Positions 1-64,000 of a stretch of 64,000 nt of DNA are shown here, piece by piece (the stretch's first letter is position 1; each line of letters opens with the position of its first letter). The notes beneath the pieces were generated by a model. That model was not told the origin of the DNA. It saw only the letters and a list, made by a program, of their open reading frames with translations, and searched no databases. A program made the translations under genes and the position numbers. This stretch comes from Antedon bifida (Eukaryota > Echinodermata > Crinoidea > Comatulida > Antedonidae): assembly GCA_963402885.1 (NCBI GenBank), contig OY727096.1:8007501-8071500 (forward strand). The letters are read 5' to 3'.

Positions 1-61
1 GCATGAAATATATTCAAATTTACCAATGGGTAACTGGTAATGTGAAGAAAACAAAACTTAC

Positions 62-198
62 ATAAGTATTCTTTAAATGAAATACAGGGTGCATCATCAT
101 CTGCTGGTGACAGAATGTCGCACATGTCCTTGATCGAGTATTCTGATTCTTCACTATTCTGGGCAATGCATTGGGTTAAGATTTCAACACAGTCCGCT
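62..198 (-). CDS. RECK: RECK exon 14: ADCVEIL block, last exon in window
   Basis: Encodes ADCVEILTQC, MCDILSPADDDAPCISFKEY and L. It matches vertebrate SDCVEILKKC...ICELLSPTDDLKNCI. The donor GTAAG at 57-61 shows that further exons lie beyond the left edge. Confidence 0.92.
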
Positions 199-3100
199 CT
201 AAAAAAAACAAACGAAATACCTTGAGTAAAAGTAACTTGCTTGCTTGAGATCCAATGGGACATATTCTAAGAAAAGATGAAGATAAACCAGTAAAGAGAG
301 CTTGGCATTTAAAAGTTGGAGGTAGAAGAGAAAGAGGACGGCCAAACGTGACGTGGAAAGATATGGTAAAGAAAGAAAGTAGGAAAGTTGGTTTAGAGTA
401 ACATGATGCACAAGACAGCCATTAACTTCTTGGAAGAGGGAGAAAGCAAACTCAAAGAAAAGATGATGATGTCAAGCCAAGCTTAACTGGGCAAAGCACC
501 ATAGGATTTCTGCTTGGCGTTTTTCATACACAAGAAGATTTTTTTCATACAAAAAAGCTGAATAATACTATCACTCGAAAATACCATGTGACCCATAATA
601 GTAATCAAATGAAAATATATATATCTAGAATTTTTTATATCTTATGTAAGAGCACTATAAGTTGTAATTGATACTTCATCTACTAAACTTACTTGCATAT
701 CATGTTACTGTGTGTCTTACGATGACATGGCCTAATCTGTAAAGTACATGCGATCGCTTTCCACATCTCAGGCTGGCAGTCTTGGATGTTCTGCACAGAG
801 AGCGTCATATGAGGCATCAGAATGGTTCCTCCCATCCAGTTGCTCATGTCTTCTCTTGCACTACGGTCTGCATGTGCATTGCAGCTGCGGAATAGCTCTG
901 TCGGCCTGTAAAATTATAATTATTCAATCAATTTGGTTTTAATTACTCTATTGAGCTGTACTAAAAGATTCAATACAATTTAATTGAATTCAATTTCAGG
1001 TGGCTGAGCAGTTAAAGAGAGGGGTGCTGCATAGTCTCTTCTGCTATTTCATAATTTCACTTTAAAGAACCCAGTCCATCTTTCGGAAGAGTAGGAGTGG
1101 GACTGGGATGTACTGGTCTCAGTCCTTGTTCAGACAAGATGATGGAAATTTTAGGTAATCATAGACTTTATTCATGAGATAATTTTAATTTTATATATTG
1201 CGTTAGTAGTCATGGTATTCATACCAAAAAGACACATAAAGCTCTGTCTAAACTCAAACTAGTTTGACAAAAAAGTGTTTTGTGCCCAAATATGGTAGTG
1301 ATATCATCATGTCCATATATGAGCACATCACATTGTTTTTCCCATAAAGTTTGAAAGTGTAGACAGAGCTTTAGATGATGTGATTCACCATGATAAGGCA
1401 AACATAGAAACTAAACGTCACATGGTGACCTAAAATAGAGACCTCAGACTAACACCTGACCAGCCAACAATCACTTGCTTACCTTCCATTAAAATTGCTG
1501 CAGTAATCCATTCCACTACAGCCTGGTTGACAGGGTTCTTCGACTGAAAATAACAGATTACAAATTTACTTTTGACAAATTGTAAGTAAAGGTGAAAATA
1601 TCAATTGCTTTTGCCTATTTTGTAGTGTCTTTGACTTTGACATCCTATAGCATTATGTACTGTATGTATACAGTATAAACATAATGCTACCCCACATCAT
1701 TAACTCACTTTATAATAAATGGATTTGTTTAAAGTTGTGCAAAAACTGAATCCATATAATGTATATACATACATATATATATATATGCACTGCACTGATG
1801 AAGGGCTAGTGTTGCCCGAAAGCTCTGCTAACTTTTCTGGCTGTTTACTTTATCGTTTTGATTTAGCTTTTCGCTTTTTTTTTTTGTATCTCCATTGAGA
1901 TCCAGCCACTGATACCCACAGCATTGTCATTTTTTTTAGTAATTTGCCTTTGGATTTATATATATATATATATATATGTACAATGCAGGTACCATGACAG
2001 TTATCATACACTAAAATGTTGAATTTGAAAATTATTATAATTAAAGTTATAATTAATACTTCATCTGTGCTAATTGTTTGTTTTTGTTATAGTAAACTTA
2101 CAATCAGCTAAGCATGTAAGCATGGCAGTCTCTTCTGCTGATCTGTATTTACACTTGATCTCAAACTCATCCCATCGTAATGGTTCAATAGGTTCGCTGT
2201 ATAACTATGAAATAGTAATAATAATAATAATAATCATGAGTGTCAAATGAAAATGATAAATATGTCAATTGTTTCATGAACCACAAGTTCATGGTTTAAA
2301 TCTATGGCTTTTTCATAATAATAGGATATCATGGGGAAAAAACAGAACAGGACCTATTTGAAACGTTTACTTACAAATGAACATTTTGTATATGCATGGC
2401 CCATGGAGGTATAAAAATAGACCTCCATGCATGGCCCAGTGAAGATCTGGGCCTCATCCGTGGTTAAATAAAGTTGTATTGAATTGAACAAATATAAAAA
2501 CCATGGTCATGGTCAAAAAGCTGGTTTTTCTAAAAAATCAAAAACACAAACCAAATTGTTCCCAATAAACGATTAAAGTAAAAACCCTTTTCTTACCTTG
2601 ATACACAAATTTTTGCAAACAGTACTAACAGCCACATGACAACAAGATAGTTTGGCACCCTCTACATTTAACAGACTAACTGGAGTCTTGCTCTCTTCTG
2701 ATGTTTTGGAGTCTAGTTTTGAAGTAGCTGTAAAAAGACAAAGAAAGAATAAAATACCAAATATTAATAATGAATGAATAATCATGAGTTTTCTAAAAAT
2801 AAGAATGAGATTCATCGGCCAATCATACGCCAGTTTGAAGATGGTGCCACTACTCAATGACACACCACTACACCGTTTGATACAGGATACCGGCGTTCCG
2901 TATCAAGCATATTCTTATGCAATTGTCAATGCAAAATTTAAGACTAAGTATAAATTTAATTACCATTAACAATAAAATAAATTTTATAAAAACTGCACTT
3001 TATTAAAAATACAGGTATATGTTTTGATGTTGGTGTATATATGGTGGCCGTTCATATGAACTTTCACCCACTGTTGTTGACTCTTAGTTTGATAGCATGT

Positions 3101-6100
3101 CAGAACAGGCTCTATATCCCCATAAGGTTTAGAATGTAGGTAGGGCATTATAACCAACCATCAGTGTAAAGCTTTTGGTCAATTGTTTAGTAGCATTAGC
3201 CCCTTCCAAATGCCGAACACTCCATCTTCTGTAGGCATGGGATGTACAGTACTACTGACAAAATGCTACCTACCCACATCAAGAAGAAAGCACTTCCAGA
3301 TTTTATCTGGCACATCAGTCAATAGTGGTTCTCCGCAATCATCTATCAATGCTTCCATTATCTGGATCTCATCTGTCATGACGTTCAGGGCATTATGACA
3401 CGTTTGACGACATTTTTCATTTGCAGATTGTTCACAGCAATGAATGCCTAATACAAGAAAATTGAGAAGATCTAATATTAAAATTTGTGGTTTTGTTTTG
3501 TGTTTGAATTTACTTTGAATTACCTGCTTTAAAGCTCTGTCTACACTATCAAATTAGTTTGACCAAAAAAGTGTGATATGCCCAAATATGGTAGTGATGT
3601 GCCCAAATATGGTAGTAATATGACATCATCATGTCCATTGTATGGGCACATCACATTTTTTTGTAACATAAACTAGTTTGATAGTGTAGACAGAGCTTTA
3701 CAGCCTATTTATAATTTTTAAAGAAGAAGCCCAAGATGACGAGGCATAATCAATCATGGGTTGAATTGGAGCCGTATAAAGAATAAGTGAATGAAAAGTT
3801 AAATGATGAGAATTGCGTTTAATATATTTTAACCTGTAATTTGCATTCTTTATGATTTTGTTAGTGATCAGCTTGCCAGACACATGTTGGTCAATCTCAG
3901 TTCCAAGATATTTATATATGACAAAACCAATGTACAGTACCTGTTAGTCTAGACAATCCAAAAATAAGACTTCAATGACATACATTACACTATTATGTCT
4001 TTTCCAAAAGTTAGATTTATTGAACCCAGGGTTTATACTATATTATGTTATATATTACATTACAGAATAAGGAAGTAGAAGCATATATATCACCCTAAAG
4101 GTGAACAATATCTTAAAGAATAAATCAACATGCTAAATTTGAGAATGTGAAAATATAAATCATAGTTTATGCTGTGAATATTATATAGTAGCGTCTTTAT
4201 TATTGCACTTTAAGACAAACAATGCTTTCACTCATATATTTGTGATTAATCAATTTTAATACTGAATTTGTGCAACATGAGAAGGGATAAAGCTTTTAAT
4301 GTACTTTCACTTTAATATAAATTCATGAGACAAAAATAAAATTCAGTGTAACAATTTGTAAAGCAAATCAACTTTTTTTTAGAGAGCTGTTGACAATCAA
4401 CGAAACCAAAACAATTTAGAGAGTGATATGAAGCACAAGGGATAAAAATAGCGTGAGAGGCAGGGGTTGGAGCATGTCTGTGCCATATTTATTATATTCA
4501 TTAGGCAGAACGATTTACTCTCATTGCACCATTCTTCAGACATAAAGCCGTACCCAATACATACAATGCATGGTAAAGAACTTGATACTGTAGGCCTATT
4601 TTTTTTATGTTTTATCTGCATTAAACAGATTCCTTACATTTCGGAAATTATAATGCAAAAGATAGCACATCAGATTTAATTTAGTACTTCATTTCACATC
4701 ACATTCCAGTTACTCACTGTTAATCACAAGAAAATAGTATGTCTATTGAATATCATGTGATCCACAATCCTCCAATCAAATGACAGGAATCTATTCAGGT
4801 TTGTTACAATTATTATGTTATTGTTATGGTATTTGTATTGAGAAATTGTAATTGTGAAAATGGAGAAAATGTACATGTACTCTTTTTCACCGTTTTAATT
4901 CTTTTCTGGTAAATAAATAAATGCCAACATAACTTGAATAACAAAACAATACTAAAATGATAATATACTTACTTTCTTTTGGATCTCTTTTTGATTGCGT
5001 AATACTTGTATAGTTGTGAACGCAAGTACTAATACTTTCATCAACATCAGAACAGTACATTGTAACATCTAATGCCATTTGTTCGGTTGGAGAAACCGCA
5101 TCAAAGACTGCCGCACATTTTGTTGAGCAAATATGCACTGAAGATGCACTTTGACAACAAGTCTTTTTCCCTAAAAATATATAATTATGTTATTCTTAAT
5201 ATTTAAATAAAGAATAATCAAATTAGATTATAAAAACAAACACAAAATTTCAGTATTATGAACAATTGCCAAAAAAATGAAAAAAATAACGATGCATAAC
5301 ATATTATTTTTGAATAGGCCACAGTTATAAAAAAATGTATTTTGCCAATAAAATAAACAGTTGAATTAACAAAAAAAATGACTTCCAGACAATGGGCTTC
5401 CACTTAAAATTATAGTTTTATAAGGTAAATATACAATTATGTATCATGGTGAAGAGCAAGGACACATCCCCATATTCCGGCATGAACACAATGAACTAAC
5501 GTGACATAATTATGGTGTCGGTCATCACAAATCAAAAGCTGCCCCCAATACTGAAAATGAATACTCACATGTAAGCCTATTAACACACTGGTACATTTGT
5601 TTCTGAAACAAAAATAAATAAATGGCCTGACTTTTAATTTCTTTCATGTTTGATGATTTATGAATTTACAGTATACTTAAAATTCAGCAATAGCTACAAG
5701 TTGGTGTTTACTATAAAGTGGAAAATTACTTCCATTTATTGTCATTTGCATATAAAATATACATAAAAAATTATGTTTGCTCTGAGATATAGAAAAACCA
5801 ATCAAAGAATCGATGGTTACTAGCCCAATGTGGCCCAAAAATATTATTACTAGCTGGGCCCATAGACATTATGGTTTCTTTTAGTATAGCTAATGTATGT
5901 TGGGCAAGTAGGCCTACCAAACAAAGCCCTGAAAAATATAGTACAACAACAACCAAAAAGTTTGATGTGCCCAAATATGGTAGTGATATGACATCATCAT
6001 GTCCATACATAGGCATATCACATTTTTTTGTCAAATAAAGTTTGATAGTGTAGACAGAGCTTTACATACACTACTCAGGAAGCAATGTAGTGTTTTGTTA

Positions 6101-9100
6101 AAGTTTGAATGGGTTATTGTAGACTAAAGAGGAATATCAATCTAGAAATTTCACTCCTTCCTGATCAAACAAATATAGTAGATTACTAAAGTAGATGAAT
6201 CAATTTTTTAGTGGTGCTTTTATACTAAGCTATTGTATGCTGGGCAAGTACTAAACCGACCCATGATAATTACTGTAGTAGGACAAACACCTCCAATCTA
6301 CCATACAATAAACAGGAAGCCATAGTGTTATAAGTTTTGTTAAAGTTTGAATAGTTTATTTCTGACTAAAAAGGAATAACAAACAAACATCCACCACTCA
6401 GGGTCTTTAAAATTCTTAGGTAATTTTTGATTTATTATGTTTTTGACAATTTTCAAAAGTTGTGTTCTAGAAAGCATAGTTTAAGTTTTCACACTTCACA
6501 AGTTCAAGGTTGGATAATTGAGTAAATTACATGGTAAAATTGAAAAAAGAACAAGTTAATATTGTTGTTTTAACAATACACAAGACAGGTAGGCTGCATG
6601 CTTCTTAGTTTAAACAAAGGGAATCGGTTAGTATAAAAGGTAATACAAATAGAAAGTATAGAATTTAGTAAATTGCAGCATCAATAACAGGTATTTTATA
6701 TCTTGAATAAAATTCATTTGAGGTTCCCGAAAACGGGTCGAATGGAACCCCTTTTCTTCCTGAATCAAAACACAGTCTATATCATGACATTTTTTCCGCT
6801 GGACAAGTCCTACATAGAATATGAATCTTACCTCATCTTTACGATCACAAAATGAAGACATGTCCTCCTGAACTTCAGCCTAGAACAATAAAAAAAACAA
6901 CAATCAATAAAGTATAAATATTAGACACCAATACAATAAGATATTTTAATATGCGCATATTAAATAGTATAGAGTTCGTTCTATTCTGAACTATAACTTT
7001 TTGCTTTACACTTCACCATGCATGCACACTTATTTATTAATTACATAAACAGGCCTATTGCTTTAAAATACTAGTAATGTAGCAAAAATGTTTTAATTAG
7101 ATTGTGGCATATGATTTTTATAATGTAAAGTGATGGAAAATTGACCATTATTAGATTCAAGATAATGTCAATGTCTAAAAGAAGTCAGGCCACAAATTTA
7201 CTTTAATTATGTACTTTTAATTAATGCGCAAAATGCACAATAGAACTACAAAAATGTGTAAACTTAATGCACAGTTTTGGAGTTTCTAGAGCAGACATCT
7301 TTGCTGCCAAATATCTCAACAGACTAGATCAACTGGAAGAAACATATACTCCAAATCCGATTATTTTTTTAACTCTTTATCCACCTCTCTTTCAGACATC
7401 TCTTTACCTGCCACTTTTATGTCCCAGTACATTGATTTTGTTAAGTGTGTAAAAGGTTACTGTGATTCAGATGTTTGCTGTTATGTTGCATATAGGATGC
7501 CTTGATGTGACATGCCTCTAAAGACTTTACTGCAGCAGTTACATGTTTTAAAGCCAATAAAAACCTTTTACTTAATTTCCATAAAACTTTTATCTTGTAA
7601 ATATTTGAAGAAACGATATATCAAGTAAATGTTAATTGAATTAAACTGACTGTTATAGCATAGCTGACGGAACTAAAACTTTGACTGTTTAGCCTAGTAT
7701 CTGACTGCTCTAGTTTAACATAAAAATGTAATTCTTGGAAAACATGGACGGCAAAATGGTTAAAAGAAATGGAAATGTTTAACCCTTGATCTTATCTTGA
7801 TGTTAAATATAACAGGTTTCCGAGTCATGGAAAAAACGCAATAATAGATTTTTAAATATGTAATTTAGCTGATATCTTTTTGTCATTTTAAAGAATGTAG
7901 TCATACTGTATGTCAAATTTTAACAATGAGCCACATCCCAAAGTTATAAAATCTAAAAAAAATGAGGATACTACCTGAATTGAAAGATTAGATAAGTAAG
8001 TACTATCTGTACAATAAATGCATCTGAAAGTTTGTTTTTTTCATATATAAAATATTAATTTAGAATTTAGCACATTAATTTGTACTTCGTTTATTCTAAA
8101 ACTATTTTCATAAATACCACTGAAAAGATGAAATTGTATCAAATTACTTTTTATACACTATTGCTATGTAGCCTAAATTCTTGTGACAAAATGTTAAGGA
8201 TAGCAATTTGTAAACATTAATTAACCCTTTAACTATAATTTCAAAATTAAGGCTGACTCAAAGTGAAGGCCTATACTGTGTGTTATGGGTATTTTCCTGA
8301 ATAAAATCTATTGACATCAGAAAGCAGAGGCTGAGAGCCATCAACGCCTATAGTGATCAAATCTGTCATTAATTGGATGCCTAATTAAAGGTCATAAGGT
8401 TAAAAGCAAACAGTATATTATGAAGATGTAACCCTATAGACTTATATTTATATTGAGATCAATTCAGTTTCAACATCTGCATTGACAGAGCTTTTTCCTT
8501 GGCAACCTCTATTGTGTGCAGCCTAAACAACTCTTCACAGACTTCACTCAAAAGCCTAAATAAATACACTTTCTAAGGTTTGGTCCGCTAAGAGCTTGAG
8601 AAGCTTCTCCTCAGACACATGACTTCAAAAGCTTTGGACAACTAATGAGTAGGGTCAAATTTATGGGTCAGTAAACAAATCGGTGATGACAAATGGAGGT
8701 GAAAGGAGATGAGTGATGGATGGAACTAGTCAACCAAACATGATAAAAACATTGTTACTCTATTAGTAATTAATGCAGACCTAATCACATGGCTGACATT
8801 CAATTTGTGTTATGTCTATATAGCACATTAACACATCATCCATCATCACTGAGTAGGTCTAGAAATAAAGAATTTCTGTATACATCTCTTAAAATGAACA
8901 TTAACATTTTATCTAGTTACAGATAAACTTTTTTTTTATTTACAGTACTGTCAAACTTTAATATACATTGTATATTGTCCTTTACTGTCTCTTACAAAGT
9001 TGTATTATGTTTTCCAAAAATGTTGAACATTTTAGGAAAAAAGGCTTAAATTGTTTATTTAAACTAAATGATATAGGCTCTCAAGCCTCTACTACATTAT

Positions 9101-12100
9101 AGCAAGCTCAAAATTCAAACAATATGAACAGAATAAATGTTGGTTTCAGGCCCTGCTACTACCTGTACTTGGCCCATGGCATAGTTTGACTAGACTGATT
9201 ATTTGCCATCAATGTTTTTTCATTTGTAGTTATTTAACTGACTATTTTGGATAATATATTCATAGTTTGTTTTCAACTCACTACTGTACTGTACTAAATC
9301 ATATTTAATTATTTGCTGACTTGCATATTTACATTTAAAAATACTGAGTATCACATTTTAAGAAAATGCATGAACTTTATTCTAGTTCAATCATTTTCAC
9401 TAGGCTAAAAGCCATATACTGACCAATATTGATCAGGTTGAACTAATTGAAAATGAATGATTACATATCAAAGCATTATTTCTCATACTAGCATTCTAAA
9501 AGTAGTAGACAATAACGTAACATGATATTTGCTTGGAATCAAACGTTATTAATTGGATGTCCGCACTAAATAAATAAAGTCAATGAAAGTGTTGGCAATA
9601 ATGAATATTCGAACCAACATGACAAACAAGTTCCATTTTTGGAAATCATCTATCTATGAAATATTATTATTATTATTACACAGTAGAACCCCTATTTAGG
9701 GCATACCTACAGGACTAACAAAGCGTCCTCTTTATAGTGGGTTGGCGTTTATTGATAAAGCATACTGTACATACTTTATTGACCCTTAATTATTCCACAG
9801 TATCCCCTTAATAGATAAAAGGTTGTACAGTACATTTGTACTAAAACACGGGGCATCTGTGCTGGGCTAAAATTCTCCTGAAATGTTTAGGCTAACTTGA
9901 AAAATGAGGAAGCATTTTCTGCAAACAAGAACAGCAATTCACAGCTATTTTTACACCTCACAGATTCATGTTGCAGAGAGCCATTTGTAGATGTGTGTAA
10001 GTGTTAAGTGTAAATAAATATTAATGAGAATTATGTACAAATTTACAACTTGATTTAGTATGTTGTTAATCATAAAATTATTATTCGAAATATTCTAAAT
10101 GATGGGAACCACGGAGATGAAACAAGAATTTAATGCTCGTGGCCTATAAGACTTAATCAAGATCTTCAAAAGAAAGTTCTACAAACAAATCTTATATTCA
10201 CATGATGCAGTGTGATTGGAAGTCAAACTTGTGGCCAGGACCGCAACACCATGACTACTTAAAATATGGAATCAATTTAATGTTTTCCATCTTGTCAATT
10301 TTCTTCCCCACTAAGCAATTACAAGAAAGTCATCACCTTAGATAAATTACCATTGTTGGTGGTATTTGTCGGCCATTTCACAAAATCATGTTCTCTTTTT
10401 CAGTTCATTAAATTATGATAGAAAGAGTTTATAAAGAGTTGATCAACCATGCTTGATCATCAGATTTGATTGTCCAACATTCCTGCGATCTATTTTACAC
10501 AGGTCATCGAATCTGTCCGTCATTTTCAGCAGCAACTCATTTATTCCCTAGTTGGGGGCAAACAATATGCTTGTATGCAGAAAAAAAAGAAAGCACGCTT
10601 TGTTTATTTTCTGTCTACACACAGATCATTTTGTTCAGAATTTTTTAGAGTATGTTGCTTCGTTGTACATCTGGTGTTTGTGTCTTTTAACCATTCCGAC
10701 TGCTTTTCTTTTCTTCTAATTCAAATATACTTAGGTAGTTCAAATAATGTCACTCACAAAAGAGAAAGCTTTTGCTGGTACAACAATGAAGTAACCTGTA
10801 TGTACATTCATTTTCAACTACTTTTTGTAAAATTAAAGTCAAATTGTATTGCAAAATTGTATTCATAAAAGTAACAAGTTATAAAAATAAAAAAAAAAAT
10901 CACAGTATAAAATCACTGAATATTAAAATCGCAAAAATAATGATTTGCTACTCTTCTAAAGTTCACTAAATAGCAAATGGTTAAAAACATTCATTTTTTA
11001 TCTATGTGTCTTACATTAAAAAAGCATAATAACATAAATGAAAAAATATCTATTGCTCTATGAGAATGCAAGGAAACATTATAACATTATAACATCTATT
11101 AAATAAACATAAAATCAAATTTCAATAAAGTATACTTTGTAAAAATCTGTTTTTTATCTGTTTTTTCTAATAAAGTTTTTACTTGTTTTCCTATACTTAC
11201 TTTTGAATTTCATGTAACCAAATTTTTAAAATTGAATATAAAATTATGTCTATTCTGTTGCCTCATGTCTCATGCAAGTCCAACTTCCATTGTAAGATAC
11301 ATATCATATTTCATTTTCAAATATTTTATTAGATAGAATTAATGGAATGATTGGTAGAGATTTGATAGACTATATTACTTTCCAATTTTGATAACCTTTA
11401 TACAATATTTAAAGTACATACTGTTCTATGTTTAGCACAACATCTGGTTAAATTTATTATTGGACAGAATTAATATAAACGTCTTCTCAGAGGAATCTAC
11501 AAATATTTAATTTAATCTATAGCAAGTTATCAATATGATCTGTTTTTTTAGTCATCGGCTTGTCAAATCTTATTTGCTCAGAAGACACCTCAAACTGTTG
11601 GAAATGTCCTACGGCCTGGGTTTATTAAATGAATGATGTCATTGGCCTTGTTTTCATGTTATTGATTTGTAGTAATTACTATAAACATCATAATCAGAAT
11701 AACGAAATGTAATTTCTTTTAAGTGACTCTGTTTTCTTGATTTACTACTAAACTTTTGAATTGAATGAATCTTCTTTTTTTTTAAATTAAGCTTAATCAA
11801 AAGAAAATCATTTGTTTATGTCAAGAAAATTTTCGAAGGTTATTCATTCATGAAGATTATATTAAAAAATATGGTAATATATGTAACACAGCCTGAATTG
11901 TGTCTTGTACTTTTTAATATTAATAAACAAAATGTTTTATTAACTGAGAATAAAAATGCATTTATCTCCTTAATTATATTTGTTTTGTGTTTGTTTTTTT
12001 TCAATATTTAACTTAATGTTTAACTATTTTTATATCCTATTCATAATGGTATATATTTTATTGTTATACCGCAAATATTAATATTCTCGTCATAATTTCT

Positions 12101-15100
12101 TTAATAGTATTTGAACAAAATGTATTATTTTTATATGGTAAAAAATCCTCAAAGCATCAATTTCTATACTTGAATACACTTATATTTACTTTACAATAAA
12201 AGCTATATCCACTGTATATATCCCACTTCACAGACTAAACTCATTTGGTAACAGTGATACATAAATCAGGCCATTACAACATCCTTAAATAACTATTTTA
12301 TCATTGATGTGAACTTTAAGGACCTTCTTAAACCCAAACAGTAGTTAACCTTACATCTTCACACCATTTAGGGGTATTTGCTGGCTCTAAGGATAAATAT
12401 TAGCCTAATCAAGCCTGATTTATATCTATAAAGGTAACAAATTAGATACTTCACTAAATCTCTCAAATCAGGTAATCAGGTAGGTTGACAGGTGACAAAT
12501 GCGGATAAATTTATGTTTCTCTGATCTCATTACTGGTGTTAGCAGTGGTATATGGATTGGTGTTAATCACCTAATTTGTCCATCAATGGCCTGGTTGAGC
12601 CAAGGGTGCTAACTGTAAGGCTTTAAAGCTTTAGCCTCATCCTACTACAGTACTACTACTAGTACTTTGGTTAACTTTATTAATAGACTATAATATAGTA
12701 TAGGAACTATCGTTTGATTGTATCAAGACAAATCAGTGTTTTGCTAAAAATTGTTAGAACATGCTAAAAGGCTTGAAATTAGGTTTCATTATTCTTAAAT
12801 GTATGAACAAGGATTTGCCCATTTCCATTGCATTTTGACGCTTGTGATATTTATTAAGCTAGTTACTATCCAAAACCATTATTTTATGTTATCTTATGTT
12901 CTATTATTAAAAGTAAAACCTTATTTGGTAAATAATTAGTATGATATGCTTTCAATACAATATCACATACTCTGTCAAAGTGATTATTTTTAAACATTTG
13001 TTTGTGAATTTAATTACTTGTTAGCTTAAAATTTTGTGCATTGTATTTTTTATTTAGAGGTGTAATAATAATATTAAAACCATACAAAGAAAAATTTTCT
13101 TTGTAACAAAAACTATTACAAAAAAATCAGCTAAATGACAAGAGAGCAGCGATGTGATCACAAGACATTCAATGGAATGTAAAGGCTAGAATGTAAAAGG
13201 ATTTAGCAAAAAAAGTTAGTTTTAAAAAATGTGTAATTATATAAATGAAACTGTCTTTGGTCATTTGTTTATATTGTAACAGTAGGTCAACTTATTGTTG
13301 TAAAATGTTAGTTATAACCATAAGTGTTCCAAGTAGAGGAACACTGAATAAACAAACAACATCAGTATTATGAAAAGTCTATATAGATTGAATAACATAA
13401 TACCAGAACATTCTCCATTCTGCATTATGGAAATATTTAATCTTTTTACATAATGAATCATTCAGTAAAAGAGAGTGCATTTGTGTGCAAACAAACAAAT
13501 GAGTTTTCATGTCCCATGGAGAGGTGCTATAACACCTGTGTTATTTCTCCCCTGAAATATGGCCCTGGATTCCCTAAAGAATGAGTTACCATGGTAACCT
13601 CAAACAGAATTATGACATGATTGATAACTTATGGAAATGAAATATGGTTATTGAGAAATATGATGGCAGAATGGTGTGTATGAAATTCCTTGTGCTTGAT
13701 TCATAAAAAAAAATAAATCCACAATGACACTAGATATAATTTTATCAAATCCAGCAAGGGTCTGGAATCAAATCGAATTTCAATGTTTCGTTTTCACGAT
13801 GCTCCACGCGGCTATGCGCTAAGCGATATGCGCATGGTCGTGTGAAAACGAAACATTGATGTTTGATTTGATAGAGCTTGAACTTGAACTGTGCCAGAAC
13901 AGGTGTGAAAGACCCTTGAACCAAGCCTGATAGATCACTGGTAGAATTTATACCATGGACCATGCTATTATTTTTTTTTTAATTTTAAAGACCTTATTTT
14001 TCAAAATTGACCATCATTATTCAACATCTTTATCACAAGTATGTTATTTTTATTACCCAGAATATAGTTTGAGGTATCTGGTTTGATATAAGTTCTGTGT
14101 TTAGGCAAAGAGTTACAGAATGTCTATATAAGCTAGGAAAAAATCCTGTACCAAATACAAATAGTATTTTTAGTTTAGGCTATAACAGAAAATCAGTCTA
14201 CTAGTACAACTGTCTGTTTGATTGTATTTCAAATTCCACGAGATGACCATCTAAAAGAAATTAGAAACTACAAACAAGCTAATTAATGTTTAATTGGTTA
14301 ATTAACCTAATTCCAGGTGAGCTAGATTGTATGGTAAGCCAATCAGAAGCATTTGGAAATATTAATTAGGTAATGTTTATTAGTCTGCTTGGTAAGTTAA
14401 ATATTCCTTATATCCTGACAATAAATACATGGAACCACAAAGATTTTGGAAATTTAAAATATAGTTTATGTAATGTATCCATATTTTATGATATCTATTC
14501 TTTTACAACCAGACTATTATTATTGGTTCAGTGAACTCCACAAACCTTCAAAATTGTGGTCACATAAAATATAGTTTCAATAAGCTTTGTCTTTATATTA
14601 AGTGTTTTATCCATTCTTTCAATTATGAATGTAGTAAATTTAAAAACCACAAATATTCATAGTCATGTTTGACTATTCAGTAGAAGGTGTTGTATTGTAT
14701 AGGCAGCTATTATAAAGCAAGGTTTTCCGAAACATATGTGGGCTAAAGGCTTTCAACAACATTTTAAATAACAGTGTGTACTGTATACATCAGCCTTGTA
14801 TTTCAAATTTTGGTTTTTATTCTAAATCTAAATTATTTTTACTTCATGTCCATACAATGTTTGTTTTCAAACAAACAACTAATTCAGAATACCAGATCTG
14901 TTTTCCCATGAAATCAGGTTTACCTGTGGGATAGAATGGAATCCACCCAATAAAGTTCAGGAGTTTATTCAGATAGCCCCATTCATATAGAAAAAAAATA
15001 TATCAAAATTTATAGTAAATCTATTCAGTAAAATCATTAGTTTATATCTTTATTTTGGTGGTCTAAAGGCAAGTGATATGGAGGTCATCCAAGTCCTACC

Positions 15101-18100
15101 CTCAATGCACTGAGTATTACATCACAGTAGGGCAAAACATCTGACTCATTCCACTCCCTGATGTAAAATCTAGGCCTACTTAACTTCATAGTAGTTGAAG
15201 TGGTCAAACACAAGAGAATGAAAATATAATTACCTGAACACAAGCTGTGTGACAACGACTGGATATTGCATTGATACAGCAAACTTTACCAAACCATCCT
15301 GTTTCCTCCTGCCAAATATCTAAAAAAAATGTTTAATTTCAATTTAAATATTGAACTAATGTCAATTATTAAAATATACACATTAATACAATATGAAATT
15401 TAATTTATAGAAGAAAAAAAATGCTCTGATAAAGGTATGTTGAATTTTTGCTGTAAGTTTGTTTAAAAAAAAAATTGTATTATGTGGTAGACCATTATGG
15501 CCAAAATCGGTTTGAATAATTTATATTATGCTAAATAAAAGTATAAAAATCAATATATGAAATTGGTTTATTTGAAAATATATGGGAGGCTATTAGGGCC
15601 AAAATAGGCATCTATCAACTCATCCTTTATTTTTGTTTTAATACATAAAAATTCTGTTTCTAAATGTATATTTAAAACACATTTAAACTTTACGACAAGC
15701 ACTTTTAACCTTTCTGGTTTGCAATTTAAAATATTGTATAATAATAATAATAATATAATAATAATAATTTAGGTATCAACTAAACCGAAGAAAAATCAAA
15801 GGCACTTAAATTGGATGTTAAAAAGATGCGTTTTACAATTGTTTAGTACTCATGATATTTACAACCACAACATACAACTTTTGGAAGTACTTAAAAACCA
15901 CAATAAACCATTTCATTCTCAAGTTACATCGCCCCAAGCACTAATATTTGATTTTCTTTGTAAACAGCAAGGACCGCGACACATCCGCACAATAGTGACA
16001 GATGATGCCTGGATCGTTGCGCTTTTCCCTGTAAATAGCTAAACCAATTAGAACACTATTGATCCACCATTATGGGCATATTAATTAAAGGTGTTAAAGG
16101 TAATGTTATAAGAATAGGGACCTATGATATTGATATGTTGCGACACAAAGCTTGGTCATGTAATAGTTTATTGTAACTGTTATATGATATATCAAAGTAT
16201 CGCACAAAAAGCGGCATCAAAAGAAAGCTACAATAACCAAGAAATGAACTCCTATTAATTATGCTTTTAAGGGGTATGCAATCCAATGCCTTATGAAATG
16301 GATAAAATCAATAATGATTAATGAAACATAGAATTAAAATTGAATTGTACTGTATGTCCATATAAGGTTACAACATGGGAAACAGAACAGATTTGTTGTT
16401 CATAAACCAGGGATTCTCAATAGTTTGTTTAATTTGGACCTGATTCTTATTTAGAAACAATTGTGCAGGCCAGATAAACTATTTCTAAATTAGAATCAGA
16501 ATAACAAATTTTAAACTTTAAATTTAGAAATTGTCACCATTTTGACAATTAAGTAACATTTCATGCTAACATGAGCCTAGAGACTTTTATGGACTGTCAT
16601 TCATATGTGAAAAATATCCAAAATTTAATTATTATATTATAATAACTTATTATTCACATGTAAAAATAACATTAGTATAATATGTAATAACAAATTAAAA
16701 GAGCTCTTTTATATATAACAAGTAAATGTAATTATAATATCTATTTCATGGTTTCAATTTCCAAATTATTTCTTTACAGGTAAACATGATCACAATAATA
16801 TCTATAATTATAAAAATCATTTCAGTCTCAATTTTGTCATTGTTCTAAATTTTCTGCTATTTCATAATTTCATAATATCCATTCTTGCAGTAACAAATAT
16901 TTTATACCTGAAAATTACTTTTTTTTGTACTTTTTTTTAAAAGGGACACTGATCTTATATAGGTTCATATATCCAGTCTGAGGTGAATAAATCACACTTG
17001 GATCATGATTTAATAACTGTAGAGGTTAAGTGGAGACCAGAGATTAATGAAATCCAGAGATATTCTGCATCATAATCACTCCATTGGCCCTGGCATTATC
17101 ACCTTCCCTATGCATGGCTTCTCCTCCTCCTGCTATGAGTTTGTTGAACTTTTTTTTTGAAAGCACAAACATCTGTTTTCTCCAATTTTAACTTTGAAAT
17201 ATTATATTATTTTTCCTTGAATTAAGCTCTGTTTACACCATCACATTTTATGTGACAAAAAAAAATGTGATGTGCCCATATATGAACATGATGTCATATC
17301 ATTACTATATTTGGACATATCACTACCATGTTTGGGTACATCATACTTTTTTGTCAAACTTTTGTCAAACTAGTCTGATTGATACTGTAGTACAGACAGA
17401 GCTTTAATCACTATATGATACAAGGTTTCAGGGGCAAATTCAATAGGTTTTTACTAGGGTGTTTTTTTGGACGAAAATATCAAGAAAATCAATTTATTCT
17501 TTGAGTTAATGTTTCATCTCCATTTGCCAGGGCCAGAGGAAGATAATCTGGCAACATTCATGACATGTTGTAAACTTAAGTTTGTCTGGATGTAGGCCTA
17601 ATTGTACTCATTTAATTTCATGGTGGTGAAGTATTGCTGTGTAAAGAATATATACTGTACCGTCCTGTGAAAGTTACAGAAGACCTATCTGTAATCATGA
17701 TGAAGTTATGATCTACTGCAATGAGTATGGGTCTACCGAATAGGCCTATGAATGTAATATACAGCCCATACACATATAAATCAAACCAAATATATTATCA
17801 ACAATATAAACATTATAACCTTCATAGTAATGTGCAAAATATTTAGGGTTATTCAATGATTCCTTGGGGGCTAATGGTTTATGGCTGTTTTTTAAACTAA
17901 TAACAAATCCTTGTATATAATATATGCAAATGAATAATACATTGTGTTTTTATTAATATTAAATATAAGACCTACAGTGAGAATGATTTACTCTATCAAA
18001 ATAAGGAATGTATTGTAAATCATATTTCTATAATAAACCCCTACTCTACCTTCATTTTTAAATTAATTATTTAATATTTTGTTATATATGCCAAGTGCAT

Positions 18101-21100
18101 ACAAGAATAGCAAAATTCTAGTTCTAAAATTTAAATTTATGCCCTATACGAATCATGACAACCAAATAAGGAATTTGTTGTAAAGCATAATTTCTATAAT
18201 AAACCCAAAATGTCAATGTTCCTACCTGCATTTTTAAATTAATTATTTAATATTTTGTTATATATTCCATGGGCATGCATGAATAACAAAATTTTATGTT
18301 TATCTAATTTTAATTATGTCCTTGAAAGTTAAAATAATTTCTACTATTATTATCTTAACATCAGACAATCTATTCATTTTAATTGTGTGTTCTTTACTGT
18401 GCATTATCCTACCCTGTTATGTACCCATTCAAAGGATTTCATTTTTTCATTTTTCATTTCATAACATTTATTTACAAACTCTGTACATAAAAAGGATAAT
18501 GATATAATAAAGAGAATCAGGACACAAAGGAGATGCCAAAACCATGTCTTTTCAGATATTATGCATTCCATTGATTGAACAATCTTACTATCACACACTA
18601 ATAGTATTAAGGCAGTAGTGGTTTTTAACACAACGTAAAGCACCAGAAAGCATTTAAACAAGAAAAATCTTTTGTGCACAAAAATTAGAAAAAGAATTAT
18701 GAATTATGATGATATAATCATTGTAATGTATTAATGAGTATAGTTCTTCATTGCTAAGCTTCCATTTATAATTAGGCATAATTCTTAATTATTAACATGT
18801 TAACATCGTTTTATTTTTAACTTCAAATTAATTAAACAATTGATCAATATTTGCAGGAAACAAATCTATTTTCAATATAATAAGTTAAGCCTACCCAAAT
18901 AAATAGTCCTTAGTGCTATGACCACATATTGATTAACAGAATCCACATGCCTTAACTACACCATGATTGCTACGCAGTTGGACTCGGTTGGAGCTCAAAT
19001 TAAGTTACCAGCGAAAGAGCTAGAGTCATACCACAGACAAATTGCCTAACCCGAGGCGTCCCTGCGAGGGGTTCATCATACTACCTATCTAGGCCTGTAA
19101 CTCAACACCCGACAACCGTGTCGTTTTATGTATCTGACTGTTCAAGAAGCTATTATACGTGCCGAGTTTTCACTTTCTGTGCATTCACGAAAATAAAAAG
19201 CGCATAGTCAATTTCCATCAAAAATACTTCATCTTTCCTTGACAATTTAGTTGATGTCATAATAAAATTGATGTCAATATTATTTCCCTTTCTTTTTCAG
19301 ATATTAAAGAAATCGTAACCAGGTGATAGATATATTTCATAAAACTAGAAATTATGATGACACTTAAAAAAATGAAATAAATTCATAATATTTCATGGCA
19401 GAATCATTCTCATTAAAAATATATTGAAGTTGCATAAAGAATTATCTTTCTAGAATTGTTAAAAAATAAACAAATATTATGTACTGGACACCATACATTC
19501 CAAGCTCAGCACAGCCTCAACTTTTGGCAAAACTGTTTTCACCTTGATTTTAGGTATCGATTATGACAGGTTTTTCGTAATGCATGCAGATCGCTATTTT
19601 CCAACATTTCTTGTTTGGAAAAAGCGTTAAAGTTACATTTTACGTGCTCGTGCGAAAAACTACAAAAAAAAGCTTCTAAACTAAAAAGATAAGATATGCA
19701 TACAAATGCTCAATTCTAAATTGAAAAATCTAAAATCAAAGGAAAATAATTGCGAAAAAATTACAATGCTGAATAGAGTATTATTTGCTTATTTCAATAT
19801 TCTCATCCACAACCACTGACAATTAGGAGGCCTACTAAACAGAACTTTAAATCATTATCTAGAGTTTAGTGTTGAGGGAATAATAAAACTAGTAAAAGAA
19901 TGCATCACTAGGGAGTCAAATCTAAAATTCAATCAGGAAAAAGACCTCTAGGCTAACCAAAAACCATGTGCTACTCACTGGTAGCACATAAACAACAAAA
20001 ATCAATGGTTGTGGTTTATCAAATGTACTTTTATTTAGGCCTAGAACCTGTTTCAAAGCAATGAAACAAGTGTGAGAATAATTTGCTTTCATTTTTCTTG
20101 GCAGAAGCATTTTTCATAACTGGTTTAGTGGTGTTTTGTAGGCCTATTACATGTTGGAATGCCATTTCACCATTTTTATGTAGAACAGAGTTGTTTGACT
20201 TTAGTTGTAAAAGACCATAAACTCATTTATAAGCTACCATACATGCTCTTTTCTCTATTGGAGTTAAATATACAATAGTCAATCGACTTAAAATGTTCTG
20301 CATTAAAATGTATATGGTGGTACTGTATAATGCTAAATTGGATGCAGCTTTGAAATTTAGTTGTGTGATCAGTTTGAATTAGTAAGTAAAAATCAAAGGC
20401 GTTATATTGGATGTTAAAAAGATGCGTTTTAAGTTCTTTTTTAAAAATAGCAATAGAAGTTGATTTAGTAAAATGACGAGGGAGAGAATTCCAAAGAGAA
20501 GCAGCAGAGAACATAAAAGACCTTTGTCCATAAGATTTGGTGTTAATTCTAGGAACAAGTAGTAGGTTTTGATCAGCAGAACGAAGAAGACAAGCAAGAG
20601 GGGTGTAGGAGGGAAGAAGATCAAGGAGATAAGTAGGTTGTTTAAGAAGTAGCGCTTTAAATGTTAGTAAAAGGATCTTATATTTTATACGGGGGTCAAT
20701 AGGTAGCCAATGGAGGTTATATACAATAGGAGATTTCAAACATTCATTTGGTAATAAATGTGTATTGAAAACTGTGCAGTATGCCTGTCAGCAAAACATA
20801 TTTTAGGTGACTGTACATCACAAAAATTCTCTTCTTTTCATAGAAATATATAATGTTCAAAGTATATCAATTGCATAACACTGAAAGTATATGAACAGCA
20901 ATTATTATTTTATTATTTAAAACATACGTTTATTTTCCCTAAAATCCCAATTGTTTATGTTTACAACTGGCAGACAACAAGCTGTCAACCACTTAGTTGT
21001 ATTTGGAATTCTACTTTAAGACAGGTGCCATCCAGTTAATTATTCTGTACTTTGATGTAAATTATCGATCAGCCTATATAACAGAATGAATCTATTTGCA

Positions 21101-24100
21101 ACATCTTGCTTTAGTATTTATTCAATAACAATGTTATTACCATCAATATACCTAAACACTCAAAATCTCTTTAAACTGCATGAATCAATAAGTCTTTCAA
21201 ATTGCGTCAATTAAACACTAGAAGCATAGGGTCAAACAATACCCAATTTGAATGATACGGTCATTAGGTTATTGGGCTAATAGCTCCCCTTTCTCTTTTA
21301 ACAGGAACTGCAAGTAAGCCACATGTTGTTACTCTTAATCCCTATACAAAAAAGCAACAGCTCTCCTAAAGGAAAAACTAAAGTGTTGTATAAACAAATG
21401 GTAGTTTTAACAATTGGTTGTATGGGACTTCCTTCCACAGTTGTATGCAAATCACCATTGTGACTGATTCATGGGGATCCTGGCAAGCAGGTCAGGGGCC
21501 TGCAAGTGGTTGGAAGGAGAGGTGGTTTGCAAAAAATGATTTATTTATGTTTAAAAAATTCTGTTTCCAATTAAAAATAATAAATGAATGAGGAGAATAT
21601 TTTCGCACGTTGAAAGATTGATAAAATTCACCTACCTGGAGCAGAGTTGTTGACGCACGTCCAGAATTGTGTCTGTAAAATAATAATGTTTTTTATTTGG
21701 TACAGCAATATTGGTATAAACCTGGCCTCTTTACATTCAAATAAGCATCTCCACCCCTAACACCCACCCTCTCTACTCAAAGTCAAAATAAAAATGTACA
21801 ATGTAGAAATCAATATTAAAAATACAGATCTCTACACTGCAAACAAAAATAATTATTATCATTAATTATTAAAATGATTGTACAAATCATACATACCAGT
21901 GAAGGTGGACAATTATTGTTTAAATTTCCCACATGTTGTCTCCTACCAGCTGAGGTAGACTCAAGCACCATCTGAAAATATAAGGATATTTATTCCATAT
22001 TAATTATTAATAAATGTGATTTATTAATATTATATTATGCTGAAACTTTCTAATTGAGTTCCTTGGTACAGGTAAAGGGGTCTTTTTGTTAGGTAGAAAA
22101 TAAATAATAACTACATTTTTTTTTTAAATACCATGGAGTAATTTGTACATTTGTGAGAAATGAAGTGATTAAACACTAAACAAATCACTTTCTATCCTCA
22201 CATTAAACATTCACCAAAAAAACATTGAAAATCTTTAACTTTCTTATCATCTACTGTATCTGAAGTGTAATCTGAAACAAAATGATGCCCTTTGGTGAAA
22301 TAATCAACCAATCACAGTGAATCGTTTCCTAACAGCTTTTTCAATTAGTCCATTTTAGACAACAGTATCAAAATTCAATATGTGTATGTTCAGATCCTGT
22401 GGCCAAAAGGAAACTTGTTTTGTGTCTATTATGACTTTAGAATTCAGTTTATTTTTACCAGGGCATATTTAATTTCACGGTGGCCACATTACAGGATAAT
22501 TTGAACAGTAATTGGTATAGTCACAAACTGGTAAAAAATGTATCTTTCTTGAGTGTAATACTAATAGTTGACACAGCAAAGAAGAACTGAAAAATACACA
22601 TCCCCTATGTCTATGTTTGCTTTATACCAAAAGGTAAGACTAAAAGAGCAAAGAAATTCATCACCAACTTTTGAGTTTTCCACCAATGGTAGAACATCTT
22701 ATTTCGGTGCTCACTTCTCCTATCTCAATTGTTTAGCCAACAATTATGTATACATTTTATAAAATAATTTGAACTAACTTTTTTAAAAAATGTTTAAACT
22801 TTTATTGATTTCTTTGTATTGTATTGTTATATTCAATTAATATAAAAAAATTAATTAATTTTAAAAACTGTTTTATCATAATGTTATAATCTTAACTCAT
22901 ATTGTAATATCCATATCACAATTAATTGATTGAAATTTTGATACCATAAACTGAAAAATTAACAAAATATTAAAAACATCTAAAAGTGAGTACAATTTTT
23001 GTTTTCAAGTTAAATGTCCCCTCCCTCATTAATTTTGTTTTACTATATTTCCAATTTTAAAAAAAGTGTTGTATTCTGTATTAAAATTGAAAATAAAAAT
23101 CATTAAATTTACCATCAAAAGCACATACTGTAATCGTAACTGTTAATTACAGGATTGTTATTAATATACAGTCTGTTGATATCTGAGAAATGTACTATAT
23201 GAGTACTGTATAATGGTTAAATATCATCATTTTCTTTCGCAAACAAAATTGCGCATAAAATTCCTCCACATCTTGTATTAACTTATATTATATTTTTCAA
23301 TTTTGTAACAATCAAATAATTCAAAATTACATTTTTAAAATATGGCATACTGACTGTACAACTTAATTATTTCAATTTAAATAAATCAAATAAATAATTT
23401 AAAATATTTTGCCTTAGTTATCAATGAAGGAAAGGCTTACAACCAGTATTTAAATTCGAACATCTCAATTAATTTGTAAAACCTTGATGAAAAACACCTT
23501 AGGTAACATTTTCTGAGTAGGAATGTTAACTATATCAACTTGTACATCCTATGTTGTTGCCTTTGATAACCAGCAGAGTCCATTATGAATGTTGTTGAAA
23601 GATGTTTAGGAATAACATAGGACAAAGACCTCAATGGACTGTTGAACTTCATGTCTGAAAGTACAATGATTTAGTCCAGAATGCTATACATACTATGGAC
23701 ATATTTTTATTGGGTGTGGTAGGCTGGGCCACTCACTCAGCCTAAATTAGGTGCTCTATCCATTCCAACGGATGTTCTACATGAGCAGACAATGTACACA
23801 TAATACAAAAGGCTAGTTTGTGCATTCAATTAAAGAACATTAAAAAAGGAACAGTGTGAAGTAAATCAAGCACTTATTTCATACTTTTGTTTTTTATTTA
23901 AAAAAAATACCTTCCTATGTAGAAGCAATATGTAGTTACAGAGAAGAAATACAGAACAAAATATTGCCCAATAGATTAAAAATAATAACAACAAATTCTA
24001 CAATCAAAACAATAACTATTCTTAAAATGTGCCTTTAATAATATTTAAAAAAATGATTTAATAAATTAAACATTTAAACACACTGTGAATAAAACAAGAT

Positions 24101-27100
24101 ATGCATACTATTTAAACATTATTGGAAACAATAAATGTGGAAAATTCTCAATTGGCAAAGACTATTAGAATTCCCCAAATGTGACATGAGACTGAGAGAC
24201 TCAATAATAACCCATGAGCTAAAAATCAACACAGGAAGGGGCCGGCCTACAAATATTTGGCATCAATCATATCAATAAATTTACTGACATATACATCACA
24301 TTTTTTCATTATAAAAATACACAAACTGAGATTGCCAAAAAAAGTATGAACAAAATTGAAATTGTCTGTCTGTGTGCAGAACATAAAAAAAAAGTTTATA
24401 GGCTGAAATAGGTCAGAAAAGAGGAAAATCGACTTCTGGGTTTCTTTATTTAAAAGTGCATTCCTTCTTCTAGCTTCTATATGATTTTACATTATTAAAC
24501 TTGACATAAAACTGACAGATTTCTATTTTTATCAATAATAGCATCTGACACTTGAATAAGTGCAGGGGAAATAAGATCTATTCACTACACAATTTTATTA
24601 AATTCTTTGGAAAGTAGATCTCATAGTGTAAATCAAATTAACTTCGATTAGGTAGGGGAGAAATTTCCCAAAGCCATTACCTTCGTGAAATTAGGCAAAT
24701 TACAGGCAGACTGTGAGCATTAGTCGGTGTCTTTGTTTGCTCCCTGGTTCCAACATAGCAATGACGTTGAAACGTGCAAACATGAATAGTGGGGTTGATT
24801 GCACGACAATTACGACCGGTATTTGAATAGTAAGAACAAATTAAGACATACAACCAAGTTAATCAAGTTAATGAATTGGGAATTGCTGTGAATTAACTTG
24901 TCAATTTTCAAATTAATATGCTAATAATTTCTGGAAAATTGCTATGTTGTAAGATTGTGGGTATTTCAAATTACAGATACAAATTCGAAGACAGCTTTAT
25001 TATTAGTTAGTTTTCTAGCTTTTAAACAATTTTAAATATTATGTTGTAAACATTATATACTTGTTATTGTGGAAAGATTTACTTGTTCCTATATTTAAAA
25101 AAAGTAAATTTATTTTTGCCTGTCTGCATGTATGTAGGTGCTAAAGTCAACAGTATGTGATGGAGCTGTAGCAGTATAACCATATTGCTCAAGTTCACAG
25201 TGAGACAGAATTAAGGAAGGGGAGATACAAAATTGACCAAAAAAAGTGAGTGGGATAGTGAGCAGAATCGTCTGTCCGACAGGCAACCTCATAAAAATGA
25301 GTAGACCAATGAACAATTTCTACTAGCCAGCAATGTCTAAACACTTTGCTCAGAGATTGAAAGAAAAATGGAAATAAATTAATTTTTCTATAAAAAAAAC
25401 AAATTAACAAAAATGTTGGGCAGGTAAAAAATGTTTGTGGAAACCAAATTTTAAACATTGCTTGCCCGAAGGACAACCTAAATGTTAACAAGTTTAGATC
25501 CCTGAAATAAATGGTACGTCAGAGAATCTGTTTCTGTTGAATAGGTTTGAACAAATTACCTATATTTTCATGGGAAAAATTTCAAATATTATGGTAACAG
25601 TTAACAAATATTGGTGTGTATGAACTTTCAGATGCAAAAAAATGGTAAATTTTAAGTATTTTATAGCTAAGAAATGTAACCAAAACTAAACAGTTTTCTT
25701 TCATATTAAGTAGAAAGAAACAAAACAAGAATCAAATTCAAGGCCTCAATTGTAGTAAGGAAGTCTGTCTGGTTCTGAAACAACTAACAATGTGTTTATG
25801 TGTTTTTAATTGTTTTAAATACAGTTGTTGAAGAGTGATTTATGAAGCTATAAAATACATTGACTACTTTATCTAAACGCATGTTAACACCGATTATCAG
25901 GTTTAAATCAGTTATCAGTCAAATAAAGGAAATAATAAATGACCATTTAAAAAGCTTGTTGTCAAATACAGAAAGGTAAATGTTTATTTAGCGCCAGGAG
26001 TATTACCTTTAGTAGCTTATGTTAAATAATGTTACTTTCTGTTTGAAAATAGTCATCAAATACTAAAATGTTGTTATTGTTTGTGGATTTTATAATACCA
26101 TACACTCTTGGCCTAATATAATATGCCTGGTTTTTGAGAATATCTGGTATTCCTAATGTGTTTGGGACTTTTGCACCTTTATCAAAAGTCTAGTATTGAA
26201 AACTAGAGTTTCTGAGATTGTCCGGTATTGGGAAAGTGACAACTGTAGTAAAAGCAATTTTTTCTATAGAGTACCGTTATTTTATCAACTGAAATGAACG
26301 TGGCCTACAGCTTTACTTTAACAGAATTAATTCTAATGTTAGTTTTTTTTAAATAAAAATACAGTTATATAATTTTACAGTTGATAGATGTTAGAAAACG
26401 TTTTGTTGAAATTGTTAAAATAGATTTATTTAATAAATATATCTAAAGTACTGTTTACGGTATATTAAGAGTTTCAGTTTCACGTTTGTTATTTTTATTA
26501 TTTGCTATTTATTTATAGTTATTGTAACTTAAAGCAATTGCATTTTTCTTCTTTTTCTTTATATTACGTTAAATTAATTATTTCAACATATGGCATATTT
26601 CATAATTATAATATTTCTTATGCAAGTTTCATGGTGTTGCTTTGATTAGTTTCTTTTAACTAAATCTTATCACGTTTTGTCAATGATGATTATGTTTAAT
26701 GTTGTTTTTGTTGGCAATAAAGTAAAATATATATGTTTAATTTTTTAAATTTTAAATTTGAATGTTTCACTTACCAAGTCACAAGCATACTGACAGGAAG
26801 GATAGCTCCTTATTTTATGGCAACAAGTAGGATCTGTTAGAAAAAATGAAATTAAAACAATATTTTAAATGCACATTTTGATCTGTACACTTTGACATGT
26901 TTTAAAAGATTGGTTGAAAAGATCACAGACAATTTGTAATGTTAATAAGATAAATCAGACAATTACTAAAACTTGCGTACAAAACGTTTAAAACATCGGA
27001 AAGTCATATTTTTAAACACAATGGTCACAGTGCAAATAGCCAAGTACTCGAAAAAGTCTTGACATTTTCGGTTAGTTTAAACCTTACAACCAGGTTAGTT

Positions 27101-27337
27101 TTATCAAGATGAAAATCCAATGCAAACAGCAATATGATTATATCCATCCATCCATTTGTTTTGTTCTGCAGTGTCTGATTTTATGATTTTGATGAAAATG
27201 CACTAAAAATTGAGAAAGTTAGCTGGGTTGTACAACTAATTGTTCTAAAAATAATAATAATAATATATAATTAAACTCCTACCTTGTGAATAAACTTCCA
27301 GAATGACTAAAAGAAAGGCACAGATAATAATCCTCAT
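62..27337 (-). CDS. RECK: RECK orthologue (reversion-inducing Cys-rich protein with Kazal motifs), 5' 14 exons, gene continues past left edge
   Basis: Seen: 14 exons with GT-AG borders join in one frame (62..198, 693..905, 1483..1543, 2102..2204, 2597..2727, 3274..3447, 4973..5170, 5569..5602, 6832..6879, 15234..15319, 21636..21672, 21897..21971, 26775..26833, 27283..27337), about 470 codons, and every splice phase agrees. The start ATG at 27337 opens a hydrophobic signal peptide. Five Cys-Cys knot repeats follow, with doublets in DPTCCHK, VCCIN, TCCQS, HCCEQ and SCCHV. Next come an EPCQPGC segment and an exon with RPTELFRSC and CQPEMWKAIAC, which match vertebrate RECK almost residue for residue. 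Known: RECK is a GPI-anchored membrane protein that restrains matrix metalloproteinases and, in vertebrates, binds Wnt7 with GPR124 through its Cys-knot region. The rest of the Cys-rich part, the Kazal domains and the GPI signal must lie left of base 62. The head-to-tail neighbour on the same strand is the NRAMP gene. Orthology is very likely; the Wnt role in this animal is not shown. Confidence 0.93.
199..692. other. RECK intron 13
   Basis: About half of it is a non-LTR retrotransposon remnant on the opposite strand (258-402). The rest is AT-rich with no recognisable signal. Confidence 0.7.
258..402 (+). mobile_element. Remnant of the C-terminal end of a non-LTR retrotransposon ORF2
   Basis: One open stretch reads GHILRKDEDKPVKRAWHLK, then GGRRERGRPNVTWKDMVKK, and stops at TAA. 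This GH-x-x-R ... GRR-x-RGRP-x-x-TW pattern marks the extreme C-terminus of many LINE reverse-transcriptase ORFs. Nothing upstream continues the ORF, so it is a dead fragment. It is antisense to RECK inside an intron. Confidence 0.7.
693..905 (-). CDS. RECK: RECK exon 13: RPTELFRSC and CQPEMWKAIAC block
   Basis: The strongest single match: RPTELFRSCNAHAD, then CQPEMWKAIACTLQIRPCH. It ends with NMIC and a phase-2 donor at TGCAA|GTAAG. Confidence 0.95.
906..1482. other. RECK intron 12
   Basis: Contains one MITE copy (1237-1373). Otherwise nothing seen. Confidence 0.7.
1237..1373. mobile_element. MITE family 1, copy 1 (TA target, AAGCTCTGTCTA ends)
   Basis: Inverted termini read AAGCTCTGTCTA and, at the right, TAGACAGAGCTT, each flanked by TA. 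The interior is near-palindromic and carries GTGATATCATCATGTCC and a perfect CArG box CCAAATATGG at 1286-1295. The TA target is typical of Tc1/mariner-type non-autonomous elements. Confidence 0.8.
1483..1543 (-). CDS. RECK: RECK exon 12: EPCQ-GC segment
   Basis: Encodes FEEPCQPGCSGMDYCSNFNG, equal to vertebrate REPCQLGC..L.YCTNFNN. It ends in phase 2. Confidence 0.92.
1544..2101. other. RECK intron 11
   Basis: Contains TA/TATA microsatellites (about 1760-1785 and 1955-1975) that flank a dispersed repeat (1795-1935). Confidence 0.6.
1795..1935 (+). repeat. Dispersed repeat, copy 1 (partner at 36205-36330)
   Basis: Shares with 36205-36330 the string CTCCATTGAGATCCAGCC, then TGATACCCACA and CATTGTCATTTTTT. 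The left part, GATGAAGGGCTAGTGTTGCC followed by CGAAAGC, resembles the ends of some LINE or Penelope-like elements. The class is not settled. Confidence 0.55.
2102..2204 (-). CDS. RECK: RECK exon 11: end of Cys knot 5
   Basis: Encodes LYSEPIEPLRWDEFEIKC and EETAMLTCLAD. The AMLTCLAD ending equals vertebrate SMLTCLAD. The acceptor is CATAG at 2205-2206; using the nearby ACAG instead would give an immediate stop. Confidence 0.92.
2205..2596. other. RECK intron 10
   Basis: Contains a short (ATA)n tract near 2218-2234. A sequence at about 2430-2490 (CTGGGCCTCATCCGTGG then TTAAATAAAGTTG) looks like the 3' tail of a LINE or SINE. Confidence 0.5.
2597..2727 (-). CDS. RECK: RECK exon 10: start of Cys knot 5
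   Basis: Encodes a Ser/Lys-rich spacer, then EGAKLSCCHVAVSTVCKNLC. This matches the vertebrate DGAKLHCC...TCRELC block. Confidence 0.92.
2728..3273. other. RECK intron 9
   Basis: No supportable feature seen; it is AT-rich unique-looking sequence. Confidence 0.5.
3274..3447 (-). CDS. RECK: RECK exon 9: Cys knot 4
   Basis: Encodes SIHCCEQSANEKCRQTC, DCGEPLLTDVPDKIWKCF and LLDV, matching vertebrate YCCDRAEDHACQNAC and LWQCFLES. In vertebrate RECK this knot contributes to the GPR124/Wnt7 interaction. Confidence 0.93.
3530..3700. mobile_element. MITE family 1, copy 2 (longest, most complete)
   Basis: Full termini AAAGCTCTGTCTACACTATC and GATAGTGTAGACAGAGCTTT with TA at each end. An internal 24-bp segment containing CCAAATATGG is repeated, giving CArG boxes at 3582-3591 and 3603-3612. 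Confidence 0.88.
3720..3935 (-). mobile_element. Reverse-transcriptase fragment of a non-LTR element
   Basis: In one minus-strand frame the sequence reads YKYLGTEIDQHVSGKLI, then YIKRNSHHL, then APIQPMIDYASSSWAS. YLG-x-x-ID and the P-x-x-DYAS-x-x-W block are the thumb-proximal motifs of LINE reverse transcriptases. No intact catalytic domain is present. Confidence 0.7.
4973..5170 (-). CDS. RECK: RECK exon 8: Cys knot 3
   Basis: The whole of knot 3 is in one exon: TCCQSASSVHICSTKC, then YCSDVDESISTCVHNYTS. It aligns with vertebrate VCCSYA...CREYC...YCAS...CVNNYT. It is in phase 1 at both ends. Confidence 0.93.
5171..5568. other. RECK intron 7
   Basis: Low-complexity AT-rich sequence; nothing supportable seen. 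Confidence 0.5.
5569..5602 (-). CDS. RECK: RECK exon 7: end of Cys knot 2
   Basis: A 34-bp micro-exon encoding KQMYQCVNRLT, the conserved C-V-N/S-R tail of knot 2. The acceptor is TTTCAG and the donor GTGAG. Confidence 0.85.
5885..6385. repeat. Diverged tandem duplication interrupted by a MITE
   Basis: Two blocks recur in the same order. GTATGTTGGGCAAGTA (about 5894) recurs as GTATGCTGGGCAAGTA (about 6235). GTTTTGTTAAAGTTTGAAT (about 6090) recurs near 6335. The first copy is about 100 bp longer, which is the size of the MITE inside it. Confidence 0.55.
5953..6064. mobile_element. MITE family 1, copy 3 (left end missing)
   Basis: The right terminus GATAGTGTAGACAGAGCTTT is intact. The left terminus is lost. 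The core keeps GATATGACATCATCATGTCC and CArG box CCAAATATGG at 5971-5980. Confidence 0.8.
6832..6879 (-). CDS. RECK: RECK exon 6: middle of Cys knot 2
   Basis: 48 bp, phase 0-0, encoding AEVQEDMSSFCDRKDE. This is the counterpart of the vertebrate SSKNDISKVCRKEYE segment. Confidence 0.85.
13585..13598. promoter_or_regulatory. Palindromic RFX X-box-like site
   Basis: GTTACCATGGTAAC is a perfect two-half-site match to the RFX consensus GTNRCC(N0-3)RGYAAC. It sits in a RECK intron about 1.6 kb upstream of exon 5 in transcript orientation. A chance match cannot be excluded. Confidence 0.35.
13768..13872. mobile_element. Small palindromic MITE (hairpin element)
   Basis: The left arm ATCAAATCGAATTTCAATG, then TTTCGTTTTCACG, is mirrored at the right by CGTGTGAAAACGAAACATTG followed by ATGTTTGATTTGAT. 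The arms are about 34 bp around a GC-rich loop with GCGCTAAGCGATATGCGC. Confidence 0.65.
15234..15319 (-). CDS. RECK: RECK exon 5: start of Cys knot 2
   Basis: Encodes DIWQEETGWFGKVCCINA and ISSRCHTACVQ. It matches the vertebrate GWVGLGCCELA...CRQACKQ block. Confidence 0.92.
15728..15842 (-). mobile_element. 3' end of a CR1/L2-type LINE (short copy)
   Basis: The minus strand encodes KTHLFNIQFKCL and then a stop. It ends in an (ATT)n tract, seen on the plus strand as AATAATAAT at 15738-15770. It is homologous to the longer copy at 20365-20760 (shared ATTGGATGTTAAAAAGATGC). Confidence 0.65.
17223..17406. mobile_element. MITE family 1, copy 4 (diverged)
   Basis: Termini TAAGCTCTGTTTACA and ACAGACAGAGCTTTA with TA borders. 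The core has ATGATGTCATATCATTACTA. The CArG positions are mutated (CCATGTTTGG). Confidence 0.78.
18001..18320. repeat. Diverged 165-bp tandem duplication
   Basis: Blocks ATAAGGAAT...TTGTAAA, TTTCTATAATAAACCC and TTTTTAAATTAATTATTTAA, then TATTTTGTTATATAT, occur twice about 165 bp apart (from 18001 and from 18166). Point differences are scattered, so the event is not recent. Confidence 0.7.
20365..20760 (-). mobile_element. CR1/L2-type LINE, C-terminal ORF2 fragment
   Basis: The minus strand reads SPIVYNLHWLPIDPRIKYKI, later RSFMFSAASLWNSLPRHF and FKKELKTHLFN. LHWLP-x-x-x-RI-x-YKI and S-LWNSLP are hallmarks of the C-terminal region of CR1/L2 LINEs. The catalytic region is absent, so it is a 5'-truncated copy. 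Confidence 0.82.
21636..21672 (-). CDS. RECK: RECK exon 4: end of Cys knot 1
   Basis: A 37-bp micro-exon encoding TQFWTCVNNSAP, matching the vertebrate VEIWNCMNSSLP block. It ends in phase 1 at CAG|GTAGG. Confidence 0.88.
21897..21971 (-). CDS. RECK: RECK exon 3: linker of Cys knot 1
   Basis: 25 codons ending NNNCPPSL, equivalent to the linker before the conserved 'W.C.N.S' block of Cys-knot 1. It is phase 0 at both ends. Confidence 0.8.
21972..26774. other. RECK intron 2 (4.8 kb)
   Basis: AT-rich with no convincing gene or transposon. A less AT-rich stretch at about 24640-24840 has no coding frame and could be a conserved element, but nothing here proves it. Confidence 0.5.
26775..26833 (-). 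CDS. RECK: RECK exon 2: first half of Cys knot 1
   Basis: The acceptor TCTAACAG precedes DPTCCHKIRSYPSCQYACDL, the start of Cys-knot 1 (vertebrate pattern CCHH...CRDVCEQ). It ends in phase 0 at TTG|GTAAG. Confidence 0.9.
26834..27282. other. RECK intron 1
   Basis: No feature seen apart from a short (AAT)n tract near 27250-27265. Confidence 0.5.
27283..27337 (-). CDS. RECK: RECK exon 1: start and signal peptide
   Basis: ATG followed by MRIIICAFLLVILEVYSQ, a typical secretory signal peptide. It ends in a phase-1 GT donor (AAG|GTAGG). No upstream in-frame exon is needed because the signal peptide is complete. Confidence 0.85.
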
Positions 27338-27829
27338 TTTGAAAGTTAGACATTTAAAAGCACCCACATCATCTTGTAGTACTCAAATGAATAAGTTTAC
27401 CAACTTGTCAGAAACTGGAGTGGAGTCACTCAAGCTTGACGTCTGAACATAGATTGACCTTTTGGCTCTTTGTGTTATTGCACACCACCCTCTGTTCCAG
27501 GTGACCGAACTTCTAATATCAAACATATTTTTATTCCACCATAGGACTTAATATAAATAATACTGTAGTATAATAATAAACTAAATGGCAATAGGAAGTA
27601 TTTGGTACTATATTCATTATTTTTTTTGGAAGAATTTGTTTGATACTTTCAAACTGACCTTATAAGGAAAATAACTTTGCAAGCACTGGATAAGACATGT
27701 TATACAATAGGCCTAACTTATGGTAATAAAGCTTTTAAAATGATTTATTTTTTATTTTGACATTCCCTTCCCAAGCCTTCACCCATACCACCAGGTGCTA
27801 TGCCCACAAGAACATGTTCTGACTTAAGA

Positions 27830-28144
27830 TAGTCTAGACTAGCAAACGTTACCAAACTCTTTTTCAAACTCCAAGTTTGCCACTGTTTGGAGAAGTTTTG
27901 TCTGAACTACCCCTATAACTGGATGATGTCATTTTGTCCATCTGGAATATCACATGATCACAAAGACCGATTCTCTGAGTTTAAAAAACCTCAAACCTCA
28001 GCAAACTAGTTTGTCAAAGAAGGTGCACAGTCCAACTCCTGCAAACCATTTTCCTGCAATTTGCCGAAGTTTGTCAACTGATCTATACTAGTAGAATTTG
28101 GCAAAAAAGTCTTGCCACACTCAGGAGTTTGCTAGTGTAGACTA
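27830..28144. mobile_element. MITE family 2 (about 315 bp) upstream of RECK
   Basis: The inverted termini are TAGTCTAGACTAGCAAAC and GTTTGCTAGTGTAGACTA, differing at one position. The interior repeatedly shows 'AAACT.GTTTG' pieces. It lies about 0.5 kb upstream of the RECK start. Confidence 0.72.
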
Positions 28145-29046
28145 CTGTTCAACTAACAACTTAGACTGTGTGCAAAAATGTTCTCGGATACATATAATAT
28201 TCAAATCCATACGTTTTGAATATGTGACGGAACAAATGTAAAATTAATTACAATACAATGAAAGATTTCCACTAAAACTAAATCGCTCTGTTATTGTATT
28301 CACTACTGTTGAAGATAAATCTGGAAACATTACATTAATATTTCTCATACAAAGAAGATTGATTTTCAATCAAAAAGAAGTCAATTCAAATTTTCATTTT
28401 ATACACAATAATTAGAGTAGTGATAAAATTACAAACTTTTACAAACTATAGAGGGCAGTATTTTAAAATATAGTTATTTTAATAAAAGAATCTTTAGCAC
28501 AGGTTGATAAGCATGTGTCTTCTCAAAATGGATTCCTTACGATTTAATCATCAAGTACTCACGGACATGATACATAAAGTAATTTCAAATGGAACTAAGT
28601 AATGATTTTTCATTATCATAGACAATTTATGTCACTAAAAGTGGTTGAGAAATATTTAACAAACACTCTTTAACAGTCTTCAAATGTTTCGAACAAAAGA
28701 AGCAATAGACCTATATTAAAATAAATGAGTTTATTATTTATTTATTCATTTATGTAAACCCAAAAAACTAGTTTAAACATTGGGGTACAAAAATTAGTAC
28801 CCAAAAATATAGACCTTTCCCAATGTGACCAACCAATGACCGATCACTTTTCAATCATGGTTATTTATGTATTATAGACACTACTGTATAATGTAATCTA
28901 TTGCTATTATATATACAGTAAAGCTTTCTATGTTACCACAGTATTAATATGCATCTAAATCTGATTACATAATTTGCATATTATTTGCATATCATGAGGT
29001 CATTATTGCCAGATGGTAAATAAATCGTGATAAAAACATAATAAAT

Positions 29047-29111
29047 GTTGACAAAATTAAAATTGAAAATAATTTTAAGTTGACAAAATTAAAATTGAAA
29101 ATAATTTTAAG
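29047..29111. repeat. 32-bp perfect tandem duplication
   Basis: The unit starting GTTGACAAAATTAAAATTG occurs twice head to tail with period 32. Perfect identity suggests a recent slip. Confidence 0.85.
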
Positions 29112-30378
29112 TACCGTACATATTATTTTGTTGTGAAATAATTTTAGAATTGTATGGCTCTCAAAATTGTGCCCTAATATAAAAATGCATATTTGATTGA
29201 AATGCCAATATTTTTGCACTTATTAAGAAAAATAATTAAATTAAACATAATGTTTCCAAGCAAAAGTACAACAAATACAAAATCTTTAAAGCAACATTTG
29301 TTGTGATGAGTTGAGTGGTGGTCCTCATTTGGACTAATATTAATTTGTTAGCAGTGATAAATACTTCTGCATCTGTGCGTACAAAAATAAGTAAATTTAT
29401 ACTTAAATAAATACTTTAAAGATGTATTATCTCCAAAACATGAAAAATAACGATAAAATTGTTAAAATGAACAAAACCTGTTGTCTGACAATGAGCTTCT
29501 GCTGATTTTTTTTCCTTTAAACTATGGTTTTTATTCAAGTAAATGAGTTTTTTTTTCAATTTTTGGTCAAAGTGATTAACTATGTGACATTAAAATGGCT
29601 CACTCAACGAAAAAAGCAGTATAAAAACATGACAAAAACCTGAGAATACACAAACCAACAGTGTTGTACTTTATAGAGAATACAAAATGAAACTGCATGT
29701 TGTAATAAACACAGTACTTAATTTGGTTGATACATTACAATTTGAAAAATAAACGGAGAACCATACCATCATAGAGATGAAATAAAAATAAATATACATG
29801 GGACATTTACAGTTAAATAAATATAACATAACACTGTAGATATTATAAAAATAAAGTTGAAAAGGTACAACATATACATATTTTAAATACAAAACATGGA
29901 AACTTTTAATGCTAACCTAAGCATATCCTAGCATAGTCAGCATTATTTTTTTCCCCAGCATGTTAAGGTAGAATTATTATTAGTAATTATTATTTAACAT
30001 CAACCAATCAAATTTCATTTTTAGCATGTGGATTTAATAACAATACTATAGTATCGTATCGTAAATTACAGAGTGCGCAACATTTCCTCTTATAATACTG
30101 AATATGCATGGATAGGCATACCTACAAAATGGGTAATGACATTGGTTGCTACGAACCGTTGATGGCACATAGAGTAATGCACTGCTTTTAAAGTGTCCCT
30201 GGTTCAATGCCTTTGAATAGTTTTGTGTGAAAGAGATTATTGACAGGGGTAAGGTACATTACAGTTATTTCACTTTTAAAATGATTATGAACATGCCTAT
30301 TCATTTTATTGGAAAAGAAAATAAAACACCCAGGCATGCCACAGTGCAGGCACAGCGAACACAATCTAGAGTTTATCC

Positions 30379-30573
30379 AAGGCAATCAAACAACAGGATG
30401 TTGTGCTCCGGATCAAAAGATTTTTCTGTGGCTGCAACGCGACCAGTTCTACGCCCCTTAACAAACACCACAGAGAATATGTACATTTGGCGCAGCCAGA
30501 CATAAGATCAAAGGACTGTTACGAGTTCATATCTTGGTAAAGCGATCTCAGTATCCTGTTGTTAGATTGCCTT
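30379..30573. mobile_element. MITE family 3 (about 195 bp)
   Basis: The termini AAGGCAATCAAACAACAGGA and TCCTGTTGTTAGATTGCCTT are inverted copies with one mismatch. The interior is less AT-rich than its surroundings. It lies just downstream of the NRAMP stop codon, perhaps inside the 3' UTR. Confidence 0.7.
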
Positions 30574-30824
30574 AACAAAGTAACATCTTTTTTTCATATT
30601 AGTTATAAGGCACTTCAATTTCAATTTTATATGAAATTTAATTAAGCATACAGAAAATATAAAACAATTTTTCAAAAACAATAAACAACCATGATTTTAA
30701 TTAATTAAATTTTACATTCATTGATCCTTCCCTATGAACAATATATAACAAACTATATTTTTACACCTTTGGTGAAACGTGGAGAAGAAGATACATCATC
30801 TAAAATGCTACCGTGAGATAACTC

Positions 30825-30908
30825 TTATTTGCTTATTGCCAAATCGATGTCATCGTTCCCATTTACAAACCTTGATTCAATTTCATATGGTGGAGATGAT
30901 TTAATCCA
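30825..30908 (-). CDS. NRAMP last exon and stop
   Basis: The acceptor TCTTTCAG precedes [14 protein letters not shown] and [12 protein letters not shown], then TAA. A short acidic cytoplasmic tail with a YEI tyrosine motif fits an SLC11 C-terminus. Confidence 0.8.
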   Translation of the reverse strand, partial: WIKSSPPYEIESRFVNGNDDIDLAISK

Positions 30909-33900
30909 CTGAAAGAGAAATAAGAAAATTAATAATCATACCATTTTTTCCATTTAGGGTAATGATTGGATAACCGTACAATTATTAATTTTCGTGTTCA
31001 CATTTAAAAAAATGTATTTAGGCACAATGTGGCCAAGGATTACCAAACGTAAACTTAAAGAATTTATTTAAACGTAAACTTAAAGAATTTATTTCCAGTT
31101 AATATTGTTTGTGCTGTGTATATATTTTTTTATCTGTCAACGATTTTAACTTCTATATGAATTTTATATAATCATTGTAAATTTATAGGCCTATATTATG
31201 TCATTTGAATATTTAATATTTTATGTTTTGTACTGTATGTATGTTTTATCGAGGGCCCTAAATGATCAGTCCTTTTCGGATACTGGATACTGGAACTGGA
31301 TAGGCTACCCTCAGTAAAGATGGTAATAAATAAATAGTAATTAATAACTGTCCTATCAGAAAGGTGGTAATCCCTGGTAGTTTGTGAACCAGTTCACTGG
31401 TGTATTCTGCTTGAATGAACTGGGTTCCTTAAAGTACACACAGGTAAATTGTGTTACACTGGACCTACGGTTTATAGCCCTTATCCGACTTGTTCCACCA
31501 CCAGAACATAGGAACAAGTCGGCCTCGAACCCATGCCAATATTATTGGCTCTTTAGGTAAGGTAAACGGTGTCTTAAATACTCGGTCATTTGACTAGACA
31601 TTTAAAAGACAGAGATATTAACAATGACAAAATTGTTTATTGGGAAAGATAAAATAAAATACAGGTATTGTACATGGTAATGGTAATGCATTGTAAATAA
31701 AATAGTAATACTTACTGGTATACGATTGGCATATGGCACACCAAGGGCTACAAGACAAATTGATGCCTACAAAAATAAAATACAGAGGAGATATAGTAAA
31801 AAATGTGAATGCAAAGATCAAAGTAGGAGAGAGGTGTGAGAAAATTAGAAGGCAAAAGATAGATGAAGGAGAAGAAAGGAGGAAGAGAATGAGAAGAAGT
31901 TATATAAAAGAAAAAATAAGCAGAAGAGGAACCTATATAAGTAGTGAAAGATGTGAATAAGAAGGCAATAAAAGAAAAGGAGAGAAAAGAATAGAAGATG
32001 GAAAAGAGGAAATTTAGGAAGAATGAAATAACAAAGATAATGAAAAGCAGGAAAAAGAGAAAGACAAGGAAAAGGATATGGAAGAGTAGACGTAAATCAT
32101 TATTAACAAAATGAATACTTACCAAATACCCAATGTAAACAAGATATAAAACTAGAATAATTCCTATGAAGGTATACAACGCCCAATGTGATGGTAACTC
32201 AGGGATGTATGTAAAAACAAAGAACATGTTTATTGCTATGACAACCACTGCCAAAATCCCACAAATTACCTTGTTTACTCTGTAGGCAAAGAAAAATGTT
32301 TAATTAACTTTTGTTTATGAATCGAATATCTTTTGCAGTTTGGGTACATATTGATGCTTTAATCAATATACTTTGATCGTCCTCAGGAGTGAGAATCCAG
32401 GAAACTGGAGAATATAAACGAAATTGGGTGGGACTGAAAGCTAAAAAACAATAGCAATGTTTACAGTGGGAGGGATTCAAACTAGCAATAGGAGAACATT
32501 GTGTACAATAAGCCAACCTTTGACCCTATGAAATTGTTTCAGAAAGAAGGTTTTGAGAACCAAATTTAGTATGATCACAATATAATTGGAAAGGGATTGA
32601 ACTATCTATTGCACTCATAAACATCTTTGTATAGTATTTCATTATTACTTACATTCCATTTTGAAAATCTTGCATTAGGCTACCCATGCTTGTGAAAGTT
32701 AACACAGGAATTAAAGCAAACGGAAGCTATCAAAATAAGAACATTAAAAGTTATTAATGGAAAACAATTGAACTAAATAAGAGTAGATTAATTTGCAAAA
32801 ACATCCATCTCTCAAGGAGGTATCCAGACTCAAATGGAGGAACAAGCTTGCTAAAGCCTGGTAATACTATTAAAGATGAAATGCAAGGAAGTAAGCGCAA
32901 CACAAGCAAGTTGACCAATGAAAGGCAACAGTTCGAATAATCCATTGCTTGTGATTGGTCAAATTTTGTCTTATTGGGAACCAAGCTTGAAGATGTTAAG
33001 TACCTTGGAAGCATTACCAGCTCCATTAACCGGTTCCCAATAAGAAAATTATAATCAATGAAGAGGAGTTCAAACTCTCCAGGAAATGGTGTAGATGCCA
33101 CAAACAGGTGCCAAGTAGGGGGAGACTTCCTGAAGAGAGGTCCAAGGCCCACCTAGTAAACCATGTCATCTTAAAGTACAGGACCTGTGAAGTTGGGTAC
33201 AGCCTTCTTGAAGTGGGGTCAAAGGTCACTGTAAGGGCCCATCAAAATATGATCCCTGCTAGTAAGTTGTGGCATCTTGAAGAAGAGTGCAGAAACTGGG
33301 TACAGACAGACAGGTTCCTAAATGTATAAAATAAAATATTCAACAAACATACCTGCAAGCTCATTACAACATTAAGAATATCGTTCATGCCTGTAAGATT
33401 ATCAATGCCACTAAACACTGCAATGATTAAGGTAGGACAGATGGCTATAGAACGTGTTAGTAAAATACGCCGCCAACGAGACCATTTCAAATTTAAGAAA
33501 CCCTACAAAAAAACAAATTAAATTAGGAGTTAATAAAAAAGGAGTTAATAGTATAATAAATACTGCTAGGGGATAAAAGATAATATGACAATAATGTTAT
33601 TGTTACTTATTATTTAAACAAAGAAATCTGTATATAGCACTTTTTCAAATTATTAATTTTTTATCAAAATTTTAATAAAATCTATATAATTATTATATAT
33701 AATTATTATATATAATTATTATATATAATTATTATATATAATTTATATAGAAAAGGTGGATAAAGCTTGGTGTCTACACAATGGTTTAATGCTTGGGTGA
33801 GAAATAATTGAATAAACAAATTTTGCGGGTGTTGAGAAAAATTATGCTTTGAATTCTGTCTTAGATATTTTTTTTTTCAACATTTTTCTGCATTTAAAAT

Positions 33901-36900
33901 GAAATTCAAACTCAATTATCCCTCTATTAGGGTTGAGGGTTGATTCATACTTCCATAGCAAATTGTCCGGCATATGTTCCAGTCATAGTTGAACTCTGAC
34001 CAGAAGCCAAGATTCCAATTGCCCAAATATAGAGTGCAGCAGCTCCAAATTCACATCCAAGAAAAACACCCTAAGGAAATAATTCAAATGATAATAATAT
34101 ATACAACACATCAATTTTTGCTTTGGGATTTTTTGTGTAGTTTATTTCTTACATCAAAACTTAAAAATAACTGTATGATGAAATTATGTAATTTTTTAAA
34201 CAATACATTCTCACGCTTTAAAGGAAATGATTATACAAACATATACTATAAAAAATTTATGAGACAAATAATGTAATAGTACATATGATTAATTGTATGT
34301 GTTGATTGTTAAAATGTTTTTTTTAATCATTCATGGGAGTACACCCACCTTTTATTCTTGTTCTCATTTTTTCTATGGTTTTATATTTATCTTTGATATG
34401 TACATTAAAGAATTAAAAGAAAACTGTGTACATATTTTAAAATACAAAAAAAAAAAATTATTTATACAAGATACTTTAAAATAAATGTTTAACAAAGTGC
34501 ATTTCAATTTGTATCGTTAATTATTGTTAGAAAGTTATTATCATTCCCTACGTTTTTTAAATCTAATATAAGGTCACAAACTACATTTAATGTAAAAATA
34601 AATACTATATGGTCCTATTGAGATAACTTTTTTCGTTAAAAATGTGAAAAATAACGCGATTCTAATAATTTTAGCGGCCTGCTATAAATCCCAACATGCA
34701 TTGAGCACGGGTTGATATTTTTGTTTTTATTCTGTAATTCACCCACTTTTTGATCGACCGTGAGGGTTTTCAGCGAAAATACTGGGTTTCCCCCAATTTG
34801 TATCAACGGAGTCTGCCAAAAACAGAAAGGATAATTAATTTAGCAACTATACAACTATGTTTCGTACGTTACCGATGTTTACCAGCTAGGCCTACAAAAC
34901 TAAGCCTAGCTAGGCTAGGCCTAAAGACGACCAACGAGAGGACATTCACCGCAAGCTACTTAAGTAGCGCATTGCTTCTCTCTTTTATCATAATTTACCA
35001 TAAAACGTACATTTAAGATAAGGAATGACCTGGTTTAATGTTTTTAAAGTAATATATATGCATTATTTTTACAAAACATCACATGTAGGGAATGGGTGTA
35101 ATTGTAGGGAATGGGTCTTTAAGATCTTACCCCCTTGTAAATGTCTATATCTGGAATATCTGATCCATTTGCTGGGAATACGTCTGCTTGCGCAATGTTA
35201 TTTTCAATGCACTTCTCATGCTGTAAATCAAAGAATAGAAATTTGTCAGTATCCAGTATTTGTAAAGGCCTATTGGTCGTAGTAATAAAATCATTATCAT
35301 TATGATTATAGAAAAGATAATCATAATAATAATTAAGACAAATTCTGCTGATATTTGTAATGTCAACAGTAAGTCAATGACCATTATCTCTTCAGAAGAT
35401 GATTATATAAAAAGAAAAACAAAGATGATATGAAGAAAATGAATTATAAATGTTTTTTTACCAAATAAATCTTTTTCCAGGTGAAAGAATTTCAACAGGG
35501 ATTTGAAAACGATTCTATGTAGGTTAAGATCAAATATATCGCAAGGTAATCAATCCAATTTGGCATTACAAATTTGTTGCATATTCATTTTAACATATTT
35601 AGATTTTAGATTTTTAAAGTACATTGAACTTTTTAATTCTATAGTTTGAATTTTATTACAGTTTTTTTGCTGTTTATAAATGTATTATTATTTACGATTA
35701 TTAATATTAATTTAATTATTTTTATTTTGATACAGATTTAAATAGAGGGCACTAATGCTATAATAAATTTTATAGTTCTATAATAATTACACATACAATT
35801 TCTGCACTTGTTTTATTGTTGTCACTGTGGAGACCTTCTGCGAAGACCGACACGACGAAAAGGTTGATCAGGAAGGAAATAAATAGCGCAATCGAAGCTT
35901 CAATCAGATAGTATTTATTAGCCTCCTTTACAGCTTCTTTCTTCCCTCTGTCGATTTCTCTAGACTAAAAAACAAAAAATGAAGACATGTAAATAAGATC
36001 TTTTGCAGTTTAAGATATTCCAAAATGTCTAACTATTTAAAAAAAATGTGCAGTGTGTAGTCATGTCATTTTGGTTCAGTTATTAACAATGTTAGTTACA
36101 GTAATTCACCATTATGTTTATTTATGGAAGTTGGAGAAAATTTGTTTAAGTGTACCTTTTTTTGTACCTTATATCTATTATATTTTATTGATAACTTGCA
36201 TTGAGGAAGGCAGTGCATTTTCTTTCCAGCTATTTTACTTTATCATCCTGATTTAGTTTTTTGCTTATTTTATTTCTATCTCCATTGAGATCCAGCCCTG
36301 ATACCCACAACATTGTCATTTTTTACATTTATTCATTTATTTATTTCATTCTTTATTTCTTTCACAACTAAAAGCTATAAGTTGTACAGCATGATAATAA
36401 CAAATTTGTTTTCTGTCCATTGTCCTTTTACAAAAAAATATATATAACATTATTTTACATAATTATATCAATGGCAATAAAACAACAACATTGTGGGAAT
36501 CTTTTTTTTAAATGAAATTTCTAAGCCAGTATTTGCTGCCAGATTGATGAGATAAACATTCCCACCCAGCAGGAAAAAGTACCTAAACAACAAAACATCA
36601 TTTAATATCTTGTTTTACGTAATTCATTCATTCAATCACTTTCTATCGAAATATTTTAGGAAATAATGTACAAAGTCAAACAAGATATAAACAAATTAAG
36701 CTTTGTGGTTATTCTTTGAATACTTCATTCATTCATTCATTTTAAATATGAATATGTTTACCGTGTTGTGGGTATTTTAATTGGTCATGTTCTTGTCCAA
36801 CTTAATTTTGGACCTTCTTAGAAAAACTACTATATGAAATATAGTTTAACAGCATATTATTTCCTTTTACATAATGAAACATAAATAGATACTGTACTGT

Positions 36901-39900
36901 GGAGAATAACTTATTTCTCATGTACCTGTATTACTCTATATATTTGCATAAACAGTCCAATGCCACCCGATACATTTACAGTATCATGTCTAGTGACAAT
37001 AGTAATAATTATCGCATAATATACAGTCTAGGATAATTGATACACAATCATTACACCCAACTATTATCTTCATCTCCTTATGCGGAACATCATTTGAATA
37101 ATAGAACAAATCACACATCTACACATAATCAAACATCGTATACTCTATCTCTAACAATATTTCAATCCTCTATCGACTAAAGCCGAAGTATAGTCGTTAT
37201 CTCGGGACCGTTCTATGGCCACCACCAGGTAGGCTTACTTCATCAAGGCTTCTATGAATGGATGACGAGTTGGGAGCAGGAACGCTAGTAGACCAAACCC
37301 AGTACCGCTTTGATTACAATCACGACGTCTATATATTTGCATAAACAGTTCAATGCCACCCGATACATTTACAGTATCATGTCTAGTGACAATAAAAGGC
37401 TTGCAGTATCGTGTCTGCTGACAGCTAACCTGTACAGTTCTCAATTGTTTTTTATAAAGAGTTCAGTTTTAGAGGTTAGAAGTTAAGTTATTTCTGAATG
37501 CTGTCTGCTTTCACACTTTGTATTTTTCGCATGACATGACACCGTACAACAATCAGTTGATCCTACAGGACTTTCTGAAAACCAAAATCTTTCTCACAAC
37601 CCTTTTACTAGTAATTCTTTAAACTAAACATGTGACAAATTTTGTGTTTTTACACATTCTGAAAATCAGATCATATCATATGACTATGCAATAAAATAAA
37701 ATTGAAGGTTATTTTTACCATATTACTACCAGATATTTTACCTCTCCTTTCTAGTGTTTTCTATTATTTATGATAATTAATGGAAGCATCCAGGTCCATA
37801 CAAAAAATGTATAGATTGTTTAAAGAACTTTTAGATATTCTCAACACAAGATACAGAAATTCCAAACCCCAACTTTCTTTAATACTGTATTTTAAAAGTT
37901 CTTTTCTTGGCTCTTACTAAAATTTCCTTCCAAAAAGGGAAGAAATAATGATGTCATTTCTATTTTTAAACTCAGTTTATTCCTTTTTTTATTTCTGTCT
38001 TTTTAATCGGAAAAAACATTTTTCTAAAAACGTGTATATGAGGAAATTTTGAATTGCAACAGAATCGCTGACTCTTCAGAAGGTCACTGAGCGCAAACAT
38101 ACAGACTACTCTCTGTTGATATTAATGGTGACTTCATTGCACAACCAACCACAGACTCACTAAATGAGAAACTGGTTTTATTTTTAGTAAAAATTAGGCT
38201 ACAATGACATGATATGAATAAAAGTAAAACCGGTTTAAAAAACCAGTGGGATATGATGTTTAGAATCCTCTTTAGTAAATTGAGTTAAAGATGTATTGTC
38301 CCCCACAAAACGGCAACATTCCACCTAAAAAAGATGAACAAAAGCAAACTGAATAGCCCATTTTTTTTAATAAAGTTATTCACTTCTGCAAACAATTTTA
38401 CTTTAAAAGACAAAGTAAAATGGTAAAATTTAATTTTTTTTTTCTTATTAAAATATTTATTTTTTTTTATTAAGGTTTATACAGTAAAAAAAACATGCAG
38501 CCTGCAAAGGCTGAAATTGTTGATTTACAAAAAAATATAAGTTAGTCAAACTCAGGGTTTGCTCAAGTTTGCAATATTAGTGGTTCAATTAGTTGATTGT
38601 GTAGTCACTGTGATTTTTTGTTACTCTTAATTATACATTTTAGTTCACACTATATTCACTAAATCTAAATTACATCATATGAATATGTGAAATATAGTTT
38701 TTATGTTTATATTATCCAGGATTATTCAGGATATTTTTAAGACAGTTAGGAAACATGGGTAAACACCTTTTTTGGCAGAAAGGAAATTTTTCATTGAAAA
38801 ACCAGACATTATATATTGATATAACTTATAAAGTTGTGGTTTTTTCAAATATAGGAAGTTATTGAACAGGAAGATGGCACAGGGAAGATCCAATAACAAC
38901 AGCTAAATTGTTATGAAACATTAATAAGGAAATGATCCTTAATATTGTTCCACCTTTCCACTATGATCCTACAAAATCACCACAACCACAATGATCTCAT
39001 CCTAATCTTGTTGCATGACATACAAATTAATACAATGTTTGAATGACTTTTATTCTTGAAGTTAAGCACTTATTTAATGAAAGTAATTTACGCAAATTGC
39101 TTGTTTAAGTACTTTTAGGAAAGAAAAATAATACAAATAATACACCATTTGCTAGGTATAATACAAAAAAAACTGAAATTAGCTATTTACAAAAAAACTA
39201 AATTATGGACGATTACTTGAAAAACTGTGGATACGTACCATGCAAACCAAAAAACATACACATTACATAATAAATAATTATAATTTTTAATTTAAGTATT
39301 TTTAGATATATTTATTACCTTGACAAGTGCTGAGTGTAGATACAAATTATGAGGCATAATGATAGCCCCAATGACTGAAATTAGCTATTTACAAAAAAAC
39401 TAAATTATGGACGATTACTTGAAAAACTGTGGATATGTACCATGCAAACCAAAAAACATACACATTACATAATAAATAATTATAATTTTTAATTTAAGTA
39501 TTTTTAGATATATTTATTACCTTGACAAGTGCTGAGTGTAGATACAAATTATGAGGCATAATGATAGCCCCAATGATGCCTACAGCTTGTAATACGGCTT
39601 GTTTATTTCCTTTACAGGCACTGCATCCTGGGATAAATAGGCCACGTAATAGCTCTACTTGATCTGGCTTAACAACTATATACTAAAACAAAATATGAAT
39701 TTATTATTAAAAACAATACCATACTTTTTATGAACAGATTGATGGCTTTATCGCCAGAAAAGCAGGGATAAACATGGTACTGTGGCAAAACATAGTACCG
39801 TGTACTTATTTGTACAATACTGTATAAAACCTTGTAAATTGCCTAAGGAAGCTACAGTATGCTTTCAATTTTGGAATAATTTAATAAAACAATATTTAAA

Positions 39901-41287
39901 AAACATTGTACTGAATGCAACCAGTGGCGTAACGGCTATGCATGCTCACTGGCTAAATCCAGTGGCCCAGAGGTTACAGGGGCCTCTCAGCAGGCCCCAA
40001 AGGAGGCATTATAATATGTCAAAAAAGGCTAAAAATGTCCGGGGCCTCCAGTGTTGGAGGGCTACTTAGGGTTCTAAACCTCATGGGGCCTTAGGCCTCT
40101 GCGGTAAGCCACTGAATGCAACTATAGCAATATTACCTACCTCATAAGTGAATGTGACTGCCATAGTAAGAATCAGCATCGCAAAGAATGCCTCAAGTTT
40201 ACGCAAACCTAAAACAAATTTGTTTTCATTTTATATCTCAAGCAAAATACCAATAATAGTTTTTGTTTCTTTAGGCCTACAGATATTTAACCGGTTCCTG
40301 ATCTCTTAAGTAACTTTAGGCAATTGCAATGCTTATATGAATACGATTCCTATCCGCCCCTATTTTCTATTCGGCCTCTGGCTTCGTGGAATATGGAACC
40401 AATAGATATTTTCCATATTTTCGTAAAAAAACGTAATAATGCCGTAACACGTTGTTTTCATCATTGATTTATCACAGACTATATAGTATAACAATAATTA
40501 CAGGCCTTAATTAATTTGCATGCATTTTGTTTATACTCACCATATTTATCTAAAAACAGAAATACAAAAGTGTCGGTGATAGTAATTAAAACTCCTGCAT
40601 ACAATGGAATTCTGTAATAAAACAATCAGTTTCTTTTATTGTAAAGGTTTATAAAAGGTTTGCAAAAATGTTAGGTTTATGGAAAAGAAGTAGATCTGCA
40701 GTACCGGGCATACAATTTAACGACTATAATAAAATTAGTGTTGTCGAATCAAGTGGCCAAAAAGTTAAGACAGATAACAAAATATTCCTAAGATAGTTGG
40801 GCAATCTAGATACAGTACCAAGAATCGGATGCCAGTTCCATTAATTTGTTATGGAAACCACAAAAAAAGAAAACCAGAAAAAAAGGATTAACTATTTTTT
40901 ATTATCATTTATTTTCATTGAGATATCTACTCCTGTCTATGCACACTTTCCAGATCCAATCGTAACAAAAAGATATTGATAACCGCCATAAATTATACGG
41001 TGACTATTAAATTCTACAAAAGAATTACAATCATGCAATTATGTTATCATTTTTACTTACTTTCCATTGGATAATAAGAAGAATGCAATCGCCGTGCCGA
41101 TGACCTCTTGCATGTCGGAGCCAATAATAGCAACTTCGACCATTAACCAGAGAATGATGCGTGGCACAAGAGGATATTCACGGTAACAGATCTCAGCCAG
41201 ATGCATTCCTGTGACAACCCCTAACCTTGCCGACAATCTTTGTAGTAACAGACCAAGAATTGTAGCAAACATTAACACCCATAATAA
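30825..41287 (-). CDS. SLC11/NRAMP divalent-metal transporter (DMT1-like), N-terminal exon(s) not found
   Basis: Seen: 12 exons join in one frame (30825..30908, 31716..31766, 32123..32279, 32653..32726, 33353..33502, 33951..34070, 35131..35220, 35797..35964, 39521..39682, 40141..40208, 40541..40611, 41061..41287), giving 473 residues and a stop. The protein starts inside TM2 with [17 protein letters not shown], followed by [13 protein letters not shown]. The TM6 metal-site motif is intact ([17 protein letters not shown]), as is the [12 protein letters not shown] loop. It ends in a hydrophilic tail with PPYEIES. Known: SLC11 proteins use proton coupling to move Fe2+, Mn2+ and similar ions across endosomal, lysosomal or plasma membranes. 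Vertebrate NRAMP1 also starves phagocytosed microbes of metals. The TM1 block (DPGN) should end just before LLWVL in an upstream exon. None was seen between 41288 and 64000, so the Ig gene array may sit inside an NRAMP intron, or the gene may be truncated. Confidence 0.93.
30909..31715. other. NRAMP last intron
   Basis: Contains a LINE-type 3' end (31235-31340) and a 25-bp tandem duplication at about 31046-31094. The rest is unremarkable. Confidence 0.5.
31235..31340 (+). mobile_element. LINE 3' tail fragment
   Basis: Reads CGAGGGCCCTAAATGATCAG, later GGCTACCCTCAGTAAAGATGG and then AATAAATAAATAG. A parallel sequence lies at 45055-45150. The order 'GATCAG ... TACCCTC-GTAAA ... (AATA)n' is a typical LINE 3' end. 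Confidence 0.5.
31716..31766 (-). CDS. NRAMP exon: penultimate, short
   Basis: 17 codons in phase 0, [17 protein letters not shown], placed between clean AG and GT sites. The family is variable here, so this exon rests mainly on splice sites and phase. Confidence 0.75.
31767..32122. other. NRAMP intron, purine-rich
   Basis: On the plus strand it is a strongly purine-rich run (GAGAAAG, GGAAGAG repeats, 31800-32090), so the transcript strand is a long pyrimidine tract leading to the next exon's acceptor. No gene. Confidence 0.6.
32123..32279 (-). CDS. NRAMP exon: TM11-TM12
   Basis: Encodes [20 protein letters not shown], then the [16 protein letters not shown] helix. An apparent longer reading frame continues into intron sequence and is not coding. 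Confidence 0.9.
32280..32652. other. NRAMP intron
   Basis: Nothing supportable seen. Confidence 0.5.
32653..32726 (-). CDS. NRAMP exon: LPFALIP block, TM10
   Basis: Encodes [20 protein letters not shown] and FQNG. LPFA-x-IP-x-L-x-FTS is conserved. It ends in phase 2. Confidence 0.93.
32727..33352. other. NRAMP intron with possible LINE scrap
   Basis: Less AT-rich than its neighbours. At about 32970-33020 the plus strand reads [15 protein letters not shown], which resembles the YLG motif of reverse transcriptases. That is too short to call with confidence. Confidence 0.35.
33353..33502 (-). CDS. NRAMP exon: TM9
   Basis: Encodes [20 protein letters not shown], then [12 protein letters not shown] and [20 protein letters not shown]-x-PT is highly conserved in SLC11. 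Confidence 0.94.
33503..33950. other. NRAMP intron with 13-bp AT minisatellite
   Basis: Apart from the TATAATTAT repeat at 33680-33742, nothing is seen. Confidence 0.6.
33680..33742. repeat. AT-only tandem repeat, 13-bp period
   Basis: The unit ATAATTATTATAT is repeated about four to five times without interruption. Confidence 0.85.
33951..34070 (-). CDS. NRAMP exon: TM8 and [12 protein letters not shown]
   Basis: Encodes [19 protein letters not shown], then [18 protein letters not shown] and [16 protein letters not shown] is the family's consensus transport signature. Confidence 0.95.
34071..35130. other. NRAMP intron, half made of a DNA transposon
   Basis: A non-autonomous element occupies 34541-35096. 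The left half is low-complexity. Confidence 0.6.
34541..35096. mobile_element. Non-autonomous DNA transposon with CATTCCCTAC ends
   Basis: The left end CATTCCCTACGTTTTTT is mirrored by GTAGGGAATG at 35085-35094, and again at 35105-35114. The first 75 bp recur at 53441-53515, so this is a family. No transposase frame is present. Confidence 0.6.
35131..35220 (-). CDS. NRAMP exon: extracytoplasmic loop
   Basis: Encodes [20 protein letters not shown] and ends DIDIYKG. DIYKG(G) is the conserved end of this variable loop. Confidence 0.9.
35221..35796. other. NRAMP intron
   Basis: Low-complexity AT sequence; nothing supportable seen. Confidence 0.5.
35797..35964 (-). CDS. NRAMP exon: SREIDR and TM7
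   Basis: Encodes [19 protein letters not shown], then [19 protein letters not shown], then an Asn-rich extracytoplasmic loop with HSDNNKT (one N-glycosylation sequon). Confidence 0.93.
36205..36330 (+). repeat. Dispersed repeat, copy 2 (partner at 1795-1935)
   Basis: Matches copy 1 over TTTTACTTTATC...CTGATTTAG, CTCCATTGAGATCCAGCC and TGATACCCACAACATTGTC. Confidence 0.6.
36935..37394. repeat. 67-bp direct repeat pair flanking a 326-bp block
   Basis: TCTATATATTTGCATAAACA and the following bases up to CTAGTGACAATA occur at 36935-37001 and 37328-37394 with one visible difference. The pair could be long terminal copies of an element or a simple duplication. No open frame was identified between them. 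Confidence 0.7.
39172..39575. repeat. 202-bp tandem duplication across an NRAMP splice donor
   Basis: 39172-39373 and 39374-39575 are virtually identical (one visible change, TACGTACC to TATGTACC). Each copy contains the end of the TM6 exon, the donor AAG|GTAATA and 147 bp of intron. The junction places GCTAATTTCAG directly before the extra exon piece. Confidence 0.95.
39319..39374 (-). pseudogene. Duplicated 56-bp partial NRAMP exon, possible cryptic or poison exon
   Basis: A copy of the coding end ([18 protein letters not shown]) with its own donor. A new acceptor at the duplication junction is preceded by GTTTTTTTGTAAATAGC, a good polypyrimidine and branch context. Splicing it in after the phase-0 TM6 exon adds 56 nt, shifts the frame, and meets a stop early in the next exon. 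Whether it is ever used is unknown. Confidence 0.6.
39521..39682 (-). CDS. NRAMP exon: TM6 with MPH metal-binding motif
   Basis: 54 codons, phase 0-0, from [16 protein letters not shown] to [15 protein letters not shown]. The Met of MPH is a metal ligand in the SLC11 family. The 3' part of this exon and its donor are duplicated 202 bp downstream. Confidence 0.94.
39683..40140. other. NRAMP intron containing a hAT MITE
   Basis: The element at 39922-40114 fills almost half of the intron. Nothing else is seen. Confidence 0.65.
39922..40114. mobile_element. hAT-type MITE with 8-bp target duplication
   Basis: Starts CAGTGGCGTAACGG and ends GCGGTAAGCCACTG. It is flanked on both sides by AATGCAAC (39914-39921 and 40115-40122). 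An 8-bp duplication and CAGTGGCGTA-like ends are characteristic of hAT elements. It is much less AT-rich than its host. Intact target duplications argue for a relatively young insertion. Confidence 0.9.
40141..40208 (-). CDS. NRAMP exon: GLRKLEAFF block
   Basis: Encodes [20 protein letters not shown] followed by TYE. The donor is GAG|GTAGG; a hAT-like MITE lies 26 bp beyond the donor. Confidence 0.92.
40209..40540. other. NRAMP intron
   Basis: Nothing supportable seen. Confidence 0.5.
40541..40611 (-). CDS. NRAMP exon: TM4 start
   Basis: Encodes [20 protein letters not shown] and DKY, equal to the family's IPLWGGVLITIADTFVFLF block. Confidence 0.93.
40612..41060. other. NRAMP intron
   Basis: Nothing supportable seen. 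Confidence 0.5.
41061..41287 (-). CDS. NRAMP exon: TM2-TM3
   Basis: The acceptor TTTTTCAG precedes LLWVL in phase 0. Encodes [20 protein letters not shown] and [19 protein letters not shown]. It ends in phase 2 at GGAAA|GTAAG. The Met codons upstream of 41287 are intron sequence. Confidence 0.93.
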
Positions 41288-41413
41288 CTGAAAAACAAAA
41301 TATAAGGCGTTCATAATAGCAAACATCTTTAAATTAAAGAAAATAGAACACTTCAGTTTAAACTTTGACGTATATATGTTGAAGTATTACATATATTATA
41401 CAGATATTGCTAA

Positions 41414-41490
41414 GGGAATATTTTTCATGAGGGACTATATTTCACTGAAGCAAAGCCGAGAGAAAATATAGTCCCACAAGAAAAATATCA
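41414..41490. repeat. Foldback inverted repeat
   Basis: The left arm GGAATATTTTTCATGAGGGA, then CTATATTTC, is mirrored by GAAAATATAGTCCCACAAG followed by AAAAATATCA. The loop is about 18 nt with AGCAAAGCCGAG. It may be a short foldback transposon. Confidence 0.75.
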
Positions 41491-41554
41491 TTCAAGGGGA
41501 TCTTAAATGTTATATTTCACTAATTTAAAAGGAGATATCGGTTTATATTACATA

Positions 41555-41605
41555 GGCAATGTATACGTGAACGTGATTTGTTGAAACTGCATCACATGAA
41601 TACTG
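41555..41605 (+). repeat. Dispersed repeat shared with Ig-cluster spacers
   Basis: GTGAACGTGATTTGTTGAAA, then CTGCATCACATGA, recurs at 48613-48646 and 56168-56200 as GTGAACGTGATTAGTCGAAA with the same continuation. Confidence 0.7.
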
Positions 41606-41906
41606 CTGTATTTTCACATTACACAATCCAATATTTCTGTATTTAATTCATTCTATTTCTTGGTAACAGGTACAATTAATAATTTCACAATTGTTGTCAT
41701 TTTCTGGTACATTCCATCTATGACACAGTAAACCTATTGTTAGATGAATCAATATTGGAACAGGATTTAGGAAATATGTCATAGAAGTACAGAATAAATT
41801 GAGACAATTTTTTGTTTGTTTTAATTATTGCTGTCTGAAGCTCGCACTGACAACTTCTTCTTTTCATATGTAAACATTCAAGAAGTTTAAATTGATTTAA
41901 TAAGAA

Positions 41907-43364
41907 ATGATGGCATTACAAAATCTTTGCCTTATGACATGTTTACTAATTATCAGAGCAACTGCAGTAGAAAAAGATGTTGAATTTGATTACGTTTATG
42001 AAACCAATGGGTCAACTCCGTTCATCATCAGTATCGTAAAGTCAACTAAAATGTACAATGGTACACTTACTGATCATCGGTATATATTCGGTGATAAGGG
42101 AGTACTCACAAGCTACCCTGTCGAAAAGTCAACAACAGTCAACTGCCAACATTTTATATGTTACGAACCACTAGATGTAGGAATATACACATGTCAAGAT
42201 GAAGATAACAAGTCTTTTGTGATTCCTTCAGGTGGTGTTACTCAGAAACAAATAACAGATTATTCTCCGTTGAAAATTGTTTGTGAAGATTTAGTAGATT
42301 ATATCATAGAGGGTGAGGAAATAGCAACTGAATGCAGGGTGAAATGTATAGGAGGAACGGCCAATGGTTACAAAATAACAATTGGATGGATCCAAGGAAA
42401 ACATGACATTATACAGTCTTTCGATTTAAAGCATAATATGAATTTCAATCAAACGCTTAAAGGCTACCACGGTGGAGATGGAATATTCTTTTATTGCCTT
42501 AACATCTACGACACACACAAATGCTATACATTGACTCTAAAGGTTTATCCTAAACTGAATTTGAAAATGATGACAATACATGAAAACCGTGAACATTGCT
42601 TTAAATGCCTAGCTACAGGTGGATCTGGTCCAAAGAATTATCAATGGACTTCTGATGTATTATTGGAGACAGGATACAATGGGGAGAATGACGATGAAAG
42701 ATGTTTTAATGACTTAACTACTGGTGAATACACTGTCAAGTGTCTTGTAACTACTGCAGCTCAAAACAAGTCAGGTGAGATCAAATTCACAGTAGCAGAT
42801 GCTGAAAATTCTGATAATGATGTCATCATCATAATATTGATAGTGACAAATTGCTTACTTTTGTTGGTTGTCATGTTATCGCTCTATATAATTCTTATAA
42901 GAATTTTCAGTGAACACTCAAAAAGGAAAAGAAGTCACCAAGACATTATTGAAACTTCAAACAGCAGACAACAAATAGAAGCACAATTTCCAAAAAACAA
43001 AACAAGGAAAGCAGACGCTGACAAGAAACAAGTGAGACCAAAGCAAGCAGGGGACAAGTCCAGACTGAAAGTTAAAAAAATAACTGAAAAATTTGAGTCC
43101 CGCTGTCGAAATGAATGTAATGGGTTGGAGGGAGAGCAACCTTCAACAAGTCAACAGGTAGTGAGATCAAAACCAACAGAATCAAAATTTAAGAAAAAAG
43201 AAAAACTTGCAAACTATGATGAGGTTTTCACAAATGAATGTTACGGTCTCCACTTCAATGCCATCAACGGATTGCAGAAAGTTGAAAAAAAGAAACTAGG
43301 AGATACAGTGGATGAATACGTTACAACTACAAACATTCCCTATTATATGGAATTTACAGAATAA
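41907..43364 (+). CDS. Ig-like type I membrane receptor 1 (family unrecognised)
   Basis: 485 residues in one exon. Residues 1-20 form a signal peptide. Ig-like region 1 ends with DVGIYTCQ (Cys 96). Region 2 (about 122-215) has Cys 143, the core Trp in IGWIQ (161) and GDGIFFYC (197). Region 3 (about 216-296) has HCFKCLATGGSG, Trp 247 and GEYTVKC (279). The membrane helix is about 306-334, followed by the basic stop-transfer SKRKRS. The 150-residue tail is Lys-rich and holds the QPSTS motif and a C-terminal DTVDEYVTTT with YYMEF. The tail end resembles receptor 6 (DTVDDYLTT). The ectodomain is the most divergent of the array. A poly(A) signal AATAAA lies near 43530. Ig folds and surface location are well supported. 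A recognition or immune role is inference from architecture only. Confidence 0.88.
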   Translation: MMALQNLCLMTCLLIIRATAVEKDVEFDYVYETNGSTPFIISIVKSTKMYNGTLTDHRYIFGDKGVLTSYPVEKSTTVNCQHFICYEPLDVGIYTCQDEDNKSFVIPSGGVTQKQITDYSPLKIVCEDLVDYIIEGEEIATECRVKCIGGTANGYKITIGWIQGKHDIIQSFDLKHNMNFNQTLKGYHGGDGIFFYCLNIYDTHKCYTLTLKVYPKLNLKMMTIHENREHCFKCLATGGSGPKNYQWTSDVLLETGYNGENDDERCFNDLTTGEYTVKCLVTTAAQNKSGEIKFTVADAENSDNDVIIIILIVTNCLLLLVVMLSLYIILIRIFSEHSKRKRSHQDIIETSNSRQQIEAQFPKNKTRKADADKKQVRPKQAGDKSRLKVKKITEKFESRCRNECNGLEGEQPSTSQQVVRSKPTESKFKKKEKLANYDEVFTNECYGLHFNAINGLQKVEKKKLGDTVDEYVTTTNIPYYMEFTE

Positions 43365-43841
43365 ATGAACAACAGCAATATTACTATTATTATTATTGTA
43401 AATAATTATTATGAATTGTACCAAAGAATATATCAGAAAGAAAGAGTAACCCACGATCTTTGCATTGGAAATGTGTAATGCTTTTAAAAGAGCATGTGGA
43501 TACCTGCTCTCATCCTCATATAAAGACTAAATAAAAAGCATATTTGCAATTAAATTTTCATGTAAATGTAAATTGTTTTAATAACAATATTGTACATTGA
43601 CTTCTGAAAAAAAAAATTCTTTTTCCCCATGCTAAAAATTAAATTGCAAAAAAAACTTTAAACAAACAGCAGCCTAAAAAAAATCAACCATTGCATTACC
43701 AGCATGTTCTATTCTTTGGCATTGCAGTAAATTAGGTGATCTGCATCCAGACGTATGCGGTGTGCTACAAAATGGGAGACCATTATCATCATTCTTCTGT
43801 TACATTCTTTGATTCTATTATAATGATGCTAAACTAATATC

Positions 43842-44006
43842 GTATATCCTCGGGTATAATCCCACTGCGGGTCTAATCCCTCCTCATTATGACTTATCCC
43901 CACGTATAGTCCCAGTATTGGCGTTTGGTAGTCCCACCCCAAAAGTCGGCCCAATTTTGTGTTCTAGGGGGAGGGAGACATGGGATTATACCAGCAGAGG
44001 ATATAC
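43842..44006. mobile_element. MITE family 4 (about 165 bp)
   Basis: The left end GTATATCCTCGGGTATAATC is mirrored by GATTATACCAGCAGAGGATA followed by TAC. The interior is C/G-rich with several TAATCCC / GGGATTA pieces. Confidence 0.75.
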
Positions 44007-44394
44007 AGTAATAGGCTTGATAATACTCCACAAGATTATTTATTTGTCCTTGGCATTGGCAATTATACATAAAATACATTAAACATAAAATAACATGAAG
44101 TGATGAAAATAGACAAAAGTATGTTTACAAGAATGTTACTTTAATACTTTATAAAATATTCTTAAAACTTTAAAATATTTATAAAATATGTTGTACTATT
44201 GTTTAAATAAAAAATAGACATGGGTAAAAAATGAATTATGATATGTTCTTGTGATCAACATTTATAAATGTAGGGAAACCATTTAATTCAAAAATAAGAA
44301 ATTGTAAGATAGAAATAAAGTTCTGAATAAATTGGAGCTTTAAATATAGATAATATTGTACGTCATTCTTATATAGCGCTTAAAGTCACAAAGT

Positions 44395-44525
44395 CAAATT
44401 TTGTAATAAAAAATGTGCCCATATATGTATAAGATGATGATATATCACTACCATATTTGGGCATATCACTACCATATTTGGGCACATCACATTTTTTTAT
44501 GTTTGATAGTATAGATAGAGCTTAA
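44395..44525. mobile_element. MITE family 1, copy 5 (left end decayed)
   Basis: The right terminus GATAGTATAGATAGAGCTTA is recognisable and the left is eroded. Two CArG boxes CCATATTTGG lie at 44451-44460 and 44472-44481. Confidence 0.75.
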
Positions 44526-45054
44526 TGCAAGATGAAGTATATGGGTACATATAATGTGTAGGATATAGATTATCATAATTGAGCTAGTGGAAAAGTGTCA
44601 TTTGATTTAGATTGAAAATATAAATAGAATCAATGAATCAATGCTTTATATATCAACCTGATGAGGTAGCATGGTATAGAAAGGGGGGTGAAGGAGAACA
44701 ACAAGAAATTACCTCATGAATATTATTATAAAATATCTATCTATATGCATGTAAAAGGATAAAAGCAGAAACTAAGAAATTATTGGCACAAATTTTAAAA
44801 AAAGCATATGAAGATTATATTGTTTTTGTTTTTTTTTTTCTTCCTTTCAACTATTGCTCACATTTTACTCTTTCAAATTTACTCAAGAACCATCTTCTTG
44901 TTCCTATTTCCTATCTTTTCTTCTGAGATGGCCAATATAATTTTATTTTATTCATTCAATTTTTTTATTCTAATTTTGTTGTGCCTTATTTTATTTTGTA
45001 TCTTTACAAATACTATTTTTTTTTAAATTTAATTGTTATTTTTACATGTTTATG

Positions 45055-45150
45055 TCTCGTCATATTGTATTTTTGTGAAGATCCTTAATGATCAGCTTCG
45101 GCTGGATGGACCACCCTCGTAAAAATTGTTGAAATAAAATAAATAAGTTT
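45055..45150 (+). mobile_element. LINE 3' tail fragment, second copy
   Basis: Reads GAAGATCCTTAATGATCAGC, then GGATGGACCACCCTCGTAAA and AAATAAAATAAATAAG. It is parallel to 31235-31340. Confidence 0.5.
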
Positions 45151-45363
45151 CAATGTGTATTTTTCTGTTTCTAGTCTTTGTTTAGACCAAGTTCAACTGC
45201 GCCACAATTTGATTGCGATACATCAATGTATTTTATTTATACAAAAAAATGTTGATGACAACAGTGATGATGACGATAGTGACGATGATGATGTTAAACT
45301 TATAATTTTAAACTTTGTACTTTGGAATATTAATAGACATATTACACACCTTTTTTCTGATTA

Positions 45364-45416
45364 GTTCCTTATTGCAGAGAATTTTTATTTCATATCTTAT
45401 TTCCTTTAATTGCAAA
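45364..45416 (+). promoter_or_regulatory. Upstream TTCCTTATTGCA elements of receptor 2
   Basis: GTTCCTTATTGCAGAG (45364) and TTATTTCCTTTAATTGCAAA (45397-45416) resemble the exact ATTTCCTTATTGCAAA found upstream of receptors 3, 5 and 6. They lie 90-145 bp before the start codon. Confidence 0.4.
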
Positions 45417-45506
45417 TTTAGTATTAATAACTGTATTTCCTATTTCCTATTATAAACATTATCCGCCTCAGTTTTATACTGTAAATATCAAAAGCAAGTA
45501 ATAATA

Positions 45507-47225
45507 GTGAACAAAGAAGTGATGATGATGTCTTTGCATATTATCTGTCTGATAGTTTTCACCTTGTTACTTGTCAGATACAATATTGCAGAAAAAAGTT
45601 CTCTAGAGTTTTCACACTTTTTATCCTACAAGTTTGAATCACAGGAGGAGCATTCTGTGACAATTGTAGAATCAAATGCAACCTACCAGCTTCCACTGAC
45701 AGCAGAAGATAAGGAACTGAAAATAATCCCATGCCAGCTATTCATATCTTTAAATGAAGAACAAGATAAAGGAATATACACATGCCAAGGCGATAACCAC
45801 AGATACTATCTGAAACCATCACAAAATCTAGAGACTGCATATCTACAACCTGACGAATGCATAATGACTTGTGAATTACCAAACATTATTGAAAAAGAAG
45901 AAGTAACATTTCCTTGTGAAATCAAGAAGATGAATTCAAGTGAAATCACAGTTGGATGGATCCAAAGGCATCACCACAGCGTACAAATCTACAGTGAACC
46001 AACATTTGATATAACTTTAAGAGGTTTTTATTTTGAAGAAGGTATATTCTTTTATTGTATAAAATATACTACCGGTTATGATGTCTGCTGTACATTAACT
46101 TTAAAGGTCATGCCAAAGTTAATAGTAAACATCACATCTTTACATAGCACAGATGAATTCTTTGGATACTACTGTTTTGAATGTCATGTGACAGGTGGAT
46201 CCAACAAAACAGTTTATAACTGGAGAGTAAATGAAATAAGCTGGGGTGATGATGATAATAGTGAAACAAATAAAAAATGTTTTAATGAATTGTCAGCTGG
46301 TGAATATACTGTCAGATGTCTGGTGAGTACTGATGCTCAGAGTGTCTCAGGTGAGATGAAATTCAGTGTAATACATATCAAACAATTGTCAAAGACAACC
46401 AAAGATGGTGAAGAAGATGATGATGAGAATGAACGCAAGGAAGATGACAATGACAAGTTTTATTTCAAAATATACATAATAACTATAGCAACCACAATTA
46501 TAATATTACTATGTGTGGTTTTACTTTACTTATGGAAAAAAAACAAAGGTATTCAACTCCCTCCTGAACAGCAAAGAAATGATGCAAATGTTCAGGGCAT
46601 TTCTGGAGGTTCACAGACCATGGCAGACGATAACATATATCATACAATTAATGATATATCATATGCTGCTGAGAATGACATTGTCAATACAAATGCAGAA
46701 ACTAACGATGGAGAAAATGAAAAAGATGGAAACAGAGAAGAGGGCAACAGACAAGGTGACAACCGACGAGAAGGCAATGGAGAAAATGGCAACAGAGAAG
46801 ATGGGAACAGACAAGGTGACAACACACAAGATGGCAATGGAGAAAATGGCAACAGAGAAGATGGAAATAGAGAAGAAGGAAACATAAAAGAAAGCTATAG
46901 AGAAGAAGGCAACATAGATAATGACAACATAGAAGTTGGCAAAATAGAAGATGGCAACATAGAAGATGGCAACAGACAAGATGGCAACATAGAAGATGGA
47001 AAAAGAGAAGATGGCAACATAGAAGATGGTAAAAGAGAAGATGGCAACATAGAAGATGGTAAAAGAGAAGATGGCAACATAGAAGATGGTAACAGAGAAG
47101 ATGGCAACATAGAAGATGGTAAAAGAGAAGATGGTTACAGAGAAGATGGTAACAGAGAAGATGGTAACAGAGAGGATTGCAACATAAATACTGAAGCACC
47201 TCACTATTTTGTTCTTGAGTTATAA
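45507..47225 (+). CDS. Ig-like type I membrane receptor 2, pentapeptide-repeat tail
   Basis: 572 residues, single exon. The start is ambiguous: Met 1 or Met 6-8, the latter aligning with MMSFL of receptors 3 and 5. A signal peptide ends near NIAEKS. Three Ig-like regions are marked by DKGIYTCQ (Cys 93), then Cys 137, VGWIQR (Trp 151) and EGIFFYC (Cys 184), then YCFECHVTGG, Trp 239 and GEYTVRC (Cys 271). An acidic stalk (EEDDDENERKEDDND) precedes the helix at about 321-343. The tail has NIYHTI and a long repeat (about residues 402-560) of the pentapeptide [E/Q]DG[N/K][R/I], ending NTEAPHYFVLEL. The repeat is highly charged, has no hydrophobic residues apart from Ile, and is probably disordered. 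The 3' two-thirds of the gene and its downstream flank are duplicated at 53516. Function unknown; receptor inferred. Confidence 0.88.
   Translation: MNKEVMMMSLHIICLIVFTLLLVRYNIAEKSSLEFSHFLSYKFESQEEHSVTIVESNATYQLPLTAEDKELKIIPCQLFISLNEEQDKGIYTCQGDNHRYYLKPSQNLETAYLQPDECIMTCELPNIIEKEEVTFPCEIKKMNSSEITVGWIQRHHHSVQIYSEPTFDITLRGFYFEEGIFFYCIKYTTGYDVCCTLTLKVMPKLIVNITSLHSTDEFFGYYCFECHVTGGSNKTVYNWRVNEISWGDDDNSETNKKCFNELSAGEYTVRCLVSTDAQSVSGEMKFSVIHIKQLSKTTKDGEEDDDENERKEDDNDKFYFKIYIITIATTIIILLCVVLLYLWKKNKGIQLPPEQQRNDANVQGISGGSQTMADDNIYHTINDISYAAENDIVNTNAETNDGENEKDGNREEGNRQGDNRREGNGENGNREDGNRQGDNTQDGNGENGNREDGNREEGNIKESYREEGNIDNDNIEVGKIEDGNIEDGNRQDGNIEDGKREDGNIEDGKREDGNIEDGKREDGNIEDGNREDGNIEDGKREDGYREDGNREDGNREDCNINTEAPHYFVLEL
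46725..47180 (+). repeat. 15-bp coding minisatellite in receptor 2 tail
   Basis: The unit GAAGATGGCAACATA and variants (GAAGATGGTAAAAGA) run about 30 times, often as an alternating 30-bp pair EDGNI-EDGKR. Other frames and the reverse strand stay open by composition, which produces spurious long ORFs. Confidence 0.92.
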
Positions 47226-50200
47226 ATTAAATTATTTTATAATAAATACTGTCAAAATGTTTCATACTATTATTTATGTTTGATTTGATTTGATTAGTTT
47301 TATGTACAGTATATCTTGAACTGTATCATTATTTAGAAAAACATTTTGCTTTTAAATGTATAGAAGAAAAGCATGCATATTTTTTATACAATAGTTTTGT
47401 TATAATTAACAACATTTTTGGAGAACAACTTTGAATACAGTAATAATTACTGTATAAAAGTATGTGCCAGAAAAAGAATGTCGGAAAACTACATTATTGT
47501 AGGTTGAATGAAAGCTTACTTTCCCAATAACAAAGTTATCGGAAAAATTAATGAAGACTTTATTTTAATTTACGTGTTTAAATTCGTGTTTGATATTCTT
47601 GAATAAAAATACAATTACAAATAATATATATTTTGTTATCTGAATTATTTATATTATGCATCATAGACACTCTGTAGTTGTATATAAAAAAATCATCTCA
47701 CAGTGATAATCATTTTTTTTAAAACAGAGATCATTCAGGTACATCCGATAAATTGATTAAGTTAAGCTAAGTTATGGCAATGTAATATAATTATAAAAAA
47801 TATGTACTATTTATATTGTATATATATATATCTTGACTTTGCATGGATGTGGGTGGGAAAATAAATGTATTTAAGTTTCAATTTTGTTTTCTATGTTTGT
47901 TGTGTTTGTATTGCTTTGTACATTGTTTTTACAGGTTTTTCATTGTACGCCCATCATTTTAACTTTGCGATATTTAAACAGTGACAGCTTTATTTCAATA
48001 ATTGATTATAAGCTGTTGTTAATTATTGTGATATTTTTCTTTTAATTAACTAATTTGAATGTTACTAATTTTCAGTTTATTAATACAGCAACATAGCATT
48101 AATATGTATAAGTTGTTGAGTATTTATAATATAGAAATGTTGAGAATAATAATTATACTAATAATATTAATTATTTTGTACTTTAAATTTTATGTAAATG
48201 ATATCTGAGTTTGCTTCAGTTTCGATGTTTACCTACTGTATTTGCAATTGTAATAATTCAAACATTTACAAATAAAGTAATACATACTGTAAATTGCTGA
48301 TTATAATAATTTGAGAATAGTAATTAATACTAATGTAAAATAGTAAAATATAATTATAATGTGGGTTTTGCCTTAAGATGCTTGGACAGGTTAATAATTG
48401 GCACAGTGGGCAAAACATCTTTCGCATTCTAGAGGGCAGTATGAAATGCTGCAATATTATAAATAATTTGCATTATACTACAACAAATCACTTATATTTG
48501 CAAAGAAATGTCAATAAAAAAAAATTTGTCAATTTGTGTGCAATTAAATTAAACTGTTTATATGGTTGAGTGTGTTTATAGCTTTTATTAGATAGCCAAT
48601 GTATAGTAAATATGTGAACGTGATTAGTCGAAACTGCATCACATGACTACCGTTGCGAGGACCATAAATCGTATATGTCGAGTATGATGATATTGACTGA
48701 GTAATTTTCGCATGATTATCGTGTCCTGGTCATTAAACATACAAAACCCAGCAAATTCTCGAGGAGTTTAATATTGACTGTGTAATTTGCGTGTGGCAAA
48801 TAACGTTTGCACCCTCATTTTGTTATTCACCCTCTATAGATGTGACAAAAGACCATTTGTGATTAGTCAATACTCACAGGAGGTATGCATAGCATGCTGA
48901 ACATCTGCTCAAAGAAGATGAATTATTATTATTAATAATTAATTCGGCCTACTAGCATTATTAGTAATATATCATTATTAGTGTAGGATTATTGATGGAT
49001 TTCTTTTGGAATTCTTGGAAGACTATAATGGTATGACTTAGACTACCAGATGATACCTAAAACCAACAAGGAAGGAAACCAAAATAAACAAGAAATATTT
49101 CTTACAAAAAACGCTGCTTGCTTATTGACACAACAGTTTTAAAGATATATTGCCCCTCTGAAAAATATTTTTTATTTCAAATTTGTTTTTGAATGTGTCA
49201 TTTTATTGTCACATAATAGTTATTTTACTTGAAAAAAATGTAATTAAAAGCAAAAAATACTTCAATTGTCTGTCAGACAATGGTTTTTGAGTTATAATTA
49301 AATGTTTCTTTTCTCTTTTTATAATGTGAATTTTGTTACAGAAGTGAATAACTTTGATATGAAACACAGACTCAATTTAGTTTATTTTATTGCTAAGGTC
49401 AAGTCTGGGGGTCACTTCATCAGGCCTAGATACTTCAAGTGTAAAGTATCCTATTACAAACAAAAACTTTCATGGACTGTTTTGATAATAATTCAATGAT
49501 TATCTGACAGTGAATTACAGTATTATATAATGTCATGGGACTCATAAATACCAGAAATGCTTTGGGATTTGTCATTCAACTATTAGACTCTTTTCCCAGA
49601 CGTTTTTTGGATCCAGCAGCTGGTAGTTATAAATTATAGTCGAGAATCCTTTTTCGCAAAAATGTCAGTGTCTACTACTACTCTACTACTAGTACTGCTG
49701 CTTGCTTTCATCTAATAAATGAGTCATATCTTGTGACGTAGCGGGCTAGAGCAGCAGCGTGAAAACCACCAGGAAGACGAAAAAATAACTGGATGACACA
49801 AATAAAAATATAAAAAAATGTAGATTTATGTACACAATAACAAACCATCCCACCCTACACAGAAACAAATGAAAACAAATCATAAACGTAATATCCGAGT
49901 GCCGGAAAACGTTAATCATAGAGAAGAAATATATGTATATCAAATACTTGGATATTTCATTTTGTATTGACAACCATTTTTAATAAATCAATGCATGTGA
50001 TGTGATCAAATGCAAGGATTACTATGTTTTACCAATGTTTTACCCGTATTAAACTTCATATTGCTGCAGTAATTATTTCTGTCTTTGAATATTATAAACC
50101 ACATTTTAAGACATGCTGCTGATTAGTTCCTGTTTACAAAACCTTACATGTTTTGCAATCTGTTTTTGTTTTATTTCCTTATTGCAAAACATTTACACTA

Positions 50201-50275
50201 TCTACCACAGTTTAGAGCAGAAAGGAATATCTACAGCTGATCTACAGTAGATCTACAGTACACACAAAAGTACAA
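47226..50275. other. Spacer between Ig receptors 2 and 3
   Basis: Non-coding and collinear with 54845-58368. Includes a TATATATA tract near 47820, a block GGATGTGGGTGGGAAAATAA with (A)n-rich tail at 47845-47885 that recurs near receptor 5's 3' flank (60905), and a repeat GTGAACGTGATTAGTCGAAA (48613). A single copy of the 20-bp unit that is expanded in copy B lies at 49021-49040. Confidence 0.65.
50173..50188 (+). promoter_or_regulatory. Conserved upstream element of receptor 3
   Basis: ATTTCCTTATTGCAAA, 88 bp before the ATG. It is identical upstream of receptors 5 and 6. TTCC (ETS/STAT-like) next to TTGCAAA (C/EBP-like) could be a composite site. A downstream GGAATATCTACAG block is also shared. 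Confidence 0.5.
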
Positions 50276-51463
50276 ATGATGTCATTCCTTAATGTCATAC
50301 CTCTAGTGGTCATCAGTTTGTTACTCTTCAGATACAATATCGCAGAAGAAAGTTTTGTACAGTATCCATATTATTTTAAATATGGAAAACATGGGGAGCA
50401 TTCTGTGACAATCGTAAAATCAAGTGAAACATACCAGCTTTCACTGACAGAAGTAAAAGAAGGTAAGGAACTGAAGTTGAAAACAGTCACATGTCAGCTG
50501 TTGATATCTTTCAATAAACAACAAGATGAGGGTATTCACACATGCCAAGATGATGATGACAGACACTATCTGGTTCCTTCACAAAACTTAGATAAGAAGG
50601 ATGTGAGCAATAATGATGAATGCATATTAACTTGTGAATTACCAAACATTATTAAGGAAGAAGAAGTAACATTTTCTTGTGAAATCAAGAATGAACATAT
50701 GTGTCAAATTACAGTTGGATGGATCCAAAGGGATCGTCACCACAGCCTAGAGATATACAATAGAAGGGAGTTTGATATAACATTGAAAGGTTTTTATCCT
50801 GGAGAAGGTATATTCTTTTACTGTAATTATTTTACTTCATATTATTCTTATGTCTGCTACACATTAACTTTAGAGGTTAAACCTAAATTAATTGTAAACA
50901 TCAAACCTTTATGTACAGCTGATAAAGACTTTGGATTGTACTGCTTTAAATGTGAAGCTACGGGTGGTTCTGGCGAAAAAGTTTATTACTGGGAACTAGA
51001 TGGAGAAAAGTTGGTTAATTACAGCAATGAACAGTGCTTTAATGGCTTGCCCGCTGGTAATTACATTGTCAAGTGTCTGGTGAATACTGATGCTCAGATT
51101 GTCTTTGGTGAAATAGAATTCAATGTACAAAATTATTTAACAACCAAGTCAATAAAAAAGGAAGATAGTCATGGCAAGTTTTATTATATAATATTCACAT
51201 TGGCTACAACAACTACAATACTACTATGTGTTGTAATTGTTTTACTTTACCTACAAAAAAGAAACAGACAAAGGTCAAAGTCAACAGATAATAAATCAAC
51301 AATTGCAAACCATGTTGAGGTCATTACAAATGGTTCAACTGAATATCAAGAACTTCAAATCAAGGAATCATTGGATGCTGAAGACTACCTGAAGCCTATG
51401 GACATATACATGCATTTAAAAATGGGTACACCACCCTCTCCCATAAGCGAGCAACAGAAATAA
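50276..51463 (+). CDS. Ig-like type I membrane receptor 3, short YxxL-containing tail
   Basis: 395 residues, single exon. Signal peptide about 1-24. Ig-like region 1 ends DEGIHTC (Cys 90). Region 2 has Cys 135, VGWIQR (Trp 149) and GEGIFFYC (Cys 183). Region 3 has YCFKCEATGGSG, Trp 239 and GNYIVKC (Cys 267). The membrane helix is about 303-326 with no charged residue. The 65-residue tail lacks the pentapeptide repeat and instead carries YQEL (357-360), YLKP (371-374) and YMHL (378-381). Two YxxL motifs 17 residues apart are reminiscent of ITAM or hemITAM signalling but exceed the usual 6-12 spacing. The ectodomain and helix are almost the same as receptor 5, but after KRN the tails are unrelated. 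The upstream ATTTCCTTATTGCAAA is present. A role in tyrosine-kinase signalling is inference. Confidence 0.88.
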   Translation: MMSFLNVIPLVVISLLLFRYNIAEESFVQYPYYFKYGKHGEHSVTIVKSSETYQLSLTEVKEGKELKLKTVTCQLLISFNKQQDEGIHTCQDDDDRHYLVPSQNLDKKDVSNNDECILTCELPNIIKEEEVTFSCEIKNEHMCQITVGWIQRDRHHSLEIYNRREFDITLKGFYPGEGIFFYCNYFTSYYSYVCYTLTLEVKPKLIVNIKPLCTADKDFGLYCFKCEATGGSGEKVYYWELDGEKLVNYSNEQCFNGLPAGNYIVKCLVNTDAQIVFGEIEFNVQNYLTTKSIKKEDSHGKFYYIIFTLATTTTILLCVVIVLLYLQKRNRQRSKSTDNKSTIANHVEVITNGSTEYQELQIKESLDAEDYLKPMDIYMHLKMGTPPSPISEQQK

Positions 51464-51705
51464 GAATTGCATTATTAAATTATATTAACAATATAACAAA
51501 TCAAATCTTTATCTTGATTATTGTAACTGTGCAAATACAAAGATACGATGATGGTACAGTACAAACATCTTGTTTATTATTCCTCAAGCTCCTTCCTATA
51601 CAACCAATAAAAATATCAAATTTCTTTATGTGTATAATGTTTTGTATAGCTAATAAAAAAAAAACAATAATCAATTATTAATATTTAATTCATAGCTTAT
51701 GTTGA

Positions 51706-53050
51706 GAACAATACCTTATTACCGGCGTACCAATCTGCCTATCGGAAAGGTTTTAGCACAGAGACGGCTTTGGTTAAGTTAACCAATGACGTACTCTGGA
51801 ATATGGAGTTGCAAAGGGTGACTGCGCTGGTATGTATAGACTTGTCAGCCGCCTTCGACACAGTGGACCACGAAGTACTCCTCAACGTTTTGCATAACAA
51901 ATTCGGAGTGGCCAATGCGGCATTGAACTGGTTTGATACTTACCTTCGTCCTCGATTTGCCAACGTAACAATCGGCGAAACTAACTCGGAGACAGCCAAT
52001 TTGTCCTTCTCTGTACCTCAGGGTAGTATATGCGGTCCAGTTCTATACACCATATATGCCAGCACTTTACAAGATCACATCAGTAAGTTTGATATTTCTG
52101 TGATGGGATATGCCGATGATCACTCAGTGTATGATTCATTTAATCCAAATTCTAGTTCTAGTATGGTAAATACAATCACCAAATTACAAGAGTGCCTCAT
52201 ATCCATCAACGACTGGATGAAGTCCAACAGACTAAAAATGAACAGTGAAAAAACAGAGTTCATACTATTGGGAAGCAGAGCTCAACTCCTGAAATGCGAG
52301 AAAGATCATATCATCGTATGTCAGGACAGAATACCACGTGGTTCATCTGTAAAATACCTTGGTGTTAATATCGACGACCAGCTATCTTTCAAGAACCATA
52401 TACGCGATAAATGCAGAACGATAGCTGTTAATTTATACTATATTCGTCAAATTCGCAAATTTCTCTCCAAGGACCTTTGCCAACAACTAGTTCAATCGCT
52501 CGTGCTGTCACATATTGATTACGCCAATGCATTGTATTATGGTCTACCTGCTAATACCCTTGCTCCAATGAAGAGGTTACTGCACCAAGCTGCGAAAATA
52601 ATTGTCAGGAAAGGTCGGTATGACAGTGCAACTAACGCCATGCGATCCTTGCACTGGCTTCCGATGTCTCATAGATGTCAATTCAAAATAGCGTGTCTTG
52701 TATGGCGTTCGCTTAAAGGTTCCGCTCCAAGTTACCTGAGAGATATTCTTACTGTGCGGAATGTTTCTCGCAGTACTCGTTCAAGCACCAGCAATTATAA
52801 CCTGACAATCCCACGAACTAAACGAAAGACATTTGCTGACCGTTCGTTCGCCGTAGCAGGACCCAAAATTTGGAACAGTTTACCAAGTCACATTAAACAC
52901 TTAGACGACTATAATCAGTTTAAAAAACATTTAAAAGCACTATATTTCAAACAATGTTACGATACTAATTGATGTGAAGCGCCGCTGATTATAATTAAAT
53001 GTTGTATAAATGTGCGCTATACAAGTAATAATAATAATAATAATAATAAT
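51706..53050 (+). mobile_element. CR1/L2-type LINE, 5'-truncated, reverse transcriptase largely intact
   Basis: The open frame runs from about 51706 (LLPAYQSAYRKGFSTETAL) to a TGA at 52972. Motifs in order are DLSAAFDTVDHEVL, SVPQGSICGPVLY, the catalytic GYADDHS, MNSEKTEFILLG, VKYLGVNIDDQLSF, LHWLPMSHRCQFKIA and KIWNSLPSHIK. The endonuclease domain and ORF1 are missing, so it is a 5'-truncated insertion. The 3' end is GCGCTATACAAG then (TAA)n at about 53028-53050. An undamaged frame over 420 codons implies a recent insertion. It lies between receptor 3 and the duplicated pseudogene. Confidence 0.93.
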
Positions 53051-53440
53051 TTCATATGCAATGTTATCAATTTAACTAATTTGTTTTTTTAAGCTAAACA
53101 AAAATGATTAAATATTGATGTATAACAAAATATAATATTGGACTTTATTTACTGTAAATGTTGTATAGTATTAATAAAGTCAATTTTATTTTTTTTATTA
53201 AACTTTGTTTAATGAGGGTGACTCAAAACAGCCAGGGCTACCATGCATCAGGCCCTCAACACTTAAAAAACGGGAACAAAAACAAATACAAAAAGACGAG
53301 AAAAAGGAAAACAAAAGGAGTTGAGTGTCATTCATTAATAATAATATATAAAAGTATGTCTTTGTTTGTGATGTCTTCCTACCCCATTCGCATTGTTCAT
53401 TCTGCGACACTTTAAAATACTTTGCAATAAAAGTGTTTCC

Positions 53441-53515
53441 CATTCCCTACGTTTTTTAGATCAAATTCAAGGTCGCAAACTGCATTTAATGTAAAAACAA
53501 ATACTATATGGTCCT
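53441..53515. mobile_element. Left end of the CATTCCCTAC transposon, cut at the duplication junction
   Basis: CCCATTCCCTACGTTTTTTA and the next bases to TACTATATGGTCCTAT match 34541-34619. At 53516 the sequence switches without a gap to receptor-2 coding sequence. Confidence 0.8.
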
Positions 53516-54844
53516 ATCCAAAGGCATCACCACAGCGTACAAATCTACAGTGAACCAACATTTGATATAACTTTAAGAGGTTTTTATTTTGAAGAAGGTA
53601 TATTCTTTTATTGTATAAAATATACTGCCGGTTATGATGTCTGCTGTACATTAACTTTAAAGGTCATGCCAAAGCTAATAGTAAACATCACATCTTTACA
53701 TAGCACAGATGAATTCTTTGGATACTACTGTTTTGAATGTCATGTGACAGGTGGATCCAACAAAACAGTTTATAACTGGAGAGTAAATGAAATAAGCTGG
53801 GGTGATGATGATAATAGTGAAACAAATAAAAAATGTTTTAATGAATTGTCAGCTGGTGAATATACTGTCAGATGTCTGGTGAGTACTGATGCTCAGAGTG
53901 TCTCAGGTGAGATGAAATTCAGTGTAAGACATATCAAACAATTGTCAAAGACAACCAAAGATGGTGAAGAAGATGATGATGAGAATGAACGCAAGGAAGA
54001 TGACAATGACAAGTTTTATTTCAAAATATACATAATAACTATAGCAACCCCAATTATAATATTACTATGTGTGGTTTTACTTTACTTATGGAAAAAAAAC
54101 AAAGGTATTCAACTCCCTCCTGAACAGCAAAGAAATGATGCAAATGTTCAGGGCATTTCTGGAGGTTCACAGACCATGGCAGACGATAACATATATCATA
54201 CAATTAATGATATATCATATGCTGCTGAGAATGACATTGTCAATACAAATGCAGAAACTAACGATGGAGAAAATGAAAAAGATGGAAACAGAGAAGAGGG
54301 CAACAGACAAGGTGACAACCGACGAGAAGGCAATGGAGAAAATGGCAACAGAGAAGATGGCAATGGAGAAAATGGCAACAGAGAAGATGGCAACAGACAA
54401 GTTGACAACACTCAAGATGGCAATGGAGAAAATGGCAACAGAGAAGATGGAAATAGAGAAGAAGGAAACATAAAAGAAAGCTATAGAGAAGAATGCAACA
54501 TAGATAATGACAACATAGAAGTTGGCAAAATAGAAGATGGCAATATAGAAGATGGCAACAGACAAGATGGCAACATAGAAGATGGAAAAAGAGAAGATGG
54601 CAACATAGAAGATGGTAAAAGAGAAGATGGCAACATAGAAGATGGTAAAAGAGAAGATGGCAACATAGAAGATGGTAACAGAGAAGATGGTAACAGAGAA
54701 GATGGCAACATAGAAGATGGTAACAGAGAAGATGGTAACAGAGAAGATGGTAACAGAGAAGATGGCAACATAAATACTGAAGCACCTCACTATTTTGTTA
54801 TAATATATACTGTCAAAATGTTTCATACTATTATTTATATTTGA
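53516..54844 (+). pseudogene. Ig receptor 4: 5'-truncated, stop-shifted copy of receptor 2
   Basis: Begins in the middle of Ig-like region 2 (IQRHHHS) directly after transposon sequence. Signal peptide, region 1 and half of region 2 are missing and no upstream in-frame ATG exists. From there it matches receptor 2 nearly codon for codon (a His-flanking Ile-to-Arg, a Thr-to-Pro in the membrane helix). The pentapeptide tail differs in repeat number, with an added GENGNREDGN-type block and one less EDGKR pair. At the end a deletion of roughly 28 bp removes the original stop after HYFV, so the frame runs on for about 11 more residues to TGA at 54844. Without a start or signal peptide it is unlikely to make a surface protein. 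Confidence 0.9.
54270..54772 (+). repeat. 15-bp coding minisatellite in pseudogene 4
   Basis: Same unit as in receptor 2, with different copy number and order, so the array has slipped since duplication. Confidence 0.9.
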
Positions 54845-56564
54845 TTTGATTTGATTAGTTTTATGTACAGTATATCTTGAACTGTATCATTATTTAGAAA
54901 AACATTTTGCTTTTAAATGTATAGAAGAAAAGCATGCATATTTTTTATACAATAGTTTTGTTATAATTAACAACATTTTTGGAGAACAACTTTTAATACA
55001 GTAATAATTACTGTATAAAAGTATGTGCCAGAAAAAGAATGTCGGAATGAAAGCTTACTTTCCCAATAACAAAGTTATCGGAAAAATTAATGAAGACTTT
55101 ATTTTAATTTACGTGTTTAAATTCGTGTTTGATATTCTTGAATAAAAATACAATTACAAATAATATATATTTTGTTATCTGAACTATTTATATTATGCAT
55201 CATAGACACTCTGTAGTTGTATATAAAAAAATCATCTCACAGTGATAATCATTTTTTTTAAACAGAGATCATTCAGGTACATCCGATAAATTGATTAAGT
55301 TAAGCTAAGTTATGGCAATGTAATATAATTATAAAAAATATGTACTATTTATATTGTATATATATATATATATCTTGACTTTGCATGGATGTGGGTGGGA
55401 AAATAAATGTATTTAAGTTTCAATTTTGATTTCTATGTTTGTTGTGTTTGTATTGCTTTGTACATTGTTTTTACAGGTTTTCCATTGTACGCCCATCATT
55501 TTAACTTTGCGATATTTATACAGTGACAGCTTTATTTCAATAATTGATTATAAGTTGTTGTTAATTATTGTGATATTTGATCTAATTCTTTTCTTTTAAT
55601 TAACTAATTTGAATGTTACTAATTTTCAGTTTATTAATACAGCAACATAGCATTAATATGTATAAGTTGTTGAGTATTTATAATATAGAAATGTTGAGAA
55701 TAATAATTATACTAATAATATTAATTATTTTGTACTTTAAAATTTATGTAAATGATATCTGAGTTTGCTTCAGTTTCTATGTTTACCTACTGTATTTGCA
55801 ATTGTAATAATTCAAACATTTACAAATAAAGTAATACATACTGTAAATTGCTGATTATAATAATTTGAGAATAGTAATTAATACTAATGTAAAATAGTAA
55901 AATATAATTATAATGTGGGTTTTGCCTTAAGATGCTTGGACAGGTTAATAATTGGCACAGTGGGCAAAACATCTTTCGCATTCTAGAGGGCAGTATGAAA
56001 TGCTGCAATATTATAAATAATTTGCATTATACTACAACAAATCACTTATATTTGCAAAGAAATGTCAATAAAAAAAAATTTGTCAATTTGTGTGCAATTA
56101 AATTAAACTGTTTATATGGTTGAGTGTGTTTATAGCTTTTATTAGATAGCCTATGTATAGTAAATACGTGAACGTGATTAGTCGAAACTGCATCACATGA
56201 CTACCGTTGCGAGGATCATAAATCGTATATGTCGAGTATGATGATATTGACTGAGTAATTTTCGCATGATTATCGTGTCCTGGTCATTAAACATACAAAA
56301 CCCAGCAAATTCTCGAGGAGTTTAATATTGACTGTGTAATTTGCGTGTGGCAAATAACGTTTGCACCCTCATTTTGTTATTCACCCTCTATAGATGTGAC
56401 AAAAGACCATTTGTGATTAGTCAATACTCACAGGAGGTATGCATAGCATGCTGAACATCTGCTCAAAGAAGATGAATTATTATTATTAATAATTAATTCG
56501 GCCTACTAGCATTATTAGTAATTTATCATTATTAGTGTATGATTATTGATGGAAATTCTCGGAA

Positions 56565-57204
56565 GACTAAAATGGTATGACTTAGACTGAAATGGTATGA
56601 ATTAGACTGAAATGGTATGAATTAGACTGAAATGGTATGAATTAGACTGAAATGGTATGAATTAGACTGAAATGGTATGAATTAGACTGAAATGGTATGA
56701 ATTAGACTGAAATGGTATGAATTAGACTGAAATGGTATGAATTAGACTGAAATGGTATGAATTAGACTGAAATGGTATGAATTAGACTGAAATGGTATGA
56801 ATTAGACTGAAATGGTATGAATTAGACTGAAATGGTATGAATTAGACTGAAATGGTATGAATTAGACTGAAATGGTATGAATTAGACTGAAATGGTATGA
56901 ATTAGACTGAAATGGTATGAATTAGACTGAAATGGTATGAATTAGACTGAAATGGTATGAATTAGACTGAAATGGTATGAATTAGACTGAAATGGTATGA
57001 ATTAGACTGAAATGGTATGAATTAGACTGAAATGGTATGAATTAGACTGAAATGGTATGAATTAGACTGAAATGGTATGAATTAGACTGAAATGGTATGA
57101 ATTAGACTGAAATGGTATGAATTAGACTGAAATGGTATGAATTAGACTGAAATGGTATGAATTAGACTGAAATGGTATGAATTAGACTGAAATGGTATGA
57201 ATTA
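56565..57204. repeat. 20-bp minisatellite, 32 near-perfect units
   Basis: The unit GACTGAAATGGTATGAATTA runs for 640 bp. The first unit differs at two bases and the others read as identical. The paralogous site in copy A (49021-49040) has one unit. The 20-bp period puts stops in every frame, so it is non-coding. Confidence 0.97.
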
Positions 57205-58277
57205 GACTACCAGATGATACCTAAAACCAACAAGGAAGGAAACCAAAACGAAAATAAACAAGAAATATTTCTTTAAAAAAACATTTTTAAAGATATATTG
57301 TCCCTCTGAAAAATATTTTTTATTTCAAATTTGTTTTTGAATGTGTCATTTTATTGTCACATAATAGTTATTTTACCTGAAAAAAAAGTAATTTAAAGCA
57401 AAAAATACTTCAATTGTCTGTCAGACAATGGTTTTTGAGTTATAATTAAATGTTTCTTTTCTCTTTTTATATGTGAATTTTGTTACAGAAGTGAATAACT
57501 TTGATATGAAACACAGACTCAATTTAGTTTATTTTATTGCTAAGGTCAAGTCTGTGGGTCACTTCATCACGCCTAGATACTTCAAGTATGAAGTATCCTA
57601 TTACAAACAAAAACTTTCATGGACTGTTTTGATACCAGAAATGCTTTGGGATTTGTCGTTCAACCATTAGATTCTTTTCCCAGACGTTTTTTGGGTCCAG
57701 CAGCTGGTAGCTATAAATTATAGTTCAGAATCCTATTTCGCAAAAATGTCAGTGTCTACTACTACTCTACTACTACTACACTACTGCTGCTTGCTTTCAT
57801 CTAATAAATGAGCCATCTCTTGTGACATAGCGGGCTAGAGCAGCAGCGTAAAAACCACCAAAAAATAACTGGATGACTCAAATAAAAATATTAAAAAATG
57901 TATATTTATTTACACAATAACAAACCATCCCACCCTACACAGAAACAAATGAAAACAAATCATAAACGTAATATTCGAGTGCCAGAAAACGTTAATCATA
58001 GAGAAGAAATATATGTCTTTTTTTTCGTTATGCCTAACGTTCATGTACATCAAATACTTGGATATTTCATTTTGTATTGACAACCATTTTTAATAAATCA
58101 ATGCATGTGATGTGATCAAATGCAAGGATTAATATGTTTTACCAATGTTTTACCCGTATTAAACTTCATATTGCAGTAATTATTTCTGTCTTTGAATATC
58201 ATAAACCACATTTTAAGACATTCATGATTAGTTCCTGTTTACAAAACCTTACACTTTTTGCAATCTGCTTTTATTTT

Positions 58278-58293
58278 ATTTCCTTATTGCAAA
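58278..58293 (+). promoter_or_regulatory. Conserved upstream element of receptor 5
   Basis: ATTTCCTTATTGCAAA, 75 bp before the ATG. It is part of the duplicated flank, so identity with receptor 3 is not independent evidence. Confidence 0.45.
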
Positions 58294-58368
58294 ACATTTA
58301 CACTATCTGCCACAGTTTAGAGCAGAAAGGAATATCTACAGCTGATCTACAGTAGATCTAAAGTACAA

Positions 58369-59940
58369 ATGATGTCATTCCTTAATGTCATTACTCTAGT
58401 GGTCATCAGTTTGTTACTCTTCAGATACAATATTGCAGAAGAAAGTTTTGTACAGTATCCTTATTATTTTAAATATGAAACATATGGGGAGCATTCTGTG
58501 GAAATTGTAAAATCAAGTAAAACATACCAGCTTTCACCGACAGAAGTAAAAGAAGGTAAGGAACTGAAGTTAAAAACAGTCACATGTCAGCTGTTGATAT
58601 CTTTCAATAAACAACAAGATGAGGGTGTTCACACATGCCAAGATGATGATGACAGATACTATCTGGTTCCTTCACAAAACTTTTACAAGGATCTGAACAA
58701 TGAGTATGAAAGCATATTAACATGTGAATTACCAAACATTATTAAGGAAGAAGAAGTAACATTTTCTTGTGAAATCAAGAATGAACATATGTGTCAAATT
58801 ACAGTTGGATGGATCCAAAGGGATCGTCACCACAGCCTAGAGATATACAATAGAAGGGAGTTTGATATAACATTGAAAGGTTTTTATCCTGGAGAAGGTA
58901 TATTCTTTTACTGTAATTATGTTACTTCATATTATTCTTATGTCTGCTACACATTAACTTTAGAGGTTAAACCTAAATTAATTGTAAACATCAAACCTTC
59001 ATGTATAGCTGATAGAGACTTTGGATTCTACTGCTTTAAATGTGAAGCTACGGGTGGTTCTGGCGAAAAAGTTTATTACTGGGAACTAGATGGAAAAAAG
59101 GTAGTTGCTTACAACAATAGCTATAACAATGAACAGTGCTTTAATGGATTGTCTGCTGGTAAATACACTGTCAATTGTCTGGTGAGTACTGATACTCAGA
59201 ATGACTCAGATGAGAGAGAATTCAATGTACAAAATTATACAACTGCCAAGTCAATCAAAAGAGATGATAATGATGAAGATAACAATGGCAAGTTTTATTA
59301 TATAATATTCACATTGGCTACAACAACCACAATACTACTATGTGTTGTAATTGTTTTACTTTACCTACGAAAAAGAAACAAAAGTCCTCAACAGTTCATA
59401 GCACAGCAAAGAAATTATACAACTTTGCAAGGCATTTCACACACCACAACAGTCGATGAGGATATTTACTATACAGTTACTGATACAGAAGATGCTCCTA
59501 GGAATGACTATGTCATTGCAGATGTCAATCAAGAAACAAATGCAGAAACTAACAACATAGAAGAAGGCAACATAAGCAATGGTAACAGAGAAGATGGCAA
59601 CAGAGGAAAGAGCAACGGAGAAGATGGCAACATAGAAAAGACCAACGGAGAAGATTGCAACAGAGGAAAGGGCAACGGAGAAGATGGTAACAGAGGAAAG
59701 GGCAACGGAGAAGATGGCAACAGAGAAAAGGGCAACGGAGAAGATGGCAACAGAGAAAAGGACAACGGAGAAGATGGCAACAGAAGAAAGGGCAACAGAG
59801 AAGATGGCAACAGAGGAAAGGGCAACGGAGAAGATGGTTACAGAGAAGATAGCAACAGTGGAAATGGCAATGAAGAATATGGCAACAGAGAAGATGGTAA
59901 CAGAAACGAAGCCCCTCAGTATTTTGTTCTTGAATCTTAA
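58369..59940 (+). CDS. Ig-like type I membrane receptor 5: receptor-3 head, receptor-2-type tail
   Basis: 523 residues, single exon. Signal peptide and helix (about 309-333) are as in receptor 3. Ig-like region 2 differs from receptor 3 at one residue, while regions 1 and 3 carry many replacements and a 4-residue insertion (AYNNSYNN). Cys and Trp landmarks are DEGVHTC (90), VGWIQR (148), GEGIFFYC (182) and GKYTVNC (270). After RKRNK the tail switches to receptor-2 type: AQQRNYTTLQGIS (receptor 2 has EQQRNDANVQGIS), then DEDIYYTV, NDYVIADV and a decapeptide repeat GNGEDGNREK (about 398-510), ending NEAPQYFVLES. Candidate phosphotyrosine motifs are YTTL (350), YYTV (367) and YVIA (381). A poly(A) signal overlaps the stop codon. 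Recombination or gene conversion at the helix-tail border is inferred. Confidence 0.9.
   Translation: MMSFLNVITLVVISLLLFRYNIAEESFVQYPYYFKYETYGEHSVEIVKSSKTYQLSPTEVKEGKELKLKTVTCQLLISFNKQQDEGVHTCQDDDDRYYLVPSQNFYKDLNNEYESILTCELPNIIKEEEVTFSCEIKNEHMCQITVGWIQRDRHHSLEIYNRREFDITLKGFYPGEGIFFYCNYVTSYYSYVCYTLTLEVKPKLIVNIKPSCIADRDFGFYCFKCEATGGSGEKVYYWELDGKKVVAYNNSYNNEQCFNGLSAGKYTVNCLVSTDTQNDSDEREFNVQNYTTAKSIKRDDNDEDNNGKFYYIIFTLATTTTILLCVVIVLLYLRKRNKSPQQFIAQQRNYTTLQGISHTTTVDEDIYYTVTDTEDAPRNDYVIADVNQETNAETNNIEEGNISNGNREDGNRGKSNGEDGNIEKTNGEDCNRGKGNGEDGNRGKGNGEDGNREKGNGEDGNREKDNGEDGNRRKGNREDGNRGKGNGEDGYREDSNSGNGNEEYGNREDGNRNEAPQYFVLES
59560..59905 (+). repeat. 30-bp coding minisatellite in receptor 5 tail
   Basis: The unit GGCAACGGAGAAGATGGCAA, then CAGAGAAAAG, encodes GNGEDGNREK and repeats about ten times with G/R and K/D variants. 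It is related to, but distinct from, the receptor 2 array. Confidence 0.88.
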
Positions 59941-60949
59941 ATAAAATGTCTGGAATAGTGTAGTGAAAATTGAAATTTAAGAAACTAATAAGACCATTCT
60001 ATATACCACTGCGAAAAGTTTCTAGAAGTTACGCATGATTTACTGAAATTTGCCATTGCATACATTTAATATAGCAAATCTGTGCATGCGCACAATTAAG
60101 ATAAAATTGTAAACGAATTTGTTTTTTTATTGTGAATATTTATGGTATTAGAAGTATGGGTGAACCCATTTATGACTATTCAATTAATTATTGTACACAA
60201 CAATATAGAGTAGAAAAAGGAAATTAAGATAAAAATATTCTATAACTTGTTAATGTTACATTATAACATATTATATTTGAATTTACAATACATTATAGTT
60301 AATATATTACAAAATAATAACTAACTACATTCAATGTATATGATTTTTTAGACAAATTTTTGCACTGTATGTTTGAATATAATAATGCTATGTAGTTTGT
60401 AAAATAGTTTTTAAGGATGATACATATTGCAACGTTTACTTTTATTTTGTACAGTACACAGAGACTGCACTTTTACATAACTAATTACACTAGTTTCATT
60501 AACACTGTATACTTTCTAAATATTTAGCTATACTTTGGTTTTTGTTTAAAATGAAAAATAATGCATATAATAGTGTATAGTTCAATGTTGATCCAAAATA
60601 AAAAATCTCCAATATCACAATGATTCTTTTTGTTATGTTGAATTCAAGGAACTCAATAAGGAAATTTGTATTTTTAGGAAAATCAAGGGTTGAGGAAATA
60701 CAGTACATCATTTAAATGCTTGTACTGTAATTATAATTAATCTACTTATTTTTTATATAGTAAAAAAATAAATCTTGTCTGTACAGTGAGGTGAACAGCT
60801 GAACAGATCATTCAGTACATCCGATTAATTGATTAAGCTAATATATAATATATATTATATCTACTGCTTATAGTAATATAACTTGTTTATCTCGACTTTG
60901 TCTGGATGTGGGTGGTTAAAATAAATTTATTTAAGTTTCGAAAAAAATT

Positions 60950-61037
60950 TGCTTATGAAATCAAGAATGAAAATATGTGTTTTTCTTTCGAGGTTAGATC
61001 AAAATTAATTGTAGAAAACATAAAATCTTCACATATA
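60950..61037 (+). pseudogene. Relic of an Ig receptor gene (two fused pieces)
   Basis: YEIKNENMC followed directly by FEVRSKLIVENIKSSHI. In receptor 3 these correspond to CEIKNEHMC (region 2 start) and LEVKPKLIVNIKP (region 2-3 border), normally about 50 residues apart. It is a deleted remnant and shows that the family once had another member here. Confidence 0.7.
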
Positions 61038-61255
61038 AATAAGTGTAACTTCATTCTGTTTGGGACACCTCAAAAGTTAAAAAACATTGACATTGAATCT
61101 CTTTATAAAATCACCCTGGACAATGTTGGCATTCCTGCGATCAAATCTGCTAAATTTCTTGGTGTCCATCTAGACAGAGGTCTCACCTGAAATCACACAT
61201 AAAAGATTTTGAAAACAAAATCTCTAAAAGCCTTGGTATTGTCACGAGATAAGTT
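61038..61255 (+). mobile_element. Reverse-transcriptase relic fused in frame to Ig relic
   Basis: Reads KCNFILFGTPQKLKN, then IKSAKFLGVHLDRGLT. After a frame break it continues with KDFENKISKSLGIV. NFI-x-FG and KFLGV-x-LD are LINE reverse-transcriptase motifs. No catalytic part. Confidence 0.65.
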
Positions 61256-61590
61256 AATTTATGTTTATTCAATTACGTTATGATCTTATCTTTTTACAAT
61301 ACAAGAGAAGATAATTAGGAAGGCGAAATGCAGAACACTAGTTATCTTTAAAAGTGGCAGTCTCTGATTGGATGCTCACTTGCACACATGGTATCACTTG
61401 CTAATAAACATTCATTATTTGTATAATAATCAATTAGCTTCAAATAGTGCTGCGCAAGCAAGATTTAAAGATTAACAAAACATTAAGAGGAACATCAATT
61501 GTGTTTCTGTATATTATGTATTTGATAATCTCTCAAATGTTGGAAGAATTTCATCTGGTTGTGGAATAGGTATTAAATAAAATTTCTTTT

Positions 61591-61700
61591 TGAACAACCA
61601 AAAAATAATATAAGCGAACTTACAGTACGTTTCGAAACCTATCAGGTTTTATTCTGATAGGTTTCGAAACGTTTCGCTTATATTATTTTTTGGTTGTTCA
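61591..61700. mobile_element. Foldback element upstream of receptor 6
   Basis: The left arm TGAACAACCAAAAAATAATA, then TAAGCGAA ... CGTTTCGAAACCTATCAG, is mirrored by CTGATAGGTTTCGAAACG, then TTTCGCTTATATTA and TTTTTTGGTTGTTCA. The loop is only about 9 nt and the left arm has a roughly 10-nt insertion. The transcript would form a very stable hairpin. Confidence 0.9.
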
Positions 61701-61814
61701 AAAAAAAAAAATGTATTTAATATTTGATAATCTTTAAACAGAGAGTTCATAAGTCTGCTTTCTTCTTGTATTTAGAAACTAGATTTTCTAATTACCTTTA
61801 CACATTTTAATATT

Positions 61815-61830
61815 ATTTCCTTATTGCAAA
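61815..61830 (+). promoter_or_regulatory. Conserved upstream element of receptor 6
   Basis: ATTTCCTTATTGCAAA, with a second variant TATTTCCTGATTGCGAATGC about 50 bp downstream. A GGAATATCTGCAG block follows near 61952, matching GGAATATCTACAG of receptors 3 and 5. This flank is outside the segmental duplication, so the match is informative. Confidence 0.55.
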
Positions 61831-61998
61831 TAAACCAAGCAAAACTAGTTTAGTAACAATGTATTTCCTGATTGCGAATGCATTTATTTGCAGTTCTTCC
61901 ACAAAAGTAAAAACATCCATCTCAATTTTATGTAATTATCAAAAACAAGAAGGAATATCTGCAGTATAGACTGTAATAGACATAAAGGTGGAGACAAA

Positions 61999-63648
61999 AT
62001 GTTAGTGATTCACGTCTTTATTATTCTAGTTTTCAGCTTGTTACTTTTCAGACATAACATTGCAGAAAACAGCACTTACTCTTTCATATCATACACAGAA
62101 GTAATTGTGACAATAGTAAAATCAAGTGAAACATACCAGAAGCCACAACATACAGCAATTGAAGAGGATCTTAAAGGTGTTAAATGTGAGCTTTTCATAT
62201 CTTTAAATGAGCAACAAGATAAAGGAATACACACATGTCAAGACGATGCGGGTAGGTACCATCTGGCTCCTTTACAAAATGTAGATGCTGAATCTATGCC
62301 TTCAAAATGCGTAACAACTTGTGATATACCAAACATCATTGAGGGAGAGGAAGTAACATTTCCTTGTGAGATCATGACTGTGTGTAAAGTCACAATTGGA
62401 TGGATTCAAAGAAATAACTACAACATACATCACTACAATGATTTGAAGTTTAATATGACTTTGAAAGGGTTTCATTCTGGAAAAGGCATATTCTTTTACT
62501 GTAGTTATTATGCTATTCAACTTGGATATTTCTGCTACACATTCACATTAGAAGTTAGAAAAAAATTAATTGTAAACATTAAACCTTCACATACAACAGC
62601 TAAAGACTTTGGCTTCTACTGCTTTGAATGTCAAGCTACCGGTGGATCTGGCAAAAAGGTTTATAACTGGACATTAAATGGTGAATACTTGGCTGATCAA
62701 TATAAATGGTGCTTTAAGGGATTGTCAGCTGGTGGTAACATTATACAATGTGTCGTGACTACAGATACTCAGATTATCTCAAATATGGTAGAATTGGATT
62801 TAGCAAGTTATACAAAACCAGCAGATGGTACGGGTACAACTAATTTCAGCATCTATTTTATTTTATTCATATTAACTGGCAGTGCCACATTACTTTTTGC
62901 CGTATTCATATTCCTTTATTGCATGTATCGCAAGAAAATACATGACGAATATTCTATCAGACTTGATGATATTTCTAAAACTTTCAGAAGGCAAAAAACA
63001 GAACCACAAGAAATATATATTAATAAAGACAAAGAAGCTTCATGTATCAAATCTGAAAATGAAATTTATTACAGTATTAAAGATGACGATCAACCCTCAA
63101 CAAGTAAAGAGAGGGAAGTAATAATATCTCAAGCAGAAAATGAAATGTGTAATTTTAAGAAAAAAGACACAATAGTAAATGATCATGAAAACATATATTA
63201 TAGCATTCACGATGATGATGATGATGATGATGATGATTATCAATCTTTGAAAAGTAGACCGACAGAAACAGTGAGAGTCAACCAAGCAGATGATGAATTT
63301 TATACATCTACAGTAGAACAACTTGAAGATGTATATTATTATAGCATTACATATGATGATGATGATGATCAACCTTCAACAAGTAGACAATCAGTAAGCA
63401 ACAAGCTAGAAAATAATGAACCAAGGAAAAACAGAAAAATGACAAATAAAATCAAACATTTTGGGCAGTTTACAAATTCTAATTGTGGTTATAGCTTTGA
63501 TGTCACCAATGAATCTCAAACAAGTGAAGAAAAGAAAACAATAGATGAATATGATGATACAGTTGACGACTACTTGACAACAATGGAGCTAAACAGCAAA
63601 AAAATATATAGTAACAATGATGACGATTACTTAGAAATTATACCATAA
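61999..63648 (+). CDS. Ig-like type I membrane receptor 6, repeated IYYSI modules in tail
   Basis: 549 residues, single exon. Signal peptide about 1-23 (ends NIAENS). Ig-like region 1 ends DKGIHTC (Cys 80). Region 2 has FPCE (Cys 123), IGWIQR (Trp 135) and KGIFFYC (Cys 168). Region 3 has YCFECQATGGSG, Trp 224 and a C-terminal Cys 251. The helix is about 283-308, followed by MYRKK. The 240-residue tail is acidic. It holds three related modules, NEIYYSIKDDDQPSTS (from 354), HENIYYSIHDDDD (from 396) and EDVYYYSITYDDDD (from 443), plus YQSL (414), YLTTM (525) and YLEI (544). Poly-Asp runs come from GATGAT microsatellites. DTVDDYLTT near the end matches receptor 1, which makes these two the same tail class. 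Many tyrosines in YxxI/L context suggest SH2-domain docking (inference). No known protein was recognised. Confidence 0.88.
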   Translation: MLVIHVFIILVFSLLLFRHNIAENSTYSFISYTEVIVTIVKSSETYQKPQHTAIEEDLKGVKCELFISLNEQQDKGIHTCQDDAGRYHLAPLQNVDAESMPSKCVTTCDIPNIIEGEEVTFPCEIMTVCKVTIGWIQRNNYNIHHYNDLKFNMTLKGFHSGKGIFFYCSYYAIQLGYFCYTFTLEVRKKLIVNIKPSHTTAKDFGFYCFECQATGGSGKKVYNWTLNGEYLADQYKWCFKGLSAGGNIIQCVVTTDTQIISNMVELDLASYTKPADGTGTTNFSIYFILFILTGSATLLFAVFIFLYCMYRKKIHDEYSIRLDDISKTFRRQKTEPQEIYINKDKEASCIKSENEIYYSIKDDDQPSTSKEREVIISQAENEMCNFKKKDTIVNDHENIYYSIHDDDDDDDDDYQSLKSRPTETVRVNQADDEFYTSTVEQLEDVYYYSITYDDDDDQPSTSRQSVSNKLENNEPRKNRKMTNKIKHFGQFTNSNCGYSFDVTNESQTSEEKKTIDEYDDTVDDYLTTMELNSKKIYSNNDDDYLEIIP

Positions 63649-64000
63649 GTTTAAAAAAAACAGTGCATGACATGGATTGAAATAAATTGTACAGTATAAA
63701 TGAATTATTTAGTATAATGAAAATAATGATTAAATGCTAATACTCATGATAATGGATAAATGTAGGTTAAAGTCTTTTTTAAGTCTGCAATTTCTCAAAA
63801 ATGTTTCTTTAAAATAAGATGGATGTATATATGCCATTTACATAACAAACCATAAATTTGAACAAAGTAATGTATGGAGACTTGTAACAATTTTGGAAAA
63901 GAGAAGTCTAGGCAATTAAGAAAAACTTGAAAATATTGAAATTTACTTGTTATTTTGTAGAGATTGGACTAGTGCTGTATATTTATTATATCTATAATAT
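63649..64000. other. 3' flank of receptor 6
   Basis: AATAAATTG near 63680 may be its poly(A) signal. Nothing else is seen up to the window edge. Confidence 0.5.

Follow-up and report, generated by a model that had tools for sequence, protein, structure and literature searches.

What are the receptor-like genes that lie along one strand of this piece of the Antedon bifida genome, and what might their products do? The piece, hereafter the window, comprises 64,000 nucleotides of contig OY727096.1 (assembly GCA_963402885.1). An initial annotation described five intact genes, one pseudogene and one relic on the same strand within 22 kb, and this arrangement was borne out: the copies lie head to tail between 41907 and 63648 (Table 1), and in our ORF reading of the window the five intact receptor genes are single-exon open reading frames (ORFs), all on the + strand. 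G1 was located at 8049407-8050861 of contig C9 with a 100% match. At the base composition of 41001-64000, a run of 395 open codons would arise by chance with a probability of about 1e-15. As the annotation had it, each of the five intact genes encodes a hydrophobic stretch at the N-terminus and, past the ectodomain, a single TM-like segment (both called by Kyte-Doolittle hydropathy only), and the motifs it listed (GIYTC / GWIQ...GIFFYC / CF-C-ATGGSG...W...GEYTVKC) are present and largely invariant. The Tyr-rich tail that it ascribed to every member is not uniform, with Tyr counts of 4 to 19.

Table 1. Features of the receptor array (positions counted from the first letter of the window).
Feature	Position	Strand	Description
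G1	41907..43364	+	Intact single-exon gene, 485 aa, tail ~161 aa; the array's most divergent member
G2	45522..47225	+	Intact, 567 aa; NIYHTIND motif in tail, EDGNR coding minisatellite, C-terminal HYFVLEL
Duplicated segment	45960..51266	+	Second copy 53516-59380; took G2+G3 to G4+G5
15-bp coding minisatellite	46723..47184	+	30.8 copies, within G2 tail
TTCCTTRTTG	50175..50184	+	Before G3; also at 45365 (G2), 58280 (G5), 61817 (G6)
G3	50276..51463	+	Intact, 395 aa; private tail of 66-72 aa
LINE	51687..53050	+	Between G3 and G4; RVT_1 ORF 51770-52972 (E 1.4e-22), TAA run 53026-53050
G4	53498..54844	+	5'-truncated G2 copy, begins inside domain 2, C-terminus altered; pseudogene
G5	58369..59940	+	Intact, 523 aa; near-duplicate of G3 ectodomain carrying G2-type tail
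Relic	60948..61052	+	Short receptor remnant inside ORF 60906-61190
G6	61999..63648	+	Intact, 549 aa; tail ~243 aa with NEIYYSIKD, ENIYYSIHD and more Tyr sites

The two copies of the duplicated segment align in pieces of 95.6%, 90.9% and 90.0% identity. G4 is 93.8% identical to G2, with homology only from G2 residue 146 onward, and therefore lacks the signal peptide and domain 1. The 15-bp minisatellite unit of G2 recurs in G4 (54279-54770), and G5 has a 30-bp form (59559-59904). The relic was recognized by blastp against a database of the six window proteins, in which residues 17-49 of its ORF match G6 (E 6e-4) and also G3/G5 (E 0.025); the ORF has no Pfam match at E 0.1. By eye, the remainder of this ORF resembles a piece of reverse transcriptase. 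The left edge of the LINE was inferred from the start of multi-copy sequence, and the right edge was set at the end of the TAA run.

The annotation held the extracellular regions to be of Ig type, and structure prediction with Foldseek supports predicted Ig-like sandwiches, with good support for domains 2-3 and moderate support for domain 1. Across 40 aligned members, which had been chosen as intact, eleven Cys and two Trp never vary. Among the residues invariant in all 40 are C132, W146, C179 and C221, W234, C266, two Cys-Trp-Cys sets that probably represent Ig cores, their strand placement being our own assignment. Domain 1 has a DxGxYxC-like stretch, yet lacks an obvious B-strand Cys. For the G2 ectodomain, two of five AlphaFold2 models scored well (mean pLDDT 77 and 76; the others 54-56), and with G3 as the query domain 1 was not folded. 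Foldseek gave CD22 d1-d3 as the top match of one ectodomain model (E 4e-7); the other model had 25 matches below 1e-3, including LAG3, NTB-A, nectin-like 4 and CD22, with a bacterial lipoprotein ranked first. Foldseek places non-Ig sandwiches beside Ig ones, and whole-chain TM-scores were low. By sequence profile, the 40 members together match 11 Pfam families at E 0.01. No intact receptor gene of the window reaches an Ig Pfam cut-off; Ig_3 matches 8 of the 40 members at E<0.01 (best 4.1e-6), every other Ig profile matches at most two, and the non-Ig profile Y_Y_Y matches 16, more than any Ig profile.

The annotation's failure to place the family among known receptors also stood, since no window gene exceeds a curated cut-off for a receptor, and Pfam, NCBIfam and PDB sequence searches returned no receptor match above cut-off. 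The only PDB sequence match of the family profile is CEA (E 0.032, not significant). Weak matches to TMEM154, PalH, Syndecan and Y_Y_Y were set aside, in our judgement, as reflecting TM segments or composition. Pattern searches for relatives gave 74 matches in viral contigs and 56 in bacterial and archaeal genomes, of which tblastn confirmed 0 in either set.

The tandem growth, pseudogenes and tail variety that had been claimed extend far beyond the window. A search of the 315.6-Mb genome assembly placed no fewer than 102 loci of the family in 19 clusters, spread over five contigs, and the array in the window is one of these clusters. The mitochondrial contig of this genome looks crinoid-like, in keeping with the annotation's pointer to coelomocytes, and on that ground a snail or hydrozoan host was discarded. 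Fourteen clusters have several members, and each of these is confined to one strand. At 85 of the 102 loci there is an open frame of at least 340 aa whose match contains no stop. We read 72 ORFs from 64 loci: 47 are complete, running in a single frame from a signal-like start through ectodomain and TM helix to the tail, 21 represent fragments, and the other 4 have no TM segment. The genes read as single open frames, apparently without introns; 5'-UTR introns were sought by eye. The best reading of these sequences is that the approximately one hundred loci represent a lineage-expanded crinoid family of single-exon type I membrane receptors, presumably displayed at the cell surface.

Within this family, G3 and G5 are 84% identical over their N-terminal 310 aa and have different tails. 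The G3 tail is single-copy in the genome at the protein level and, as DNA, to about 51686; protein and DNA searches of the genome found no donor. Besides G3/G5, tail class switches at least twice within the arrays of contig C12, and these comparisons show, at the level of sequence, tail exchange between near-identical ectodomains. Runs of identical codons exceed permutation in four of eight chosen pairs, and such tracts between neighbours may be described as gene-conversion-like. Pooled over 12 close pairs, dN/dS was 0.86 for D1, 0.61 for D2 and 0.50 for D3, with dN of D1 above that of D3 in only 7 of the 12; over all our estimates taken together, dN/dS ran from about 0.3 to 0.9. Pooled dN/dS exceeded 1 in no domain, and positive selection on the ectodomains is thus not supported.

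A motif, M1, of the approximate form E-[IV]-Y-[YC]-[ST]-[IV]-x-D recurs among the tails: 24 of 43 have it, where shuffled tails gave a mean of 0.06, and 28 of 47 when four further members are added. It is missing from 19 of the 47 intact tails, and four members of one array have His or Pro in place of its Tyr. The looser pattern [IVLA]Y[YCFHM] picks 42 sites, with an acid at -2 in 25 and I/V at +3 in 35, the I/V/L/A before the Tyr being set by the pattern itself. M1 can roughly be described as an acid-flanked YxxI/V, putatively hemITAM-like; hemITAMs consist of acidic residues followed by a single Yxx[LI], and in classical ones the Tyr is preceded by Gly. The ITIM pattern [ILVS]xYxx[ILV] occurs in 7 of 43 tails, under the shuffle mean of 8.4, and for want of enrichment classical ITIM signalling was rejected as a family trait. 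No charged residue occurs in any of 43 TM 19-mers, windows picked by hydrophobicity and thus favouring uncharged ones. Upstream of the genes, the element TTCCTTRTTG is exact in 19 of 43 regions (0 in the reverse strand, 0 in one shuffle of each) and common to members from four contigs; it is absent from the 350 bp upstream of G1 with one mismatch allowed. The motif patterns were composed after the tails had been read and the sequences share descent, so the controls for both tails and upstream regions overstate significance.

The best explanation overall, to which we assign a probability of roughly 60%, is that these are tandem-expanded Ig-like recognition receptors that signal through their own tails; an immune or allorecognition role is suggested by likeness to clusters of that kind. 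The signal peptide would export each protein and three Ig-like domains would be displayed, the membrane-distal one tending to vary most. Because the single TM helix is uncharged, a charged-TM adaptor of the DAP12 kind would not be needed. Most likely the tail itself would signal, with a Src-family kinase phosphorylating the YxxI/V site of M1 and an SH2 protein being recruited to the phosphorylated motif. The route is more probably hemITAM/Syk-like, or of another core-tyrosine kind, than ITIM-based. Diversity would come from tandem duplication, gene-conversion-like exchange among neighbours and tail replacement under a conserved ectodomain, while growth of coding minisatellites may multiply the tail tyrosines of some members. 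The most likely role would be self/non-self or pathogen recognition, perhaps on coelomocytes or epithelia.

Three published systems, set beside the family by description, may work in the same way. Botryllus FcoR proteins are Ig-bearing type I TM receptors encoded at clustered loci, and their long tails bear hemITAM, ITIM or core Y-x-x-I/L/V motifs (PMC12065747); the crinoid family likewise comprises clustered type I TM Ig receptors with tail Tyr motifs. FcoR differs in combining IgV, sushi and two C2 domains with canonical ITIMs, and is multi-exon, since alternative splicing is possible (PMC12065747). The crinoid proteins, by contrast, have three Ig-like domains in one open frame, without ITIM enrichment, at about 100 loci. 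Hydractinia Alr proteins are single-pass, of low mutual identity and assigned to Ig by AlphaFold, with clustered paralogues and pseudogenes (PMC11067881), all of which the crinoid family shares; Alr loci number at least 41 and occupy a single genomic region (PMC11067881), against 102 loci on five contigs here. In Biomphalaria, clusters of single-pass TM1 receptors (PTC1/PTC2 and others) are tied to parasite resistance; many have no recognised domains or homologues beyond gastropods or molluscs, some in B. sudanica have Ig, and TMEM154 has been noted both in PTC1 genes and in further TM1 genes, some of them Ig-bearing (PMC7494358, PMC4361660, PMC11426442, PMC10875847). The clustering of single-pass receptors is common to both, whereas PTC1 belongs to a gastropod, has partly FN3 ectodomains and has introns, since ORFs of about 0.9-2 kb are spread there over loci about 9-30 kb long; a tail Tyr motif, present in the crinoid family, is mentioned nowhere in the excerpted TM1 descriptions. 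Vertebrate CEACAM/CD22-type receptors resemble the family in predicted fold, by the CD22 match of one model, with no significant sequence relation, and differ in that the crinoid tails lack ITIM enrichment.

The most serious rival, which we consider unlikely, is a lineage-specific adhesion or recognition family of non-immune role (gamete, neural, regeneration or symbiont) expanded in tandem. The same architecture would suit it, as would pooled dN/dS below 1, but the family's size, pseudogene load, tail exchange and conversion-like tracts recall immune and allorecognition clusters, and the YxxI/V motifs recur in the tails. Far less probable is a mostly non-functional burst of weakly constrained Ig genes, copied in tandem or as retrocopies: intronless frames, the ORFs that are fragments or lack a TM segment, and the LINE between G3 and G4 would fit, whereas the long open frames kept at most loci, the dN/dS range, the invariant Cys and Trp (in members chosen as intact) and the upstream element common to four contigs argue against it. 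Marginally less probable still is descent as a true branch of Hydractinia Alr, Botryllus FcoR or the snail TM1/PTC receptors, compared by description only, for which excerpted accounts offer similar architecture and genomics and G1 a weak TMEM154 match (E 4.9e-4, below cut-off), but truncating G1 immediately ahead of its TM segment weakens that match to E 0.077, so that it looks like composition, and the sushi domain of FcoR is missing from the 11 Pfam families that the 40 members hit at E 0.01.

Beyond the reading as tail-signalling recognition receptors, we tentatively entertain a bolder possibility, at less than even odds: a germline-diversified crinoid system of ~100 intronless Ig receptors. 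Conversion and tail exchange would there pair near-same ectodomains with different outputs, signalling would use a new acid-flanked YxxI/V motif, and the genes would share an ETS/C-EBP-like promoter element such as blood-cell genes use; the whole would be an independent KIR-like paired-receptor invention at the base of the echinoderms. Crinoids are described as the earliest-diverged living echinoderms in the Anneissia genome paper, the main text of which contains 'immun' 0 times (PMC7351957). A literature search of titles and abstract starts, with most subscription journals and preprints outside its scope, found no description of this family, which thus appears to be undescribed so far. Large Ig-receptor families outside jawed vertebrates have been documented in few lineages; the main reading, if true, would add crinoids to them, with signalling tails that are directly testable. 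It would also bear on whether Ig domains combined with YxxI/L/V signalling belong to an ancestral deuterostome recognition kit or were constructed repeatedly and, if the genes are truly intronless, would mean that domain and tail exchange here proceeds without exon shuffling.

The receptor genes of the window belong to a family of at least 102 loci, found by a genome search with G3, an intact gene of the array, as query (105 of 135 candidates scored, neighbours merged). The genome measures 315.6 Mb in 27 contigs, and these loci, whose counts are lower bounds, fall on C9 (48), C12 (33), C1 (17), C14 (3) and C7 (1). Using G1, another intact gene of the window, or a distant member as query gave 92 matches in either case, mostly at the same sites as judged by eye. 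At 85 of the 102 loci an open frame of at least 340 aa runs through the match without a stop. The loci form 19 clusters (gaps <60 kb), and in each of the 14 with two or more members, all members occupy one strand. We read 63 loci whole and one in part, and 72 ORFs of at least 100 aa in this sample match the family profile: 43 combine in a single ORF a signal-like start, a TM helix and >190 profile columns, a further four have a longer stalk ahead of the TM, and 21 are fragments (the end of a read stretch truncates one fragment and one tail). The search for members looked for open frames, so relatives with several exons would be missed or appear as fragments. The four remaining ORFs of the 72 have an ectodomain and no TM and are possibly secreted forms or truncated copies. 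In a tree of the 43 ectodomains, members cluster mostly by array, so the expansion was for the most part local. Two nearby C12 copies encode the same protein and do not differ over 350 bp upstream, representing a very recent duplication or conversion, or else an assembly artefact.

The same assembly includes a mitochondrial contig (C27; 15,844 bp), on which COX1 was identified with Pfam and other genes from frames read by eye and tRNAs predicted by ARAGORN (25, of which a few are surely false), an approach that did not locate trnF or the rRNAs. Under table 9, COX1 has AAA where Asn would be expected, e.g., RVN[N]MSFW, and ATA where Ile would be. On the other strand from cox1 lie nad1, nad2, nad6 and the tRNAs S(tga), Q, A, V, D, T, E, L(taa), G, Y and I, a set matching the arrangement described for the crinoid Thaumatocrinus (PMC10013537). 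The base composition of the coding strand (T 46.7, A 26.4, G 15.4, C 11.4%) is near that of the crinoid Comaster (T 46.0, A 26.7, G 15.9, C 11.4%; PMC8820819). On this basis we place the host among the feather stars.

Within the window, the five intact genes, one pseudogene and one relic that the initial annotation had placed on one strand were all recovered, on the plus strand, the pseudogene being the truncated copy G4. Exons of NRAMP (SLC11), a metal transporter, adjoin the array (39497-41386, minus strand). A segment with G2 and G3 has been duplicated to give G4 and G5. G4 is without its 5' part, and directly upstream lies a LINE whose initial 74 bases recur with 100% identity at five other sites (C1, C7, C8, C9 and C12) and which is therefore probably young; this LINE may have caused the truncation. 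The second duplicate contains a 20-bp satellite that probably arose after the segmental duplication. A coding minisatellite leaves multiple frames of both strands open simultaneously.

Coordinates of features in the window and of selected family members elsewhere in the genome
Feature	Position	Strand	Detail
The window	G000:C9:8007501-8071500		
NRAMP (SLC11) exon, upstream neighbour of array	39497-39682	-	Pfam E 5.4e-14
NRAMP (SLC11) exon, upstream neighbour of array	41060-41386	-	Pfam E 5e-25
Duplicated segment	45960-51266		G2 and G3
Second duplicate	53516-59380		G4 and G5
LINE	51687-52972		RVT_1 match
20-bp satellite	56564-57208		32 near-identical copies
Counterpart in first duplicate	~49020-49044		about one unit
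Coding minisatellite	46723-47184, 54279-54770, 59559-59904		15- or 30-bp unit
Identical pair	C12:25921888-25923075, C12:25926201-25927388		
ORFs without TM	C12:2472509-2473525, C12:25918951-25919970, C12:25631680-25632570, C9:8804987-8806117		
Multiple YYNIK- or YYEIKD-type tail modules	C9:6212543-6214507, C9:6216340-6218277		

The Ig-like regions first proposed from sequence were submitted to structure prediction and Foldseek, by which an Ig-like ectodomain fold is well supported at the level of class, a support that does not extend to Ig subtype. Eleven Cys, W146 and W234 are invariant in 40 aligned members. With G3 as query, AF2 scored domains 2-3 (residues 93-261) at pLDDT 57-91 for the most part and everything else below 50; with G2, all three domains were predicted strand-rich (mean pLDDT 77, pTM 0.69), a score reached by only two of five models. 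Searched against the PDB (names are from the best 50 of each model's list), the first model gave 833 matches <1e-3, headed by CD22 d1-d3 and including antibodies, JAM and some FN3 or transglutaminase sandwiches. The second gave 25 matches <1e-3, with a bacterial lipoprotein first, LAG3 second, and SORCS2, NTB-A, a bacterial adhesin, nectin-like 4, CD22 and others below. Pfam at E 0.01 detected Ig_3 in 8/40 members and the non-Ig Y_Y_Y profile in 16/40.

Tails range from 24 to 374 aa, and their variety, likewise claimed in the initial annotation, is evident in G3 and G5, which share 84% identity over 310 aa before their tails diverge near 51285; only one copy of the G3 tail was found in the genome. 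The acid-flanked tyrosine motif M1 ([DEGNSA][IVLA]Y[YCFHM][STEND][IVL]x[DENY]) is present in 24/43 tails vs 0.06 on average after shuffling (at most 1 across 300 shuffles), or 28/47 with the long-stalk members, and [PHQE]YF[VTI][LVI] in 10/43 vs 0.03, for patterns written after the tails were read and in members related by descent. Yxx[ILV] occurs in 34/43 tails vs 25 (shuffle maximum 34), and ITIMs are not enriched (7/43 vs a shuffle mean of 8.4). Some C12 tails carry tandem repeats with YVSSDTVI-like units, including four from which the M1 tyrosine is gone. The YYNIK- or YYEIKD-type modules of two C9 tails are a second amplification of tail tyrosines. Across the C12 arrays, well-supported branches show at least two changes of the long/short tail label and parsimony counts three, fewer than with shuffled labels (mean 6.2), so tails are exchanged occasionally, not freely.

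Between window genes, dN/dS over ectodomain and TM is 0.30-0.67. By domain it is 0.86 (D1), 0.61 (D2) and 0.50 (D3) in 12 close pairs, nearly all of which are sisters in the tree, and 0.83, 0.63 and 0.55 in an overlapping set of 159 pairs; since dN is higher in D1 than D3 in only 7/12 close pairs, the gradient is a trend. In eight pairs, most picked for dS differing between domains, the longest identical-codon run was matched by 0, 1, 29, 0, 10, 93, 0 and 140 of 2000 permutations (four strong, two moderate and two weak results). Gene conversion would be expected to leave such runs, though uneven constraint could contribute.

Within 350 bp upstream, 19/43 members have an exact TTCCTTRTTG and 7 others a version with one mismatch, many copies coming from one C12 array and so not being independent. 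All of these are forward; the reverse orientation has no exact copy and 1 with one mismatch, and one shuffle per region gives 0 exact and 2 with one mismatch. Positions of the exact copies run from -89 to -215, on C1, C9, C12 and C14. GGAA forms the core of its complement, several copies run on as TTGCAAA, and the element may resemble ETS and C/EBP sites.

No TM segment is charged (0/43), and an uncharged TM with its own tail bearing YxxI/V sites would make the receptor's signalling self-contained, with which its sequence is compatible. Botryllus FcoRs are described with Ig domains plus ITIM, hemITAM and core Y-x-x-I/L/V motifs (PMC12065747), Hydractinia Alr proteins as diverged, clustered Ig receptors (PMC11067881), and snail PTC clusters as encoding single-pass receptors tied to parasite resistance (PMC7494358, PMC4361660). 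By these descriptions the crinoid family would work like FcoR, Alr and PTC receptors, a likeness that need not mean kinship past the Ig fold; unlike in Botryllus FcoR, no sushi domain was found in the crinoid family. Taken together, architecture and genomics suggest that the family may serve an immune function.
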